DNA from: a virus
Strand: one strand, 5' to 3'
Virus record (IMG/VR): IMGVR_UViG_3300023176_003532
Span: 1-36,912 of that record
Length of the DNA stretch: 36,912 bases
Shown: one piece after another, positions 1 to 36,912 of the stretch
Position numbering within the stretch: position 1 is the first letter of the stretch
Layout: every line of letters starts with the position of its first letter
Notes under the pieces: model-generated
What the model saw: only the letters and a program-made list of their open reading frames with translations
What the model was told of the DNA's origin: nothing
Database searches by the model: none
Position numbers and translations under genes: made by a program

Positions 1-55
1 GGTGGTAGATTGTCAGTTGGACATCTACTAAGTTAATCCATATATGGAGATAGTT

Positions 56-322
56 ATGAGGAGTTTATTCTCACTGCTATTTGGATTATTTTTCGCCGCA
101 TCGTGTAGCACAGTTGGTGCAGTTATTGATGGTGGAAAAAAGCTCTCCACAGGCGTCATAGATGCTACCGTTGATACAGCCGCAGGTTTATCTACTGCTG
201 TATTAGACGATGCTTCTTCAGTAGTTGCTACAACAGCAAATGCTACTAAAGGAGTTGTGGAAACTGTAAGATCCGAGGTCGATAAACAGACCGACGCATT
301 ACAGGAGCCTGAGGAAAAGTAA
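56..322 (+). CDS. Small predicted lipoprotein
   Basis: The 88-residue product has a hydrophobic N-terminus (MRSLFSLLFGLFFAASC) ending in a lipobox-like AASC with Cys17, so it is probably exported and lipidated. The rest is a low-complexity Ala/Val/Thr/Asp-rich stretch with loosely repeating units such as GVIDATVDTAAGLSTAVLDD. An upstream ATG at 44 overlaps the GGAG ribosome-binding site (46-49), so I chose the ATG at 56, six bases downstream of it. The overall shape resembles entericidin-like phage lipoproteins, but I cannot assign a function. Its stop codon overlaps the next start (TAATG), indicating translational coupling. Confidence 0.6.
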   Translation: MRSLFSLLFGLFFAASCSTVGAVIDGGKKLSTGVIDATVDTAAGLSTAVLDDASSVVATTANATKGVVETVRSEVDKQTDALQEPEEK

Positions 323-435
323 TGGCCCCTGAGCAAGGGGATTTAACAGACAGTGATTTAGTATTTTTAATGAAAGCTGTTAAACATTACTGTTCTGAAT
401 ATCCAAAACAGTGTAAAAACAAAAGGGGGCAATAA
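322..435 (+). CDS. 37-residue microprotein overlapping the lipoprotein stop
   Basis: A short frame starts inside the stop codon of the preceding lipoprotein gene (TAATG, bases 320-324) and encodes MAPEQGDLTDSDLVFLMKAV followed by a Cys/Lys-rich tail (KHYCSEYPKQCKN). It fills most of the space up to the next gene. The tail has two cysteines nine residues apart. Overlap coupling and the lack of other content here favour a real gene, but no family is recognised. The 3' end runs into a GC-rich hairpin (425-441). Confidence 0.45.
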   Translation: MAPEQGDLTDSDLVFLMKAVKHYCSEYPKQCKNKRGQ

Positions 436-441
436 GCCCCC
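425..441 (+). terminator. GC-rich hairpin, possible weak terminator or mRNA stabiliser
   Basis: GGGGGC, loop AATAA, GCCCCC form a perfect six-pair stem at the end of the 37-codon gene. No T-run follows (the next bases are ACCTTAATAAG), so it is a poor intrinsic terminator. It may protect an mRNA 3' end or separate the lipoprotein pair from the downstream adhesin-like gene. Confidence 0.35.
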
Positions 442-464
442 ACCTTAATAAGAGAAAAAAATAT

Positions 465-1145
465 ATGTCAATAACAAGCGGTACACCAACAGGACAAATT
501 GCAATGTCAGATTGCAATGCAGAATTTGGTAGAGGATATGAATTAGACAACTATTACGGTTGCGCTTATGCCGTTCCAACTTCAGGCCAGATAGCAATGT
601 CTGATCTCCGTGGTAAATATAGATATTGGGGTGGTAGACGATTTATAGCATATAATCCTGTACAAGCTCTAACAGGAAACCGAGATAATACTGAAATTAA
701 TACGACTGGATATGGTTGGAGGTTTAGTGACATTCAAGGCTGGTCGAACAACCCAGGTGTAGCTTCAGGCACAACATCTTATATCCGTAATGTTGGCACC
801 TATGGTGATACAGTAGTAGAAAAAGCATTTTTTTATTATTATTGGGGTTACCCTGCGGCAGGTTGGAGATTTGTTATGCAAACTTGGAGAGGTTCTGGTC
901 AAATTTATAATCAAGCTCGATACGCAATTGCGGATCCTTATAGACAATATCTTAGAGTATCACTTAATAGTGGACAATATCAAGCTAATTTAGCATTCTT
1001 CTTTAGTCCAACAGGCAATCCTCGTGGTTGGTATAGGTATAGAACTGGAGACACGTCTCGAAGACAAATCATGACTTGGCTTTGGCCAACGAGTTTTACA
1101 CTTTCTGGATATATGGATGTTCAGTGGGCAACTAGTAGCGGTTAA
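465..1145 (+). CDS. Putative tail fibre/adhesin-type virion protein
   Basis: The 226-residue protein is rich in Tyr, Trp, Gly, Arg and Ser, as in tail-tip and fibre beta-structured domains. Its N-terminus carries two copies of a short motif, TGQIAMSDCNAEFG at about 9-22 and SGQIAMSDLRGKY at about 40-52. G-x-I-x-[MF]-S-[DN]-L motifs of this kind recur in distal tail proteins of many phages. The remainder has no recognisable enzyme motif. It is followed within a few bases by a small gene with a fibre-type sequence, so the pair may form one adhesion module. Function is inferred from composition and motif. Confidence 0.5.
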   Translation: MSITSGTPTGQIAMSDCNAEFGRGYELDNYYGCAYAVPTSGQIAMSDLRGKYRYWGGRRFIAYNPVQALTGNRDNTEINTTGYGWRFSDIQGWSNNPGVASGTTSYIRNVGTYGDTVVEKAFFYYYWGYPAAGWRFVMQTWRGSGQIYNQARYAIADPYRQYLRVSLNSGQYQANLAFFFSPTGNPRGWYRYRTGDTSRRQIMTWLWPTSFTLSGYMDVQWATSSG

Positions 1146-1150
1146 AAATT

Positions 1151-1546
1151 ATGGAAATTATATCAGATATAGAACCAACAACAAGACCAGACGGTACACC
1201 TTTAGAAATAGGTGATGTTTGGAAACAAGGATCTAACATATACTCTTTTGATAGTTTAATGGTAGATAACGAACCAGCAAATACAGACATTATTCATTTT
1301 GATTGGATGGATGCACTAGCAGCTGCAGCACAAGATCCAAACGCAAACTTAGAGCTTATTGAAATTCCACAAGGTTCAAACACTGTTATTGAAATAAGCA
1401 ATACAGATTTAAGCAATACAGAATTTTTAGATACACAATTAGATCCACAATGGATTTTAGCAAATACAGAATTAACAGTTTTACATGGTGGTGTTGAATA
1501 CACCATCGCTCCGCAACCAACACCTGATGAACAAGGAAATACATAA
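1151..1546 (+). CDS. Hypothetical tail-associated protein with TRPDGTPL motif
   Basis: This 131-residue acidic protein opens with TTRPDGTPLEIGDVWKQG. 'RPDG-pL-GD-W' strings are common in fibre and fibre-associated proteins, where they precede short beta-hairpins. The centre is rich in Asn, Asp and Thr with repeating 'SNTDLSNTEFLDTQ' character. No catalytic motif is visible. Its stop overlaps the next start (TAATG at 1544-1548) and it lies five bases after the adhesin-like gene, which suggests a structural or chaperone role for that protein. Confidence 0.4.
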   Translation: MEIISDIEPTTRPDGTPLEIGDVWKQGSNIYSFDSLMVDNEPANTDIIHFDWMDALAAAAQDPNANLELIEIPQGSNTVIEISNTDLSNTEFLDTQLDPQWILANTELTVLHGGVEYTIAPQPTPDEQGNT

Positions 1547-1809
1547 TGAAATATAAAGGTAATAACGTTGAAACTTTAACTCACACTAAAAGAGCAATTT
1601 TAGATAGAGCCATGAGGCCGTATGACGGTCTTTCAGATGGACCTTTTAAAAGAGTTCTCGATAGAATGGACGGCGTATTTAGAAAAGAAATCATTAACTA
1701 TAAAATTGAAGATGGTTACTTAGTTAAAGAAACTTCTGTTCGAGATTTTAGTGAAGGTGATTATCACGACACGACATCAATTCAAAGAATCGTAAAAGTA
1801 GACCAATAA
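1546..1809 (+). CDS. Conserved-looking hypothetical protein, 87 aa
   Basis: A small charged protein with no signal peptide or membrane segment. It contains GPFKRVLDRMDGVFRKEI in the middle and a beta-rich C-terminus. It is the last gene of the rightward cluster and starts in the overlap with the previous gene. A strong bidirectional terminator begins at its stop codon. I do not recognise the family. Confidence 0.45.
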   Translation: MKYKGNNVETLTHTKRAILDRAMRPYDGLSDGPFKRVLDRMDGVFRKEIINYKIEDGYLVKETSVRDFSEGDYHDTTSIQRIVKVDQ

Positions 1810-1833
1810 AAAAGGGGCTTATGCCCCTTTTTT
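1808..1833. terminator. Bidirectional intrinsic terminator between convergent operons
   Basis: AAAAAAGGGGC, loop TTAT, GCCCCTTTTTT gives a perfect 11-pair stem with a T-run on both strands. It lies between the stop of the rightward gene (1809) and the end of the leftward operon (1853), so it can stop transcription from both sides. Confidence 0.9.
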
Positions 1834-1852
1834 GTTTAAGAATAAAAAGAAG

Positions 1853-2182
1853 TTACTTTTTAGTCCAGGCTTGAGCTCCAAAGAATGCAGCAACAATACC
1901 AGCAACAGCAATAAAATATACTCCTGCCATATCACCTAAGATATCAGCTGCCTTTTCCAAACCAATTACGTTTGAACCGACAACCAATACTGGATATGCT
2001 AACATTCCATATAAAGAAAACCATGCCATAGATCTTTGTGCATCTCTCATAGCATCCTGGTCTTCGAGTTCTTTTCTTTTAAACTCTAAGTACATCTGTT
2101 CTTCTTCTTTAGAGACTTTTCCATCTCCGTTAGTATCAGCAGGATGAAACCCGCCAGAATTATTAGTTACTTCTTCTGACAT
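1853..2182 (-). CDS. Small membrane protein with an EF-hand loop
   Basis: The 109-residue protein has a perfect EF-hand Ca2+ loop at 16-27 (D-x-N-x-D-G-K-V-S-x-x-E), then a charged amphipathic stretch (EFKRKELEDQDAMRDAQR), then two hydrophobic segments (about 52-72 and 85-105). The loop is predicted on the cytoplasmic side. Two membrane spans at this size also fit a class II-like holin, but nothing here proves a lysis role. It is the last gene of the leftward operon, one base after the preceding membrane-protein gene, and ends at the shared terminator. EF-hand membrane proteins of this kind occur in marine T4-like phages as uncharacterised proteins. Confidence 0.6.
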   Translation of the reverse strand: MSEEVTNNSGGFHPADTNGDGKVSKEEEQMYLEFKRKELEDQDAMRDAQRSMAWFSLYGMLAYPVLVVGSNVIGLEKAADILGDMAGVYFIAVAGIVAAFFGAQAWTKK

Positions 2183-2183
2183 T

Positions 2184-2396
2184 TTACTTTACCTCTGCTT
2201 TCCATAATGTCCAAGCACCATAGAGTAATCCACCCCATGCCACTAGATCAATCAGTCCACCAAGTAAAAGATAACCACCACAAACGGCAATTATAACAGT
2301 TCCATCTAACGATGTTCTTTCACCTATTCTGTCTAGAACCCATTCCTTTAATAATTTTAAAGATACGACTCCTTTTAACATATCTAGATTTAGCAT
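2184..2396 (-). CDS. Small hydrophobic membrane protein, 70 aa
   Basis: I chose the ATG at 2396 (MLNLDMLKGVV) because AAGGAG lies six bases upstream; the same frame is open further upstream but without such a site. The second half is hydrophobic (TVIIAVCGGYLLLGGLIDLV, then AWGGLLYGAWTLW), giving one or two membrane spans. It sits in the leftward operon between a 54-residue membrane protein and the EF-hand protein. Holin or other membrane functions are possible but not shown. Confidence 0.5.
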   Translation of the reverse strand: MLNLDMLKGVVSLKLLKEWVLDRIGERTSLDGTVIIAVCGGYLLLGGLIDLVAWGGLLYGAWTLWKAEVK

Positions 2397-2418
2397 ACAT
2401 TTCTCCTTATTATGTAGA

Positions 2419-2583
2419 TCAAACAATATGTTGAGATCTACTTTTCTTTGCGGTGTGACGAACACCTGTTTTTGTTACGTAAGGATCTTTAGAGATTCCT
2501 TTTGTTCCTGCATCAAATAACATAAAACAAGCCAATGCTGCAAAGGCAGGAATTAATAACGTAGCTATTATTACACCGTCCAT
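2419..2583 (-). CDS. 54-residue membrane microprotein
   Basis: Reading leftward from the ATG at 2583, the product begins MDGVIIATLLIPAFAALACF, a single N-terminal membrane anchor or signal, then GTKGISKDPYVTKTGVRHTAKK, a basic soluble tail. It fills the gap between the Fe-S carrier gene (ends 2587) and the next membrane gene. Operon position and codon continuity support it; the ribosome-binding site is weak. The family is not recognised. Confidence 0.55.
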   Translation of the reverse strand: MDGVIIATLLIPAFAALACFMLFDAGTKGISKDPYVTKTGVRHTAKKSRSQHIV

Positions 2584-2586
2584 ATA

Positions 2587-2910
2587 TTAAATTTTAAAAC
2601 TTACTGAAACACCACATCCACAACTCGAAGTTTCTTTTGGATTGATGATTTTAAATTGTTCGTTAAGTCCTTCTTTGATCCAATCTAAAGTTGAACCTTC
2701 TAAAAAAGGTTGTGATAGTTTATCGATAACAATACTAAATTTACCGTAATCTACGATATGATCTTCCACATTAATTGTATCAGTAAATTGAATAAAGTAC
2801 TCGTAACCAGCACAGCCGCCACCAGTAACACCAACTCTGATATCATGTTTGCTCTCTGTTGCTGTTTTCTCAATCGCTTTAGATATTGCTGCATCGGTTA
2901 ATTCTATCAT
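2587..2910 (-). CDS. A-type iron-sulfur carrier (IscA/ErpA/HesB family)
   Basis: The 107-residue length is typical of the family, as are the three cysteines: Cys33 in GGGCAGYEY and Cys97/Cys99 in SSCGCGVSV. In cellular homologues these residues bind an Fe-S cluster or iron for delivery to apo-proteins. The start overlaps the stop of the upstream coiled-coil gene (ATGA). The operon is read from the palindromic late promoter that also faces the haem oxygenase/bilin reductase genes. HesB-like genes are known in marine T4-like phages. A link to ferredoxin supply for the bilin reductase, or to iron freed by haem oxygenase, is inference. Confidence 0.9.
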   Translation of the reverse strand: MIELTDAAISKAIEKTATESKHDIRVGVTGGGCAGYEYFIQFTDTINVEDHIVDYGKFSIVIDKLSQPFLEGSTLDWIKEGLNEQFKIINPKETSSCGCGVSVSFKI

Positions 2911-3068
2911 TTACTCTCTAACTTCTGTATTCTTTCTCGAAGTTCTTGAATTTCTTCTTTTAATTCAGTTGTACCACCAGGCGCAACTGGAGGATGTGTC
3001 CATTCCTCTAATTTTGCAATACGTGCCTCATAGTCAAACCACTCGCTCAATCGTTTAAAAAAAGTCAT
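2907..3068 (-). CDS. 53-residue coiled-coil microprotein, first gene of leftward operon
   Basis: Reading leftward from the ATG at 3068 the product is MTFFKRLSEWFDYEARIAKL, a Pro/Gly hinge (HPPVAPGGTT), then a heptad-like helix (ELKEEIQELRERIQKLESK). AAAGGA lies eight bases upstream of the start. The stop overlaps the start of the Fe-S carrier gene (ATGA), a classic coupling arrangement. It is the first gene after the leftward late promoter. An amphipathic N-terminus followed by a coiled coil suggests a membrane-peripheral or oligomeric adaptor; no family is recognised. Confidence 0.6.
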   Translation of the reverse strand: MTFFKRLSEWFDYEARIAKLEEWTHPPVAPGGTTELKEEIQELRERIQKLESK

Positions 3069-3096
3069 TAGAGTTCCTTTCTCTTTATTTGCTAAT

Positions 3097-3108
3097 TATT
3101 TATAAATA
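3097..3108. promoter_or_regulatory. Palindromic (bidirectional) T4-type late promoter
   Basis: TATTTATAAATA is its own reverse complement, so it holds the T4 late consensus TATAAATA on + (3101-3108) and on - (3104-3097). Rightward, the next start is haem oxygenase at 3153; leftward, the coiled-coil gene at 3068. Both leaders are short. In T4 this element is read by host polymerase with gp55 and the co-activator gp33, and a gp33-like gene lies at 5216. Confidence 0.8.
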
Positions 3109-3152
3109 CAAAGGTATTAAAACAGCTATTATTTCATGTAGGAGAGTGACCA

Positions 3153-3776
3153 ATGGCAAATAACCTTAAAGAACTAACTAAAGCTCATCACGATAATGCG
3201 GAGCGTACTGAATTCGCAGATATGTTAATGAGTGGTGAAATTCCACCTAAGCTTTACCAAGAATACTTACACGCACAATTACAAAATTATATGGTACTTG
3301 AATCAGCAGTATCTATTCCTATTGACTTAGAACCAATTTTTAGATCATCTCAAATCGAAGAAGATCTCCAAGAACTTGAAAGTATGTTTGATCTTGAAGA
3401 AGTAGAAGACAACTTTAGATCAACAGACGAATATAATGCACATATTCAAAAATTACAAGAAGATGAAGATAACAATGCTCTTCTTGCACATTTATATGTA
3501 AGACACTTCGGAGATGCACACGGTGGCCAGATGATTAAGAAACATGTACCTGGTAGTGGTACCATGTATGAATTTGAAAATAGGTCTGGCCTTATTAAAG
3601 GAGTCCGAGAGCTACTTAATGATGATATGGCAGATGAAGCAAAAATTTGTTTTGAATATGCCGAAAGACTATTTCACGAATTAATTGAAAAGTTTCATAA
3701 CAATGAAGATGAATATAAAAGTGCTGACTCGTTATTAATAGAATCGGGTTGGGCTAGTGAAGAATGGAATGATTGA
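3153..3776 (+). CDS. ho1: Haem oxygenase (HO-1 type)
   Basis: Haem oxygenases open haem to biliverdin IX-alpha, CO and Fe2+ using reduced ferredoxin. The 207-residue protein has the proximal-ligand region LKELTKAHHDNAERTEF (H..AE, ligand probably His13) and the distal-helix signature YVRHFGDAHGGQM at about 116-127, where cellular enzymes have a YvRYLGDLSGGQ-like sequence. GGAG lies upstream of the ATG. The stop overlaps the start of the bilin reductase gene, so haem-to-bilin conversion is encoded as one coupled unit. The expected site of action is the host cytoplasm, late in infection given the upstream late promoter. Confidence 0.92.
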   Translation: MANNLKELTKAHHDNAERTEFADMLMSGEIPPKLYQEYLHAQLQNYMVLESAVSIPIDLEPIFRSSQIEEDLQELESMFDLEEVEDNFRSTDEYNAHIQKLQEDEDNNALLAHLYVRHFGDAHGGQMIKKHVPGSGTMYEFENRSGLIKGVRELLNDDMADEAKICFEYAERLFHELIEKFHNNEDEYKSADSLLIESGWASEEWND

Positions 3777-4458
3777 ATCTGAACTATTTGATAGACTAAG
3801 AGATTTATCTGTAGAATTAAGAAATCTTTTTAGTCGCAGTATGACACTGTATGACAATCCAAAACATACGGCAGATTTAGAAGGTTGGTCTGATTGGTTT
3901 TGGTCAAGCGATACAATTCGTAAAGCACACCTTAAAACAATTGAACCTGTAGGTAAAAATAAATTATGGCTTATGCACATCAATATATTTCCTCAATTCA
4001 ATATTAATCTTCCTATATTTGGTCTAGATATTGTAGCAAACCCTCAAAAAATATCTGGTTGCTTTTGTGACTATTCTCCTATTACTGAAGGATCGCATCC
4101 TTATCTTGATAAATTTGAATTAGAAATAAAAGATCTTACTTGGACTCGAGCTCGTGAAATGCCAGATTGGGCTCAAGAAATATTTTCAAAAAATATTGTA
4201 GGTGCAGGTAGTATTCGTGAAGGAGATGAAACAGATCAATTATGTAATATGGCTTTTAACTTAGCATCTTTTTATTGCACGGAAATGAACAATCCGCAAT
4301 ATCAAAAAACATTTTCATTAGATACTCGAAAAGCACAAAACAAATATTGTCGTAATCAGAAAATGAATCGTATGCTTCATTCCTCAATACTCGCAATGGG
4401 TATATCAGAAGAACGAAAGAATCAATATGTAGAGAATGTATTATTCGAGGAAGTATAA
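3769..4458 (+). CDS. Ferredoxin-dependent bilin reductase, PcyA/PcyX type
   Basis: The 229-residue protein matches the FDBR fold family: LPIFGLDIVA then ISGCFCDYSP, and near the C-terminus NKYCRNQKMNRMLHSSILAMG. His70 and Asp87 are 17 residues apart, the same spacing as catalytic His88 and Asp105 of PcyA. PebA, PebB and PebS have Asn at the His88 position as I recall, so this is closer to PcyA/PcyX. The PcyA Glu76 position aligns with Lys56/Thr57, so the vinyl-reducing Glu seems absent, as expected for an enzyme making phycoerythrobilin rather than phycocyanobilin. I prefer the ATG at 3769 (overlapping the haem oxygenase stop) over a GTG at 3757. Product specificity is inferred. Confidence 0.88.
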   Translation: MIESELFDRLRDLSVELRNLFSRSMTLYDNPKHTADLEGWSDWFWSSDTIRKAHLKTIEPVGKNKLWLMHINIFPQFNINLPIFGLDIVANPQKISGCFCDYSPITEGSHPYLDKFELEIKDLTWTRAREMPDWAQEIFSKNIVGAGSIREGDETDQLCNMAFNLASFYCTEMNNPQYQKTFSLDTRKAQNKYCRNQKMNRMLHSSILAMGISEERKNQYVENVLFEEV

Positions 4459-4554
4459 GTTTTGTTCAACTATTCTTTTTAGGAATATAATAGTTTACGC
4501 ATAATTAATAAAAAATTAATACAAAATTAACAACTTTCTGTATATATAATTGCC

Positions 4555-4569
4555 GTTACCAAAGGTAAC
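4555..4569 (+). promoter_or_regulatory. Inverted repeat GTTACC-AAA-GGTAAC, possible operator or leader hairpin
   Basis: A perfect 6-3-6 inverted repeat lies five bases after a TATAAT (4545-4550) in an AT-rich gap, ahead of the small secreted-protein gene at 4606. It would cover the expected transcription start, so it could be a repressor site or a 5' leader stem. No good -35 box is present at 16-18 bases, so the promoter itself is uncertain. Confidence 0.4.
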
Positions 4570-4605
4570 ATTCCCCACATAACCACAAGGAGTGAAAACT
4601 TAAAA

Positions 4606-4836
4606 ATGAAGAAATTTGTTATTGCCGCGTGTCTCGTAGCGTTGAGTCCAGTTGTATTAGCAGAAACCGATTATGTTGCACGATTAAATGAAGATGGTAA
4701 GTATTGTGCACGAGTAAAAACCACAGGCCTAAATGGCTTAACACAAACTAAAACGTTTTGTAGAACATTAAAACAATGGGAAGCAAAAGGTTACACTGTT
4801 GGTGCTAAAGAAGTATCAGAGGTAACTAATGATTAA
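4606..4836 (+). CDS. Small secreted/periplasmic protein with two cysteines
   Basis: The 76-residue product has a clear Sec signal peptide (MKKFVIAACLVALSPVVLA, cleavage likely before ETDY) and a mature domain of about 57 residues with Cys34 and Cys52, probably disulfide-bonded in the periplasm. AAGGAG sits about 14 bases upstream of the ATG, which is long. It overlaps the next gene by eight bases, so the two are probably co-expressed. Possible roles are superinfection exclusion or envelope modification, but there is no direct evidence. Confidence 0.6.
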   Translation: MKKFVIAACLVALSPVVLAETDYVARLNEDGKYCARVKTTGLNGLTQTKTFCRTLKQWEAKGYTVGAKEVSEVTND

Positions 4837-5053
4837 AACAATTCGTAATTGGGCTGTAGGAATTTTGATCCTAGGATCATGTATTATCGGACTTATGGGT
4901 CCGTTACTATGGCCTTCATTATATGCACAACAAATTATGCATTCCGCTCCATACGGAATCCCTCTCGTTCAACATCATGTTGAACTATGTGACCTCAGGT
5001 CGTTAAGCGTCATTAATCGTTGTGAGCTTTTTGAACCCATTCGTGTCGCCTAA
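4829..5053 (+). CDS. Small inner-membrane protein, 74 aa
   Basis: A hydrophobic N-terminus (WAVGILILGSCIIGLMGPLLW) predicts one membrane anchor, followed by an exported tail of about 45 residues with two cysteines (ELCDLRSLSVINRC). It overlaps the preceding secreted-protein gene. A membrane protein paired with a secreted one at the edge of the early replication region would fit host-envelope takeover or immunity to superinfection, though this is speculation. Family not recognised. Confidence 0.5.
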   Translation: MIKTIRNWAVGILILGSCIIGLMGPLLWPSLYAQQIMHSAPYGIPLVQHHVELCDLRSLSVINRCELFEPIRVA

Positions 5054-5063
5054 TAAATAAAGG

Positions 5064-5092
5064 TTGACAATTCGCAAAAAGCGTGTTATAAT
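5064..5092 (+). promoter_or_regulatory. Consensus sigma70 (early) promoter
   Basis: TTGACA (5064-5069), 17-base spacer, TATAAT (5087-5092). Both boxes match the bacterial consensus exactly. Transcription would start near 5099, inside a strong inverted repeat followed by T5, so its product may be very short or conditional. Confidence 0.8.
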
Positions 5093-5094
5093 AG

Positions 5095-5131
5095 TTGGTC
5101 TAATGGTGTAAAAGCTATTAGACCAATTTTT
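5095..5131 (+). terminator. Intrinsic terminator nested at the start site of the 5064 promoter
   Basis: TTGGTCTAAT (5095-5104) pairs perfectly with ATTAGACCAA (5117-5126), followed directly by TTTTTAT. For transcripts arriving from 4606-5053 this is a good 10-pair terminator. For transcripts starting near 5099 only the inner part of the stem forms, giving a possible RNA of about 30 nt or an attenuator. Confidence 0.7.
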
Positions 5132-5160
5132 ATCTATTGTAAAAAATATTAAAATAACAG

Positions 5161-5189
5161 TTGACATTCTGTTCAATCTATAGTATAAT
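5161..5189 (+). promoter_or_regulatory. Consensus sigma70 promoter for gp33-gp59-gp32
   Basis: TTGACA (5161-5166), 17-base spacer, TATAAT (5184-5189), an exact consensus. The start near 5196 gives a short leader to the gp33-like gene and reads on through gp59 and gp32. It is the second perfect promoter within 100 bases. Confidence 0.88.
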
Positions 5190-5215
5190 ATACTGTATAA
5201 ACTTGGAATAGCAAT

Positions 5216-5482
5216 ATGCCCAAACAAGGAGAACAAGAAGATATGTCAGTTGTTGCGTTAACACCAGATAGAATACATCATGAAATTTCAAAGAATATCT
5301 CTAGAGGAGTTCCTTATATAGATGCTCTAGTAGACTTCGCAGAAAAGCACGATGTTGAAATTGAAACAATAGCTCAGATCGTTAAGAAGTCTTCGATACT
5401 TCGAGAAAAAGTTCGAACTGAAGCTGTGCAATTGAAGATGGTGGTAAAGGATGGAAAAGATCTCTCCGACCATTTTGAGTGA
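5216..5482 (+). CDS. 33: Late transcription co-activator, gp33-like
   Basis: In T4, gp33 bridges host RNA polymerase and the gp45 clamp to activate late promoters, and its gene lies directly before 59 and 32. This 88-residue protein has the same position, a similar small acidic/helical character, and overlaps the gp59-like gene. Sequence similarity is weak by eye, so the call rests mainly on gene order. An internal ATG at 5243 (MSVVALTPDRIHHE) has AAGGAG 11 bases upstream and may be the true start, giving 79 residues. The late promoters in this window give it an obvious target. Confidence 0.6.
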   Translation: MPKQGEQEDMSVVALTPDRIHHEISKNISRGVPYIDALVDFAEKHDVEIETIAQIVKKSSILREKVRTEAVQLKMVVKDGKDLSDHFE

Positions 5483-6053
5483 TAGTTCATTCGATGCGTA
5501 TGTAAAATATCTTGCATTAAAGAAACATTTTACTACGGATGGATATGACTTCTTTAAATATAATGGAAAGGTCAGAGCATCTTACGAAACCTTCATGTCA
5601 CGCAATGACGCATATTTTTTTGCTAAGCTTACAAAAAGAGACGACTGGTTAAATCTAATCCTCTCAAATGTAATCATAAAACCTGATATCTGGATACGAG
5701 AAATTCTTGAAGAGGAAGCTCAAAACAGATATATAGAATGGAAGAGAAAACAAGATTCTTTGAGTCATGTTTTCAAATCCGAGTTGGTACATCTATTAGA
5801 TGACTATCAACAAAACTTTGTATCACGAGATGGACAACATCCTCATATTATGACGATGTATAGTCAAAAGAAAATCTCTTTAGAGACTTTTACTATTCTA
5901 TCACACCAAGCGAAAGTTTTTTCATACTGGAGTGAAAAAATAGTTGACAAAATCGTATCTTGTGATATAATAAGACTTTCTAAGAAATATAAACCTTTCT
6001 TAGATTATGATGAGAAAAAGTTTAAATCCATAATTCGTGGATACTTTTTTTGA
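5451..6053 (+). CDS. 59: DNA helicase loader, gp59-like
   Basis: gp59 places the gp41 helicase on gp32-coated fork DNA. The 200-residue length is close to T4 gp59 (217), and it has the family pattern of an N-terminal helical region (VKYLALKKHFTTDGYDFFKYNGKV, with T/D/Y-F-KYNGK typical of gp59 proteins) and a C-terminal region of long helices ending YKPFLDYDEKKFKSIIRGYFF. It overlaps the gp33-like gene by 32 bases and precedes gp32, as in T4. Confidence 0.85.
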   Translation: MEKISPTILSDSSFDAYVKYLALKKHFTTDGYDFFKYNGKVRASYETFMSRNDAYFFAKLTKRDDWLNLILSNVIIKPDIWIREILEEEAQNRYIEWKRKQDSLSHVFKSELVHLLDDYQQNFVSRDGQHPHIMTMYSQKKISLETFTILSHQAKVFSYWSEKIVDKIVSCDIIRLSKKYKPFLDYDEKKFKSIIRGYFF

Positions 6054-6099
6054 TCATCGCAATACTACGCAAAATAACGCTATATAAAGGAGAAAAATT

Positions 6100-7020
6100 A
6101 TGGCAACAACAGACTTTGCTTCGTTAAAGAAGAATCGTAACAAATCTCTCGATAAGCTTAATGCTCAACTCGAGAAAATCACTACCAAATCTTATTCGGA
6201 CCCGAATGAAGGTAAATTTTGGAAACCAACTAGAGATAAAGCCGGTAACGGATTCGCAGTAATTCGTTTCTTGCCTGCTCCTAAAGGTGAAGAAATGCCT
6301 TTCGTTCGAGTATGGGACCACGGGTTCCAAGGTCCTACAGGATTATGGTATATCGAAAACTCGCTTACAACTCTTGGTCAAGATGACCCAGTATCTGAAT
6401 ACAACTCTAAGTTGTGGAACACAGGTGTTGAAGCTGATAAAGATCAAGCACGTAAGCAAAAACGTAGATTGAAGTATACTGCTAATATTTACGTGGTCAA
6501 AGACCAAGCAAATCCAGAGAACGAAGGAAAAGTTTTCCTATACGCTTTTGGTAAAAAAATCTTTGATAAGTTGAATGATCTTATGAATCCTACTTTTGAA
6601 GATGAAGAACCAGTAAATCCATTCGACCTTTGGGAAGGTGCAAACTTTAGACTGAAAATTCGTCAGTTTGAAGGTTATCCAAACTATGATAAATCAGAGT
6701 TTGATGCTCCTGCTCCATTGTTCGAAGACGATGAACAACTGGAAGCAGTTTGGAATTCACAACACTCTCTACAAGACATTGTCGATCCTAAAAACTTCAA
6801 GTCTTATGCAGAGTTGAAAACCAAATTGTTTAGAGTATTGGACTTATCTTCTGATGAACCAGTTGCTCAGTCAACTTTCGAAGAAGATAATGAAGATGAA
6901 GATTTAGTATTTAATACTGAAACTGCATCTGCTCCTGAAGCTCCAACTGCTGCACCTAGTGTTGCTGCAGATGATGATGACGATGATCTTTCAATCTTTA
7001 AAGAACTCGCAAGAGGTTAA
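6100..7020 (+). CDS. 32: Single-stranded DNA-binding protein gp32
   Basis: The 306-residue protein matches T4 gp32 across the core: NIYVVKDQANPENEGKVFLYAFGKKI, WEGANFRLKIRQFEGYPNYDKS and FKSYAELKTKLF. It has a basic N-terminus for cooperativity and a very acidic C-terminus (ADDDDDDLSIFKELARG) for partner binding. It coats ssDNA in replication, recombination and repair. Odd point: the zinc-binding Cys/His set of T4 gp32 is missing. The equivalent stretch reads IENSLTTLGQDDPVSEYN and the whole protein has no cysteine. AAGGAG precedes the ATG, and a terminator follows at 7031. Confidence 0.97.
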   Translation: MATTDFASLKKNRNKSLDKLNAQLEKITTKSYSDPNEGKFWKPTRDKAGNGFAVIRFLPAPKGEEMPFVRVWDHGFQGPTGLWYIENSLTTLGQDDPVSEYNSKLWNTGVEADKDQARKQKRRLKYTANIYVVKDQANPENEGKVFLYAFGKKIFDKLNDLMNPTFEDEEPVNPFDLWEGANFRLKIRQFEGYPNYDKSEFDAPAPLFEDDEQLEAVWNSQHSLQDIVDPKNFKSYAELKTKLFRVLDLSSDEPVAQSTFEEDNEDEDLVFNTETASAPEAPTAAPSVAADDDDDDLSIFKELARG

Positions 7021-7030
7021 TGATGCGTAT

Positions 7031-7060
7031 GGGAGGGTAGCCAATCCCTCCCTATTTTTT
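7031..7060 (+). terminator. Intrinsic terminator after gp32
   Basis: GGGAGGG (7031-7037), eight-base loop, CCCTCCC (7046-7052), then TATTTTTT. A seven-pair, nearly all-GC stem with a T-run fits a strong terminator that caps the gp32 message, which T4-like phages make in excess. Some readthrough into uvsX is likely because no clear promoter is visible before 7075. Confidence 0.85.
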
Positions 7061-7074
7061 AAAGGAGAAAAATC

Positions 7075-7362
7075 ATGTCAGATTTAAAAACAACAGAATC
7101 TATAGTAGATTTTGATTTTGGCTTTACAGCTATGGATGCTGATGAACTTGATGTTGTTCAGCAATCTAAACTTGAAGCTGAGACTTCCTCTGCTGCAGCA
7201 ACAAGCGCGTCAGAAAAGGCTCAGTTATTATATGATGCAATTATGCCACTATTAAATAACCTAAAGGCAAATCCAGAAAAAGATTATATCTACTGGCCTG
7301 ACCGTTATTCGAAACTAGATGCTTTTGCGGATAAATTATATCAAATATTAAGTGGAGAATAA
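7075..7362 (+). CDS. Conserved hypothetical between gp32 and UvsX
   Basis: A 95-residue acidic, soluble protein with a disordered N-terminus (DFDFGFTAMDADELDVV) and a helical C-terminal half ending in NPEKDYIYWPDRYSKLDAFADKLYQI. AAAGGAG precedes the ATG. Small genes with this sequence character sit between gp32 and uvsX in other marine T4-like phages. Position suggests a replication or recombination accessory role, but nothing in the sequence states it. Confidence 0.6.
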   Translation: MSDLKTTESIVDFDFGFTAMDADELDVVQQSKLEAETSSAAATSASEKAQLLYDAIMPLLNNLKANPEKDYIYWPDRYSKLDAFADKLYQILSGE

Positions 7363-7363
7363 T

Positions 7364-8443
7364 ATGAGTCTATTAGATAAAATGCTCAAAGCAGGTTCGG
7401 TCAAAGGATCGTCCGTACTTGCTAAATCATCGTTTTTTAACGAAAAGGATCCTATTCAAACAGAACTACCTATTGTCAATATCGCATTCTGCGGTTCATT
7501 GAAAGGTGGTTTGCTTCCTGGTCTTACAGTAGTGGCTGGTGAATCTAAGAGTTTCAAAACTTTATTGGGACTCTATTGTATGAAAGCTTACCTTAAGAAA
7601 TATCCTGAAGGTGTAGCAATCTTATATGATTCAGAATATGGTATCACTCCTGAATATCTTGAAAGTTATAATATTGATACGAATCGTGTTATTCACGTAC
7701 CTATTGAAGATGTTGAACAACTTAAGTTTGATGCAACTAAAAGGTTAAATGAAATTGAAAAAGGTGATAAAGTATTCATCATGATCGATTCAGTTGGTAA
7801 CCTTGCTTCTCGTAAAGAGGTTGAAGATGCTGAAAATGAAAAGTCAGTTGCTGATATGTCACGTGCTAAACAGTTGAAATCTTTATTCCGTATTATCACA
7901 CCTAAGCTTACTGGAAAAGATATTCCAATGATTGCGGTTAACCATACCTATAAAGAAATTGGATTGTTTCCTAAGAACGTGGTATCTGGTGGTACAGGTA
8001 TTTACTATTCAGCTAATCAGATCTTTATTATCTCTAAATCTCAAGAAAAAGAAGGAACTGATCTTGCAGGATTTAAATTTACTATCAATATTGAAAAATC
8101 AAGATATGTTAAAGAAAAATCTAAACTGCCTTTCACTGTATTATATGACACTGGTATTCAAAAATATTCAAGTCTCTTTGACTTAGCTCTTGAATCTGGA
8201 CATTTGACAAAAGCTAATCAAGGTTGGTATAATGTAGTTGATATGAAAACTGGTGAAATTATTGAACCAAAAAGACGTTCTAAAGATATTGAATCTGATG
8301 AAGAGTTTTTCAAATCACTTATGGATGATAAAGGCTTCAATGACTTTGTCGAAAAGAAATTTAAACTTACTATGATTGATAGTATACAAGAGGAAGTAGA
8401 AAATGATAGAGAAGACGATACTGTCGAATCTGATACTGAATGA
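7364..8443 (+). CDS. uvsX: RecA-like recombinase UvsX
   Basis: UvsX forms filaments on ssDNA and drives strand invasion for recombination-dependent replication. The Walker A sequence AGESKSFKT at 58-66 closely follows the GPSKSFKS of T4 UvsX; Walker B is VFIMIDSVGNL at about 143-153. The 359-residue length is near T4's 391. I chose the ATG at 7364 because GGAG lies six bases upstream; a GTG at 7352 is in frame but poorly placed. The acidic C-terminus overlaps the helicase gene by 41 bases. Confidence 0.96.
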   Translation: MSLLDKMLKAGSVKGSSVLAKSSFFNEKDPIQTELPIVNIAFCGSLKGGLLPGLTVVAGESKSFKTLLGLYCMKAYLKKYPEGVAILYDSEYGITPEYLESYNIDTNRVIHVPIEDVEQLKFDATKRLNEIEKGDKVFIMIDSVGNLASRKEVEDAENEKSVADMSRAKQLKSLFRIITPKLTGKDIPMIAVNHTYKEIGLFPKNVVSGGTGIYYSANQIFIISKSQEKEGTDLAGFKFTINIEKSRYVKEKSKLPFTVLYDTGIQKYSSLFDLALESGHLTKANQGWYNVVDMKTGEIIEPKRRSKDIESDEEFFKSLMDDKGFNDFVEKKFKLTMIDSIQEEVENDREDDTVESDTE

Positions 8444-9836
8444 GGAATTTAGCCGAAAGGTTTTTCCTTATTTAAAAGAAGATTATTTTGACGATATTGC
8501 TCTTCGAAAACTCTTTTCGACTGTCTCTCAATACGTAGAAAAATACAAAGAGCCTCCTTCAAAAGAGGCTTTGCGTATTGCAGTTGATAATCGTAAAGAT
8601 CTAAATGAAGATAACTATAATCAAGTATCTGAACTTATTAATGAACTTAAAATTGATAAAGATACTAATATACAATATCTTATAGATCAAACAGAAAAGT
8701 TTTGTCAAGATAAAGATCTTTATAACGCAATCAGAAAAAGTATTTTGATACTTGATGGTGAAGTTGCAGAAACTAAAGGTGAAATTCCTAAACTTCTTTC
8801 AGATTCATTAGGTATTAGTTTTGATACAAGTGTTGGTCACGACTTCTTAAATGACTATGAAGATCGTTATGAACATTATCATAAGAAAGAAGAGCGTATT
8901 CCATTTGATATTGATATCTTTAATAAGATTACAAAAGGCGGTTTACCTCGTAAATCTATGACTGTGTTAATGGCGACAACTGGTGGTGGTAAATCATTGG
9001 TCAAATGTCACATGGCAGCTAATCATTTGATGTATGGTAAAAATGTTCTTTATATTACTATGGAAATGGCTGAGGAAGAGATTGGCCGTAGGATTGACGC
9101 TAACATCATGGATATTACCATTGATCAGGTTCAAGAAATCCCCAGAGATGTCTACGGTAAACGTATGGCTAGGTATAAAACAAAGACTCCAGGTAAACTC
9201 GTAATTAAAGAATATCCTACTGGTTCTGTACACTCTGGTCATTTTAGACATCTATTAAATGAATTAAGTCTTAAAAAGAATTTTCAACCCGACGTAATCT
9301 TTCTTGATTACTTAAATATATGTGCATCATCAAGAGTAAGAGGTAATGCCGCAGCGAACAGTTATACTTTAGTAAAATCAATTGCTGAAGAAGTTCGTGG
9401 TTTGGCTATGGAATACAATTGCGCCGTTGTTACTTCCTCTCAGTTTAATCGTGATGGTTATGGAAATTCTGACGTTGACTTAACAAATACTTCAGAATCT
9501 ATGGGTATCACTCATACTGCTGATGCTATTTTTGCTATCGTAACATCAGAACAACTTGATGAACTTGGTCAAATCATGATCAAACAATTAAAAAATCGCT
9601 GGGGTGACCTAGGATACTATAGAAGATTCTTAGTTGGTATAGATAGAGCAAAGATGAAAATATATGAACTCGAAGAAAGTGCTCAGCGTAATATCAATAT
9701 AGATGATAGTTCCGGTGGTAGCTCTGGAAAAAAGCGGATAATTGAAGATGATGGACCTATGTTTGATAAAACAGATATTGGTCGTAGAATGAAATCTGAT
9801 AGGAGAGGTGTATTTTCAGACGTGACATTCACATAA
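8403..9836 (+). CDS. 41: Replicative DNA helicase gp41 (DnaB family)
   Basis: This is the hexameric 5'-3' fork helicase. The 477-residue protein is the usual gp41 length, with Walker A ATTGGGKSL at 191-199, Walker B PDVIFLDYLNIC, and the SSQFNRDG sensor-like segment of DnaB proteins. It starts inside uvsX in another frame, implying coupling. The gp59-like loader is upstream and the primase partner gp61 is far away at 33057. Confidence 0.96.
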   Translation: MIEKTILSNLILNEEFSRKVFPYLKEDYFDDIALRKLFSTVSQYVEKYKEPPSKEALRIAVDNRKDLNEDNYNQVSELINELKIDKDTNIQYLIDQTEKFCQDKDLYNAIRKSILILDGEVAETKGEIPKLLSDSLGISFDTSVGHDFLNDYEDRYEHYHKKEERIPFDIDIFNKITKGGLPRKSMTVLMATTGGGKSLVKCHMAANHLMYGKNVLYITMEMAEEEIGRRIDANIMDITIDQVQEIPRDVYGKRMARYKTKTPGKLVIKEYPTGSVHSGHFRHLLNELSLKKNFQPDVIFLDYLNICASSRVRGNAAANSYTLVKSIAEEVRGLAMEYNCAVVTSSQFNRDGYGNSDVDLTNTSESMGITHTADAIFAIVTSEQLDELGQIMIKQLKNRWGDLGYYRRFLVGIDRAKMKIYELEESAQRNINIDDSSGGSSGKKRIIEDDGPMFDKTDIGRRMKSDRRGVFSDVTFT

Positions 9837-9838
9837 AT

Positions 9839-9846
9839 TATAAATA
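9839..9846 (+). promoter_or_regulatory. T4-type late promoter (TATAAATA)
   Basis: An exact TATAAATA lies just after the gp41 stop and 36 bases before the start at 9882. It marks the switch from replication genes to a late operon (9882-14890) of packaged enzymes and a structural protein. Confidence 0.78.
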
Positions 9847-9881
9847 AACCATAACAAACTAAGTTTCATTATAAGGCGCCA

Positions 9882-11243
9882 ATGAAAAATTTTAGTGATT
9901 TTTTATCAAATCAAAATGAAAAAGCAGAAAGTGTTCCTACTATTGTAGAGAGCACTTCTTCTGTTTTACCTACCTTTTCACCTAACATCAAAAGATTTAA
10001 CGATATATCTGACGAATTAGTTGAGATAAGAGTTTTGCGATCTTTGAGTAAAGGTGTTGTTCGAAAACTTAAAGCAACATGGTCTGCATTAAAACGCGGT
10101 ATAGGAATGATTTTCAATCGCGAAGTAAAACGTGCACCATTGTTTAAAGAAGTTGAAATTAGTATTCCTGGTCAAGTTAAAGAAGACATACTTAACAGTA
10201 GTGATATTCTGAATGAAGGCCAATTAGAAGTAATTAAAGGAAACTATAACGAAGCTCTTGTATGTCAATTTCTTTTTAATCATAGAGGCGAAGAGGTTGA
10301 TATATCTAAAAAATACGAAAAGTATAGAGCAAGTATTAACCAAACAGTTTCAAAATGGGATAAAGATTTAAGAGCTATGGATCCTAAAAAGTATAATGCT
10401 AATATTGCGATTATACGTAAAGGTTCTCAAGACATGGCTAATTATCTTATCGACCAATCAGTTCAACAAAAAGCTACTATCATAGGAGCTTACCTCGATA
10501 ATCTTGCATTCCAAGATGGTATCGATTTTAAAGCAGACATTCGTATTGCTATCATGAAAGAAGGTAAAGAAATCCTTGATGGTTATTCTTTAAAACTATA
10601 TTCAAATAAATCAGTAGGATTAGCAAATACAACTGCTCGTGGCTTATGTCAACATTTAGGTGGAGATAAGTACGGAAATAAATTTGATCAAATAGCAAAG
10701 AAAGATACAGTATTAACTGATCTTATTAAAAAGGCTGGTGATTTAGATAAGATTAAGCAAGACCACAAGAAACATTTAAAGGGTGATGAAAAAGCAACTA
10801 ATAGATTAAAAACATTACGTGGTTTAACTGATGATCAAATCAATAATCTTAGTCAAGCAGAATTAGAAAAAGATAGAAAAGAAGCACGTAATCCTATCAA
10901 TCCTAGAGTAGCTGAACTCGTATATCAAACAATTAAAGACTTAGAAGGTACATCACAGCTTGGTGAACGCATCTTAGATATTATGGGATTTAATGATAAA
11001 GAAACAAAGATGTTAATGGCTATTACAACTGCTAAAAAATCTCAAATTATTTCTAAACATCCAGATTTAGATTTAAGTGATATTAAAATAGACCCACCTG
11101 CAGGACGAGTTACAATTAATATTGTAGGGCCAACAGGTAAAAATATTGTTACCTTTGGTGTTAAAGAAGGTGAGAAGAAAGCGGTATCAGGCTCAGTTAG
11201 TTTTGCAGGAATAGAACCAGAAGATTACGACGAGTATATATGA
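9882..11243 (+). CDS. Virion-associated protein with capsid-targeting-like N-terminus, possible PD-(D/E)XK fold
   Basis: The 453-residue protein starts MKNFSDFLSNQ, a relaxed form of the packaged-protein motif seen in many genes here; an IVE-S site at 21-24 would suit prohead-protease cleavage. The central region has ADIRIAIMKEGKEILDGYSLKLYS (Asp219, Lys238): an Asp on one strand and S-x-K on the next, reminiscent of PD-(D/E)XK nucleases. Glu124 in GNYNEALVCQFL could be the helix glutamate. The C-terminal third is Lys-rich and helical. It is the first gene after a late promoter and overlaps the kinase gene (ATGA). The nuclease idea is tentative. Confidence 0.5.
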   Translation: MKNFSDFLSNQNEKAESVPTIVESTSSVLPTFSPNIKRFNDISDELVEIRVLRSLSKGVVRKLKATWSALKRGIGMIFNREVKRAPLFKEVEISIPGQVKEDILNSSDILNEGQLEVIKGNYNEALVCQFLFNHRGEEVDISKKYEKYRASINQTVSKWDKDLRAMDPKKYNANIAIIRKGSQDMANYLIDQSVQQKATIIGAYLDNLAFQDGIDFKADIRIAIMKEGKEILDGYSLKLYSNKSVGLANTTARGLCQHLGGDKYGNKFDQIAKKDTVLTDLIKKAGDLDKIKQDHKKHLKGDEKATNRLKTLRGLTDDQINNLSQAELEKDRKEARNPINPRVAELVYQTIKDLEGTSQLGERILDIMGFNDKETKMLMAITTAKKSQIISKHPDLDLSDIKIDPPAGRVTINIVGPTGKNIVTFGVKEGEKKAVSGSVSFAGIEPEDYDEYI

Positions 11244-11905
11244 TAACGTTTAAAGATTTTTTAGAAGAAGGTGTAAATGATCCTGGAATATTTAAAGCGA
11301 TATTTCTAGCAGGCGGTCCTGGTTCAGGTAAATCATTTGTAGCAAGCCAAACTATTCCAAGAGCTCTTGGTCTTAAAATGGTAAATAGTGATGATGTATT
11401 TGAGCTTGGGATGAAAAAATCAGATTTAAGTTTATCACCTGAAGATATAACAAGTCCTAAAGGTCAAGAAATTCGAGCTAAGGCAAAAAAAATTACAAAT
11501 TTCAGAATGGAACTTTATAAGAAAGGTCGATTAGGTCTTATTATAGATGGTACAGGAAAAGATTACGATAAAATATCAAAACAGGTTGACAATCTTAGAA
11601 AATTAGGTTATGATTGTTATATGATATTTGTTAACACTAGTAAAGAGGTTGCACTAGAACGTAATAAATTACGCCCAAGATCTTTACCAGATGATATGGT
11701 AGTTAAGCTTTGGAATCGTGTACAAGAAAACATCGGTAAATTCCAACGTAAATTTGGTAATGCAAACTTTACCGTTGTAGATAATAATGACGCAAAAGAA
11801 AACATTTTACAAATGACATTTAAAGATGTTAGAAAATTTGTAAGTAAAGCTATCGAAAACAGAATTGCTAAAAAATGGATAGAGGATCAAAAGAAAATAA
11901 GATGA
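11240..11905 (+). CDS. P-loop kinase with capsid-targeting-like N-terminus
   Basis: The 221-residue protein begins MITFKDFLEE-GVND. A Walker A motif GGPGSGKS (25-32) is followed by VNSDDVF (about 48-54), LIIDGTGKDY and an Arg-rich lid (ERNKLRPRSLPDD). This is the layout of zeta-toxin/polynucleotide-kinase-like P-loop kinases. The substrate could be an RNA or DNA 5' end, a nucleotide or a sugar nucleotide. Overlaps on both sides couple it to the unknown protein upstream and the ligase-like protein downstream, which supports an end-healing role. The N-terminal ten residues look like a packaging tag ahead of the catalytic domain. Confidence 0.78.
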   Translation: MITFKDFLEEGVNDPGIFKAIFLAGGPGSGKSFVASQTIPRALGLKMVNSDDVFELGMKKSDLSLSPEDITSPKGQEIRAKAKKITNFRMELYKKGRLGLIIDGTGKDYDKISKQVDNLRKLGYDCYMIFVNTSKEVALERNKLRPRSLPDDMVVKLWNRVQENIGKFQRKFGNANFTVVDNNDAKENILQMTFKDVRKFVSKAIENRIAKKWIEDQKKIR

Positions 11906-13137
11906 TACGATTTAAGCAATATCTCGAAGAGGCTTCTGGTAAAAACTTACACATGACTCATTTGGAAGATGCGGTCATTGATGGTGGTGTAAATGGAACA
12001 CGTAATGTATTCTCTTATATTAGAGCAATACGAGATATGCTTGCAGGAAATACTTCTGCGCCTGTAAGTCTAACAGTTAAATGGGATGGAGCTCCAGCGT
12101 TATTTGCAGGAACTGATCCAAGTGACGGAAAATTCTTTGTCGCTAAAAAAGGAGTCTTTAATAAGAATCCAAAAATATATAAAACAAATGCAGAAATTGA
12201 TAATGATCTGAGTGGAGATTTAGGAGCTAAATTTAAAGTTGCTCTAGAAGAATTCTCTAAACTTGGAATTGAAGGAGTAGTTCAAGGTGATTTCTTATAT
12301 ACGAATGACGATCTTAAAGTGGAAAATATCGATGGAGAGCCGCATATTACTTTCCATCCTAATACGATTGTATACGCGGTACCAAAAAATAGCGAACTTG
12401 GAAAAGCAATTCAAGGATCCAAAATCGGTGTGGTATGGCACACAACATACAGAGGAGATTCTTTTGAATCAATGCAGGCAAGTTTTGGAAAGAAGATTGT
12501 CCCTTCTCTTAAAAAAGTCAAAAGCGTCTGGAATGTAGATGCTGTATTTGAAGATAAATCTGGTAATGTTACATTTACTAAAAAAGAAACAGATGATATT
12601 ACAAAAATACTTTCAGATGCAGGTCGTATTTTTAGAACAGTAAATGCTAAAGTTTTAAATGAATTAGGTACAAATACTGAATTAAACGCTAGAGTAAATA
12701 CTTATATTAATAGTAAAGTAAGAGATGGACAAAGAATAGGAGATCCTAAAGGTTTTGTTATTGGTTTACAAAGATATATTGAAGAATATTATCAAAAACA
12801 AGCAGATAAAGTAAAATCACAAGCTGCTAAAGATAAGAAAATTGGTATGGGTAAAGATGTATTAAAATTCTTTAGTAAAGCAAATATGAGACATATCCAT
12901 AGTATCTTTACCTTATATAATTTACTTGTTGATGCAAAACTAATGGTTATCGAAAAACTTAATCATGTAGATGGTCTCAAAACATTCCTTAAAACAAAAA
13001 ATGGATTTGAAGTAACAGGTCAGGAAGGATTTGTTGCTATCGACCACCTTGGAAGAAATAGTCTTAAACTTGTTGATAGATTAAATTTCAGTAAAGCTAA
13101 TTTCTCAACAGAATATATTAAAGGTTGGGAAAAATAG
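11902..13137 (+). CDS. Ligase-like covalent nucleotidyltransferase with capsid-targeting-like N-terminus
   Basis: The 411-residue protein begins MIRFKQYLEE-ASGK. It carries the ligase/capping-enzyme signature KWDG (60-63, predicted AMP-accepting Lys60), a motif III-like GVVQGDFLY (about 125-133), and C-terminal EGFVAIDH with SLKLVD (Glu375 and Lys389), matching motifs IV and V. This supports an ATP-dependent RNA or DNA ligase-type enzyme. I cannot name the family with certainty. The ATG at 11902 overlaps the kinase stop (ATGA). Kinase and ligase side by side recall T4 Pnkp/Rnl1 repair; the phosphatase partner may be the HAD protein at 32376. Confidence 0.75.
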   Translation: MIRFKQYLEEASGKNLHMTHLEDAVIDGGVNGTRNVFSYIRAIRDMLAGNTSAPVSLTVKWDGAPALFAGTDPSDGKFFVAKKGVFNKNPKIYKTNAEIDNDLSGDLGAKFKVALEEFSKLGIEGVVQGDFLYTNDDLKVENIDGEPHITFHPNTIVYAVPKNSELGKAIQGSKIGVVWHTTYRGDSFESMQASFGKKIVPSLKKVKSVWNVDAVFEDKSGNVTFTKKETDDITKILSDAGRIFRTVNAKVLNELGTNTELNARVNTYINSKVRDGQRIGDPKGFVIGLQRYIEEYYQKQADKVKSQAAKDKKIGMGKDVLKFFSKANMRHIHSIFTLYNLLVDAKLMVIEKLNHVDGLKTFLKTKNGFEVTGQEGFVAIDHLGRNSLKLVDRLNFSKANFSTEYIKGWEK

Positions 13138-13138
13138 T

Positions 13139-14056
13139 GTGGCTACTCAACAAGGGTTTGAATACGAAAAAAACGTTGCAGACTCATTAAAAAAACGAGG
13201 CTGGGTAAAACAGAATTATAGTCCAGCTGGTGCATCATCAGATCGTCCTGATCTAGATTTTCAATTTGAAGGAAAAGAATACGGTTGTGAACTGAAGCTT
13301 GGTTTAGCTTCGGCTGGATCTCTTGTTATTCATCATCTTGGACTTGGAAAATACGAATATGGTGATACAGAAGGTAGCGAAGAAAAAATATTCTTAAAAG
13401 GTATTGCACAAGATGTTGGGATGCTAAGAGTTATTGAACAAAAATGGAGACCCGAAGATCGCGATAGGTCCGGCAAACTACGTTATCTAAATTATCCTTC
13501 TTTACAAAGAGATAAAACACCTAAGTGGGCAGAACAACAAGAACATGCTCGAATGGTTTATGGTTGGACTTTAAGAAAAAGATATTTAAGAGATAAAAAC
13601 TTATGTCCTGATATCTATTTTAAAGTTCCTAGTTCAACTATTTCAAAATACTATAACTTAAAAAAGACTTATTATTTAAATGTTGCAACACACGGATTTT
13701 ACTTATTAGGGATCAAAGACCCAGCAAGAATAAATAAAGATAAGTACGGAATAGAAAAAGTACCATTGTGGGATGATTCACATGATTGTTATCTTAGAGT
13801 AAGAGTTCAATCAAAGGGTGTTTCTAAAGCAGAAGCTGCTGAAAAAAGAATAGGATACGTTAAAGCCGGAGCAGGACAAGGGTATCAATTCACAATGGAA
13901 CTACAATTTAAAAATTTAAGAAAATCTTCTTATAATATTGGTCCGACAATAGGAAGATCAGCACAAATCGATGAAGCTAAAATAATTCTTCCTGAAAGAG
14001 AAGAAAAGATTTTAGTTAATCAACAAAAACAAGGTACAGAAGAGATAGAATCATAA
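13139..14056 (+). CDS. PD-(D/E)XK nuclease-like protein
   Basis: The 305-residue protein has GFEYEKNVADSLKKRGW (helix with Glu) then RPDLDFQFEGKEYGCELK, a textbook PD-x(n)-(D/E)XK arrangement with Asp40, Glu51 and Lys53. This suggests a metal-dependent DNA or RNA nuclease. It begins with GTG one base after the ligase-like gene and has no capsid-targeting motif, unlike its three upstream neighbours. It may be a resolvase, a host-DNA nuclease or part of the end-processing set. The C-terminal half (about residues 120-305) is not recognised. Confidence 0.7.
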   Translation: MATQQGFEYEKNVADSLKKRGWVKQNYSPAGASSDRPDLDFQFEGKEYGCELKLGLASAGSLVIHHLGLGKYEYGDTEGSEEKIFLKGIAQDVGMLRVIEQKWRPEDRDRSGKLRYLNYPSLQRDKTPKWAEQQEHARMVYGWTLRKRYLRDKNLCPDIYFKVPSSTISKYYNLKKTYYLNVATHGFYLLGIKDPARINKDKYGIEKVPLWDDSHDCYLRVRVQSKGVSKAEAAEKRIGYVKAGAGQGYQFTMELQFKNLRKSSYNIGPTIGRSAQIDEAKIILPEREEKILVNQQKQGTEEIES

Positions 14057-14890
14057 ATGGCAATTTGGAATAAAAACAATCAAGCTTATTTACCAGATAA
14101 TAAAACTTTATTTGAAGCATTTATGCTATCGGATAAAGATGGCAATATTATTAACTCATTTGGAATTGCTTCAAATATTCCTATTGCTGCAGGTGAATTA
14201 GACGGTTGGGCCGCAATCCATAAATTTGGTGCGGTTCCTCTCATGTCAACAAATCCAGGCGTTGGTTCAGTTTGGGATAAGAGTGATACCTATTATCCTT
14301 GGACTGCATTTGCTACACCAGGACCACTCACGATTTCAACGACAACATCTAACGGAACTTTATCTACATTAGACGATGGAATGACTGTAACGATTGTTGG
14401 TCTTGATGAAAACTTTCTTGATGTTCAAGAAACAATTACAATTTCTGGTAATGCAGGCGCTGGTACTCAGAATTTTGCTCGTGTATATCGAGCATTCACT
14501 TCTCAAGATAATCAAACTCAGGTACGTGTATCTACGACAACAGGGACACCAACCGAAGTTCTTAGAATTAATATTCTAAAAGGCCAAACATTAATGGCTG
14601 TTTATACAGTTCCTGCTGGTAAAACAGCATACCTAACAAAAGGCACAGCTACTTGTGCTGCTAACGCTGACGCAACAATTGATATGTTTGTTCGTTATGG
14701 CGGAGTAGGTGCATTTAGAATTGGTCATACTGCTGAGGTTGCTGGTGTTGGTGGACCATATACATATGAATTTGCTGTTCCACTTCAAATGCCAGAAAAA
14801 ACTGATATTGATGTTAGAGCAACAGTTCGTTCAAATAACGCAAGAGTAACAGCAGCTTTTGATATAATATTAATTGATAATCCTGCTTAA
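14057..14890 (+). CDS. Probable virion structural protein
   Basis: The 277-residue protein is rich in Thr, Ala, Gly and Val with beta-strand character and no enzyme motif. The N-terminal region FGIASNIPIAAGELDGW and GVGSVWDKSDTYYPWTAF look like virion proteins of marine T4-like phages. The second half resembles a jelly-roll or Ig-like domain (VYTVPAGKTAYLTKGTATC). It directly follows the nuclease stop (TAAATG) and ends the late operon that began at 9839. A capsid decoration or fibre role is likely. Confidence 0.55.
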   Translation: MAIWNKNNQAYLPDNKTLFEAFMLSDKDGNIINSFGIASNIPIAAGELDGWAAIHKFGAVPLMSTNPGVGSVWDKSDTYYPWTAFATPGPLTISTTTSNGTLSTLDDGMTVTIVGLDENFLDVQETITISGNAGAGTQNFARVYRAFTSQDNQTQVRVSTTTGTPTEVLRINILKGQTLMAVYTVPAGKTAYLTKGTATCAANADATIDMFVRYGGVGAFRIGHTAEVAGVGGPYTYEFAVPLQMPEKTDIDVRATVRSNNARVTAAFDIILIDNPA

Positions 14891-14894
14891 ATAG

Positions 14895-14923
14895 TTGACA
14901 TAACAACTTAAGTGTGTTATAAT
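14895..14923 (+). promoter_or_regulatory. Consensus sigma70 promoter of the glycan-modification island
   Basis: TTGACA (14895-14900), 17-base spacer, TATAAT (14918-14923), exact match to consensus. Transcription near 14930 would enter the genes from 14954 to 19976. An early promoter here separates this island from the late genes on both sides. Confidence 0.88.
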
Positions 14924-14953
14924 ATATAAAATATAAATTATGGTTTGTGATGA

Positions 14954-15553
14954 ATGCAAAACTATGTTGAAAATAAATCTATAGCAGTAGTAGGCAATGC
15001 TCAGTCATTGTTTGATTTTCAATATGGTAGTGATATCGATGATCATCAGATAGTAATACGAATAAACAATTCTGCTATCTTCTACGACGATTTAAATCCT
15101 CGTCATTCTCACGGAACTAAAATAGACATTTGGGCTTTTTGGGAGTTTTGGCGTACTGCCACTTCTCACCATTCATATAAGACTCCACAGTTGGAGAAAT
15201 ATATTTACTCAAACAAATACAAATCTTTAAATCTTGCTATGACAAATCGAAATAACGGATTTGTTTATAACAATAAAGAATTTGGTAAAGATATAAAATT
15301 GCAAATGTTATCTGAAATAGGAACACCTTCATCAGGTATTTGTATTTTATATCTTTTAAATACAATGAATCCTTCTATTGTTAATGTATATGGAATGGAT
15401 TTTAAAAGAACAAAAACTTTTCATAAAGCATATAATGATGTTGATAATAATAGATTTGATCCATTTAATAATTTAAACTTTGAGTTTGAAGAAGAGTATG
15501 CAATGAAACAATTTTTTTCTCAAGAACGTTTTAATTTAAAAGGAGAAATATAA
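14954..15553 (+). CDS. GT29-like (sialyltransferase-fold) glycosyltransferase
   Basis: The 199-residue protein has AVVGNAQSLFDFQYGSDIDDH and VIRINNS (11-40), the 'VVGN-g-L...G-x-ID...VIR-N' pattern of the sialyltransferase motif in GT29-type enzymes, then GTPSSGICILYLL, resembling the second sialyl motif (p-T/S-S-G). Cellular relatives use CMP-linked nine-carbon sugars. The true sugar donor here is unknown. It is the first gene after the early promoter, and its stop overlaps the methyltransferase start. Confidence 0.75.
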   Translation: MQNYVENKSIAVVGNAQSLFDFQYGSDIDDHQIVIRINNSAIFYDDLNPRHSHGTKIDIWAFWEFWRTATSHHSYKTPQLEKYIYSNKYKSLNLAMTNRNNGFVYNNKEFGKDIKLQMLSEIGTPSSGICILYLLNTMNPSIVNVYGMDFKRTKTFHKAYNDVDNNRFDPFNNLNFEFEEEYAMKQFFSQERFNLKGEI

Positions 15554-16119
15554 TGGGAAGAATACGTGATAGAGGTCATGATGGTGGAAACATTTGGAGA
15601 TGGCACACTATTGAAAAATACGTTCGTAAGAACGGTTGGACTAGAGGAGCCGAACTTGGAGTTTGGTTAGGTGAAACATTTAAGCATCTTGTTCGCACTT
15701 GTCATAATCTAACTTTATATGGTGTTGATTTATATGAAGCACAACCTGGTTATGATGGACCTGAGCAATGGACTCCAGGAGAAAATGGACATGCTTGGAA
15801 TCATGAAGCATATTATTACGATCTAACAAATTTCTGTAAAGACTATTCAGATAGAGCTTTTATTATTAAAGATTATACAACTGAAGCCGCAAAGCAGATT
15901 GAAGACGAAAGTTTAGATTTTGTTTTTATCGATGCTGACCATTCTTATAATGGTGTTATGAGAGATGTTGAAGCATGGGCTCCAAAAGTTCGTAAAGGTG
16001 GTATGATTATTGGACATGATATTCATTTTCCAACCGTGAAACAAGCAGTAGAAGAGTTATACGGAGAAGGTAATTATACTGTAGAAGATGATTTTTTATG
16101 GTTAGTTGAAAAGCAATAA
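15553..16119 (+). CDS. Class I SAM-dependent methyltransferase
   Basis: The 188-residue protein has GAELGVWLGETF (32-43) as the SAM-binding glycine loop, and SLDFVFIDADHSYNGVMRDVEAW plus RKGGMIIGHDIHFP, typical of Methyltransf_24-type small-molecule and sugar methyltransferases with a metal-binding D-x-D-H and GHD. In this island it most likely O-methylates a sugar or a related metabolite. It starts within the preceding gene's stop codon. Confidence 0.85.
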   Translation: MGRIRDRGHDGGNIWRWHTIEKYVRKNGWTRGAELGVWLGETFKHLVRTCHNLTLYGVDLYEAQPGYDGPEQWTPGENGHAWNHEAYYYDLTNFCKDYSDRAFIIKDYTTEAAKQIEDESLDFVFIDADHSYNGVMRDVEAWAPKVRKGGMIIGHDIHFPTVKQAVEELYGEGNYTVEDDFLWLVEKQ

Positions 16120-16128
16120 GGAAATTTA

Positions 16129-16665
16129 GTGAAAACAACAGTGATTAATTTCTATGGTGGTCCGTCATCTGGTAAAAGTACGGCTGCCGCAGGATTATTT
16201 TATAAAATGAAAATGTTAGGACATAATGTTGAACTTACTGATGAGTTTGCAAAAGAATGTGTTTGGGAAGGAAACATTCCAATGCTTCAAGATCAATTGT
16301 GGGTATTAGCTCATCAACATAGAAAAATATTAAGATTAGTAGGTAAGGTAGATTATATTATTACAGATAGTCCAGTACTATTAAGTCCATTATATAGAGA
16401 AAAATATTCTGGTCCATTATATAGTGATTTAATAGACAGAATTGCTTTAGAAATATATGACAAATATCATAACATTAATTTTATGCTTACCCGGCCAAAA
16501 AATTTCGAACAAAACGGTAGAGCTCAAGACGAGGAATTAAGTAGAGAAATAGATAAAGAAATTATAGATCAATTTAGAAGATTAGGAATTCACTATAATA
16601 GACTTACTGAATTTGATCCGGCCGGAGAAGCTTTATCTCATATCACTTCAACAGTAACACATTAA
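16129..16665 (+). CDS. P-loop ATPase/kinase (AAA_28/NadR-like)
   Basis: The 178-residue protein has Walker A GGPSSGKS at 10-17 and a Walker B-like VDYIITDSPVLLSP at about 75-88. The general layout fits phage AAA_28 proteins related to nicotinamide-riboside kinase-like ATPases. The GTG start is preceded by AAGGAAA. The substrate is unknown. Neighbours suggest a nucleotide-sugar or cofactor kinase. It has no capsid-targeting tag. Confidence 0.75.
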   Translation: MKTTVINFYGGPSSGKSTAAAGLFYKMKMLGHNVELTDEFAKECVWEGNIPMLQDQLWVLAHQHRKILRLVGKVDYIITDSPVLLSPLYREKYSGPLYSDLIDRIALEIYDKYHNINFMLTRPKNFEQNGRAQDEELSREIDKEIIDQFRRLGIHYNRLTEFDPAGEALSHITSTVTH

Positions 16666-16674
16666 GGAAAAACA

Positions 16675-17817
16675 ATGCACACGATAATTGATAAGATTTA
16701 TCAAAAAGAATTAAAGCGCCAACAAACAACAATTGAGCTTATTGCATCTGAGAATTTCGCATCAGATGCTGTTATGAAATTATGTGGTTCTGAATTTACA
16801 AACAAATATGCCGAAGGTTATCCTGGTCGTAGATATTATAATGGCTGTGATCAAATGGATGAAATTGAATCATTAGCAATTCAAAAATTAATAGACATTT
16901 ATGATTGTAAATTTGCAAACGTTCAACCACACAGTGGTGCTAATGCTAATCTTGCAATCTATAATGCATTCCTTAAACCAGGTGATAAAATTCTTGGAAT
17001 GGATTTAGCAAGTGGCGGTCATTTAACTCATGGTGCTCCAGTTACAATTAGTGGTAAATTATATGATGCTTATTCTTATGGTGTTTCTGATGATGGTTGG
17101 TTAGATTATAATAAAATACGTGATATCGCATTAAAAGTAAAACCAAAACTTATTATTGCTGGTGCATCAGCTTATCCGCGACAAATTGATTGGTATCTTT
17201 TTAGAGATATTGCAGATGAAGTTGGTGCATATCTTATGGTTGATATGGCTCATTATTCTGGTTTAATTGCAGGTGGTGCTTATGTAAGTCCGATACCATG
17301 CGCAGATTTTGTAACATCAACAACGCATAAAACTCTTCGTGGGCCGCGAGGTGGAATTATATTATGGAATAATCCAGATTATACTAAAAAAATTAATAGT
17401 AGTATTTTTCCAGGCACTCAAGGTGGGCCATTAATGAATATGATCGCAGGTAAAGCACAAGCATTTCTTGAAGCTGATACAAAAGAATTCGATATATATT
17501 CTAATAAAGTTGTACAAAATGCTCAAGCCATGTGTGAAGTTTTTCATCATTCAAAAGATATATTAGTACAAACACATGGAACTGATTCACATATTATTTT
17601 GCTTGACTTAAGTAAATCAAAATATTCTGGAAGAGAAGCTGCGGATTTACTTGAAGAAAATGGTATTACTGTTAATAAAAATGGTATACCAAATGATCCA
17701 CGACCTTTTATGGAAACAAGTGGTATTCGAATTGGTACAGCAGCAGAAACAACACGTGGAAAAACAAAAGAAGACTTTATAAAAATTGCGGAGAAGATTT
17801 TAGAGATACTTGACTGA
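16675..17817 (+). CDS. glyA: Serine hydroxymethyltransferase
   Basis: SHMT converts serine and THF to glycine and 5,10-methylene-THF. The 380-residue protein has IELIASENFAS near the start, HSGANAN, VDMAHYSGLIAGG (Asp190, His193) and the PLP-lysine motif TSTTHKTLRGPRGG (Lys219). It is some 35-40 residues shorter than typical bacterial GlyA, so the peripheral or C-terminal part seems trimmed while the active-site core is intact. The methylene-THF made could feed ThyX (34070), which regenerates THF directly. Its position within glycosyl/sulfotransferase genes also allows a role in making an unusual amino-sugar or modified base. Confidence 0.93.
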   Translation: MHTIIDKIYQKELKRQQTTIELIASENFASDAVMKLCGSEFTNKYAEGYPGRRYYNGCDQMDEIESLAIQKLIDIYDCKFANVQPHSGANANLAIYNAFLKPGDKILGMDLASGGHLTHGAPVTISGKLYDAYSYGVSDDGWLDYNKIRDIALKVKPKLIIAGASAYPRQIDWYLFRDIADEVGAYLMVDMAHYSGLIAGGAYVSPIPCADFVTSTTHKTLRGPRGGIILWNNPDYTKKINSSIFPGTQGGPLMNMIAGKAQAFLEADTKEFDIYSNKVVQNAQAMCEVFHHSKDILVQTHGTDSHIILLDLSKSKYSGREAADLLEENGITVNKNGIPNDPRPFMETSGIRIGTAAETTRGKTKEDFIKIAEKILEILD

Positions 17818-18476
17818 TGGAAACCTCTATTGAAAAAAAGTTAAGTCATATATGGATTGGACCAAAACCAGCTCCTCTTAAATGGATGTATACTTGGAGA
17901 GATAAACATCCTGATTGGGAATACAGTATATTTACTGATGCAATGTTAAAAGAAAGAAGATGGTATAACCAACATCTTATTGAACATTATTATAATGCAA
18001 GAGCTTGGTGTGGAGTGTCTGATTTAATAAGATATGAATTACTATATGAACAAGGTGGATTTATAGCAGAAGCTGATATGATTTGTTTAGAGAATACAGA
18101 TGAGTTATGGCAATCTCCAGAAGACCATGCTTATACATGTTATGAAAATGAAAAAGGTCGACCAGATTTTGTTCAACCTATTTTTGCTTGTAATCCTGGA
18201 AATGAGTTTATTAAATTATTAATTGATACACTTCATACATTAAAACCACATCAATTGCATCCACAACCTTTTGTGTCTACAGGAAATAGTTTTCTTTCAA
18301 AATTTGTTCCAAGCTTTAAACATAAATTGACAATTTTTCCATCACATTATTTTATACCACAATTTTATATTAATGGTGCAAAAAGATATGATGGACCAGA
18401 TAAAATTTACGCTGACCATAAGTGGGGTTCTACTGGAATGGGATATAATTGTGTAGATTATTCACAAGGAGTATAA
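17817..18476 (+). CDS. GT32-type (OCH1-like) glycosyltransferase
   Basis: The 219-residue protein starts with LSHIWIGPKPAPLKW and HPDWEYSIFTD, then SDLIRYELLYEQGGFIAEADM (68-88). This is the DXD-type sugar-binding region of GT32 enzymes, where the usual D-x-D is E-A-D (Glu85, Asp87). Such enzymes transfer hexoses from nucleotide sugars with a metal ion. The ATG overlaps the stop of glyA. The Glu substitution is conservative, so activity is plausible. Confidence 0.82.
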   Translation: METSIEKKLSHIWIGPKPAPLKWMYTWRDKHPDWEYSIFTDAMLKERRWYNQHLIEHYYNARAWCGVSDLIRYELLYEQGGFIAEADMICLENTDELWQSPEDHAYTCYENEKGRPDFVQPIFACNPGNEFIKLLIDTLHTLKPHQLHPQPFVSTGNSFLSKFVPSFKHKLTIFPSHYFIPQFYINGAKRYDGPDKIYADHKWGSTGMGYNCVDYSQGV

Positions 18477-19136
18477 ATGTACTTATCACACAAATACAAA
18501 TTTCTCTTTTTACGTACTCCGAAAACTGCATCAAGTAGTTTATCGGATTTTTTTATTCGCAATATCGATGATCCAGATGCTATCTATACAGAAGTTGAAG
18601 ATAGTAAATTACCAGGAACATTAGATGAAAGTATCGTATCACGATACAGACCTTATGCTTTCTATCATTTTACTTTAAACCAATTAATTGCAGAAGGTGT
18701 TATAACAGAAGAACAAGCTCGTGAATATGATGTATTCGCATTATTAAGAGACCCAATAGATAGAGCAAAAAGCTTTTACTATTTTTATAAGAAATTTAGA
18801 ACACCTGGAAGAGAAGCATCTTTAGAAGAATATAAATCGTGGACTACAAATGGTATATTTGATAATGATGCAAACTCTGCTATACGACAAACTGATTTAT
18901 TAAAAATTGGTGAAGAACGAATAGGTCGTTTTTGGCTATACGAAAATTTAGAAGAAGAGTTATTTCAATTTTGCTATAATAATAAAATTTTAATTAACTA
19001 TCCACTACCAAATCATAAAACAGACACAAGAAAAAATAGATCAAATGAAATAGAATTTGATATCGAAGCATTACAAGGAATTAATAATCACTTCAAAGAA
19101 GATTGTGAATTATATAATAAATTAAAAAATGGATAA
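18477..19136 (+). CDS. Sulfotransferase
   Basis: The 219-residue protein begins FLFLRTPKTASSSLSDFF (10-27), the 5'-phosphosulfate-binding loop of PAPS-dependent sulfotransferases, and has LLRDPIDRAKSFYYFY (89-104), the 3'-phosphate-binding R...S motif. It should transfer sulfate from host PAPS to a glycan or other acceptor. Next to three glycosyltransferases, a sulfated phage- or host-surface glycan is likely. It abuts the upstream GT gene. Confidence 0.85.
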   Translation: MYLSHKYKFLFLRTPKTASSSLSDFFIRNIDDPDAIYTEVEDSKLPGTLDESIVSRYRPYAFYHFTLNQLIAEGVITEEQAREYDVFALLRDPIDRAKSFYYFYKKFRTPGREASLEEYKSWTTNGIFDNDANSAIRQTDLLKIGEERIGRFWLYENLEEELFQFCYNNKILINYPLPNHKTDTRKNRSNEIEFDIEALQGINNHFKEDCELYNKLKNG

Positions 19137-19296
19137 TAGTAATAATTACATGGAAACTGCAGTTGTATTAAAATGTCCTGAAGAAGGCCGTTATATTGTA
19201 GAATATAAAGGTGAATCTTGGGAGTTCGTAGATTTTTTACAAGCAAATGAAAAGATGCAATCATTAATACGACCGCCTCAAGGCGATCCTAAGTGA
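19129..19296 (+). CDS. 55-residue microprotein between sulfotransferase and GT25-like gene
   Basis: Starting at the ATG within the last codons of the sulfotransferase gene, the frame encodes MDNSNNYMETAVVLKCPEEG, RYIVEYKGESWEFVDFLQAN and a Gln/Pro tail. It ends within the start of the next gene (overlap of four bases). Overlap at both ends and absence of other coding potential over 150 bases make it likely real. A beta-rich small domain is suggested; no family recognised. Confidence 0.6.
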   Translation: MDNSNNYMETAVVLKCPEEGRYIVEYKGESWEFVDFLQANEKMQSLIRPPQGDPK

Positions 19297-19976
19297 AAGC
19301 TTATATCTTAAAAATCAATACTCCTATCTCAACACAATATGCAAAAATATGTGCAGATAGTTGTGATAAAGTAGGTTTAAAAAGAGAATACGTTCAAGGT
19401 TATCAAAATATGACTGGACGTGCAGCTTGGTGTTTAACTGGTATTAAACAAAGTTTTTATGAACCTATAAGATATATAGCTAATCCTACACCTTCTCAAA
19501 AAGCAAATGCTTGTAGTGCAGGACATGGTAAAATATGGAAAATGATTGCAGAAGGTGATGATGATGTCGGTATTGTATTAGAACATGACGCTATCATATT
19601 GCATAAACCCAATATAGAAATACCTGATAATTGCATTGTTGTATTAGGATATAAATTAACAGACCCATCAAGATATGATCATCAAAGAGCAGGTCCACCT
19701 GAAGAATTAATAGATATTGATGGACACGAAGGTGCGCATGCATATATGATGACAAAGAAAACTGCACAGTTTTTAGTAAATGAAATAGAACAAAGAGGCA
19801 TTTTAGGTGCAGTAGATAATGCATATTTTATTCGAGGACAACGACAAACAGCATTACCACTAAAAATTATGTCACCAACACCAGCTCTTGGTTGGTTAAG
19901 AGAATCAACAATCTGGTCACAAAGTGCTAATGTTAACTATGAATTTATATCCAGTTTTTCAAAATATTATAAATAA
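19293..19976 (+). CDS. GT25-like glycosyltransferase
   Basis: The 227-residue protein has ACSAGHGKIWKMIAEGDDDVGIVLEHDAI (about 73-101) and GAHAYMMTKKTAQFLV, the layout of GT25 LPS-type transferases (GH..iw...ivLEDDa and G..gYliS). The acidic motif reads E-H-D rather than E-D-D at 97-99. It starts at a GTG overlapping the microprotein gene and its last codons contain the late promoter for the next gene. Expected substrate: a surface glycan or virion protein modification. Confidence 0.72.
   Translation: MKAYILKINTPISTQYAKICADSCDKVGLKREYVQGYQNMTGRAAWCLTGIKQSFYEPIRYIANPTPSQKANACSAGHGKIWKMIAEGDDDVGIVLEHDAIILHKPNIEIPDNCIVVLGYKLTDPSRYDHQRAGPPEELIDIDGHEGAHAYMMTKKTAQFLVNEIEQRGILGAVDNAYFIRGQRQTALPLKIMSPTPALGWLRESTIWSQSANVNYEFISSFSKYYK
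19968..19975 (+). promoter_or_regulatory. T4-type late promoter (TATAAATA)
   Basis: An exact TATAAATA overlaps the end of the GT25-like gene (Tyr-Lys-stop codons TATAAATAA) and lies 38 bases before the 785-residue head-type protein. It starts the long late virion block. Confidence 0.75.
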
Positions 19977-20013
19977 ACCAGAGTAGATTTAAATTTTAAT
20001 TAGGATTTAATAA

Positions 20014-22371
20014 ATGAGTCAAACATTTCAAGAATTCTTGGATAGTGTATCGTCACTTCAGCTTGACGAGAAAACAACTGTGGCCGATCGAATCAGAGAC
20101 TTAAGATCAAGATCAAAAGATGATGAAGAACCTGTTGATGGCGAAAAACCAGCTGACAGTGAAGTTGATACAGACCAAGAACAACCAAATCCAGAACAAA
20201 GGGATAGAGTAAATCCCGATGACCCGTTTGCTGCCGAAAAAACACAAGACATGATGGATGATCTTGAAACAGCATTGGGTGATATTGCCTTAAAACTTAA
20301 AGCCGCAGAAAATATTAAAACAAATCCTGCATTAAGAAAAATCGGCAAGAAAAAATTAAATCCAAAGAATTATGTCAATATTAAACCTGTTGTAACCGAA
20401 GCACCACGCGGCGGTACAGCAGTTATCAGTTTTGGTCGTATGAATCCTGTGACAGTTGGTCATGAAAAATTGGTCAATAAAGTAATTTCTACTGCTTTGT
20501 CAATGGGTGGAACTCCGCTAATCTACTTATCTCACTCCACAGATCCTAAGAAGAATCCACTCTCATACGACCAAAAACTTTTATTCGCAAAACGCGCATT
20601 CGGAACCAAGTTGATTGTTAAATCAAGAGCACGCACCATTATAGAGGTTGCTAAAGAATTACAACGTCAATATAAAGAACTTGTGCTCATTGTCGGTTCA
20701 GATCGTGTTAGTGAATTTGAGACACTACTTACCAAATATAACGGTAAGGATTTTACCTTTGATAAGGTATCTGTAATATCAGCAGGTGATAGAGATCCTG
20801 ATGCTGATGACGTATCAGGAATGTCTGCTTCTAAAATGAGAAAAGCAGCTGCTGATGAAGACTTTGATTCTTTTAAGAAAGGACTTCCAAGAAAATTACA
20901 AAGTCAAGCTAAAGTTGTATATGACTCAGTAAGAGTTGGTATGGGACTTCAAGAAACAATGGAATTAGAATTCGAAGATTTTGATAACGAATTCTTAGAT
21001 GAAATCTTTATGGATGAAGATTTAACTGAAGAGTTATTAGGCGAAGCACTTACACGTCAACAAAGACTCAAGCGCAAAATGTTAATGAAGCGTATGAGAA
21101 GTAAAATTCGTATGGGTAGAAGACGTGCAATGAAAAGGGTTGCAACCGTTGAAGTAATCAAAAAACGTGCTCGTCGTTTAGTATATCGTATGTTGAAAAA
21201 GAGATTTGCAAAAGCAAATAGATATGCTGATATGCCATATAGTGCAAGACAACGCATTGATGATCGTGTAGCAAGAATTCCTAAAAATAGAATTGAAATT
21301 CTTATGAGACGATTTATGCCTAAAGTAAAAGCGGCTGAAAGAGCAAGACTCGCTTCTAAAATCGCTTCAAAGAAACCAAAGAATCCTACGGTTCAAAAGA
21401 AAAAACCAGTAATTAAAAAAGTTGATACATCTAAAGCTAAAAAAGAATCTTTAGATCAATTAGTTACTAATTACTTAAAAGAAAAAGTAGTTAATGGTAA
21501 ATTAGATCCGTTATCACCAATGGGTAAACAAAAACTTACTGGTCGAGAAGTTGCTCAGTATTATAGAGACAACCCTGCTGCAAAAAGAGCAGCACGAGAT
21601 GAGAAGACAAAATTAGCAATTGAATTAGCTCTTGACTTAGCAGGTAATATGAATTACGCTATTAAAGAAATTGAAAAGATTAAAAAAGGATTATCTAGAC
21701 ATCCAGAAGTTAAAAAAGCTTTAAGATTTACAAACGAAAATACAGAGAGTACATACAAAGAATATACTCTTGAACAAAGACTTTCAGAAGGTTCATCATA
21801 TCATACTGGACTAGCAAAGTCAACTGCTGATAAACGTAAAGCACAATTCAATAAACAAGCAAAAATGGCTGATGATAATCCAGATGCATATAAACCAGCA
21901 CCTGGTGATGCAACTGCAGAAACAAAACCAAGTAAACATACTTCTAAATTTAAGAAAATGTTTGGTGAAACTAATTATGAACGAGCAGGTTTGAAAAAAC
22001 CACACATGCTATTAGCACGCAATGGTTCAGTAGTTGTTGATAAACGGTTTAAAATTAATAAAAAAGGTTATGAAATAGAAGCAGAGCGAGAAGCAAAGCT
22101 TAAAGAATTATTAAGATTAGGGGAAGATCTTGAATTTGTATTCGAAAGTAATCCAGAAAAATCTCTTAGAAACAAAGCAGAAAAAACTGGAATCCCTTAT
22201 GGTATTCTTAAAAAAGTATTTGACCGTGGAGTCGCTGCTTGGAAATCAGGTCATCGACCAGGAACAACTCCTACTCAATGGGGATTGGCAAGAGTTAATA
22301 GTTTTGCAACTGGTGGAAAAACACAAAAAACAACCGATGCTGACTTGTGGAAACAACATAAGGGCAATTAA
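20014..22371 (+). CDS. Multidomain head-type protein with a nucleotidyltransferase domain
   Basis: The 785-residue protein appears to be a chain of modules. 1-125: acidic region beginning MSQTFQEFLD (packaging-tag-like). 135-310: HxGH-type nucleotidyltransferase with SFGRMNPVTVGH (139-150) and DVSGMSASKMRKA (266-278, the S-T-x-x-R-like motif). 320-345: acidic. 346-480: very basic helical region (RQQRLKRKMLMKRMRSKIRM). 530-575: helical repeat also seen in the protein at 22877. 590-655: a GLAKSTADKR...KHTSKFKKMFGE module common in marine T4-like phages. 710-785: a DUF5824-like region (GIPYGILKKVFDRGVAAWKSGHRPGTTPTQW, split here by one linker). Sites like VTE-A (127-130) and LGE-A (342-345) fit gp21 cleavage between modules. 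The enzyme's substrate is unknown. Confidence 0.7.
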   Translation: MSQTFQEFLDSVSSLQLDEKTTVADRIRDLRSRSKDDEEPVDGEKPADSEVDTDQEQPNPEQRDRVNPDDPFAAEKTQDMMDDLETALGDIALKLKAAENIKTNPALRKIGKKKLNPKNYVNIKPVVTEAPRGGTAVISFGRMNPVTVGHEKLVNKVISTALSMGGTPLIYLSHSTDPKKNPLSYDQKLLFAKRAFGTKLIVKSRARTIIEVAKELQRQYKELVLIVGSDRVSEFETLLTKYNGKDFTFDKVSVISAGDRDPDADDVSGMSASKMRKAAADEDFDSFKKGLPRKLQSQAKVVYDSVRVGMGLQETMELEFEDFDNEFLDEIFMDEDLTEELLGEALTRQQRLKRKMLMKRMRSKIRMGRRRAMKRVATVEVIKKRARRLVYRMLKKRFAKANRYADMPYSARQRIDDRVARIPKNRIEILMRRFMPKVKAAERARLASKIASKKPKNPTVQKKKPVIKKVDTSKAKKESLDQLVTNYLKEKVVNGKLDPLSPMGKQKLTGREVAQYYRDNPAAKRAARDEKTKLAIELALDLAGNMNYAIKEIEKIKKGLSRHPEVKKALRFTNENTESTYKEYTLEQRLSEGSSYHTGLAKSTADKRKAQFNKQAKMADDNPDAYKPAPGDATAETKPSKHTSKFKKMFGETNYERAGLKKPHMLLARNGSVVVDKRFKINKKGYEIEAEREAKLKELLRLGEDLEFVFESNPEKSLRNKAEKTGIPYGILKKVFDRGVAAWKSGHRPGTTPTQWGLARVNSFATGGKTQKTTDADLWKQHKGN

Positions 22372-22391
22372 AAAGACAGGGATAACAAATA

Positions 22392-22877
22392 ATGAAAACT
22401 GTAAAAGGATCAATAAGAGAAGCATTAGCACAGATTGCTACTTATAATAAACAACCTATTGCTGAACAAGACCTCGAAAAAGAATTAAATCAACATACTG
22501 AAGGCTCATTCTATGGCCGAGACGACTTAGTCAAGAAATGGTCTACACCTAAAAAGGATAGACACCTGTATATTAAGTTAGCTAAAGACGATGCAAGTGG
22601 ACATCATCGTGCTTCAATGAAGCGTAAAGGTAATGAGAAGAAGATTGCTGACCTTAAGAGGCAAGGATATAAAGAAGTACCATTTGAATCAAAAGAAGAA
22701 TTACAACAATGTATCGATGAAAGAGAAACAGATAAATACGGCAATCCAAAACTAAGTGATGCCGATAAAGATAAGATTGGTAAACTCAGACAAAAAATTA
22801 AAGATCACGAAATTTTAGCTAATAGACTAAGAGACGAAATTAGTCAAATTAAAAAGAACGCAGGGATTGATAACTAA
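22392..22877 (+). CDS. Hypothetical late protein with IRE-A start motif
   Basis: The 161-residue protein begins MKTVKGSIREALAQ; IRE-A is a good gp21-type cleavage site at residues 8-11. The middle (TPKKDRHLYIKLAKDDASGHHRASMKRKGNEKKI) is basic and the end is a coiled-coil helix (LRQKIKDHEILANRLRDEISQIKKN). No enzyme motif seen. The stop overlaps the next start (TAATG). A packaged internal protein is likely from its neighbours and start sequence. Confidence 0.5.
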   Translation: MKTVKGSIREALAQIATYNKQPIAEQDLEKELNQHTEGSFYGRDDLVKKWSTPKKDRHLYIKLAKDDASGHHRASMKRKGNEKKIADLKRQGYKEVPFESKEELQQCIDERETDKYGNPKLSDADKDKIGKLRQKIKDHEILANRLRDEISQIKKNAGIDN

Positions 22878-24214
22878 TGAAAAAATTAACAGACTTAATT
22901 AACGAAAGTGGAGCAGGTTTCTGGGGAACTACTTCAGCAAAAGATAAGCTTGCCTCAGATACTCCCGGCCAAGGTGTTAAGAAGAAAAAATTAACAGACA
23001 TAGCTATAGAAAATTTTAATATGAATTTAGTAGAAATGACTGTATCATTTAAGTTTGAAACTCTTCAAGACGCAGCAAAAGCAGAAAGACGTGCAATGGC
23101 TATGGGTTTAGAAACAAGTTCAGAAAAAATGAAAGGTCAAAAAGTTTGGTTGTTACATTTAACTGGTAAGTATACAGATATTACGAAATGGCTTAAGAGA
23201 ACTCAACCTGAAAAACCAGTAGAAGAAGAATTAAAACCAACAAGTAAAACAAAAACGATTAGTCCTCGTGATTATAAAATTAAAGGTCATACCGTGCGCG
23301 TAAAACCACAAAGTGGTAAGTTTCATTTAAGTATTGACGGAAAAGAAATTGGCGTATATAGTTCAGAAAAAAGTGCAATGCAAACTGCATCAAAACATAT
23401 TTACGTAGGTTTAAAAGAAGAAAGAGATGATTTTGATAGTCCTATTACTTCAAAAGATATTAAAATGGCAATCGGTATTGCTAATGACCCAAGATATAAG
23501 CAGGGTAATTATAGTGCAGCTTATCAAAAAATCTCAAGATTGAAAAAAGATTTACAAAAACATCCTCGAGTTAGAGACGCTTTAAGACAAGCGAATGAAA
23601 ACTTCGATTTCGACATATTAGACGAAGGCGCAGTTGCTGTTTCTACTGTAGAAAAAGAAATTAGAAGCAATGGTGGAAAAATCATAAGACCAGAAACTAA
23701 CGATAAGAAAATCACATTTACATATAATGGTGGTAAGAGAACTGTTCCTGTAGATAGAGGGTTTGTTCAAGATCACTATTATATGCAATTACAAAAAATG
23801 TTTGAAGAAGTTGAAATTGAAGAAGCAACCTTAGCTGCTCGTAATGGTCAAGTTCTTGATCATATGCTCGGTTTACTTAAGACTAAGCTTATGAAAGATA
23901 TGGAAAACGGCAATTTATCAGACGCTGAAGTGGTGGCTAAACTTGTTAAGAGACGTATTGAAAATGATACCAAACGTAAAGGTCACGCTAGATTAAAAAA
24001 CGAAGATAGTCAGTGGGGCGTAGAAAATAGATTTATGAGATACGATAGTGAAAAATTAAAAGATATGCGTAAAAAGAAATTAAATTCTATTACAGCTTTA
24101 AAAGGACAGCATAGTACTATGACAGCTTTAGGAGGTAAGAATCCTAGAGGTGAAGAAATAAGAGAACTAGAAAAAGATATTAAAATGATCGATGCTGCGC
24201 TACAATCAAAATGA
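22877..24214 (+). CDS. Multidomain packaged-type head protein
   Basis: The 445-residue protein begins MKKLTDLINE-SGAG, a capsid-targeting-like sequence with INE-S as the potential cleavage site. It contains a helical module (AIGIANDPRYKQGNYSAAYQ... HPRVRDALRQANEN, about 195-240) also present in the 20014 protein. It has further gp21-like sites ILDE-GAV and IEE-A. The C-terminal 110 residues are basic and helical (KLVKRRIENDTKRKGHARLK). No enzyme motif. Its stop overlaps the start at 24211 (ATGA). It reads like a virion polyprotein made from shuffled modules. Confidence 0.6.
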   Translation: MKKLTDLINESGAGFWGTTSAKDKLASDTPGQGVKKKKLTDIAIENFNMNLVEMTVSFKFETLQDAAKAERRAMAMGLETSSEKMKGQKVWLLHLTGKYTDITKWLKRTQPEKPVEEELKPTSKTKTISPRDYKIKGHTVRVKPQSGKFHLSIDGKEIGVYSSEKSAMQTASKHIYVGLKEERDDFDSPITSKDIKMAIGIANDPRYKQGNYSAAYQKISRLKKDLQKHPRVRDALRQANENFDFDILDEGAVAVSTVEKEIRSNGGKIIRPETNDKKITFTYNGGKRTVPVDRGFVQDHYYMQLQKMFEEVEIEEATLAARNGQVLDHMLGLLKTKLMKDMENGNLSDAEVVAKLVKRRIENDTKRKGHARLKNEDSQWGVENRFMRYDSEKLKDMRKKKLNSITALKGQHSTMTALGGKNPRGEEIRELEKDIKMIDAALQSK

Positions 24215-24585
24215 AAACCTTTAGAGAATTTTTAGAAGAAAAGTTAAAAGTCTCTGATGGACTCGGAGCTTGGATTGATGATTTTATGAAATCAGATGCT
24301 CCACAATTCAAAGATGCTGACAAAGAAAAACGTCGAGATATGGCAATAGCAGCCTTTACTGCTGCAGGTGGTAAACTTGACGAAGGATCTGAATCGTGGG
24401 AAGATGGATATAAGCGTAGAGTTGTAAAAACGACCAAACCAGAACATAAAGAAAAAGGTTATAATTGGAGAATTAAAGGTAAAGATAAAGCACATCTTAC
24501 TATTAAACTCTATAAGAATAAACCTTCACAAGAAGAATTTAACAAACAAATGAAACGTGTCGCTGGACACGAGTTCGGAGGATAG
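24211..24585 (+). CDS. Packaged-type small head protein with a near-canonical capsid-targeting sequence
   Basis: The 124-residue protein begins MKTFREFLEE-KLKV, the closest match in this window to T4's internal-protein targeting sequence MKTYQEFIAE. It continues with GLGAWIDDFMKSDAPQFKDADKEKRRDMAIAAFTAAG, a module known from other marine phage virion proteins, and a small basic C-terminus. Likely an internal protein injected or retained with DNA. Overlaps the previous gene by four bases. Confidence 0.65.
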   Translation: MKTFREFLEEKLKVSDGLGAWIDDFMKSDAPQFKDADKEKRRDMAIAAFTAAGGKLDEGSESWEDGYKRRVVKTTKPEHKEKGYNWRIKGKDKAHLTIKLYKNKPSQEEFNKQMKRVAGHEFGG

Positions 24586-24593
24586 AAATAGAA

Positions 24594-25787
24594 ATGAAAC
24601 GTTTTAAAAGTTTTAACGAAGCACAAGTTGATGATATTTCTGTTGGTGTTAAAAAGAAATTACCTGCAGGAGTTCAAGGTGATCCAAACTTAAAGGGATT
24701 TGCATATAACGAAAAAGTAAAGTTTAAGTTTAAAGGTAAAAATCCTTTTAAAATAAACTTAGAAGAAGTTGAATTAGAAGAAGGTCGTGGTGATGTTCTC
24801 AAATCTTTACAATCTCTTGTTAAGCGCGGTGGATATGATAAAGAAGATTTTCAAAAAGCATATGACCTTTATAGATCAGCAAAATACAAAGATCTTAGAA
24901 AGCATATCTATGGTTTAGATACAGATCCTAGTGAAACATTAGCAGCAATTATTGCACAAGGTGATGTTAAAGCGTTTACGAGTATGTATCCAAGAGCAAA
25001 AGCCGGTGATTACTTAAGAAGCATTGTTATTCAACATGGTGAAAGTGTTGAAAACACATTTGATTCTATCGTTGAAGATATGATGGTTGAAATTGAATTA
25101 GATGAAGCACTATCTCCTAAAGAGAAAGAAAAGCGTCTACTCATGATTAAGAAAGCTGTTGAAAAACTCAATAAAGCAAATATTGATAAGATTAAAAAAC
25201 AAGCCATGAGAGACATGAAAGCATCTGGTATGTTTGACGATGTTATCGACGAAAATATTAAGGGCGGTGTTGATTCTTACATGGCTTTACAAAAGGCAAA
25301 AGAAAAAGCTAAAAAGATGGGTAAAGTTTGGAATCAAATGGGTCAGAACGAAAAAGATAGATTTATTGATAAAGAAATGAAAGATGCTGGTTACGAGAAA
25401 AAACCTGGCAATCAAATGTATACAAAAATACCAACTGATAAAGAAAAAGAATTTGCCGCTAAAGTAAGAGATGCTGATAAATCAGTAAATAAGATGTCCG
25501 ATGATGACAAGGTAGCTTATTATAGTAAAAACACAAGTCTTTCTACAGCTGGTAAAGATATTTCTGCTCAAGGTAAGATTAAGATTGAAATAGCAAGACT
25601 AGAAAAACAAATGGATTCGATAGAGAAGCTCGCTCAAGAAGCCGATCGAAAAGCTGCTGCAGCTGAAGAAAAAGGTGACGATACAGCATTCGAAAAATTT
25701 CAAGATGAAGGAGAATATCATCTTGAAAGAGCTATGAAAATACAAAGTAAAATAGACGATTTAAAAGACGAATTAAAGAACAAATAA
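24594..25787 (+). CDS. Packaged-type Lys/Glu-rich helical head protein
   Basis: The 397-residue protein begins MKRFKSFNE-AQVD (targeting-like; FNE-A at the potential cleavage site). It is rich in Lys, Glu, Ala and Asp with long helices, particularly the C-terminal coiled coil (IEIARLEKQMDSIEKLAQEA). Additional LEE-G, LDE-A and IDE-N sites could allow prohead-protease trimming. No enzyme motif visible. It sits among other targeting-tagged genes in the late block. Confidence 0.55.
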   Translation: MKRFKSFNEAQVDDISVGVKKKLPAGVQGDPNLKGFAYNEKVKFKFKGKNPFKINLEEVELEEGRGDVLKSLQSLVKRGGYDKEDFQKAYDLYRSAKYKDLRKHIYGLDTDPSETLAAIIAQGDVKAFTSMYPRAKAGDYLRSIVIQHGESVENTFDSIVEDMMVEIELDEALSPKEKEKRLLMIKKAVEKLNKANIDKIKKQAMRDMKASGMFDDVIDENIKGGVDSYMALQKAKEKAKKMGKVWNQMGQNEKDRFIDKEMKDAGYEKKPGNQMYTKIPTDKEKEFAAKVRDADKSVNKMSDDDKVAYYSKNTSLSTAGKDISAQGKIKIEIARLEKQMDSIEKLAQEADRKAAAAEEKGDDTAFEKFQDEGEYHLERAMKIQSKIDDLKDELKNK

Positions 25788-25791
25788 GACG

Positions 25792-26172
25792 ATGAAAGGA
25801 TTTCGCGAGTTTATCAACGAATCAAACTTTGGCTTATATGAAGGAGTTACAGTTCCTTTAGAACAACCAATGATTGAATTTGAAGAAGAACAAGAGCCAG
25901 AATTAAATAAACCAAAACGTAGTTCTGGTAAAAAGAAATACGTTGTTTATGTAAGAGATCCTCAAACAGGTAATGTTAAAAAGATTAATTTTGGTGATGA
26001 AAAAGGCGGATTAACTGCAAAGATTAATGATAGAGATGCCGCACGGTCTTTTGCAGCTCGTCATAATTGTGATACAAAAACAGATAAAATGAGTGCAGGT
26101 TATTGGGCATGTCGTTTACCAAGATATGCTAAATCACTTGGACTTAAAGGTGGCGGCAGTTACTGGTGGTAA
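25792..26172 (+). CDS. Packaged-type protein with a DUF5872-like domain
   Basis: The 126-residue protein begins MKGFREFINE-SNFG (targeting-like). A disordered acidic linker follows, then a compact domain from about 47 to 126: KKKYVVYVRDPQTGNVKKINFG, DRDAARSFAARHNCDTKTDK and AGYWACRLPRYAKSLGL...WW. This Cys/Trp-containing domain is found in many marine phage proteins and I recall it as DUF5872. Its function is unknown. Cys and His residues suggest possible metal binding. Confidence 0.65.
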   Translation: MKGFREFINESNFGLYEGVTVPLEQPMIEFEEEQEPELNKPKRSSGKKKYVVYVRDPQTGNVKKINFGDEKGGLTAKINDRDAARSFAARHNCDTKTDKMSAGYWACRLPRYAKSLGLKGGGSYWW

Positions 26173-26174
26173 TT

Positions 26175-26555
26175 ATGAAAAATATTTTAATAGGATTATT
26201 TGCAGTATTAGCAGTAGGATGTTCATCTATTGGTAAATTTGTACCAAGTGAATTTGATAATGTTGAATATGGCAAATTAGTAGAGCTCAATGTAATATCA
26301 TTATCTCATGGTTCAACAGAAGAGTGGTGTAAAAGTTCAATGATTAGCCAAATGAATTATAGAGCTGAATATTTACACACTTATGCAAAGCATAGATTAA
26401 ACGATAATATTGTAGAAATATATAAAGGTATACACGATCTTACACTAGAATTAAAAGAAAAAGAAAATCCTAGTGAAGCATATTGCAAAATTAAAAGAAC
26501 TAATATACACAACGTGACTAATAACGTATTAAGTGTTTTTGGAGATAGGAAATGA
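26175..26555 (+). CDS. Predicted outer-membrane-type lipoprotein
   Basis: The 126-residue protein starts MKNILIGLFAVLAVGCSS, a signal peptide with lipobox LAVGC (Cys16). The ATG at 26175 is three bases after the stop of the previous gene. The mature part has two more cysteines (EEWCKSS and AYCKIKR) that may form a disulfide in the periplasm. Function unknown; a host-envelope role such as superinfection exclusion is possible. Confidence 0.65.
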   Translation: MKNILIGLFAVLAVGCSSIGKFVPSEFDNVEYGKLVELNVISLSHGSTEEWCKSSMISQMNYRAEYLHTYAKHRLNDNIVEIYKGIHDLTLELKEKENPSEAYCKIKRTNIHNVTNNVLSVFGDRK

Positions 26556-26770
26556 GCTTAGATAATTGGCAAGCACAAACAGAACAAAAAGTAATAGAAT
26601 ATAAAAGTCTATTAGAAGATGGCGATTTAACTCAAGCAGAATACGAAGAATTAGTACAAGACTTGCTTGATATATCAAAAATTGAAGCTGATCTTGAATT
26701 AGAAGAAAATAAAATTTTGGCTGGAAAAATAATTGATGGAATTAAGCTTTTAGCAGGCTTAATTAAGTAA
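26552..26770 (+). CDS. Small helical acidic protein, 72 aa
   Basis: MSLDNWQAQTEQKVIEYKSL opens a strongly acidic helical protein with a hydrophobic C-terminus (ILAGKIIDGIKLLAGLIK). It overlaps the lipoprotein stop by four bases. Its sequence resembles small proteins seen in other marine T4-like genomes, but no function is known to me. The amphipathic C-terminus suggests a membrane or coat partner. Confidence 0.5.
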   Translation: MSLDNWQAQTEQKVIEYKSLLEDGDLTQAEYEELVQDLLDISKIEADLELEENKILAGKIIDGIKLLAGLIK

Positions 26771-26777
26771 AGTAAAT

Positions 26778-27035
26778 ATGAATCCTTATCTTGACGTTAA
26801 TGATCGTCGAGTATTTTTTGCTAATAGACCAAACGAAGAATTTGTTTGGCATAGAGACGATGAAACAAGAGAAATAGAAATTCTCGAAGGTGATGGTTGG
26901 CAATTTCAATGGGAAGGTGCTTTACCTTGGCTTTTGAAACCAGGTATGAAATTTACTATAAAAGAAAATGAATACCACAGAATCATTAAAGGAGTTAATG
27001 ATTTAATAATTAAAATAACTCCAAAAGATAAATAG
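26778..27035 (+). CDS. Cupin-like small protein
   Basis: The 85-residue protein has VWHRDDETREIEILEGDGWQF, then PGMKFTIKENEYHRIIKG. H-x-D...E and later H in a small beta-barrel layout fit a cupin fold with possible metal binding. It might be a sugar- or metal-binding accessory protein; cupin-like genes are known in marine T4-like phages. The GATAAATA late-promoter-like sequence for the next gene overlaps its end. Confidence 0.6.
   Translation: MNPYLDVNDRRVFFANRPNEEFVWHRDDETREIEILEGDGWQFQWEGALPWLLKPGMKFTIKENEYHRIIKGVNDLIIKITPKDK
27027..27034 (+). promoter_or_regulatory. Late-promoter-like element (GATAAATA)
   Basis: One mismatch (first base) to TATAAATA, 35 bases before the gene at 27069, a spacing like the exact late promoters here. 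Its overlap with a stop codon (AAATAG) makes chance occurrence more likely, so this is a moderate call. Confidence 0.4.
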
Positions 27036-27068
27036 TTTAAATTAATAAATTTTATAAGGGAGACTGAA

Positions 27069-27710
27069 ATGTCATTTAAAGAAAAAATTGATATGGTAAT
27101 GGAGGCGGCAATTCGCAAACCATTAGTTGAAGCTAATTTAAAAGTTAGCCACTTCACTGGTAAAATCGCAGATAAGAAAGGTTTTACTATGAAAAAGATT
27201 GGGAGTTCTAATCCTGGCGCTGTGGTAATGTTACAAGGTGATGAAAAAGCTATTGTTGCTTATGCTAAAAAATATTTAGGTGCAGACGATGATGCTGAAA
27301 CAGTTAGTGATGTTCAAGATGATGTATATCATCCTCAAGCAGGTATTATATTATACAAAGACCAAAAGGATGAAGCTAAGAAAATGGACCCAGTCGGTCA
27401 AGCTGATGCAGATATCGACAATGATGGTGATGTAGATGATTCAGATGAGTATCTTAAAAAAAGAAGAGCTGCAATTAGTAAAGCAATGAAAAAAGAAGGC
27501 TATGAAAGTGTTGATGATACAGTCATTGCTAAAGAAATGAAAAAGCTTCATGCAAGTAATTGTTCAAAGGATGAAATGTATAAGCAACTTAATGCACAAT
27601 ACGGATGTTCTAAAGAAAAATTTGAACAGCTTTATGCATCTAATTGTATGGGCGAATCACTCACTGCAGAGAGACTTAAGACTAGAGCTCTTAGCAAAAG
27701 CTTTAAATAA
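27069..27710 (+). CDS. Virion-type protein with a dockerin-like Ca2+ loop
   Basis: The 213-residue protein begins MSFKEKIDMVMEAAIRKPLVEAN; VME-A and LVE-A are possible prohead-protease sites. Residues 115-126 (D-x-D-x-D-G-D-V-D-x-x-D) are a perfect Ca2+-binding loop, followed by SDEYLKKRRAAISKAMKK, as in other marine phage head proteins. Two short Cys-containing repeats occur at the end (KLHASNCSKDEMYKQL and QLYASNCMGES, with YGCSKEKFE between). Ca2+ binding may stabilise the capsid or its contents. Confidence 0.55.
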   Translation: MSFKEKIDMVMEAAIRKPLVEANLKVSHFTGKIADKKGFTMKKIGSSNPGAVVMLQGDEKAIVAYAKKYLGADDDAETVSDVQDDVYHPQAGIILYKDQKDEAKKMDPVGQADADIDNDGDVDDSDEYLKKRRAAISKAMKKEGYESVDDTVIAKEMKKLHASNCSKDEMYKQLNAQYGCSKEKFEQLYASNCMGESLTAERLKTRALSKSFK

Positions 27711-27751
27711 AATTAATATATAATTAATTAGTAAAAAATATGGGAGATATT

Positions 27752-27988
27752 ATGAAAAAACTAATTGAATGGCTAAAATCTTTTTTTGGTGTTAAAACCG
27801 AAGAAGTAAAACCTACTCCAAAAAAGAGAGTAGTAAAAAAGGCTGCTAAAGCCGATGGAAAAGTTACATGCGATTTCGGCAAGTTAACAAAAGCACAATT
27901 GCTTAAAGAAGCAAAACACAGAGGTGTTAAAGTTAAATCAGGTGCTTTAAAGGCTGAAATTCTAGAACAATTAAATCAATTGAAATAA
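27752..27988 (+). CDS. Small SAP-domain-like DNA-binding protein
   Basis: I chose the ATG at 27752 because GGGAG lies five bases upstream. The 78-residue product has an amphipathic start (MKKLIEWLKSFFG), a basic linker (PTPKKRVVKKAAKADGK) and a C-terminal helix-turn-helix pair (LTKAQLLKEAKHRGVKVKSG...ILEQL) like SAP/LEM-type nucleic-acid-binding domains. A role in DNA condensation or packaging fits its late-block location. Confidence 0.6.
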   Translation: MKKLIEWLKSFFGVKTEEVKPTPKKRVVKKAAKADGKVTCDFGKLTKAQLLKEAKHRGVKVKSGALKAEILEQLNQLK

Positions 27989-27997
27989 TTTTTGTTA

Positions 27998-28015
27998 TAA
28001 TTTAACGTTAAATTA
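27998..28015. promoter_or_regulatory. 18-base perfect palindrome overlapping a TATAAT
   Basis: TAATTTAACGTTAAATTA is a perfect palindrome immediately upstream of the gene at 28031, and overlaps TATAAT (27996-28001). No -35 box is found at normal distance. It may be an operator, a middle-type promoter site, or an mRNA hairpin near the ribosome-binding site. Confidence 0.5.
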
Positions 28016-28030
28016 AACAGGAGAAATAAC

Positions 28031-28333
28031 ATGGCACTATGGGGAAAAACAGACGCTCCAGCTAGCGTACCTAAGTGGCTCGAGGACGATGCTAATAACA
28101 CTAATAAGTCCAATGATAAAGACAACGCAGTATTCGTTGACTTAACAGAGGCAGGTGTTGCATCTAACAGAGCTAAAGGTCTCACTGGTCCAGGTTGGTG
28201 GTTATACCACACTTCAAATGGAAGACACTTTGCAGAATGCTTGGTACCTATGAAGGTATCACAATCAGATGCAGGTGACTTGGGTGTTACTGGTAACACA
28301 GCAGTTGAAGATACAATCGTAGCCGACAGTTAA
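28031..28333 (+). CDS. Small virion protein (MALWGKTD type)
   Basis: The 100-residue protein begins MALWGKTDAPASVPKWL and has GLTGPGWWLYHTSNGRHFAECLVPM, a pattern I know from small structural proteins in marine T4-like phages. AGGAG precedes the ATG. It is compact, Trp/Gly-rich and without enzyme motifs. A capsid decoration or head-completion role is likely but unproven. Confidence 0.55.
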   Translation: MALWGKTDAPASVPKWLEDDANNTNKSNDKDNAVFVDLTEAGVASNRAKGLTGPGWWLYHTSNGRHFAECLVPMKVSQSDAGDLGVTGNTAVEDTIVADS

Positions 28334-28364
28334 TAATAATTAACAACATAAACCTTTTTTCATT

Positions 28365-28739
28365 ATGAAGTTAACAGAATCAACCTTTCTGCTATATGCA
28401 ATGAAGCATTACGACAACCCTCAGTGTACTGAGATGTCAGAATTTGAAGAAGATATGAAGAGGTTTCAATACCTCAGAAAATTATTCGGAAGATATAGAT
28501 CAGACGGTGAACTTAAAGAAAGGTTGATATTAAACCATCTCATTGTATTATACAATGTGTTTGGTCCAATTGGAACTAATATGTTGTTTATGCGGTTACA
28601 CGAGTTTCATGAATATTTAAAGCCTTTTGTGGAATATTTAAATTTCATGCCTCAAGTAATCATATATGACGACATTAGTATTAATTCTGATAGTATAATT
28701 TCAGATGAATTAATTACACAAAGGTTAAAGGAAATCTAA
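28365..28739 (+). CDS. Conserved phage protein of unknown function (YDNPQC type)
   Basis: The 124-residue helical protein has HYDNPQCTEMSEFEEDMKRFQYLRKLFGRY and LKERLILNHLIVLYNVFG, then PFVEYLNFMPQV. This pattern is conserved in many myovirus late regions. No catalytic or membrane motif. Its stop overlaps the next start (TAATG). The strict conservation suggests a structural or assembly role. Confidence 0.6.
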   Translation: MKLTESTFLLYAMKHYDNPQCTEMSEFEEDMKRFQYLRKLFGRYRSDGELKERLILNHLIVLYNVFGPIGTNMLFMRLHEFHEYLKPFVEYLNFMPQVIIYDDISINSDSIISDELITQRLKEI

Positions 28740-29410
28740 TGGTAGTAGATTTATTTTTAGTTTTCAGTTTTATTAAAAGGCTTGTAAAGCCGTTTAAAAA
28801 CTGGCCAGCTTATAAATTAGGAATCATAGACGGAAAAGGTAATATCCTTATTCGTCGTAGAGATTTTACTAAGGCTGAGCAGCGCAAAGCTTTTGGTATA
28901 TTTGACCAACTAATTTTAAATCTTAAAAAGCTATTAGCTAAATTACCAGGTGGTTCTACTAGACTTGCTACTTATGCTGCAGCTCTATGGTTAATTAAAG
29001 AATCAGAAAATTATAGAAATCAAAATGGTGTCTTATTAGAAGACGTTGATTTATCTGAAGATTTTCATAATTCTTTCTTAGACCGCTTCGTTGAAGAGTA
29101 TGGAGATATACTCGCAAATGAAGAAATTAAATTAGAAGAAGCTAAAAAGAAAGTTTCTCCTAAAGATAGAAAAGAACTCAGTAAATTGCTTATCGATTAT
29201 AAAGTTCAAGGTAAGACAGGCACTGAAATACGAACAGCTGTAGAAGATTGGCTTAGACAAAAAGGTTATATGGACGAAGAACCAACTGTTAATGTTGGTG
29301 GTGGTGCTATTGCAGGATTAGGAGTTGGAGCACAAGGTGAACCTGGCGTATCTAAGAAATCTCAAGGTAAATATAAAAAGAAAAATTTTATTGACTTTAT
29401 GTCAAGATAG
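28739..29410 (+). CDS. Conserved virion-type protein with NVGGGAIAGLG C-terminal motif
   Basis: The 223-residue protein has an N-terminal region (FLVFSFIKRLVKPFKNWPAYKLGIIDGKGNILIRR), a helical middle (LILNLKKLLAKLPGGSTRLATYAAALWLIKE) and a C-terminal motif NVGGGAIAGLG...GEPGVSKK. Similar N-terminal and 'N-GGG-IAG' C-terminal motifs appear in proteins of T4-like and T7-like marine phages. It is probably a virion protein whose tail is cleaved or displayed; function unknown. Confidence 0.55.
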   Translation: MVVDLFLVFSFIKRLVKPFKNWPAYKLGIIDGKGNILIRRRDFTKAEQRKAFGIFDQLILNLKKLLAKLPGGSTRLATYAAALWLIKESENYRNQNGVLLEDVDLSEDFHNSFLDRFVEEYGDILANEEIKLEEAKKKVSPKDRKELSKLLIDYKVQGKTGTEIRTAVEDWLRQKGYMDEEPTVNVGGGAIAGLGVGAQGEPGVSKKSQGKYKKKNFIDFMSR

Positions 29411-29420
29411 AGGTAAAACA

Positions 29421-29876
29421 ATGCAACAACAGAATAAAGACAATGTATTTGAACAATTAAAAATCGATGAGGGAGTAGTAAATGAAATCTATCTCGACCA
29501 TCTCGGCTTACCTACCTTTGGAGTCGGTCACCTTATCCTCGAAAGTGATGAGGAATTCGGAAAACCAGTTGGTACAAGTGTTGACGAAGAAAGAGTCAGG
29601 ACGTGTTTCGACAGAGATCTTGAAACTGCCATCGGAGAATGTCACGCTCTATACGGAGAAGGGGAATTTGGAGATTTCCCAGGAGAGGTCCAAGAGATCG
29701 TGGTTAATATGATGTTCAACATGGGTCGTACTCGTTTGAGTGGATTTAAAAAGTTTAATGCTGCTGTATTAGAAGGTGATTGGAAAACTGCTGCAGTTGA
29801 AGGTAGAGATTCTAAATGGTATCGTCAAGTGACAAACAGAGCAGAGCGCCTGATGTCACGAATGGAAGAAGTTTAA
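29421..29876 (+). CDS. T4-type lysozyme (GH24)
   Basis: The endolysin cleaves peptidoglycan between MurNAc and GlcNAc. The 151-residue protein has the T4 triad spacing E-x8-D-x5-T: Glu17, Asp26 and Thr32 in IDEGVVNEIYLDHLGLPTFGVGH, and a normal GH24 length. There is no signal peptide, so release by a holin is expected. An open frame begins earlier (29325) inside the previous gene, but AGAGGT just upstream and the protein start MQQQNKD support 29421. Its position among head genes also leaves open a virion-associated role. Confidence 0.93.
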   Translation: MQQQNKDNVFEQLKIDEGVVNEIYLDHLGLPTFGVGHLILESDEEFGKPVGTSVDEERVRTCFDRDLETAIGECHALYGEGEFGDFPGEVQEIVVNMMFNMGRTRLSGFKKFNAAVLEGDWKTAAVEGRDSKWYRQVTNRAERLMSRMEEV

Positions 29877-29882
29877 TAAATA
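29875..29882 (+). promoter_or_regulatory. Late-promoter-like element (AATAAATA)
   Basis: One mismatch to TATAAATA, overlapping the lysozyme stop codon and 29 bases before the core-type gene at 29911. Plausible late promoter; the stop-codon overlap (TAATAAATA) lowers its weight. Confidence 0.4.
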
Positions 29883-29910
29883 AAAAAGATAATCTGTTAA
29901 AGGAATTAAA

Positions 29911-30519
29911 GTGTCATTGCATAAAATAATTCAACACGCGATTGATAACGATCCGTTAAAAATGAAAGAAGCATTCGATGAAGAAATGACTTCGCGTTTA
30001 CGTGTTGCATTAGAAAATGCATATAATAGTATTAATGAAGCAGAAGTCGAAGATGATGAAGAACCAGTAGATGATATGGAAGAGCCATTGGACATGGAAC
30101 CAGAAATGGAAATGAGACAAGTGGCAATTCAAGTATCTGGTGCTAAAGATCTTAAAAAGATATTAGAAGCTTCAAATGAAAAAGGTAAAGTATCTTTAAG
30201 TGAAATGTTAGGTTTTGATTCTGGCGATGAAGACCCTGAATATAAAGGTACAGATGCTGTTGTATATCCATCTTCACTTATAGATGAGGAAGGCTTAGAA
30301 GAAATTCAACAAAAATGTCAGTACCAAACTAAATTATCAGAATTCACCGCAAAACGTATTGCGATACATTTAAAAACTGGTGGAAAAGTCTCTAACTGGA
30401 ATCCAGATCAAGACAACGATAAAGAGATTGGGTTTGACGAATTATATTATAACGCTTTATTAACAAATACAGTTGAACCTAATGAATCAGGTTTTATATA
30501 CAGAGCTAAGTTAATTTAA
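29911..30519 (+). CDS. Prohead core-type protein, gp67-like paralogue with an extra domain
   Basis: The 202-residue protein starts (GTG) with LHKIIQHAIDNDPLKMKEAFDEEMTSRLRVALE, nearly identical to the N-terminus of the next gene. An acidic stretch (EDDEEPVDDMEEPLDMEPEMEM) then leads to a distinct C-terminal domain (about 65-202). The shared N-terminal module resembles T4 gp67, a core protein of the capsid precursor, while the added domain is not recognised. INE-A near residue 43 may be a gp21 site. Probable scaffold/core protein. Confidence 0.6.
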   Translation: MSLHKIIQHAIDNDPLKMKEAFDEEMTSRLRVALENAYNSINEAEVEDDEEPVDDMEEPLDMEPEMEMRQVAIQVSGAKDLKKILEASNEKGKVSLSEMLGFDSGDEDPEYKGTDAVVYPSSLIDEEGLEEIQQKCQYQTKLSEFTAKRIAIHLKTGGKVSNWNPDQDNDKEIGFDELYYNALLTNTVEPNESGFIYRAKLI

Positions 30520-30534
30520 ATAGGAGAAATAGAA

Positions 30535-30801
30535 ATGTCTATTGAAAAAATAATTGCCGAAGCAATTGATAATAATCCTCTTAAAATGAAAGAGGCTTTT
30601 GAAGAAGAGATGAATGCTAGAATTCGTGCCTCTTTAGAAGAAAAATATAATGAAATGGCTGAAGGTAAAGTCAAAGAAGAAGACGAAGACGAAGACGAAG
30701 AAGATGAGTCTGATGAAGACGAATCTGATGAGGAAGAAGTCGAGTCTGACGACGAAGACGAAGACGAAGACGAGAAAGAAGAGTCTAAATCTAAAAAATA
30801 A
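30535..30801 (+). CDS. 67: Prohead core protein, gp67-like
   Basis: The 88-residue protein matches the T4 gp67 plan: a short helical N-terminus (EKIIAEAIDNNPLKMKEAFEEEMNARIRASL, compare the I-x-x-x-D-L-x-x-A-x-x-x-F-x-x-x-M region of T4 gp67) followed by an extremely acidic Glu/Asp tail. T4 gp67 (80 residues) is an essential prohead core protein that gp21 degrades during maturation. GAAGAC-type codon repeats at about 30680-30780 encode the acidic tail. AGGAG precedes the ATG. Confidence 0.8.
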   Translation: MSIEKIIAEAIDNNPLKMKEAFEEEMNARIRASLEEKYNEMAEGKVKEEDEDEDEEDESDEDESDEEEVESDDEDEDEDEKEESKSKK

Positions 30802-30830
30802 CACTGCATTCTTATGCAAAGGAATAATCA

Positions 30831-31214
30831 GTGTTTAATCAGATATTTTTAACGTTGATTCTCGTGCTTGGTGGCGCGAGTTATTGGCTATGGAATGAAA
30901 ATCAGACATTAAAAGAAAATAATGTCAAATTAGAATATGCGATTGAAGAGCAAGCTGCTGCATTCAACGCAATGAAAGAATCGTATGAGAAACAAGGTGA
31001 AGCATTAAATAACCTTTCTCGTGCGAACGCTGCTATTGAAGCAGAAAAAGATCGTTATCTAGATATTTTCAGAAGACACAATCTCGATAGGCTCGCTCTT
31101 ATGAGGCCGGGCCTTATTGAGACGCGTATTAATAATGGTACTAAAGCAGCATTTGAGGAGATTGAGAATGATACTAAAGCTATTAGCGAGCTCTCTAGCA
31201 CTTCTTCTGATTAG
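30831..31214 (+). CDS. Inner-membrane spanin subunit (Rz-like)
   Basis: The 127-residue protein starts (GTG, with AAGGA upstream) with an N-terminal membrane anchor (IFLTLILVLGGASYWLW), then a long coiled-coil periplasmic helix (QTLKENNVKLEYAIEEQAAA and following). That topology, plus an overlapping lipoprotein gene at its 3' end, identifies an i-spanin. It acts with the o-spanin to fuse inner and outer membranes at lysis. Confidence 0.8.
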   Translation: MFNQIFLTLILVLGGASYWLWNENQTLKENNVKLEYAIEEQAAAFNAMKESYEKQGEALNNLSRANAAIEAEKDRYLDIFRRHNLDRLALMRPGLIETRINNGTKAAFEEIENDTKAISELSSTSSD

Positions 31215-31707
31215 TGGATGTTCAATTCTTGGTTTAGGTACCAAAGAAGTTGAAATTGTAACTAAGCCAGTTCGTATAGAAATCATCCAACCTACATTAC
31301 CAAGACCTATAAATTTAGAAGAACCTAAATGGTATGTAGTATCTGAAGCAGTTATAGCAAACCCATGTAAACAAATTCCAAGACTTGATGATCAGGGCAA
31401 TCCTGTATTAAATGATGATGGAACTCCGCAAACAACACGACCTAAAACGTGTGCATTAGAAGATAGAGATAATCCAGAGTGGCCAGAAGGATATACCTAT
31501 TTAGATAGATTCATGGAAGATATCAAAGCCGCTAATGGTGGAGACGTCCTCTTTGTAGCCACTACAATTAAAGATTATGAGTTAATGTCAGCCAACATTC
31601 AAGAGCTCCGTAGGTACATCAGAGAGCTCGGAGAGGTGGTTGTGTACTATAGGAACGTTACAATTAATGACGAACCTGGTGCTGGTTTAGCTATAGAAAA
31701 AGATTAA
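31168..31707 (+). CDS. Outer-membrane spanin lipoprotein (Rz1-like)
   Basis: I chose the ATG at 31168, which starts MILKLLASSLALLLISGCS with lipobox LISGC (Cys18). It overlaps the i-spanin gene by 47 bases in another frame, the usual Rz/Rz1 arrangement. At 179 residues it is much longer than classical Rz1 (about 60), with Pro-rich segments (IIQPTLPRPINLEEP) and a C-terminal helix (SANIQELRRYIRELGEVVVYY). Open sequence upstream is part of the i-spanin overlap and is not needed. Confidence 0.78.
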   Translation: MILKLLASSLALLLISGCSILGLGTKEVEIVTKPVRIEIIQPTLPRPINLEEPKWYVVSEAVIANPCKQIPRLDDQGNPVLNDDGTPQTTRPKTCALEDRDNPEWPEGYTYLDRFMEDIKAANGGDVLFVATTIKDYELMSANIQELRRYIRELGEVVVYYRNVTINDEPGAGLAIEKD

Positions 31708-31806
31708 AAAAACTTATAATATAATTCTTAATAGAAGCCCATTTTCAAATAAATACAATTGTCAACATAATGCACTAAGTGATAATTTTTTTAGCTTGGA
31801 GGCACG

Positions 31807-32337
31807 ATGTCAGACGACACCGTTTCACATATCAAAACAGACATAGCTCTTATAAAAAACGACCTCAAACAAATTGAAAGATTTTTTGATAAGGTTGATT
31901 CTGTTGTAGATGAAATCACTGCTTTATCGAAAGGCATGGCTGTACAACAGCAAATTATTGAGAGGTTTGATCAGAAACTCGATTACTTAGAAGAAAAAAT
32001 CGACACTCAGTCACGCATCAATGTTGAGACTAAATTTGCTTTAAAAGAAGAACTTGACGATCACAAGCAGAACTTTAGAAGGGATATGCTTAAAGCTATG
32101 GAAGACGCAAGAAATAAACACTCCGAAGTCAACGAGCGTAGCCGTGAATGGCATGAAGATAGACACAAAGAAACAATACGACTTATTGAAAATATTGCAA
32201 AAGATTTACAAGATAAGATTGATAACCAAGAAGTTCGTATAAGAGGAATTGAAAACCTTAAATGGTGGTTGATTGGTGCAATCGCAGTAGCCACATTTGT
32301 AGTGCAATTCTTAGATATCTCATTATTTCATAAATAA
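31807..32337 (+). CDS. Coiled-coil protein with C-terminal membrane anchor (XhlA-like)
   Basis: The 176-residue protein is a long coiled coil (residues 5-145) ending in a single membrane span (WWLIGAIAVATFVVQFL). That tail-anchored layout resembles XhlA/hemolysin-type phage lysis or holin-associated proteins. GGAGG lies before the ATG. It follows the spanins, so a role in lysis timing is plausible. A TTGTCA...GATAAT pair (31758-31785) is a weak promoter candidate. Confidence 0.55.
   Translation: MSDDTVSHIKTDIALIKNDLKQIERFFDKVDSVVDEITALSKGMAVQQQIIERFDQKLDYLEEKIDTQSRINVETKFALKEELDDHKQNFRRDMLKAMEDARNKHSEVNERSREWHEDRHKETIRLIENIAKDLQDKIDNQEVRIRGIENLKWWLIGAIAVATFVVQFLDISLFHK
32329..32336 (+). promoter_or_regulatory. 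Late-promoter-like element (CATAAATA)
   Basis: One mismatch to TATAAATA, at the end of the coiled-coil gene and 40 bases before the HAD gene. With the sigma70 promoter at 32341, it may let the HAD gene be expressed both early and late. Confidence 0.35.
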
Positions 32338-32340
32338 CAG

Positions 32341-32369
32341 TTGACATTTCACATAAACTAGTATATAAT
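32341..32369 (+). promoter_or_regulatory. Consensus sigma70 promoter placed for a leaderless message
   Basis: TTGACA (32341-32346), 17-base spacer, TATAAT (32364-32369). Starting seven bases further on places transcription at or near the A of the ATG at 32376, with no room for a ribosome-binding site. Confidence 0.82.
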
Positions 32370-32375
32370 AACAAT

Positions 32376-32993
32376 ATGATTAGGTTCCAAGAATATCTAG
32401 AAGAAAAAAAAGGTTCAAAAGGATTGACAATTTTTGATATTGATGATACAATGTTTATATCAAAAGCTAGTGTATTAGTACGTGATACTAAAACAAATAA
32501 GATTGTAAAATCTCTTACCCCTAAAACTTTTAATAGTTATAAATTAAAAAAGGGTGAAGAGTATGATTATTCAGAATTTAAATCATCTAAATTGTTTTTT
32601 CAAACAGCAACACCCATTGGTAAAATTATAGCCAAAGCTAAAGCAATAATAAAGAATGCAGTAAAATCTGGTAGTAAAGTTATTATTGTAACAGCTCGTT
32701 CTGATATGGACGATAGAGATCTTTTTCTTAAAACGTTTCAATCGCATGGTATAGACATTAAAAATGTTCATATCCATAGAGCTGGTAATCTTGGTAGTGG
32801 TTCTTCAGCTGAAAACAAAAAAGTCATATTCCGTAATTTTTTAAAGACTGGTGAATATGGTAGAATAAGACTATTTGATGATCATCTTGAAAATTTAAAA
32901 GCTCTCCTCGACCTTAAAAAAGACTTTCCAGAAGTCGATTTCTTTGCTTATAAGGTTGATCCAAAATCTGGTCGTACACAAACCGTTAAATAA
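32376..32993 (+). CDS. HAD-family phosphatase with capsid-targeting-like N-terminus
   Basis: The 205-residue protein begins MIRFQEYLEE-KKGS, nearly identical to the start of the ligase-like protein (MIRFKQYLEE). The HAD core follows: FDIDDTMF (nucleophile Asp21, acid Asp23), IIVTARSD (Thr107), a Lys near 149-150 and RLFDDHLEN (Asp169/170). T4 Pnkp uses this fold as a 3'-phosphatase next to its kinase domain; here kinase and phosphatase are separate genes about 21 kb apart. Substrate unknown. No ribosome-binding site; a leaderless transcript is expected. Confidence 0.8.
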   Translation: MIRFQEYLEEKKGSKGLTIFDIDDTMFISKASVLVRDTKTNKIVKSLTPKTFNSYKLKKGEEYDYSEFKSSKLFFQTATPIGKIIAKAKAIIKNAVKSGSKVIIVTARSDMDDRDLFLKTFQSHGIDIKNVHIHRAGNLGSGSSAENKKVIFRNFLKTGEYGRIRLFDDHLENLKALLDLKKDFPEVDFFAYKVDPKSGRTQTVK

Positions 32994-32996
32994 TAG

Positions 32997-33025
32997 TTGA
33001 CATCTATACCAACCTATGGTATAAT
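32997..33025 (+). promoter_or_regulatory. Consensus sigma70 promoter for primase-ThyX-NrdA
   Basis: TTGACA (32997-33002), 17-base spacer, TATAAT (33020-33025), exact consensus, immediately after the HAD gene stop. Leader of about 25 bases to the primase gene; the message likely reads into thyX and nrdA. Confidence 0.86.
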
Positions 33026-33056
33026 ATCTCAACTATACTACAGATAGATTTATATT

Positions 33057-34070
33057 ATGATTGATTTTACTGACATACAGTATGCGCAGACACTCGGTGG
33101 ACGCTTAGACCAGTTTCGTATTAGGTCTACTAATCCATATAAAATTAACTTCAGATGCCCTCTCTGTGGTGACTCACAAAAGTCACGAACAAAAGCAAGG
33201 GGTTGGCTGCTTGAGAAAGAAAACAATTTGTTCTACTATTGTCACAATTGTGGAGCAAGTCAATCCTTTTCCTACTTTCTTAAGACGGTTGACCCTCTTG
33301 CATTTAAAGACTATGTTTCTGAAAAATTTATCAATAAATACAAAACTAAAGACAAGCCTATACTTGAAGGAATCAAATTTGAAGCGCCTCAGTTTACTAA
33401 CAATAGTACACTAAAAAAGATTAAAAAAATCTCACAATTGGCTTGGAATCATCCCGTAAAAACATATATAGATAAGAGGAAGATTCCTTCGAATCATCAT
33501 TATCGTCTTTACTATGCGCCAAAATTTAAGGCATGGATTAATGGTATAATACCAGATAAATTCTCGAATATAGACAAAGATGAACCTCGATTAGTGATAC
33601 CTTTTCTTGATGAGAATAAAAAAATATTCGGAGTGTCGGCCAGAGGATTTGATCCCGCGGGCATAAGGTACATTACTATCATGTTTGATGATCGACCTAA
33701 AATCTTTGGATTAGATAAGGTTGACTTCAAACGACCATATTATGTTGTGGAAGGTGCTTTAGATAGCATGTTCCTCAAAAATTCTGTTGCAATGGCAGGA
33801 GCGGAAGGAAATACATCAGCGCTCAAACATGCAAATGAAAATGCGATATTCGTTTTCGATGCGGAACCTCGAAATAAAGAGATTCATAAACGTATGGAAA
33901 AAATTATAGAACAGGGCTATAAAATTTGTATATGGCCTAAAGATGTTCCAGGTAAGGACATCAATGAAATGTTTCTTAATGGTCTTAATAACGTTGAAAC
34001 AATTATTAGTCAAAACGTTTATAAAGGTCTAGAAGCAAAACTGAAATTCACTGAATGGAGAAAATTATAA
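33057..34070 (+). CDS. 61: DNA primase gp61
   Basis: gp61 lays RNA primers as partner of gp41 in the primosome. The 337-residue protein matches T4 gp61 length (342), with an N-terminal zinc ribbon (Cys34, Cys37, Cys62, Cys65 in FRCPLCGDS and FYYCHNCG), and a TOPRIM-like core: PYYVVEGALDSMF (metal-binding Glu) and IFVFDAEPRN (Asp). It overlaps the thyX start. It lies over 23 kb from gp41, a gene order differing from T4. Confidence 0.95.
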   Translation: MIDFTDIQYAQTLGGRLDQFRIRSTNPYKINFRCPLCGDSQKSRTKARGWLLEKENNLFYYCHNCGASQSFSYFLKTVDPLAFKDYVSEKFINKYKTKDKPILEGIKFEAPQFTNNSTLKKIKKISQLAWNHPVKTYIDKRKIPSNHHYRLYYAPKFKAWINGIIPDKFSNIDKDEPRLVIPFLDENKKIFGVSARGFDPAGIRYITIMFDDRPKIFGLDKVDFKRPYYVVEGALDSMFLKNSVAMAGAEGNTSALKHANENAIFVFDAEPRNKEIHKRMEKIIEQGYKICIWPKDVPGKDINEMFLNGLNNVETIISQNVYKGLEAKLKFTEWRKL

Positions 34071-34756
34071 TGCATGCTAAGCTGATTAGCTATTCACAAC
34101 CTTCTGAAGAAATCTTAAAGGAAGGTTTATCTAATGTACAAGACCTTATTGCATTTGCAGCAAGAGTCTCAAATCCTTCTAATCAATTTAACACTGAAAC
34201 CAGTGAAAAACTTCTTAACTATCTTTCTAAACATAAACATTGGTCTCCATTTGAAATGGCAAGTGCATGTATAGAAGTTGAAACTACAAGAGATATCGCA
34301 AGACAGTTTTTACGTCATAGATCATTTTCATTTCAAGAGTTTAGTCAAAGATATGCAAATCCTGTAGAAGATTTAGAATTCGTTACAAGAGATGCAAGAC
34401 TACAAGATCAGACTAACAGACAAAATAGTATAGATATAGATTCCAGTAATGAAAATCATAGACGAATTAATGAAAATTTTAGAATGAAGCAAATGGAATT
34501 TATAAGAAAATCAAAAGAATTATATAATTGGGCAATTGATCAAGGTATCGCTAAAGAACAAGCGCGGGCAGTTCTTCCTGAAGGACTTACCGTATCAAGA
34601 TTATATGTTAATGGAACACTTCGATCATGGATTCATTTCATTGAATTACGAAGTGGAAATGGAACTCAAAAAGAACACATGGAACTAGCCAGAGAAATCG
34701 CATGCGTTATTGCTAAGATTTTTCCTATGGTTGGAAACTACGTACAAGTACACTAG
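34070..34756 (+). CDS. thyX: Flavin-dependent thymidylate synthase ThyX
   Basis: ThyX makes dTMP from dUMP using FAD, NADPH and methylene-THF, and returns THF instead of dihydrofolate. The 228-residue protein has the family signature RHRSFSFQEFSQR (82-94) binding FAD/dUMP, and LPEGLTVSRLYVNGTLRSW near the C-terminus. I chose the ATG at 34070 (GGAG nine bases upstream; overlaps the primase stop TAATG) over an earlier in-frame codon at 34055. The only source of methylene-THF encoded here is GlyA at 16675. Confidence 0.95.
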   Translation: MHAKLISYSQPSEEILKEGLSNVQDLIAFAARVSNPSNQFNTETSEKLLNYLSKHKHWSPFEMASACIEVETTRDIARQFLRHRSFSFQEFSQRYANPVEDLEFVTRDARLQDQTNRQNSIDIDSSNENHRRINENFRMKQMEFIRKSKELYNWAIDQGIAKEQARAVLPEGLTVSRLYVNGTLRSWIHFIELRSGNGTQKEHMELAREIACVIAKIFPMVGNYVQVH

Positions 34757-34765
34757 GAGAATTAA

Positions 34766-36556
34766 ATGCAGCATTTAGGCATAGAAATCGACAGTAAAAG
34801 AGATAAAATATTGTCAGAGCAGTCTTTTAAATTATTGAAAGACTATTATTGTAGAGAAGACGAAAAGTCACCTCAACACGCTTTTGCTCGAGCGGCTGTT
34901 GCTTTTTGTGGTAATAATTTAAATTTAGCACAACGAATCTATGATTATGTTTCTAAAGGCTGGTTTATGTATGCTTCTCCTGTCCTCTCGAATGCCCCAA
35001 TTAAAGGAGAAGAGGTAAAGGCATTACCTATTAGTTGTTTCCTTACCTATGTTCCAGACACACTAGAAGGTCTTATAGATCATACTGCTGAACTACGCTG
35101 GTTATCAGTGAAAGGTGGTGGTGTTGGTGGACATTGGAACGATATTCGTGCCGTTTCAAAGAAAGCTCCAGGACCTATGCCTTTTTTACATACAGTTGAT
35201 GCTGATATGGTTGCATATCGTCAAGGTCGTACAAGAAAAGGTTCATACGCGGCATATATGGATGTCGATCATCCTGATATAGTAGAATTTGTAAATATGC
35301 GTATTCCTACAGGTGATGTTAATCGTAAATGCCTTAATTTGCATCACGCTGTTAATATTACAGATAAGTTTATGGAAGCTGTTGAAAAAGGCGAGGATTG
35401 GAATTTATTAGATCCTAACGATAAATCAGTACGTGATACAATGAAAGCTCGCAAACTATGGGAACATATTCTTGAAACAAGATATAGAACAGGTGAACCA
35501 TATCTTAATTTTATTGATACTGCAAATCGTGCTTTACCTCAAACACAAAAAGATTTAGGTTTTACAATTAAAGGATCTAATTTATGTAATGAAATCCATC
35601 TCGTAACTAATGAAGAAAGAACTGCTGTGTGTTGTTTATCTTCAGTTAATTTAGAAATGTATGATGAGTGGAAAGATACAAATATGGTTAAAGACCTTAT
35701 TGTATTTTTAGATAATGTATTACAGTTCTTTATTGATCATGCGGGTGATGAAATTTCAAAAGCGCGTTATAGTGCGCAACAAGAAAGATCATTAGGTTTA
35801 GGTGCGATGGGATTACATTCATTTTTCCAAAAACATAATATTCCTTTTGAAAGTCAAGAAGCCGTAGCAGTTAATGATGAAATTTTTGAATACATTAAGC
35901 AACGTGCAGTCGAAGCAACAATGACTATGGGCAAACAACGCGGTGAAGCTCCTGATATGAAAGGTACAGGAAGACGTAATGCTCATATGTTAGCAATTGC
36001 TCCAAATGCAAATAGTTCTATGATTGTAAATACAAGCCCAAGTATTGAACCTTGGAAAGCAAATGCATTTACTTCAAGAACAAGAGTAGGATCTCATCTA
36101 AATAAAAATCCATATCTTGAAAAAGTATTAGAAGAATTAGGCAAAAATACTGATGATGTATGGAGTTCCATTATTACAAATGGAGGAAGTGTTCAACACC
36201 TTGATTTTCTAGATGATCATCTTAAATCTGTATTTAAGACAGCAATTGAATTAGATCAACATGTATTGATTAAGTTAGCAGGAGATCGTCAAAGATATCT
36301 ATGCCAAGGTCAATCATTAAATATTTTCTTCCCTGCAGGTGCAGATAAAAAATATCTCCATTCAGTACATTATCAAGCATGGAAGCAAGGTTGTAAAGGA
36401 TTATATTATTTAAGAACAGAGACATCTAATAGAGCAGAAAACGTGGCTGAGAAAATCAAGCGCGAAAAGTTAGATGATATTATTAACCCAAACGCAATTA
36501 ATTTCAGCAACGGTACGGAGGAACAGCAGGATGATTGCATCAACTGCCAAGGATAA
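34766..36556 (+). CDS. nrdA: Class I ribonucleotide reductase alpha subunit, no ATP-cone
   Basis: NrdA reduces ribonucleoside diphosphates. The 596-residue protein has SPVLSNA, PISCFLTYVP (redox Cys91), SNLCNEIHL (radical Cys274, Glu276, Asn272), CCLSSVNL and a C-terminal CINCQG redox pair (Cys591/594). E. coli and T4 enzymes are about 750-760 residues; the missing stretch is the N-terminal ATP-cone that mediates dATP inhibition, since the protein starts directly before the ten-stranded barrel region. Loss of that brake would favour high dNTP output. The beta subunit begins five bases later. Confidence 0.95.
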   Translation: MQHLGIEIDSKRDKILSEQSFKLLKDYYCREDEKSPQHAFARAAVAFCGNNLNLAQRIYDYVSKGWFMYASPVLSNAPIKGEEVKALPISCFLTYVPDTLEGLIDHTAELRWLSVKGGGVGGHWNDIRAVSKKAPGPMPFLHTVDADMVAYRQGRTRKGSYAAYMDVDHPDIVEFVNMRIPTGDVNRKCLNLHHAVNITDKFMEAVEKGEDWNLLDPNDKSVRDTMKARKLWEHILETRYRTGEPYLNFIDTANRALPQTQKDLGFTIKGSNLCNEIHLVTNEERTAVCCLSSVNLEMYDEWKDTNMVKDLIVFLDNVLQFFIDHAGDEISKARYSAQQERSLGLGAMGLHSFFQKHNIPFESQEAVAVNDEIFEYIKQRAVEATMTMGKQRGEAPDMKGTGRRNAHMLAIAPNANSSMIVNTSPSIEPWKANAFTSRTRVGSHLNKNPYLEKVLEELGKNTDDVWSSIITNGGSVQHLDFLDDHLKSVFKTAIELDQHVLIKLAGDRQRYLCQGQSLNIFFPAGADKKYLHSVHYQAWKQGCKGLYYLRTETSNRAENVAEKIKREKLDDIINPNAINFSNGTEEQQDDCINCQG

Positions 36557-36560
36557 GAAA

Positions 36561-36912
36561 ATGGAAGTTTTAATTTATACTAAATCAAATTGCCCTTTCT
36601 GCGAAAAGGCAAAGGCTTGGTTTACACAACATGGATTTGGTTATACACAAATCGTTTTAGATGATGAAGAACAAAGATTAGCTTTTTATCAAAAGCATAG
36701 TAATGGTAAAGCAATAAGATCTGTACCACAGATTTGGATTGATGATAAACATATTGGAACATATAACGATTTAATGGCAATTGCCGATACTCTTGTAAAG
36801 AAACAAGGTGGCCTTATGGAATTTAGTGAAACATATAAACCATTTCACTATCCTTGGGCTGTCGATATTACAACAAGACATGAAAAAGCACATTGGATTG
36901 AAGATGAATTAG
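36561..36912 (+). CDS. Glutaredoxin fused to ribonucleotide reductase beta subunit (partial)
   Basis: From the ATG at 36561, one open frame runs to the window edge (117 codons, no stop). Residues 1-85 are a glutaredoxin: MEVLIYTKSNCPFCEKAKAW with redox CPFC at 11-14, and the cis-Pro SVPQIWIDD. Residues about 86-117 (METSE-type linker, here MEFSETYKPFHYPWAVDI and KAHWIEDEL) match the N-terminus of class I NrdB. A glutaredoxin fused to its RNR would supply electrons to NrdA directly. An internal ATG at 36816 has AAGGTGG just upstream and could give free NrdB as well. The 3' end is beyond the window. Confidence 0.85.
   Translation, partial: MEVLIYTKSNCPFCEKAKAWFTQHGFGYTQIVLDDEEQRLAFYQKHSNGKAIRSVPQIWIDDKHIGTYNDLMAIADTLVKKQGGLMEFSETYKPFHYPWAVDITTRHEKAHWIEDEL

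Follow-up and report, generated by a model that had tools for sequence, protein, structure and literature searches.

A lysine-type bilin reductase paired with haem oxygenase in a candidate late transcription unit of a T4-like phage

RESULTS

The DNA analyzed here (the window) is an IMG/VR record of 36,912 bases whose gene content, comprising a gp33-like late regulator, gp59, gp32, UvsX, a gp41-type helicase, primase, ThyX, and NrdA, is that of a T4-like phage. The original prediction was that overlapping genes for haem oxygenase (HO) and a bilin reductase form a complete route from haem to bilin. Profile searches showed that this operon is real, with scores of 70.2 bits against a cut-off of 23 for HO (PF01126) and 73.7 bits against a cut-off of 31 for the ferredoxin-dependent bilin reductase (FDBR) (PF05996). 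The overlap was confirmed as well and measures 8 bp when counted from the ATG at 3769, which is the likely FDBR start because homologues align from Met5 of the longer ORF that opens with GTG. These genes and the neighboring features are listed in Table 1.

Table 1. Features of the haem oxygenase-bilin reductase locus and of its surroundings (window positions unless another contig is named)
Feature	Position	Strand	Evidence
Haem oxygenase, HO-1/HemO family, 207 aa	3153..3776	+	PF01126 E 2.9e-19; PDB haem oxygenase matches
Lys-type ferredoxin-dependent bilin reductase	3769..4458 (alternative GTG start 3757)	+	PF05996 E 2.3e-20; 5OWG 120 bits; AlphaFold2/Foldseek
Lys56 codon (PcyA Glu76/PcyX Asp55)	3934..3936	+	Lys in 79/79 clade sequences
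His70 codon (PcyA His88)	3976..3978	+	FDBR alignments
Asp87 codon (PcyA Asp105)	4027..4029	+	FDBR alignments
TATTTATAAATA, perfect palindrome in which two T4-type late promoter boxes overlap, one on each strand (candidate)	3097..3108	.	Box conservation and placing
53-aa ORF, first of divergent operon	2907..3068	-	Homologues in 35 related loci
A-type Fe-S carrier, IscA/ErpA/SufA-like, Cys33/Cys97/Cys99, divergent operon	2587..2910	-	TIGR00049 E 2.6e-28, above cut-off; PF01521; homologues in 41 related loci
Three small ORFs, rest of divergent operon (1853-2182, 2184-2465, 2419-2583)	1853..2583	-	First two: homologues in 37 and 39 related loci
Two small ORFs after FDBR (4606-4836, signal-peptide-like; 4829-5053, membrane-like; by eye)	4606..5053	+	Homologues in 31 and 26 related loci
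Intrinsic-terminator-like 15-pair stem and T run, candidate end of late unit	5093..5128	+	Consensus match only
Perfect sigma-70 promoter ahead of gp33-gp59-gp32 (second at 5064-5092)	5161..5189	+	TTGACA-N16-18-TATAAT
All seven perfect sigma-70 promoters of the window (including the two above)	5064-5092, 5161-5189, 5944-5971, 8204-8233, 14895-14923, 32341-32369, 32997-33025	+	Motif match
5-Aminolevulinate synthase	L418:13177-14385	-	TIGR01821 557 bits, cut-off 339

Haem oxygenases convert haem to biliverdin IXα, CO, and Fe2+. The window HO has the proximal His13 as well as the distal helix with GD..GGQ, and His13 and Gly120 are near-invariant among 44 homologues. We found 56 close IMG/VR relatives of the FDBR at 64 to 100% identity, together with many more distant ones and no plasmid relatives; wherever the upstream DNA of the close relatives exists, HO adjoins FDBR. 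Pairwise dN/dS values, where they could be estimated, were ~0.07 to 0.18 for HO and FDBR alike, indicating purifying selection. Chance or a pseudogene is ruled out by the family matches, the dN/dS values, and synteny. As judged from sequence, HO and FDBR are a complete haem-to-bilin gene pair, and the predicted route is upheld at that level.

The best PDB sequence match of the FDBR was PcyX_EBK42635 (5OWG), at 120 bits versus 51 bits for PcyA. An AlphaFold2 model, computed from an alignment of window and locus proteins only, had a pLDDT of 90.7 and was predicted to adopt the FDBR fold: Foldseek matched it to PcyA (E = 2.8e-11) and PcyX (E = 4e-10; TM-score of 0.86 by target length) and then to PebB, PebA, HY2, and PebS. 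PcyA entries stand ahead of PcyX in E-value order, and the deposited PcyX chain is shorter (181 residues). With NF002760, the PcyA equivalog profile, the window FDBR scored 99 bits against a cut-off of 206.

The reductase had been predicted to keep the catalytic His and Asp of PcyA and to lack Glu76, and alignments showed both to be correct: with numbering from ATG 3769, His70 and Asp87 have the same 17-residue spacing as PcyA His88 and Asp105, while the PcyA triad Glu76-His88-Asp105 is incomplete, with Glu76 replaced by Lys56. The expected Asn at the His88 position of PebS-type enzymes was also found, in PebA, PebB, and PebS. What the prediction did not record is that the Lys, at a position where PcyX has Asp, is invariant in a whole clade. 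Among 271 nonredundant FDBRs, leaving out fragments without position 56, the combination at 56/70/87 was Lys-His-Asp for 79 sequences, the Glu-His-Asp of PcyA for 76, and the Asp-His-Asp of PcyX for 64. The 79 distinct Lys-type sequences fall into 49 clusters at 90% identity, with a lowest pairwise identity of 41%, and the Lys is encoded by both of its codons (35 AAA, 8 AAG). Invariance over such divergence, together with the use of two codons, argues for selection on Lys56.

FDBR trees of 73, 209, 63, and 92 rows were computed with the three columns (56, 70, and 87) removed. Cyanophage PebS (P-SSM2) shares the fold and is likewise a single-enzyme viral FDBR, but its grouping with the window FDBR was rejected in the 63-row tree (AU test, P = 4.3e-7), in agreement with the view that the enzyme is not of the PebS type. 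In the fullest tree (92 rows), three phage groups were set apart (100/99) from cyanobacterial and cyanophage PcyA, which has the same fold and His88/Asp105 pair but carries Glu76 in 76/76 sequences of its type. PcyX formed one clade (98/96) and joined a Glu-type phage clade (98/92); the Lys clade containing the window FDBR lay outside this pair with support of its own (99/97). The claim that the enzyme matches PcyX was thus only partly upheld: 5OWG is the nearest structure by sequence, but the window FDBR has Lys rather than Asp, lies outside the PcyX clade, and is ~29 to 33% identical to PcyX-type sequences. On this topology, the Lys clade represents a third phage FDBR lineage in the PcyA/PcyX branch.

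The Glu-type phage clade proved to be large: a DNA-pattern scan for its motif returned 80 loci (L494 to L573) with 75 ORFs matching the FDBR profile. In these sequences Glu is retained at the Glu76 position, and the tree places them beside PcyX instead of the Lys clade; one of them (L526) branches immediately outside the Asp-type PcyX clade (100/99). Going by IMG dataset numbers, Lys-type contigs are presumably marine or estuarine and many Glu-type contigs presumably fresh-water.

The HO gene and a divergent operon are separated by an 84-bp gap that holds TATTTATAAATA; 44 bp separate the end of its plus-strand box from the HO start, and ~29 bp separate its minus-strand box from the start of the first divergent ORF. 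Of 50 distinct regions, 43 have TATAAATA in the 160 bp ahead of HO (1.9 expected), mostly as the full palindrome. These regions are related by descent and the 43 occurrences are not independent events; the box nevertheless stays constant among variable flanking bases. Counted over the entire window, TATAAATA shows no enrichment (4 sites against 6 expected), and it is the placing that is notable. In an overlapping 137-kb contig (G462), 8 of 11 sites are intergenic and lie 29 to 61 bp before a same-strand start, while random sites would fall between genes and no more than 110 bp from a start at a frequency of 0.018. Because of this placing, we read TATAAATA as a candidate late promoter of the lineage, which supports the view that HO-FDBR is a T4-type late transcription unit, apparently switched on late in infection. 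TATTTATAAATA, which the lineage conserves, would then be a candidate T4-type late promoter acting in both directions; a text search of titles and abstracts gave no direct report of a T4 late promoter that is palindromic or bidirectional.

On the opposite strand ahead of HO, an IscA-like carrier (41 loci) and small ORFs are often present, although the carrier gene is absent beside the cassette in some relatives (e.g., L009 to L016). Downstream, the order HO-FDBR-gp33-gp59-gp32-(small ORF)-uvsX-gp41 holds in nearly all relatives with enough sequence, both viral and MAG derived. The two small ORFs that follow FDBR had no PHROG match. The perfect TTGACA-N16-18-TATAAT motif occurs 7 times in the window (0.09 expected), always on the plus strand.

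The overlapping contig (137,426 bases) matches window positions 14,730 to 36,912 at 99.9% identity; it ends at 14,730, short of HO-FDBR, so that the lack of an FDBR match in it says nothing about the cassette. The one tRNA detected in it is tRNA-Glu(UUC) (L416:19144-19218, minus strand), the tRNA of the C5 route, which aminolevulinate synthase bypasses. It also carries NrdB and then 5-aminolevulinate synthase (alaS) ~0.9 kb beyond the window end, and many contigs share the gene order primase-ThyX-NrdA-NrdB-alaS. An FDBR above the cut-off was present in 10 of 50 alaS-bearing contigs (nine Lys-type, one Asp-type), each with HO alongside. Given the alaS gene of the overlapping contig and these FDBR-bearing contigs, the published valaS-hemO-pcyA/X set is very probably complete, with all three genes, in the phage of the window. 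The published phages (Wegner et al. 2024, PMC11480375) likewise have HO, FDBR, and 5-aminolevulinate synthase in one phage in a broken-up arrangement.

DISCUSSION

Our overall account, which we consider reasonably probable, is that a T4-like phage makes a two-enzyme haem-catabolic unit, HO and a Lys-type FDBR, late in infection. HO would open haem to biliverdin and free its iron, and the FDBR, an enzyme of the PcyA/PcyX branch, would reduce biliverdin with host ferredoxin; no ferredoxin gene was found among the profiled window ORFs. The FDBR would presumably work by the His/Asp mechanism and, with no acid at the Glu76 position, leave the 18-vinyl group intact. This retention is predicted because Glu76 is reported to be required for 18-vinyl reduction; the residue is absent from PcyX and from pre-PcyA enzymes, which make phytochromobilin or phycoerythrobilin (PEB) (PMC10151467). 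The relations between structure and function in FDBRs are reported not to be reliably predictable (PMC13193486). We tentatively and modestly favor PEB as the most likely main product. Phytochromobilin or 15,16-dihydrobiliverdin would be a possible but less probable outcome, and PCB is less likely again.

Several readings compete with this account. The FDBR could be an ordinary PcyX-like one-enzyme PEB synthase in which the Lys is a neutral change at a noncatalytic position, the Asp at the Glu76 position of PcyX being reportedly noncatalytic according to the 2018 PcyX structure paper. The two systems have much in common: an HO-FDBR cassette, as in Pelagibacter phage Mosig, a PcyA-branch fold, the His/Asp pair, the lack of Glu76, and non-cyanobacterial myophages as carriers. 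The best PDB match, 5OWG, fits as well. We nevertheless think this reading unlikely, though not lightly dismissed, in view of a Lys that is invariant down to 41% identity despite its two codons and of the separate position of the Lys clade. Membership does not confer PEB as a product either, because the Lys clade lies outside the PcyX and Glu-type clades. According to PMC11480375, PcyX makes PEB, and the FDBR of phage CB_2, a PcyA lying between PcyX and PcyA and without the Asp55 of PcyX, makes PCB, which shows that products vary in this neighborhood. A PCB-making enzyme like that of CB_2, providing a phytochrome-type chromophore for the host, would also suit the closeness of the Glu-type phage clade on the tree; the CB_2 PcyA and that clade belong, like the window FDBR, to one large branch of phage FDBRs. 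The window FDBR lacks the Glu76 reported as necessary for 18-vinyl reduction (PMC10151467), and CB_2, whose genome includes both hemO and valaS, was compared through its description in PMC11480375; we regard this reading as improbable.

A third possibility is that the cassette supplements light harvesting in a cyanobacterial host, as proposed for cyanophage pebS and pcyA. Bilins serve as chromophores of the phycobilisome, FDBRs are known from T4-like cyanophages, and the best match of the window UvsX is a Synechococcus phage. Against this, gp23 (65%) and terminase (59%) are closest to Sinorhizobium phages of the phiM12 group and NrdA (72%) to the Methylophilales phage Melnitz, and psbA was absent from 47 window relatives and 5 large contigs of up to 170 kb. 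We rejected cyanophage identity on the absence of psbA from these 52 related records, and a light-harvesting role seems highly improbable. The window's phage is probably non-cyanobacterial, as originally proposed; its host is most likely a heterotrophic proteobacterium and probably a non-photosynthetic aquatic bacterium.

If HO and the Lys-type FDBR do act as a late haem-catabolic unit, the benefit may lie in late haem turnover and iron supply, a weaker inference drawn from the gene neighborhood only. Iron would be handed to the co-regulated IscA-type carrier, consumption of biliverdin by the FDBR would pull HO forward, and the phage aminolevulinate synthase would refill the haem pool. Light sensing or phytochrome supply may be the purpose instead. 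The late promoter shared with the Fe-S carrier and the phage aminolevulinate synthase narrow the choice toward late haem turnover or iron handling over early metabolic takeover. A more ambitious version, which we put forward as a speculation of doubtful standing, holds that the enzymes form a third phage-specific class of bilin reductases with an invariant Lys and a regiochemistry of their own, possibly yielding a two-electron product such as phytochromobilin or a bilin still to be assigned, in a late haem-turnover and iron-supply module with the IscA-type carrier and aminolevulinate synthase.

The Lys-type branch of the reductase family is apparently undescribed, and the advance is a Lys-type FDBR clade within an already described class of bilin-making phages. 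Main-text passages of PMC11480375 make no mention of a Lys-type FDBR, a late promoter, or an IscA-like partner; some contigs of the Lys clade may already stand in the trees of that paper. Each of the three phage FDBR clades has its own residue at one active-site position, namely Glu (found also in PCB-making PcyA), Asp (that of PEB-making PcyX), or Lys, and together they constitute a natural mutant series for what sets bilin-reductase regiospecificity. Gene placement differs too: the Mosig cassette lies beside neck genes, while that of the window lies between the IscA-like operon and gp33/gp59/gp32. Upstream of the Mosig HO-PcyX cassette, at a distance of a few genes, lies an annotated ferrochelatase (L001:16354-17124).

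The nearest non-viral FDBRs, on three contigs labeled "Rhodobacteraceae Water_Bin34" and one labeled "Bacteroidetes UBA4009" (L166 to L169), were considered as bacterial genes and rejected as such: gp59, gp32, and uvsX adjoin FDBR on these contigs, which look like phage contigs binned with bacteria. Among 385 genomes of the Water_Bin34 class, the FDBR profile matched in only two others, one above and one below the cut-off, and the two FDBRs read from the former lack the His. PcyX-type FDBRs, 51 to 53% identical to that of Mosig, occur in Pirellulales and Halobacteroidaceae MAGs (L170 and L171), perhaps also misbinned phage contigs. A megablast comparison of a cyanobacterial PcyA region with phages gave no match and was uninformative. 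Elsewhere in the window, genes for a sialyltransferase-like protein (PF00777; 14954-15553), a glycosyltransferase (PF04488; 17817-18476), and a sulfotransferase (PF03567; 18477-19136) lie close together, and the overlapping contig contains two giant ORFs of ~3,400 aa (L414:4436-14575 and L415:7498-17835).

Follow-up and report, generated by a model that had tools for sequence, protein, structure and literature searches.

A capsid-targeting-like N-terminal tag on candidate end-repair enzymes of a marine T4-like phage

Results

A tagged gene cluster lies between the helicase and primase genes

The DNA studied is IMGVR_UViG_3300023176_003532, positions 1 to 36,912 (hereafter the window, the whole 36,912-nucleotide stretch analyzed), and its source is a marine T4-like virus of bacteria. 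All features described below lie on the plus strand. The cluster is bordered on the left by a gp41-type helicase gene (8403–9836; 49% identity to HTVC008M gp41) and on the right by a gp61-type primase gene (33057–34070; 39% identity to HTVC008M gp61), and the order gp41, DUF6267 cluster, gp61 is also found in HTVC008M, Melnitz-3, S-PM2, and S-SM1. Between these borders are the genes for a P-loop kinase of the Zeta_toxin/AAA_33 type (11240–11905), the DUF6267 protein, a ligase-like predicted covalent nucleotidyltransferase (11902–13137), and a HAD phosphatase (32376–32993). Their coordinates and reading frames had been given correctly in an earlier, sequence-only reading of this DNA, as had the separation of kinase and HAD phosphatase into two proteins, unlike the single chain of T4 Pnkp: the genes are distinct and 20 kb apart.

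The kinase gene is preceded by that of a 453-aa protein (9882–11243) with a tag-like N-terminus and a PD-(D/E)XK-like motif recognized by eye; family searches with this protein gave nothing above a cut-off, and it is present at four loci, the window counted among them. Directly after DUF6267 comes an untagged PD-(D/E)XK-like protein (13139–14056; motif likewise by eye) that matches phrog_26930 (8.6e-11), the family to which the gene immediately before DUF6267 in locus L264 also belongs (4.9e-11). Farther along are the genes for a 785-aa protein with a HIGH-type nucleotidylyltransferase domain (about residues 134–320) and DUF5824 (20014–22371), a protein for which the N-terminal scan gave a looser tag, MKKLTDLINE, and family searches gave nothing above a cut-off (22877–24214), and two tagged proteins without a recognized enzyme domain, MKTFREFLEE (24211–24585; from the tag-rule scan) and MKGFREFINE (25792–26172; phrog_7595, of no annotated function, 2.8e-15).

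The N-terminal decamers follow the residue rule of a T4 capsid-targeting sequence

The kinase, ligase-like, and HAD proteins begin with MITFKDFLEE (11240–11269), MIRFKQYLEE (11902–11931), and MIRFQEYLEE (32376–32405), respectively. We applied a strict rule, M..[FY]..[FY][LI].E (aromatic at positions 4 and 7, Leu or Ile at 8, Glu at 10), to 51 plus-strand window genes chosen from the list of open reading frames. Five genes obeyed it (11240, 11902, 32376, 24211, and 25792), three of them encoding the kinase, ligase-like, and HAD proteins. When N-terminal residues were shuffled per gene, the mean count was 0.004 and none of 4000 shuffles reached five, while the rule occurred at 0 of 10,798 internal positions. 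The near-identity of the three N-termini noticed earlier is confirmed. What did not hold was the idea that the tag marks these three enzymes alone, as it is also strict on 24211 and 25792 and present in looser form on 22877. A looser scan of both strands of the window found six tags, all on the plus strand. By eye, tag-like N-termini were also seen at 20014 (MSQTFQEFLDS), 9882 (MKNFSDFLSN), and 24594 (MKRFKSFNEA).

In three large related contigs the strict rule was obeyed by 3 of 128, 4 of 186, and 1 of 153 ORFs, where 0.02, 0.05, and 0.035 were expected; these eight ORFs lie on one strand only and, per contig, within 15 kb, and each tagged stretch contains a HAD gene, a DUF6267 gene, or both. 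The tag scan of HTVC008M found no strict tag. HAD relatives keep the tag in 29 of 31 distinct N-termini, with positions 4, 7, 8, and 10 conserved, and 78 of 80 homologous ORFs are tagged. For DUF6267, 78 of 131 N-termini obey the rule, 32 have its end only, and 21 have neither. Among kinase relatives the full rule is found in only 6 of 54 distinct N-termini and just the [ILVM]xE end in 47, and E10 and G11 are invariant in 20 aligned relatives.

In the account of T4 IPIII given in PMC9026906, positions 4 and 7 of the capsid-targeting sequence serve targeting and positions 8 and 10 serve processing. The tags of all three window enzymes follow this published rule, having the same key residues at 4, 7, 8, and 10, which bears out the resemblance proposed earlier. 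In the AlphaFold2 model of DUF6267, residues 1 to 16 have a pLDDT below 50 (disordered), with a helix at 4 to 9, the tag region. Instead of a capsid signal, the decamer might be a helix with some other N-terminal function, and the enzymes would then work inside the infected cell at a late stage; the many kinases with only the end of the tag and the untagged DUF6267 of S-SM1 would suit this. We nevertheless consider it very improbable, given that unrelated proteins obey the T4 rule and that one tagged relative from the cluster, T4-GC190, is in the virion, as others have shown (PMC3037559, in its S-SM1 data).

DUF6267 has a predicted ligase-like fold and invariant ligase motifs

The ligase-like protein matches DUF6267 (PF19782), a family with no annotated function, at 1.8e-105. 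An alternative start lies at 11875; relatives retain the tag at a start matching 11902, from which Lys60 is numbered. By the definitions of motifs I, IV, and V of the covalent nucleotidyltransferase (ligase) superfamily, K60 lies in motif I (KxDG), E375 in motif IV (EG), and K389 is the Lys of motif V, in the expected order, and the 87 DUF6267 sequences picked for comparison show no variation at K60, D62, G63, E375, G376, or K389; the second motif-V Lys is substituted (KLVDR). The AlphaFold2 model (pLDDT 86.7) best resembles RNA ligases, namely TbREL1 (Z 8.8) and T4 Rnl2 (Z 7.9), the top Z being near the background that the tool reports for unmatched models. Among the 50 structural matches listed (Z 6.0–8.8, rmsd 3.6–5.2), 46 are titled ligases and the remaining four come from NHEJ complexes, the matched chain being presumably Lig4. 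Ranks 1 to 13 are all RNA ligases, and DNA ligases follow at no great distance from rank 14 (Z 7.4). Foldseek returned weak matches (best E 0.049) in a list led by DNA ligases, and the window protein had no match at E ≤1 to the Rnl1/Rnl2 Pfam models (RNA_lig_T4_1, RNA_ligase), only the DUF6267 family being listed. The model thus supports a covalent nucleotidyltransferase fold with the motifs of the ligase superfamily, and the description of the KxDG protein as ligase-like holds on both predicted fold and motif residues.

The position of DNA ligases in the two structural searches bears on whether the enzymes, if packaged, might act on DNA, mending the phage genome where it is nicked or has damaged ends, either inside the head or during entry. 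A search of 10 large relatives, of which some are fragments, found no PF01068 DNA ligase in seven, which would leave room for such a role, and T4-type polynucleotide kinases work on both DNA and RNA. The leading 13 listed ranks, however, belong to RNA ligases, and because a single helix (393–401) follows motif V in the model, the C-terminal OB domain that DNA ligases typically have could not be accommodated.

Matches of the kinase and HAD proteins point to several candidate substrates

The kinase matches PF06414 (3.7e-12), PF13671 (2.4e-10), phrog_12810 (no annotated function, 8e-47), phrog_2071 (ATPase, 4.9e-22), and phrog_505 (polynucleotide kinase, 7.3e-7), and Walker-A G30 and K31 are invariant in 20 relatives. 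A further comparison gave Zeta toxin (1.2e-6), PSTK (2.7e-4), 4gp7 (1.1e-3), and T4 Pnk (6.3e-3), where 4gp7, listed as 'Metallophosphoesterase', is a bacterial Pnkp kinase domain. The protein is a P-loop kinase, as first read, but Zeta toxin, adenylate kinase, and PSTK outscore the polynucleotide kinases as matches. Twenty-five ORFs in the loci examined carry a Pol-beta motif, and in 11 of the 118 kinase ORFs such a motif follows the kinase in the same chain; the fusion in locus L155 matches PF01909 (NTP_transf_2, 3.3e-6) and Polbeta (9.8e-4), with no RlaP-named family among the 11 families listed for it. A Pol-beta domain in the kinase chain fits jumbo-phage RNA end repair as outlined in PMC7824862 and is a further point against DNA, which we regard as an unlikely substrate.

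The HAD protein (AlphaFold2 pLDDT 88.1) matches phrog_415 'polynucleotide kinase' (4.4e-10), and D21, D23, T106, K148, D168, and D169 are invariant in 58 sequences. By Z, its model is closest to the T4 Pnkp 3'-phosphatase (13.4), as the proposed phosphatase type would have it, but AphA (13.0) is tied and comes first in Foldseek. That the tagged proteins are virion components with degenerate enzyme folds, serving structure or DNA condensation, has hardly any probability in our view: 24211, 25792, and 22877 lack a recognized enzyme domain, but the catalytic residues of all three families are invariant.

The 20014 protein matches phrog_3041 (2.8e-96) and PF19141 (2.9e-15) and is 45% identical over 195 residues to SSM1_190 of S-SM1, whose N-terminus is MKKFSAFLNE and whose gene is labeled T4-GC190 and adjoins DUF6267. 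T4-GC190 was found by MS in S-SM1 virions, according to the virion data of PMC3037559. In relatives, the HIGH-type nucleotidylyltransferase is fused to DUF6267 or to the kinase, the latter in a 910-aa chain in L155. Plain end repair does not account for this enzyme. The end-repair kit first proposed is partly supported, and the tagged set is larger than its three proteins.

A packaged set for small molecules (nucleotides, NAD, CoA) would make the kinase and HIGH domains a NadR- or COASY-like pair and the HAD protein an AphA- or NT5C-like nucleotidase. The L155 chain, the AphA tie, and weak matches to phrog_3462 (nicotinamide-nucleotide adenylyltransferase, 5.8e-4) and NadR (E 0.45) point this way, as do the HADs of HTVC008M and Melnitz-3, which lie in the cluster or beside the kinase and are NT5C (PF06941). 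We think it improbable, since the HIGH domain matches PDB sequences no better than chance and both the ligase-like DUF6267 and the HAD gene directly before DUF6267 would be left unexplained.

Gene linkage, late-promoter-like elements, and a prohead protease

Among 18 kinase loci whose flanks are complete, 16 have DUF6267 within 4 kb. A second HAD subfamily has DUF6267 in 30 of 38 loci, in 29 of them directly after and abutting the HAD gene; this subfamily was sought with a DUF6267 neighbor, and its linkage therefore comes partly from the choice of query. For the window's own HAD subfamily the count is 0 of 80 loci. In an annotated phage collection, 461 records match DUF6267 (E ≤1e-5), 13 match the kinase, and one matches this HAD protein; the S-SM1 record has no kinase match. 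Co-occurrence of the three genes is uneven, and all three proteins came together on only one (G025) of 38 large contigs searched with each. RNA-ligase (PF09414), Rnl1 (PF09511), and DNA-ligase models all match alongside DUF6267 in 2 of 10 records.

An exact 13-mer, TATAAATAAACCA, resembling a T4-type late promoter, lies 43 nt before the 9882 start (9839–9851) and again 46 nt before the 20014 start (19968–19980), two occurrences in the window versus none expected. It includes the octamer TATAAATA, which we take to be the T4 late promoter consensus and which alone is not enriched (four found versus six expected). At 9839, TATAAATA leads the unit 9882–13137 (kinase and DUF6267), whose co-transcription we infer because its genes overlap. 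Ahead of the HAD gene, 47 nt from its start, is CATAAATA (32329–32336), which differs from the late octamer at a single position. Of 57 distinct stretches upstream of HAD relatives, 39 contain the exact octamer (gp41, 0 of 115; UvsX, 0 of 87), which was absent before HAD in two contigs and before DUF6267 in four; controls gave 5 of 5 for gp18 (positive) and 0 of 5 for gp41 (negative). The prohead protease gene lies outside the window and is known here from relatives: the gp21 family (PF03420) is present in 9 of 10 large relatives, including G003, whose HAD is 100% identical to that of the window.

Discussion

The tags, the predicted ligase-like and HAD folds, the invariant catalytic residues, the gene linkage, and the late-promoter motifs come from computation. 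That the kinase, DUF6267, and HAD proteins are packaged, what they catalyze, that they work together, and that they act on RNA we infer. The tags are like the one that loads proteins into the T4 head; therefore the enzymes may enter the host along with the viral DNA and repair damage from the onset of infection. The decamer, as a T4-type capsid-targeting sequence, would bring a late-expressed enzyme set into the prohead core, where the prohead protease would cleave after L/I-x-E, and the freed enzymes would enter the host with the genome. There the HAD protein would strip 3' phosphates, the kinase would phosphorylate 5' ends, and DUF6267 would adenylylate itself on Lys60 and seal the ends, so that T4 Pnkp-plus-RNA-ligase chemistry would be divided among separate pre-loaded proteins. 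The target would most likely be RNA (tRNA) cleaved by a host defense nuclease as infection begins. We put the probability that a late-expressed tagged set is packaged, injected, and then repairs ends, most likely of RNA (tRNA), at roughly 50%. The tag rule, the folds, and linkage in relatives speak for this joint reading, while the incomplete or missing tags of many kinase and DUF6267 relatives, the weak Foldseek matches of the ligase model, the AphA tie, the kinase's nearness to Zeta toxin, the HIGH-type enzyme, and the uneven co-occurrence speak against it.

More tentatively, and with odds somewhat against it, marine T4-like phages may pre-load their heads with a repair set and inject it to reverse host tRNA cleavage before phage gene expression. 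DUF6267 would then be a new RNA ligase family working with a split Pnkp, to which some lineages would add a nucleotide-adding enzyme of the Pol-beta type as well as a PD-(D/E)XK-like protein. If true, RNA repair would be delivered as a first response instead of being expressed, joining the injected anti-defense arsenal of ocean phages beside the anti-restriction internal proteins of T4. Packaging could also be the reason that DUF6267 is retained in some phages that have Rnl-type and DNA ligases as well, and for T4-like phages the N-terminal rule would allow the cargo of the head to be predicted from sequence.

To our knowledge, the T4 pseT and rnlA products are not packaged. Like T4 Pnkp and Rnl1/Rnl2 in tRNA repair, the window has a P-loop kinase, a HAD phosphatase, and an RNA-ligase-like predicted covalent nucleotidyltransferase; unlike them, its kinase and HAD are separate chains, its ligase candidate is DUF6267, without a match to the Rnl Pfam models, and its enzymes have capsid-type tags and late-promoter motifs. 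T4 IPI–IPIII and Alt share with it an N-terminal tag of 10 residues whose key positions coincide, the L/I-x-E processing site, and, in relatives of the window virus, a gp21-family protease. Known T4 capsid-targeted cargo, as described in PMC3012670 and PMC9026906, consists of anti-restriction proteins and an ADP-ribosyltransferase, whereas the tagged window cargo looks like end-processing enzymes. Jumbo-phage RNA repair sets comprise an RNA ligase, PNK, HAD, and RlaP in the survey of PMC7824862. These and bacterial sets (including Pnkp1/Rnl/Hen1) bring the same activity types together, and in relatives of the window virus a Pol-beta-type nucleotidyltransferase is likewise part of the kinase chain or encoded close by; the window virus and its relatives differ from these sets in their lack of an RlaP-named match, their capsid-type tags, and the HIGH-type nucleotidylyltransferase in the cluster. 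Cyanophage S-SM1 differs in its missing kinase match and its shorter, untagged DUF6267, but its T4-GC190 'cytidyltransferase' is a tagged virion protein whose HIGH domain is homologous to that of 20014 and whose gene stands next to DUF6267.

Proposed capsid-targeting tags on the window proteins

As excerpted in PMC9026906, the first ten residues of T4 IPIII are enough for packaging, with targeting assigned to residues 4 and 7 and processing to residues 8 and 10, and T4 gp21 cleaves after L/I-x-E. The sequence-only reading had likened the N-termini of the P-loop kinase (11240..11905, MITFKDFLEE), the KxDG ligase-like protein (11902..13137, MIRFKQYLEE) and the HAD phosphatase (32376..32993, MIRFQEYLEE), all on the plus strand, to the T4 capsid-targeting sequence, and this likeness holds, as all three fit the excerpted IPIII rule. 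The rule M..[FY]..[FY][LI].E was matched by 5 of the 51 window genes, where shuffling gave an expectation of 0.004, and at 0 of 10,798 internal positions. Three large related contigs (128, 186 and 153 ORFs) had 3, 4 and 1 matches, within the stretch of HAD and/or DUF6267 genes; DUF6267 is the family of the ligase-like protein. A strict scan of Pelagibacter phage HTVC008M gave 0 matches, and some proteins of its cluster carry shortened tag forms.

Tag counts were taken on ORFs with the anchor motif (226/231 DUF6267, 80/80 HAD, 111/118 kinase). Among the distinct HAD N-termini, 29 of 31 matched a looser tag pattern, and all 27 distinct decamers had F/Y at position 4, Y/F at 7, L/I at 8 and E at 10, with variation at positions 2, 3, 5 and 9; because decamers were chosen by the pattern itself, such per-position counts are a fair test for the HAD only, for which the choice left out 2 of 31. 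For DUF6267, the tag was found in 78 of 131 N-termini, the processing end alone in 32 and neither in 21; for the kinase, the corresponding numbers were 6, 47 and 1 of 54. That the decamer is not a capsid signal we hold to be very improbable.

The direct evidence for packaging comes from a relative, cyanophage S-SM1, rather than from the window proteins: the excerpted text of PMC3037559 lists a "putative citidylyltransferase (T4-GC190)" in S-SM1 virions. This protein, SSM1_190, begins with MKKFSAFLNE and shares a homologous domain (45% identity) with the HIGH-type nucleotidylyltransferase of the window (20014-22371). S-PM2 has the homologous domain fused C-terminally to an untagged DUF6267, and the same excerpt names T4-GC190 among proteins encoded by S-PM2 yet undetected in its virion. 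This contrast between the two phages is no more than suggestive. Of 10 large relatives, 9 carry a gp21-type protease. Searches of the literature on packaged RNA repair and on RNA ligase in this phage group returned no title or abstract opening claiming a packaged repair set; no paper mentioned "DUF6267" or combined "cytitidyltransferase" with "cyanophage". Against solved structures, the HIGH-domain profile gave chance-level matches only. The window HIGH-type protein also has a C-terminal DUF5824 domain (PF19141), as does its Melnitz-3 homologue.

Late-promoter-like motifs in the cluster

The motif TATAAATA, the T4 late consensus, was located at most 110 nt upstream of gp18 in 5/5 genomes, gp23 in 3/5, gp21 in 3/5, gp13 in 2/5, gp20 in 1/5 and gp32 in 2/3. 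Within the same distance, it was found in 0/4 genomes for gp6, in none for gp41, UvsX, gp43, gp44, gp45, gp46, gp55, gp61 and NrdA (3-6 genomes each), and in 0/2 for the HAD and 0/4 for DUF6267. Across the homologous loci, where the upstream stretches counted are distinct yet kin by descent, it preceded the HAD in 39/57, U1 (the commonest group of genes upstream of DUF6267) in 36/106, the HIGH-type transferase in 28/117, DUF6267 in 25/164 and the kinase in 5/67, and the comparison genes gp41 in 0/115, UvsX in 0/87, gp32 in 1/20 and unclassified ORFs in 155/1938. A window-wide excess was rejected (4 found, 6 expected). The 13-mer TATAAATAAACCA occurs twice in the window, 43 nt before the gene at 9882 and 46 nt before that at 20014. 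The late-promoter signal consists solely of the placement of TATAAATA and this common 13-mer. Expression late in infection would suit proteins packed for the following round better than enzymes produced when needed.

DUF6267 is predicted to be a ligase-like protein

The window ligase-like protein belongs to DUF6267 (PF19782, 1.8e-105), which matches 461 phage records. In 87 sequences (the window and 86 hand-picked from 280 listed rows), K60, D62, G63, E375, G376, K389 and R393 are invariant and the tag residue E10 is retained in at least 90%. Right behind the tag, N15, H17, H20 and D23 (window 11944-11970) are invariant in 87/87; to our knowledge, they belong to no known ligase motif.

The AlphaFold2 model (pLDDT 86.7; residues 1-16 below 50) has a helical stretch at 227-353 ahead of motif IV, where the 324-aa S-SM1 form is shorter. 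Of its 50 listed structural matches, 46 have ligase in the title and the other 4 are chains from NHEJ complexes. RNA ligases lead, with TbREL1 (Z 8.8, 191 residues, 4.1 Å) followed by Naegleria RNA ligase (8.3), T4 Rnl2 (7.9) and T4 Rnl1 (7.3), on a scale where models that match nothing clearly often reach a top Z of 7 to 8. Of the predicted viral structures, 13 scored below E 0.001, led by the 591-aa S-PM2 fusion in BFVD (E 1e-34), and are taken as DUF6267 family; the next hit, from Agrobacterium phage Atu_ph07, was an RNA ligase (E 5.7e-3). Since a 9-row profile found no match to E 10 among the sequences of solved structures, the fold claim is one of prediction. The ligase-like fold proposed for the KxDG protein is supported by the model ranks and the invariant motifs, but not by that profile, and Foldseek alone was weak.

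The set might instead repair DNA. The best Foldseek hit (E 0.049) is a DNA ligase, but the best DNA ligase by Z ranks only 14th (7.4). DNA ligases typically need a C-terminal OB domain, and the model has no room for one; we consider this alternative unlikely.

DUF6267 as a plain substitute for Rnl-type ligases is weakened, both occurring in 2 of 10 records. In two large contigs, G029 and G030, the Pfam models for RNA ligase, Rnl1 and DNA ligase all have hits alongside DUF6267, and therefore multiple ligases coexist in one phage. In S-PM2 (L089:11992-13771), p138 and p139 of the AJ630128 annotation divide one DUF6267-HIGH fusion, so the labels T4-GC71 and T4-GC190 cut across DUF6267.

The HAD and kinase proteins

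Across 58 hand-picked sequences, HAD residues D21, D23, T106, K148, D168 and D169 do not vary. The best match of the HAD model (pLDDT 88.1) was the T4 Pnkp 3'-phosphatase (Z 13.4, 134 residues, 2.7 Å), level with AphA (13.0) and with one chain from the Pnkp1/Rnl/Hen1 complex (12.6), whereas Foldseek placed AphA first (4.8e-5; T4 Pnkp, 0.022). Neither the single sequence nor a profile gave a meaningful match among solved structures. HTVC008M and Melnitz-3 have NT5C-type HAD nucleotidases (PF06941; L086:11128-11718, L087:19277-19789 and L083:20773-21300) in the cluster or beside the kinase, which differ from the window type.

In 20 hand-picked kinase relatives, Walker-A G30 and K31 never vary, nor do E10 and G11. 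The single-sequence search of solved structures returned for the most part designed proteins, hemagglutinins and adenylate kinases, and a profile was used in its place. This profile matched Zeta toxin (1.2e-6), adenylate kinases (from 7.4e-5), PSTK (2.7e-4) and T4 Pnk (6.3e-3). From its sequence the 11240 protein is a kinase; its assignment to end repair is tentative, as three other families score above T4 Pnk. In kinase ORFs, a Pol-beta motif lies behind the kinase in 11/118, and 10/118 contain a HIGH-type motif; the Pol-beta motif GSILTKRYRxDADLD occurs in 25 ORFs of the loci. One 910-aa chain (L155:9995-12727) joins a tag-like N-terminus, P-loop kinase, Pol-beta domain (PF01909, 3.3e-6) and HIGH-type nucleotidylyltransferase.

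The HIGH-type transferase, the AphA tie and the NT5C-type HADs of HTVC008M and Melnitz-3 speak for small-molecule chemistry as another role for the set, to which we give a low probability.

Gene linkage and cluster setting

The 36.9-kb virus record comes from a T4-like phage. Within the annotated phage collection, Methylophilales phage Melnitz (58%) and HTVC008M (51%), both classified as Kyanoviridae, have the closest relatives of the kinase; for DUF6267, these are in Phage C48C1 (50%) and Stenotrophomonas phage DLP_6 (48.5%). The cluster is bordered by a gp41-type helicase (8403..9836) and a gp61-type primase (33057..34070), 49% and 39% identical to HTVC008M gp41 and gp61, and the annotated order gp41, DUF6267 cluster, gp61 recurs in HTVC008M, Melnitz-3, S-PM2 and S-SM1. 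An apparent surface-sugar island at 14954-19976 (glycosyltransferase-, sulfotransferase- and GlyA-like, all by eye), with an AAA_28 ATPase at 16129 (PF13521, 9e-12), cuts the window cluster into halves, each headed by the TATAAATAAACCA element. Neighbours at 29911-30519 and 30535-30801 share an N-terminal module (~55% identity, 54 residues), are acidic beyond it and are possibly prohead core proteins.

Co-occurrence of the three genes was uneven. Where kinase loci have 4 kb on both sides (18/80), a DUF6267 gene of the same orientation lies no farther than 4 kb away in 16/18. A second HAD subfamily has DUF6267 in 30/38 loci, abutting (≤30 nt) in 29; the query that found this subfamily came from beside DUF6267, and many of its members are near-identical. 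For the HAD subfamily to which the window protein belongs, 0/80 loci have DUF6267, and 19 kb separates the two in the window. Of 38 large contigs, chosen via one or other of these genes, 15 carry the kinase, 10 the HAD (one by a weak match) and 36 DUF6267; a single contig, G025, has the full trio. The annotated phage collection has the kinase in 13 records and the window-type HAD in 1.

The gene upstream of DUF6267 falls in single-linkage group U1 in 120/217 cases; by eye, this group shows a PD-(D/E)XK-like motif. Proteins of this look, some tagged, adjoin DUF6267 at window 9882-11243 and 13139-14056 and upstream in loci L361, L264, L263 and L282; that they are nucleases is an impression gained from the motif. 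One family for these groups was unsupported by hhalign: the one strong pair, upstream group U5 with the 13139 group, proves nothing because 2/5 sequences are common to both.

Taken together, the results favour a capsid-delivered set of end-processing enzymes. Its role would most likely be RNA repair, because RNA ligases rank first for the ligase model, because that model lacks space for the OB domain, and because kinase, HAD and Pol-beta domains make up the RNA-repair ensemble of jumbo phages, as excerpted in PMC7824862.
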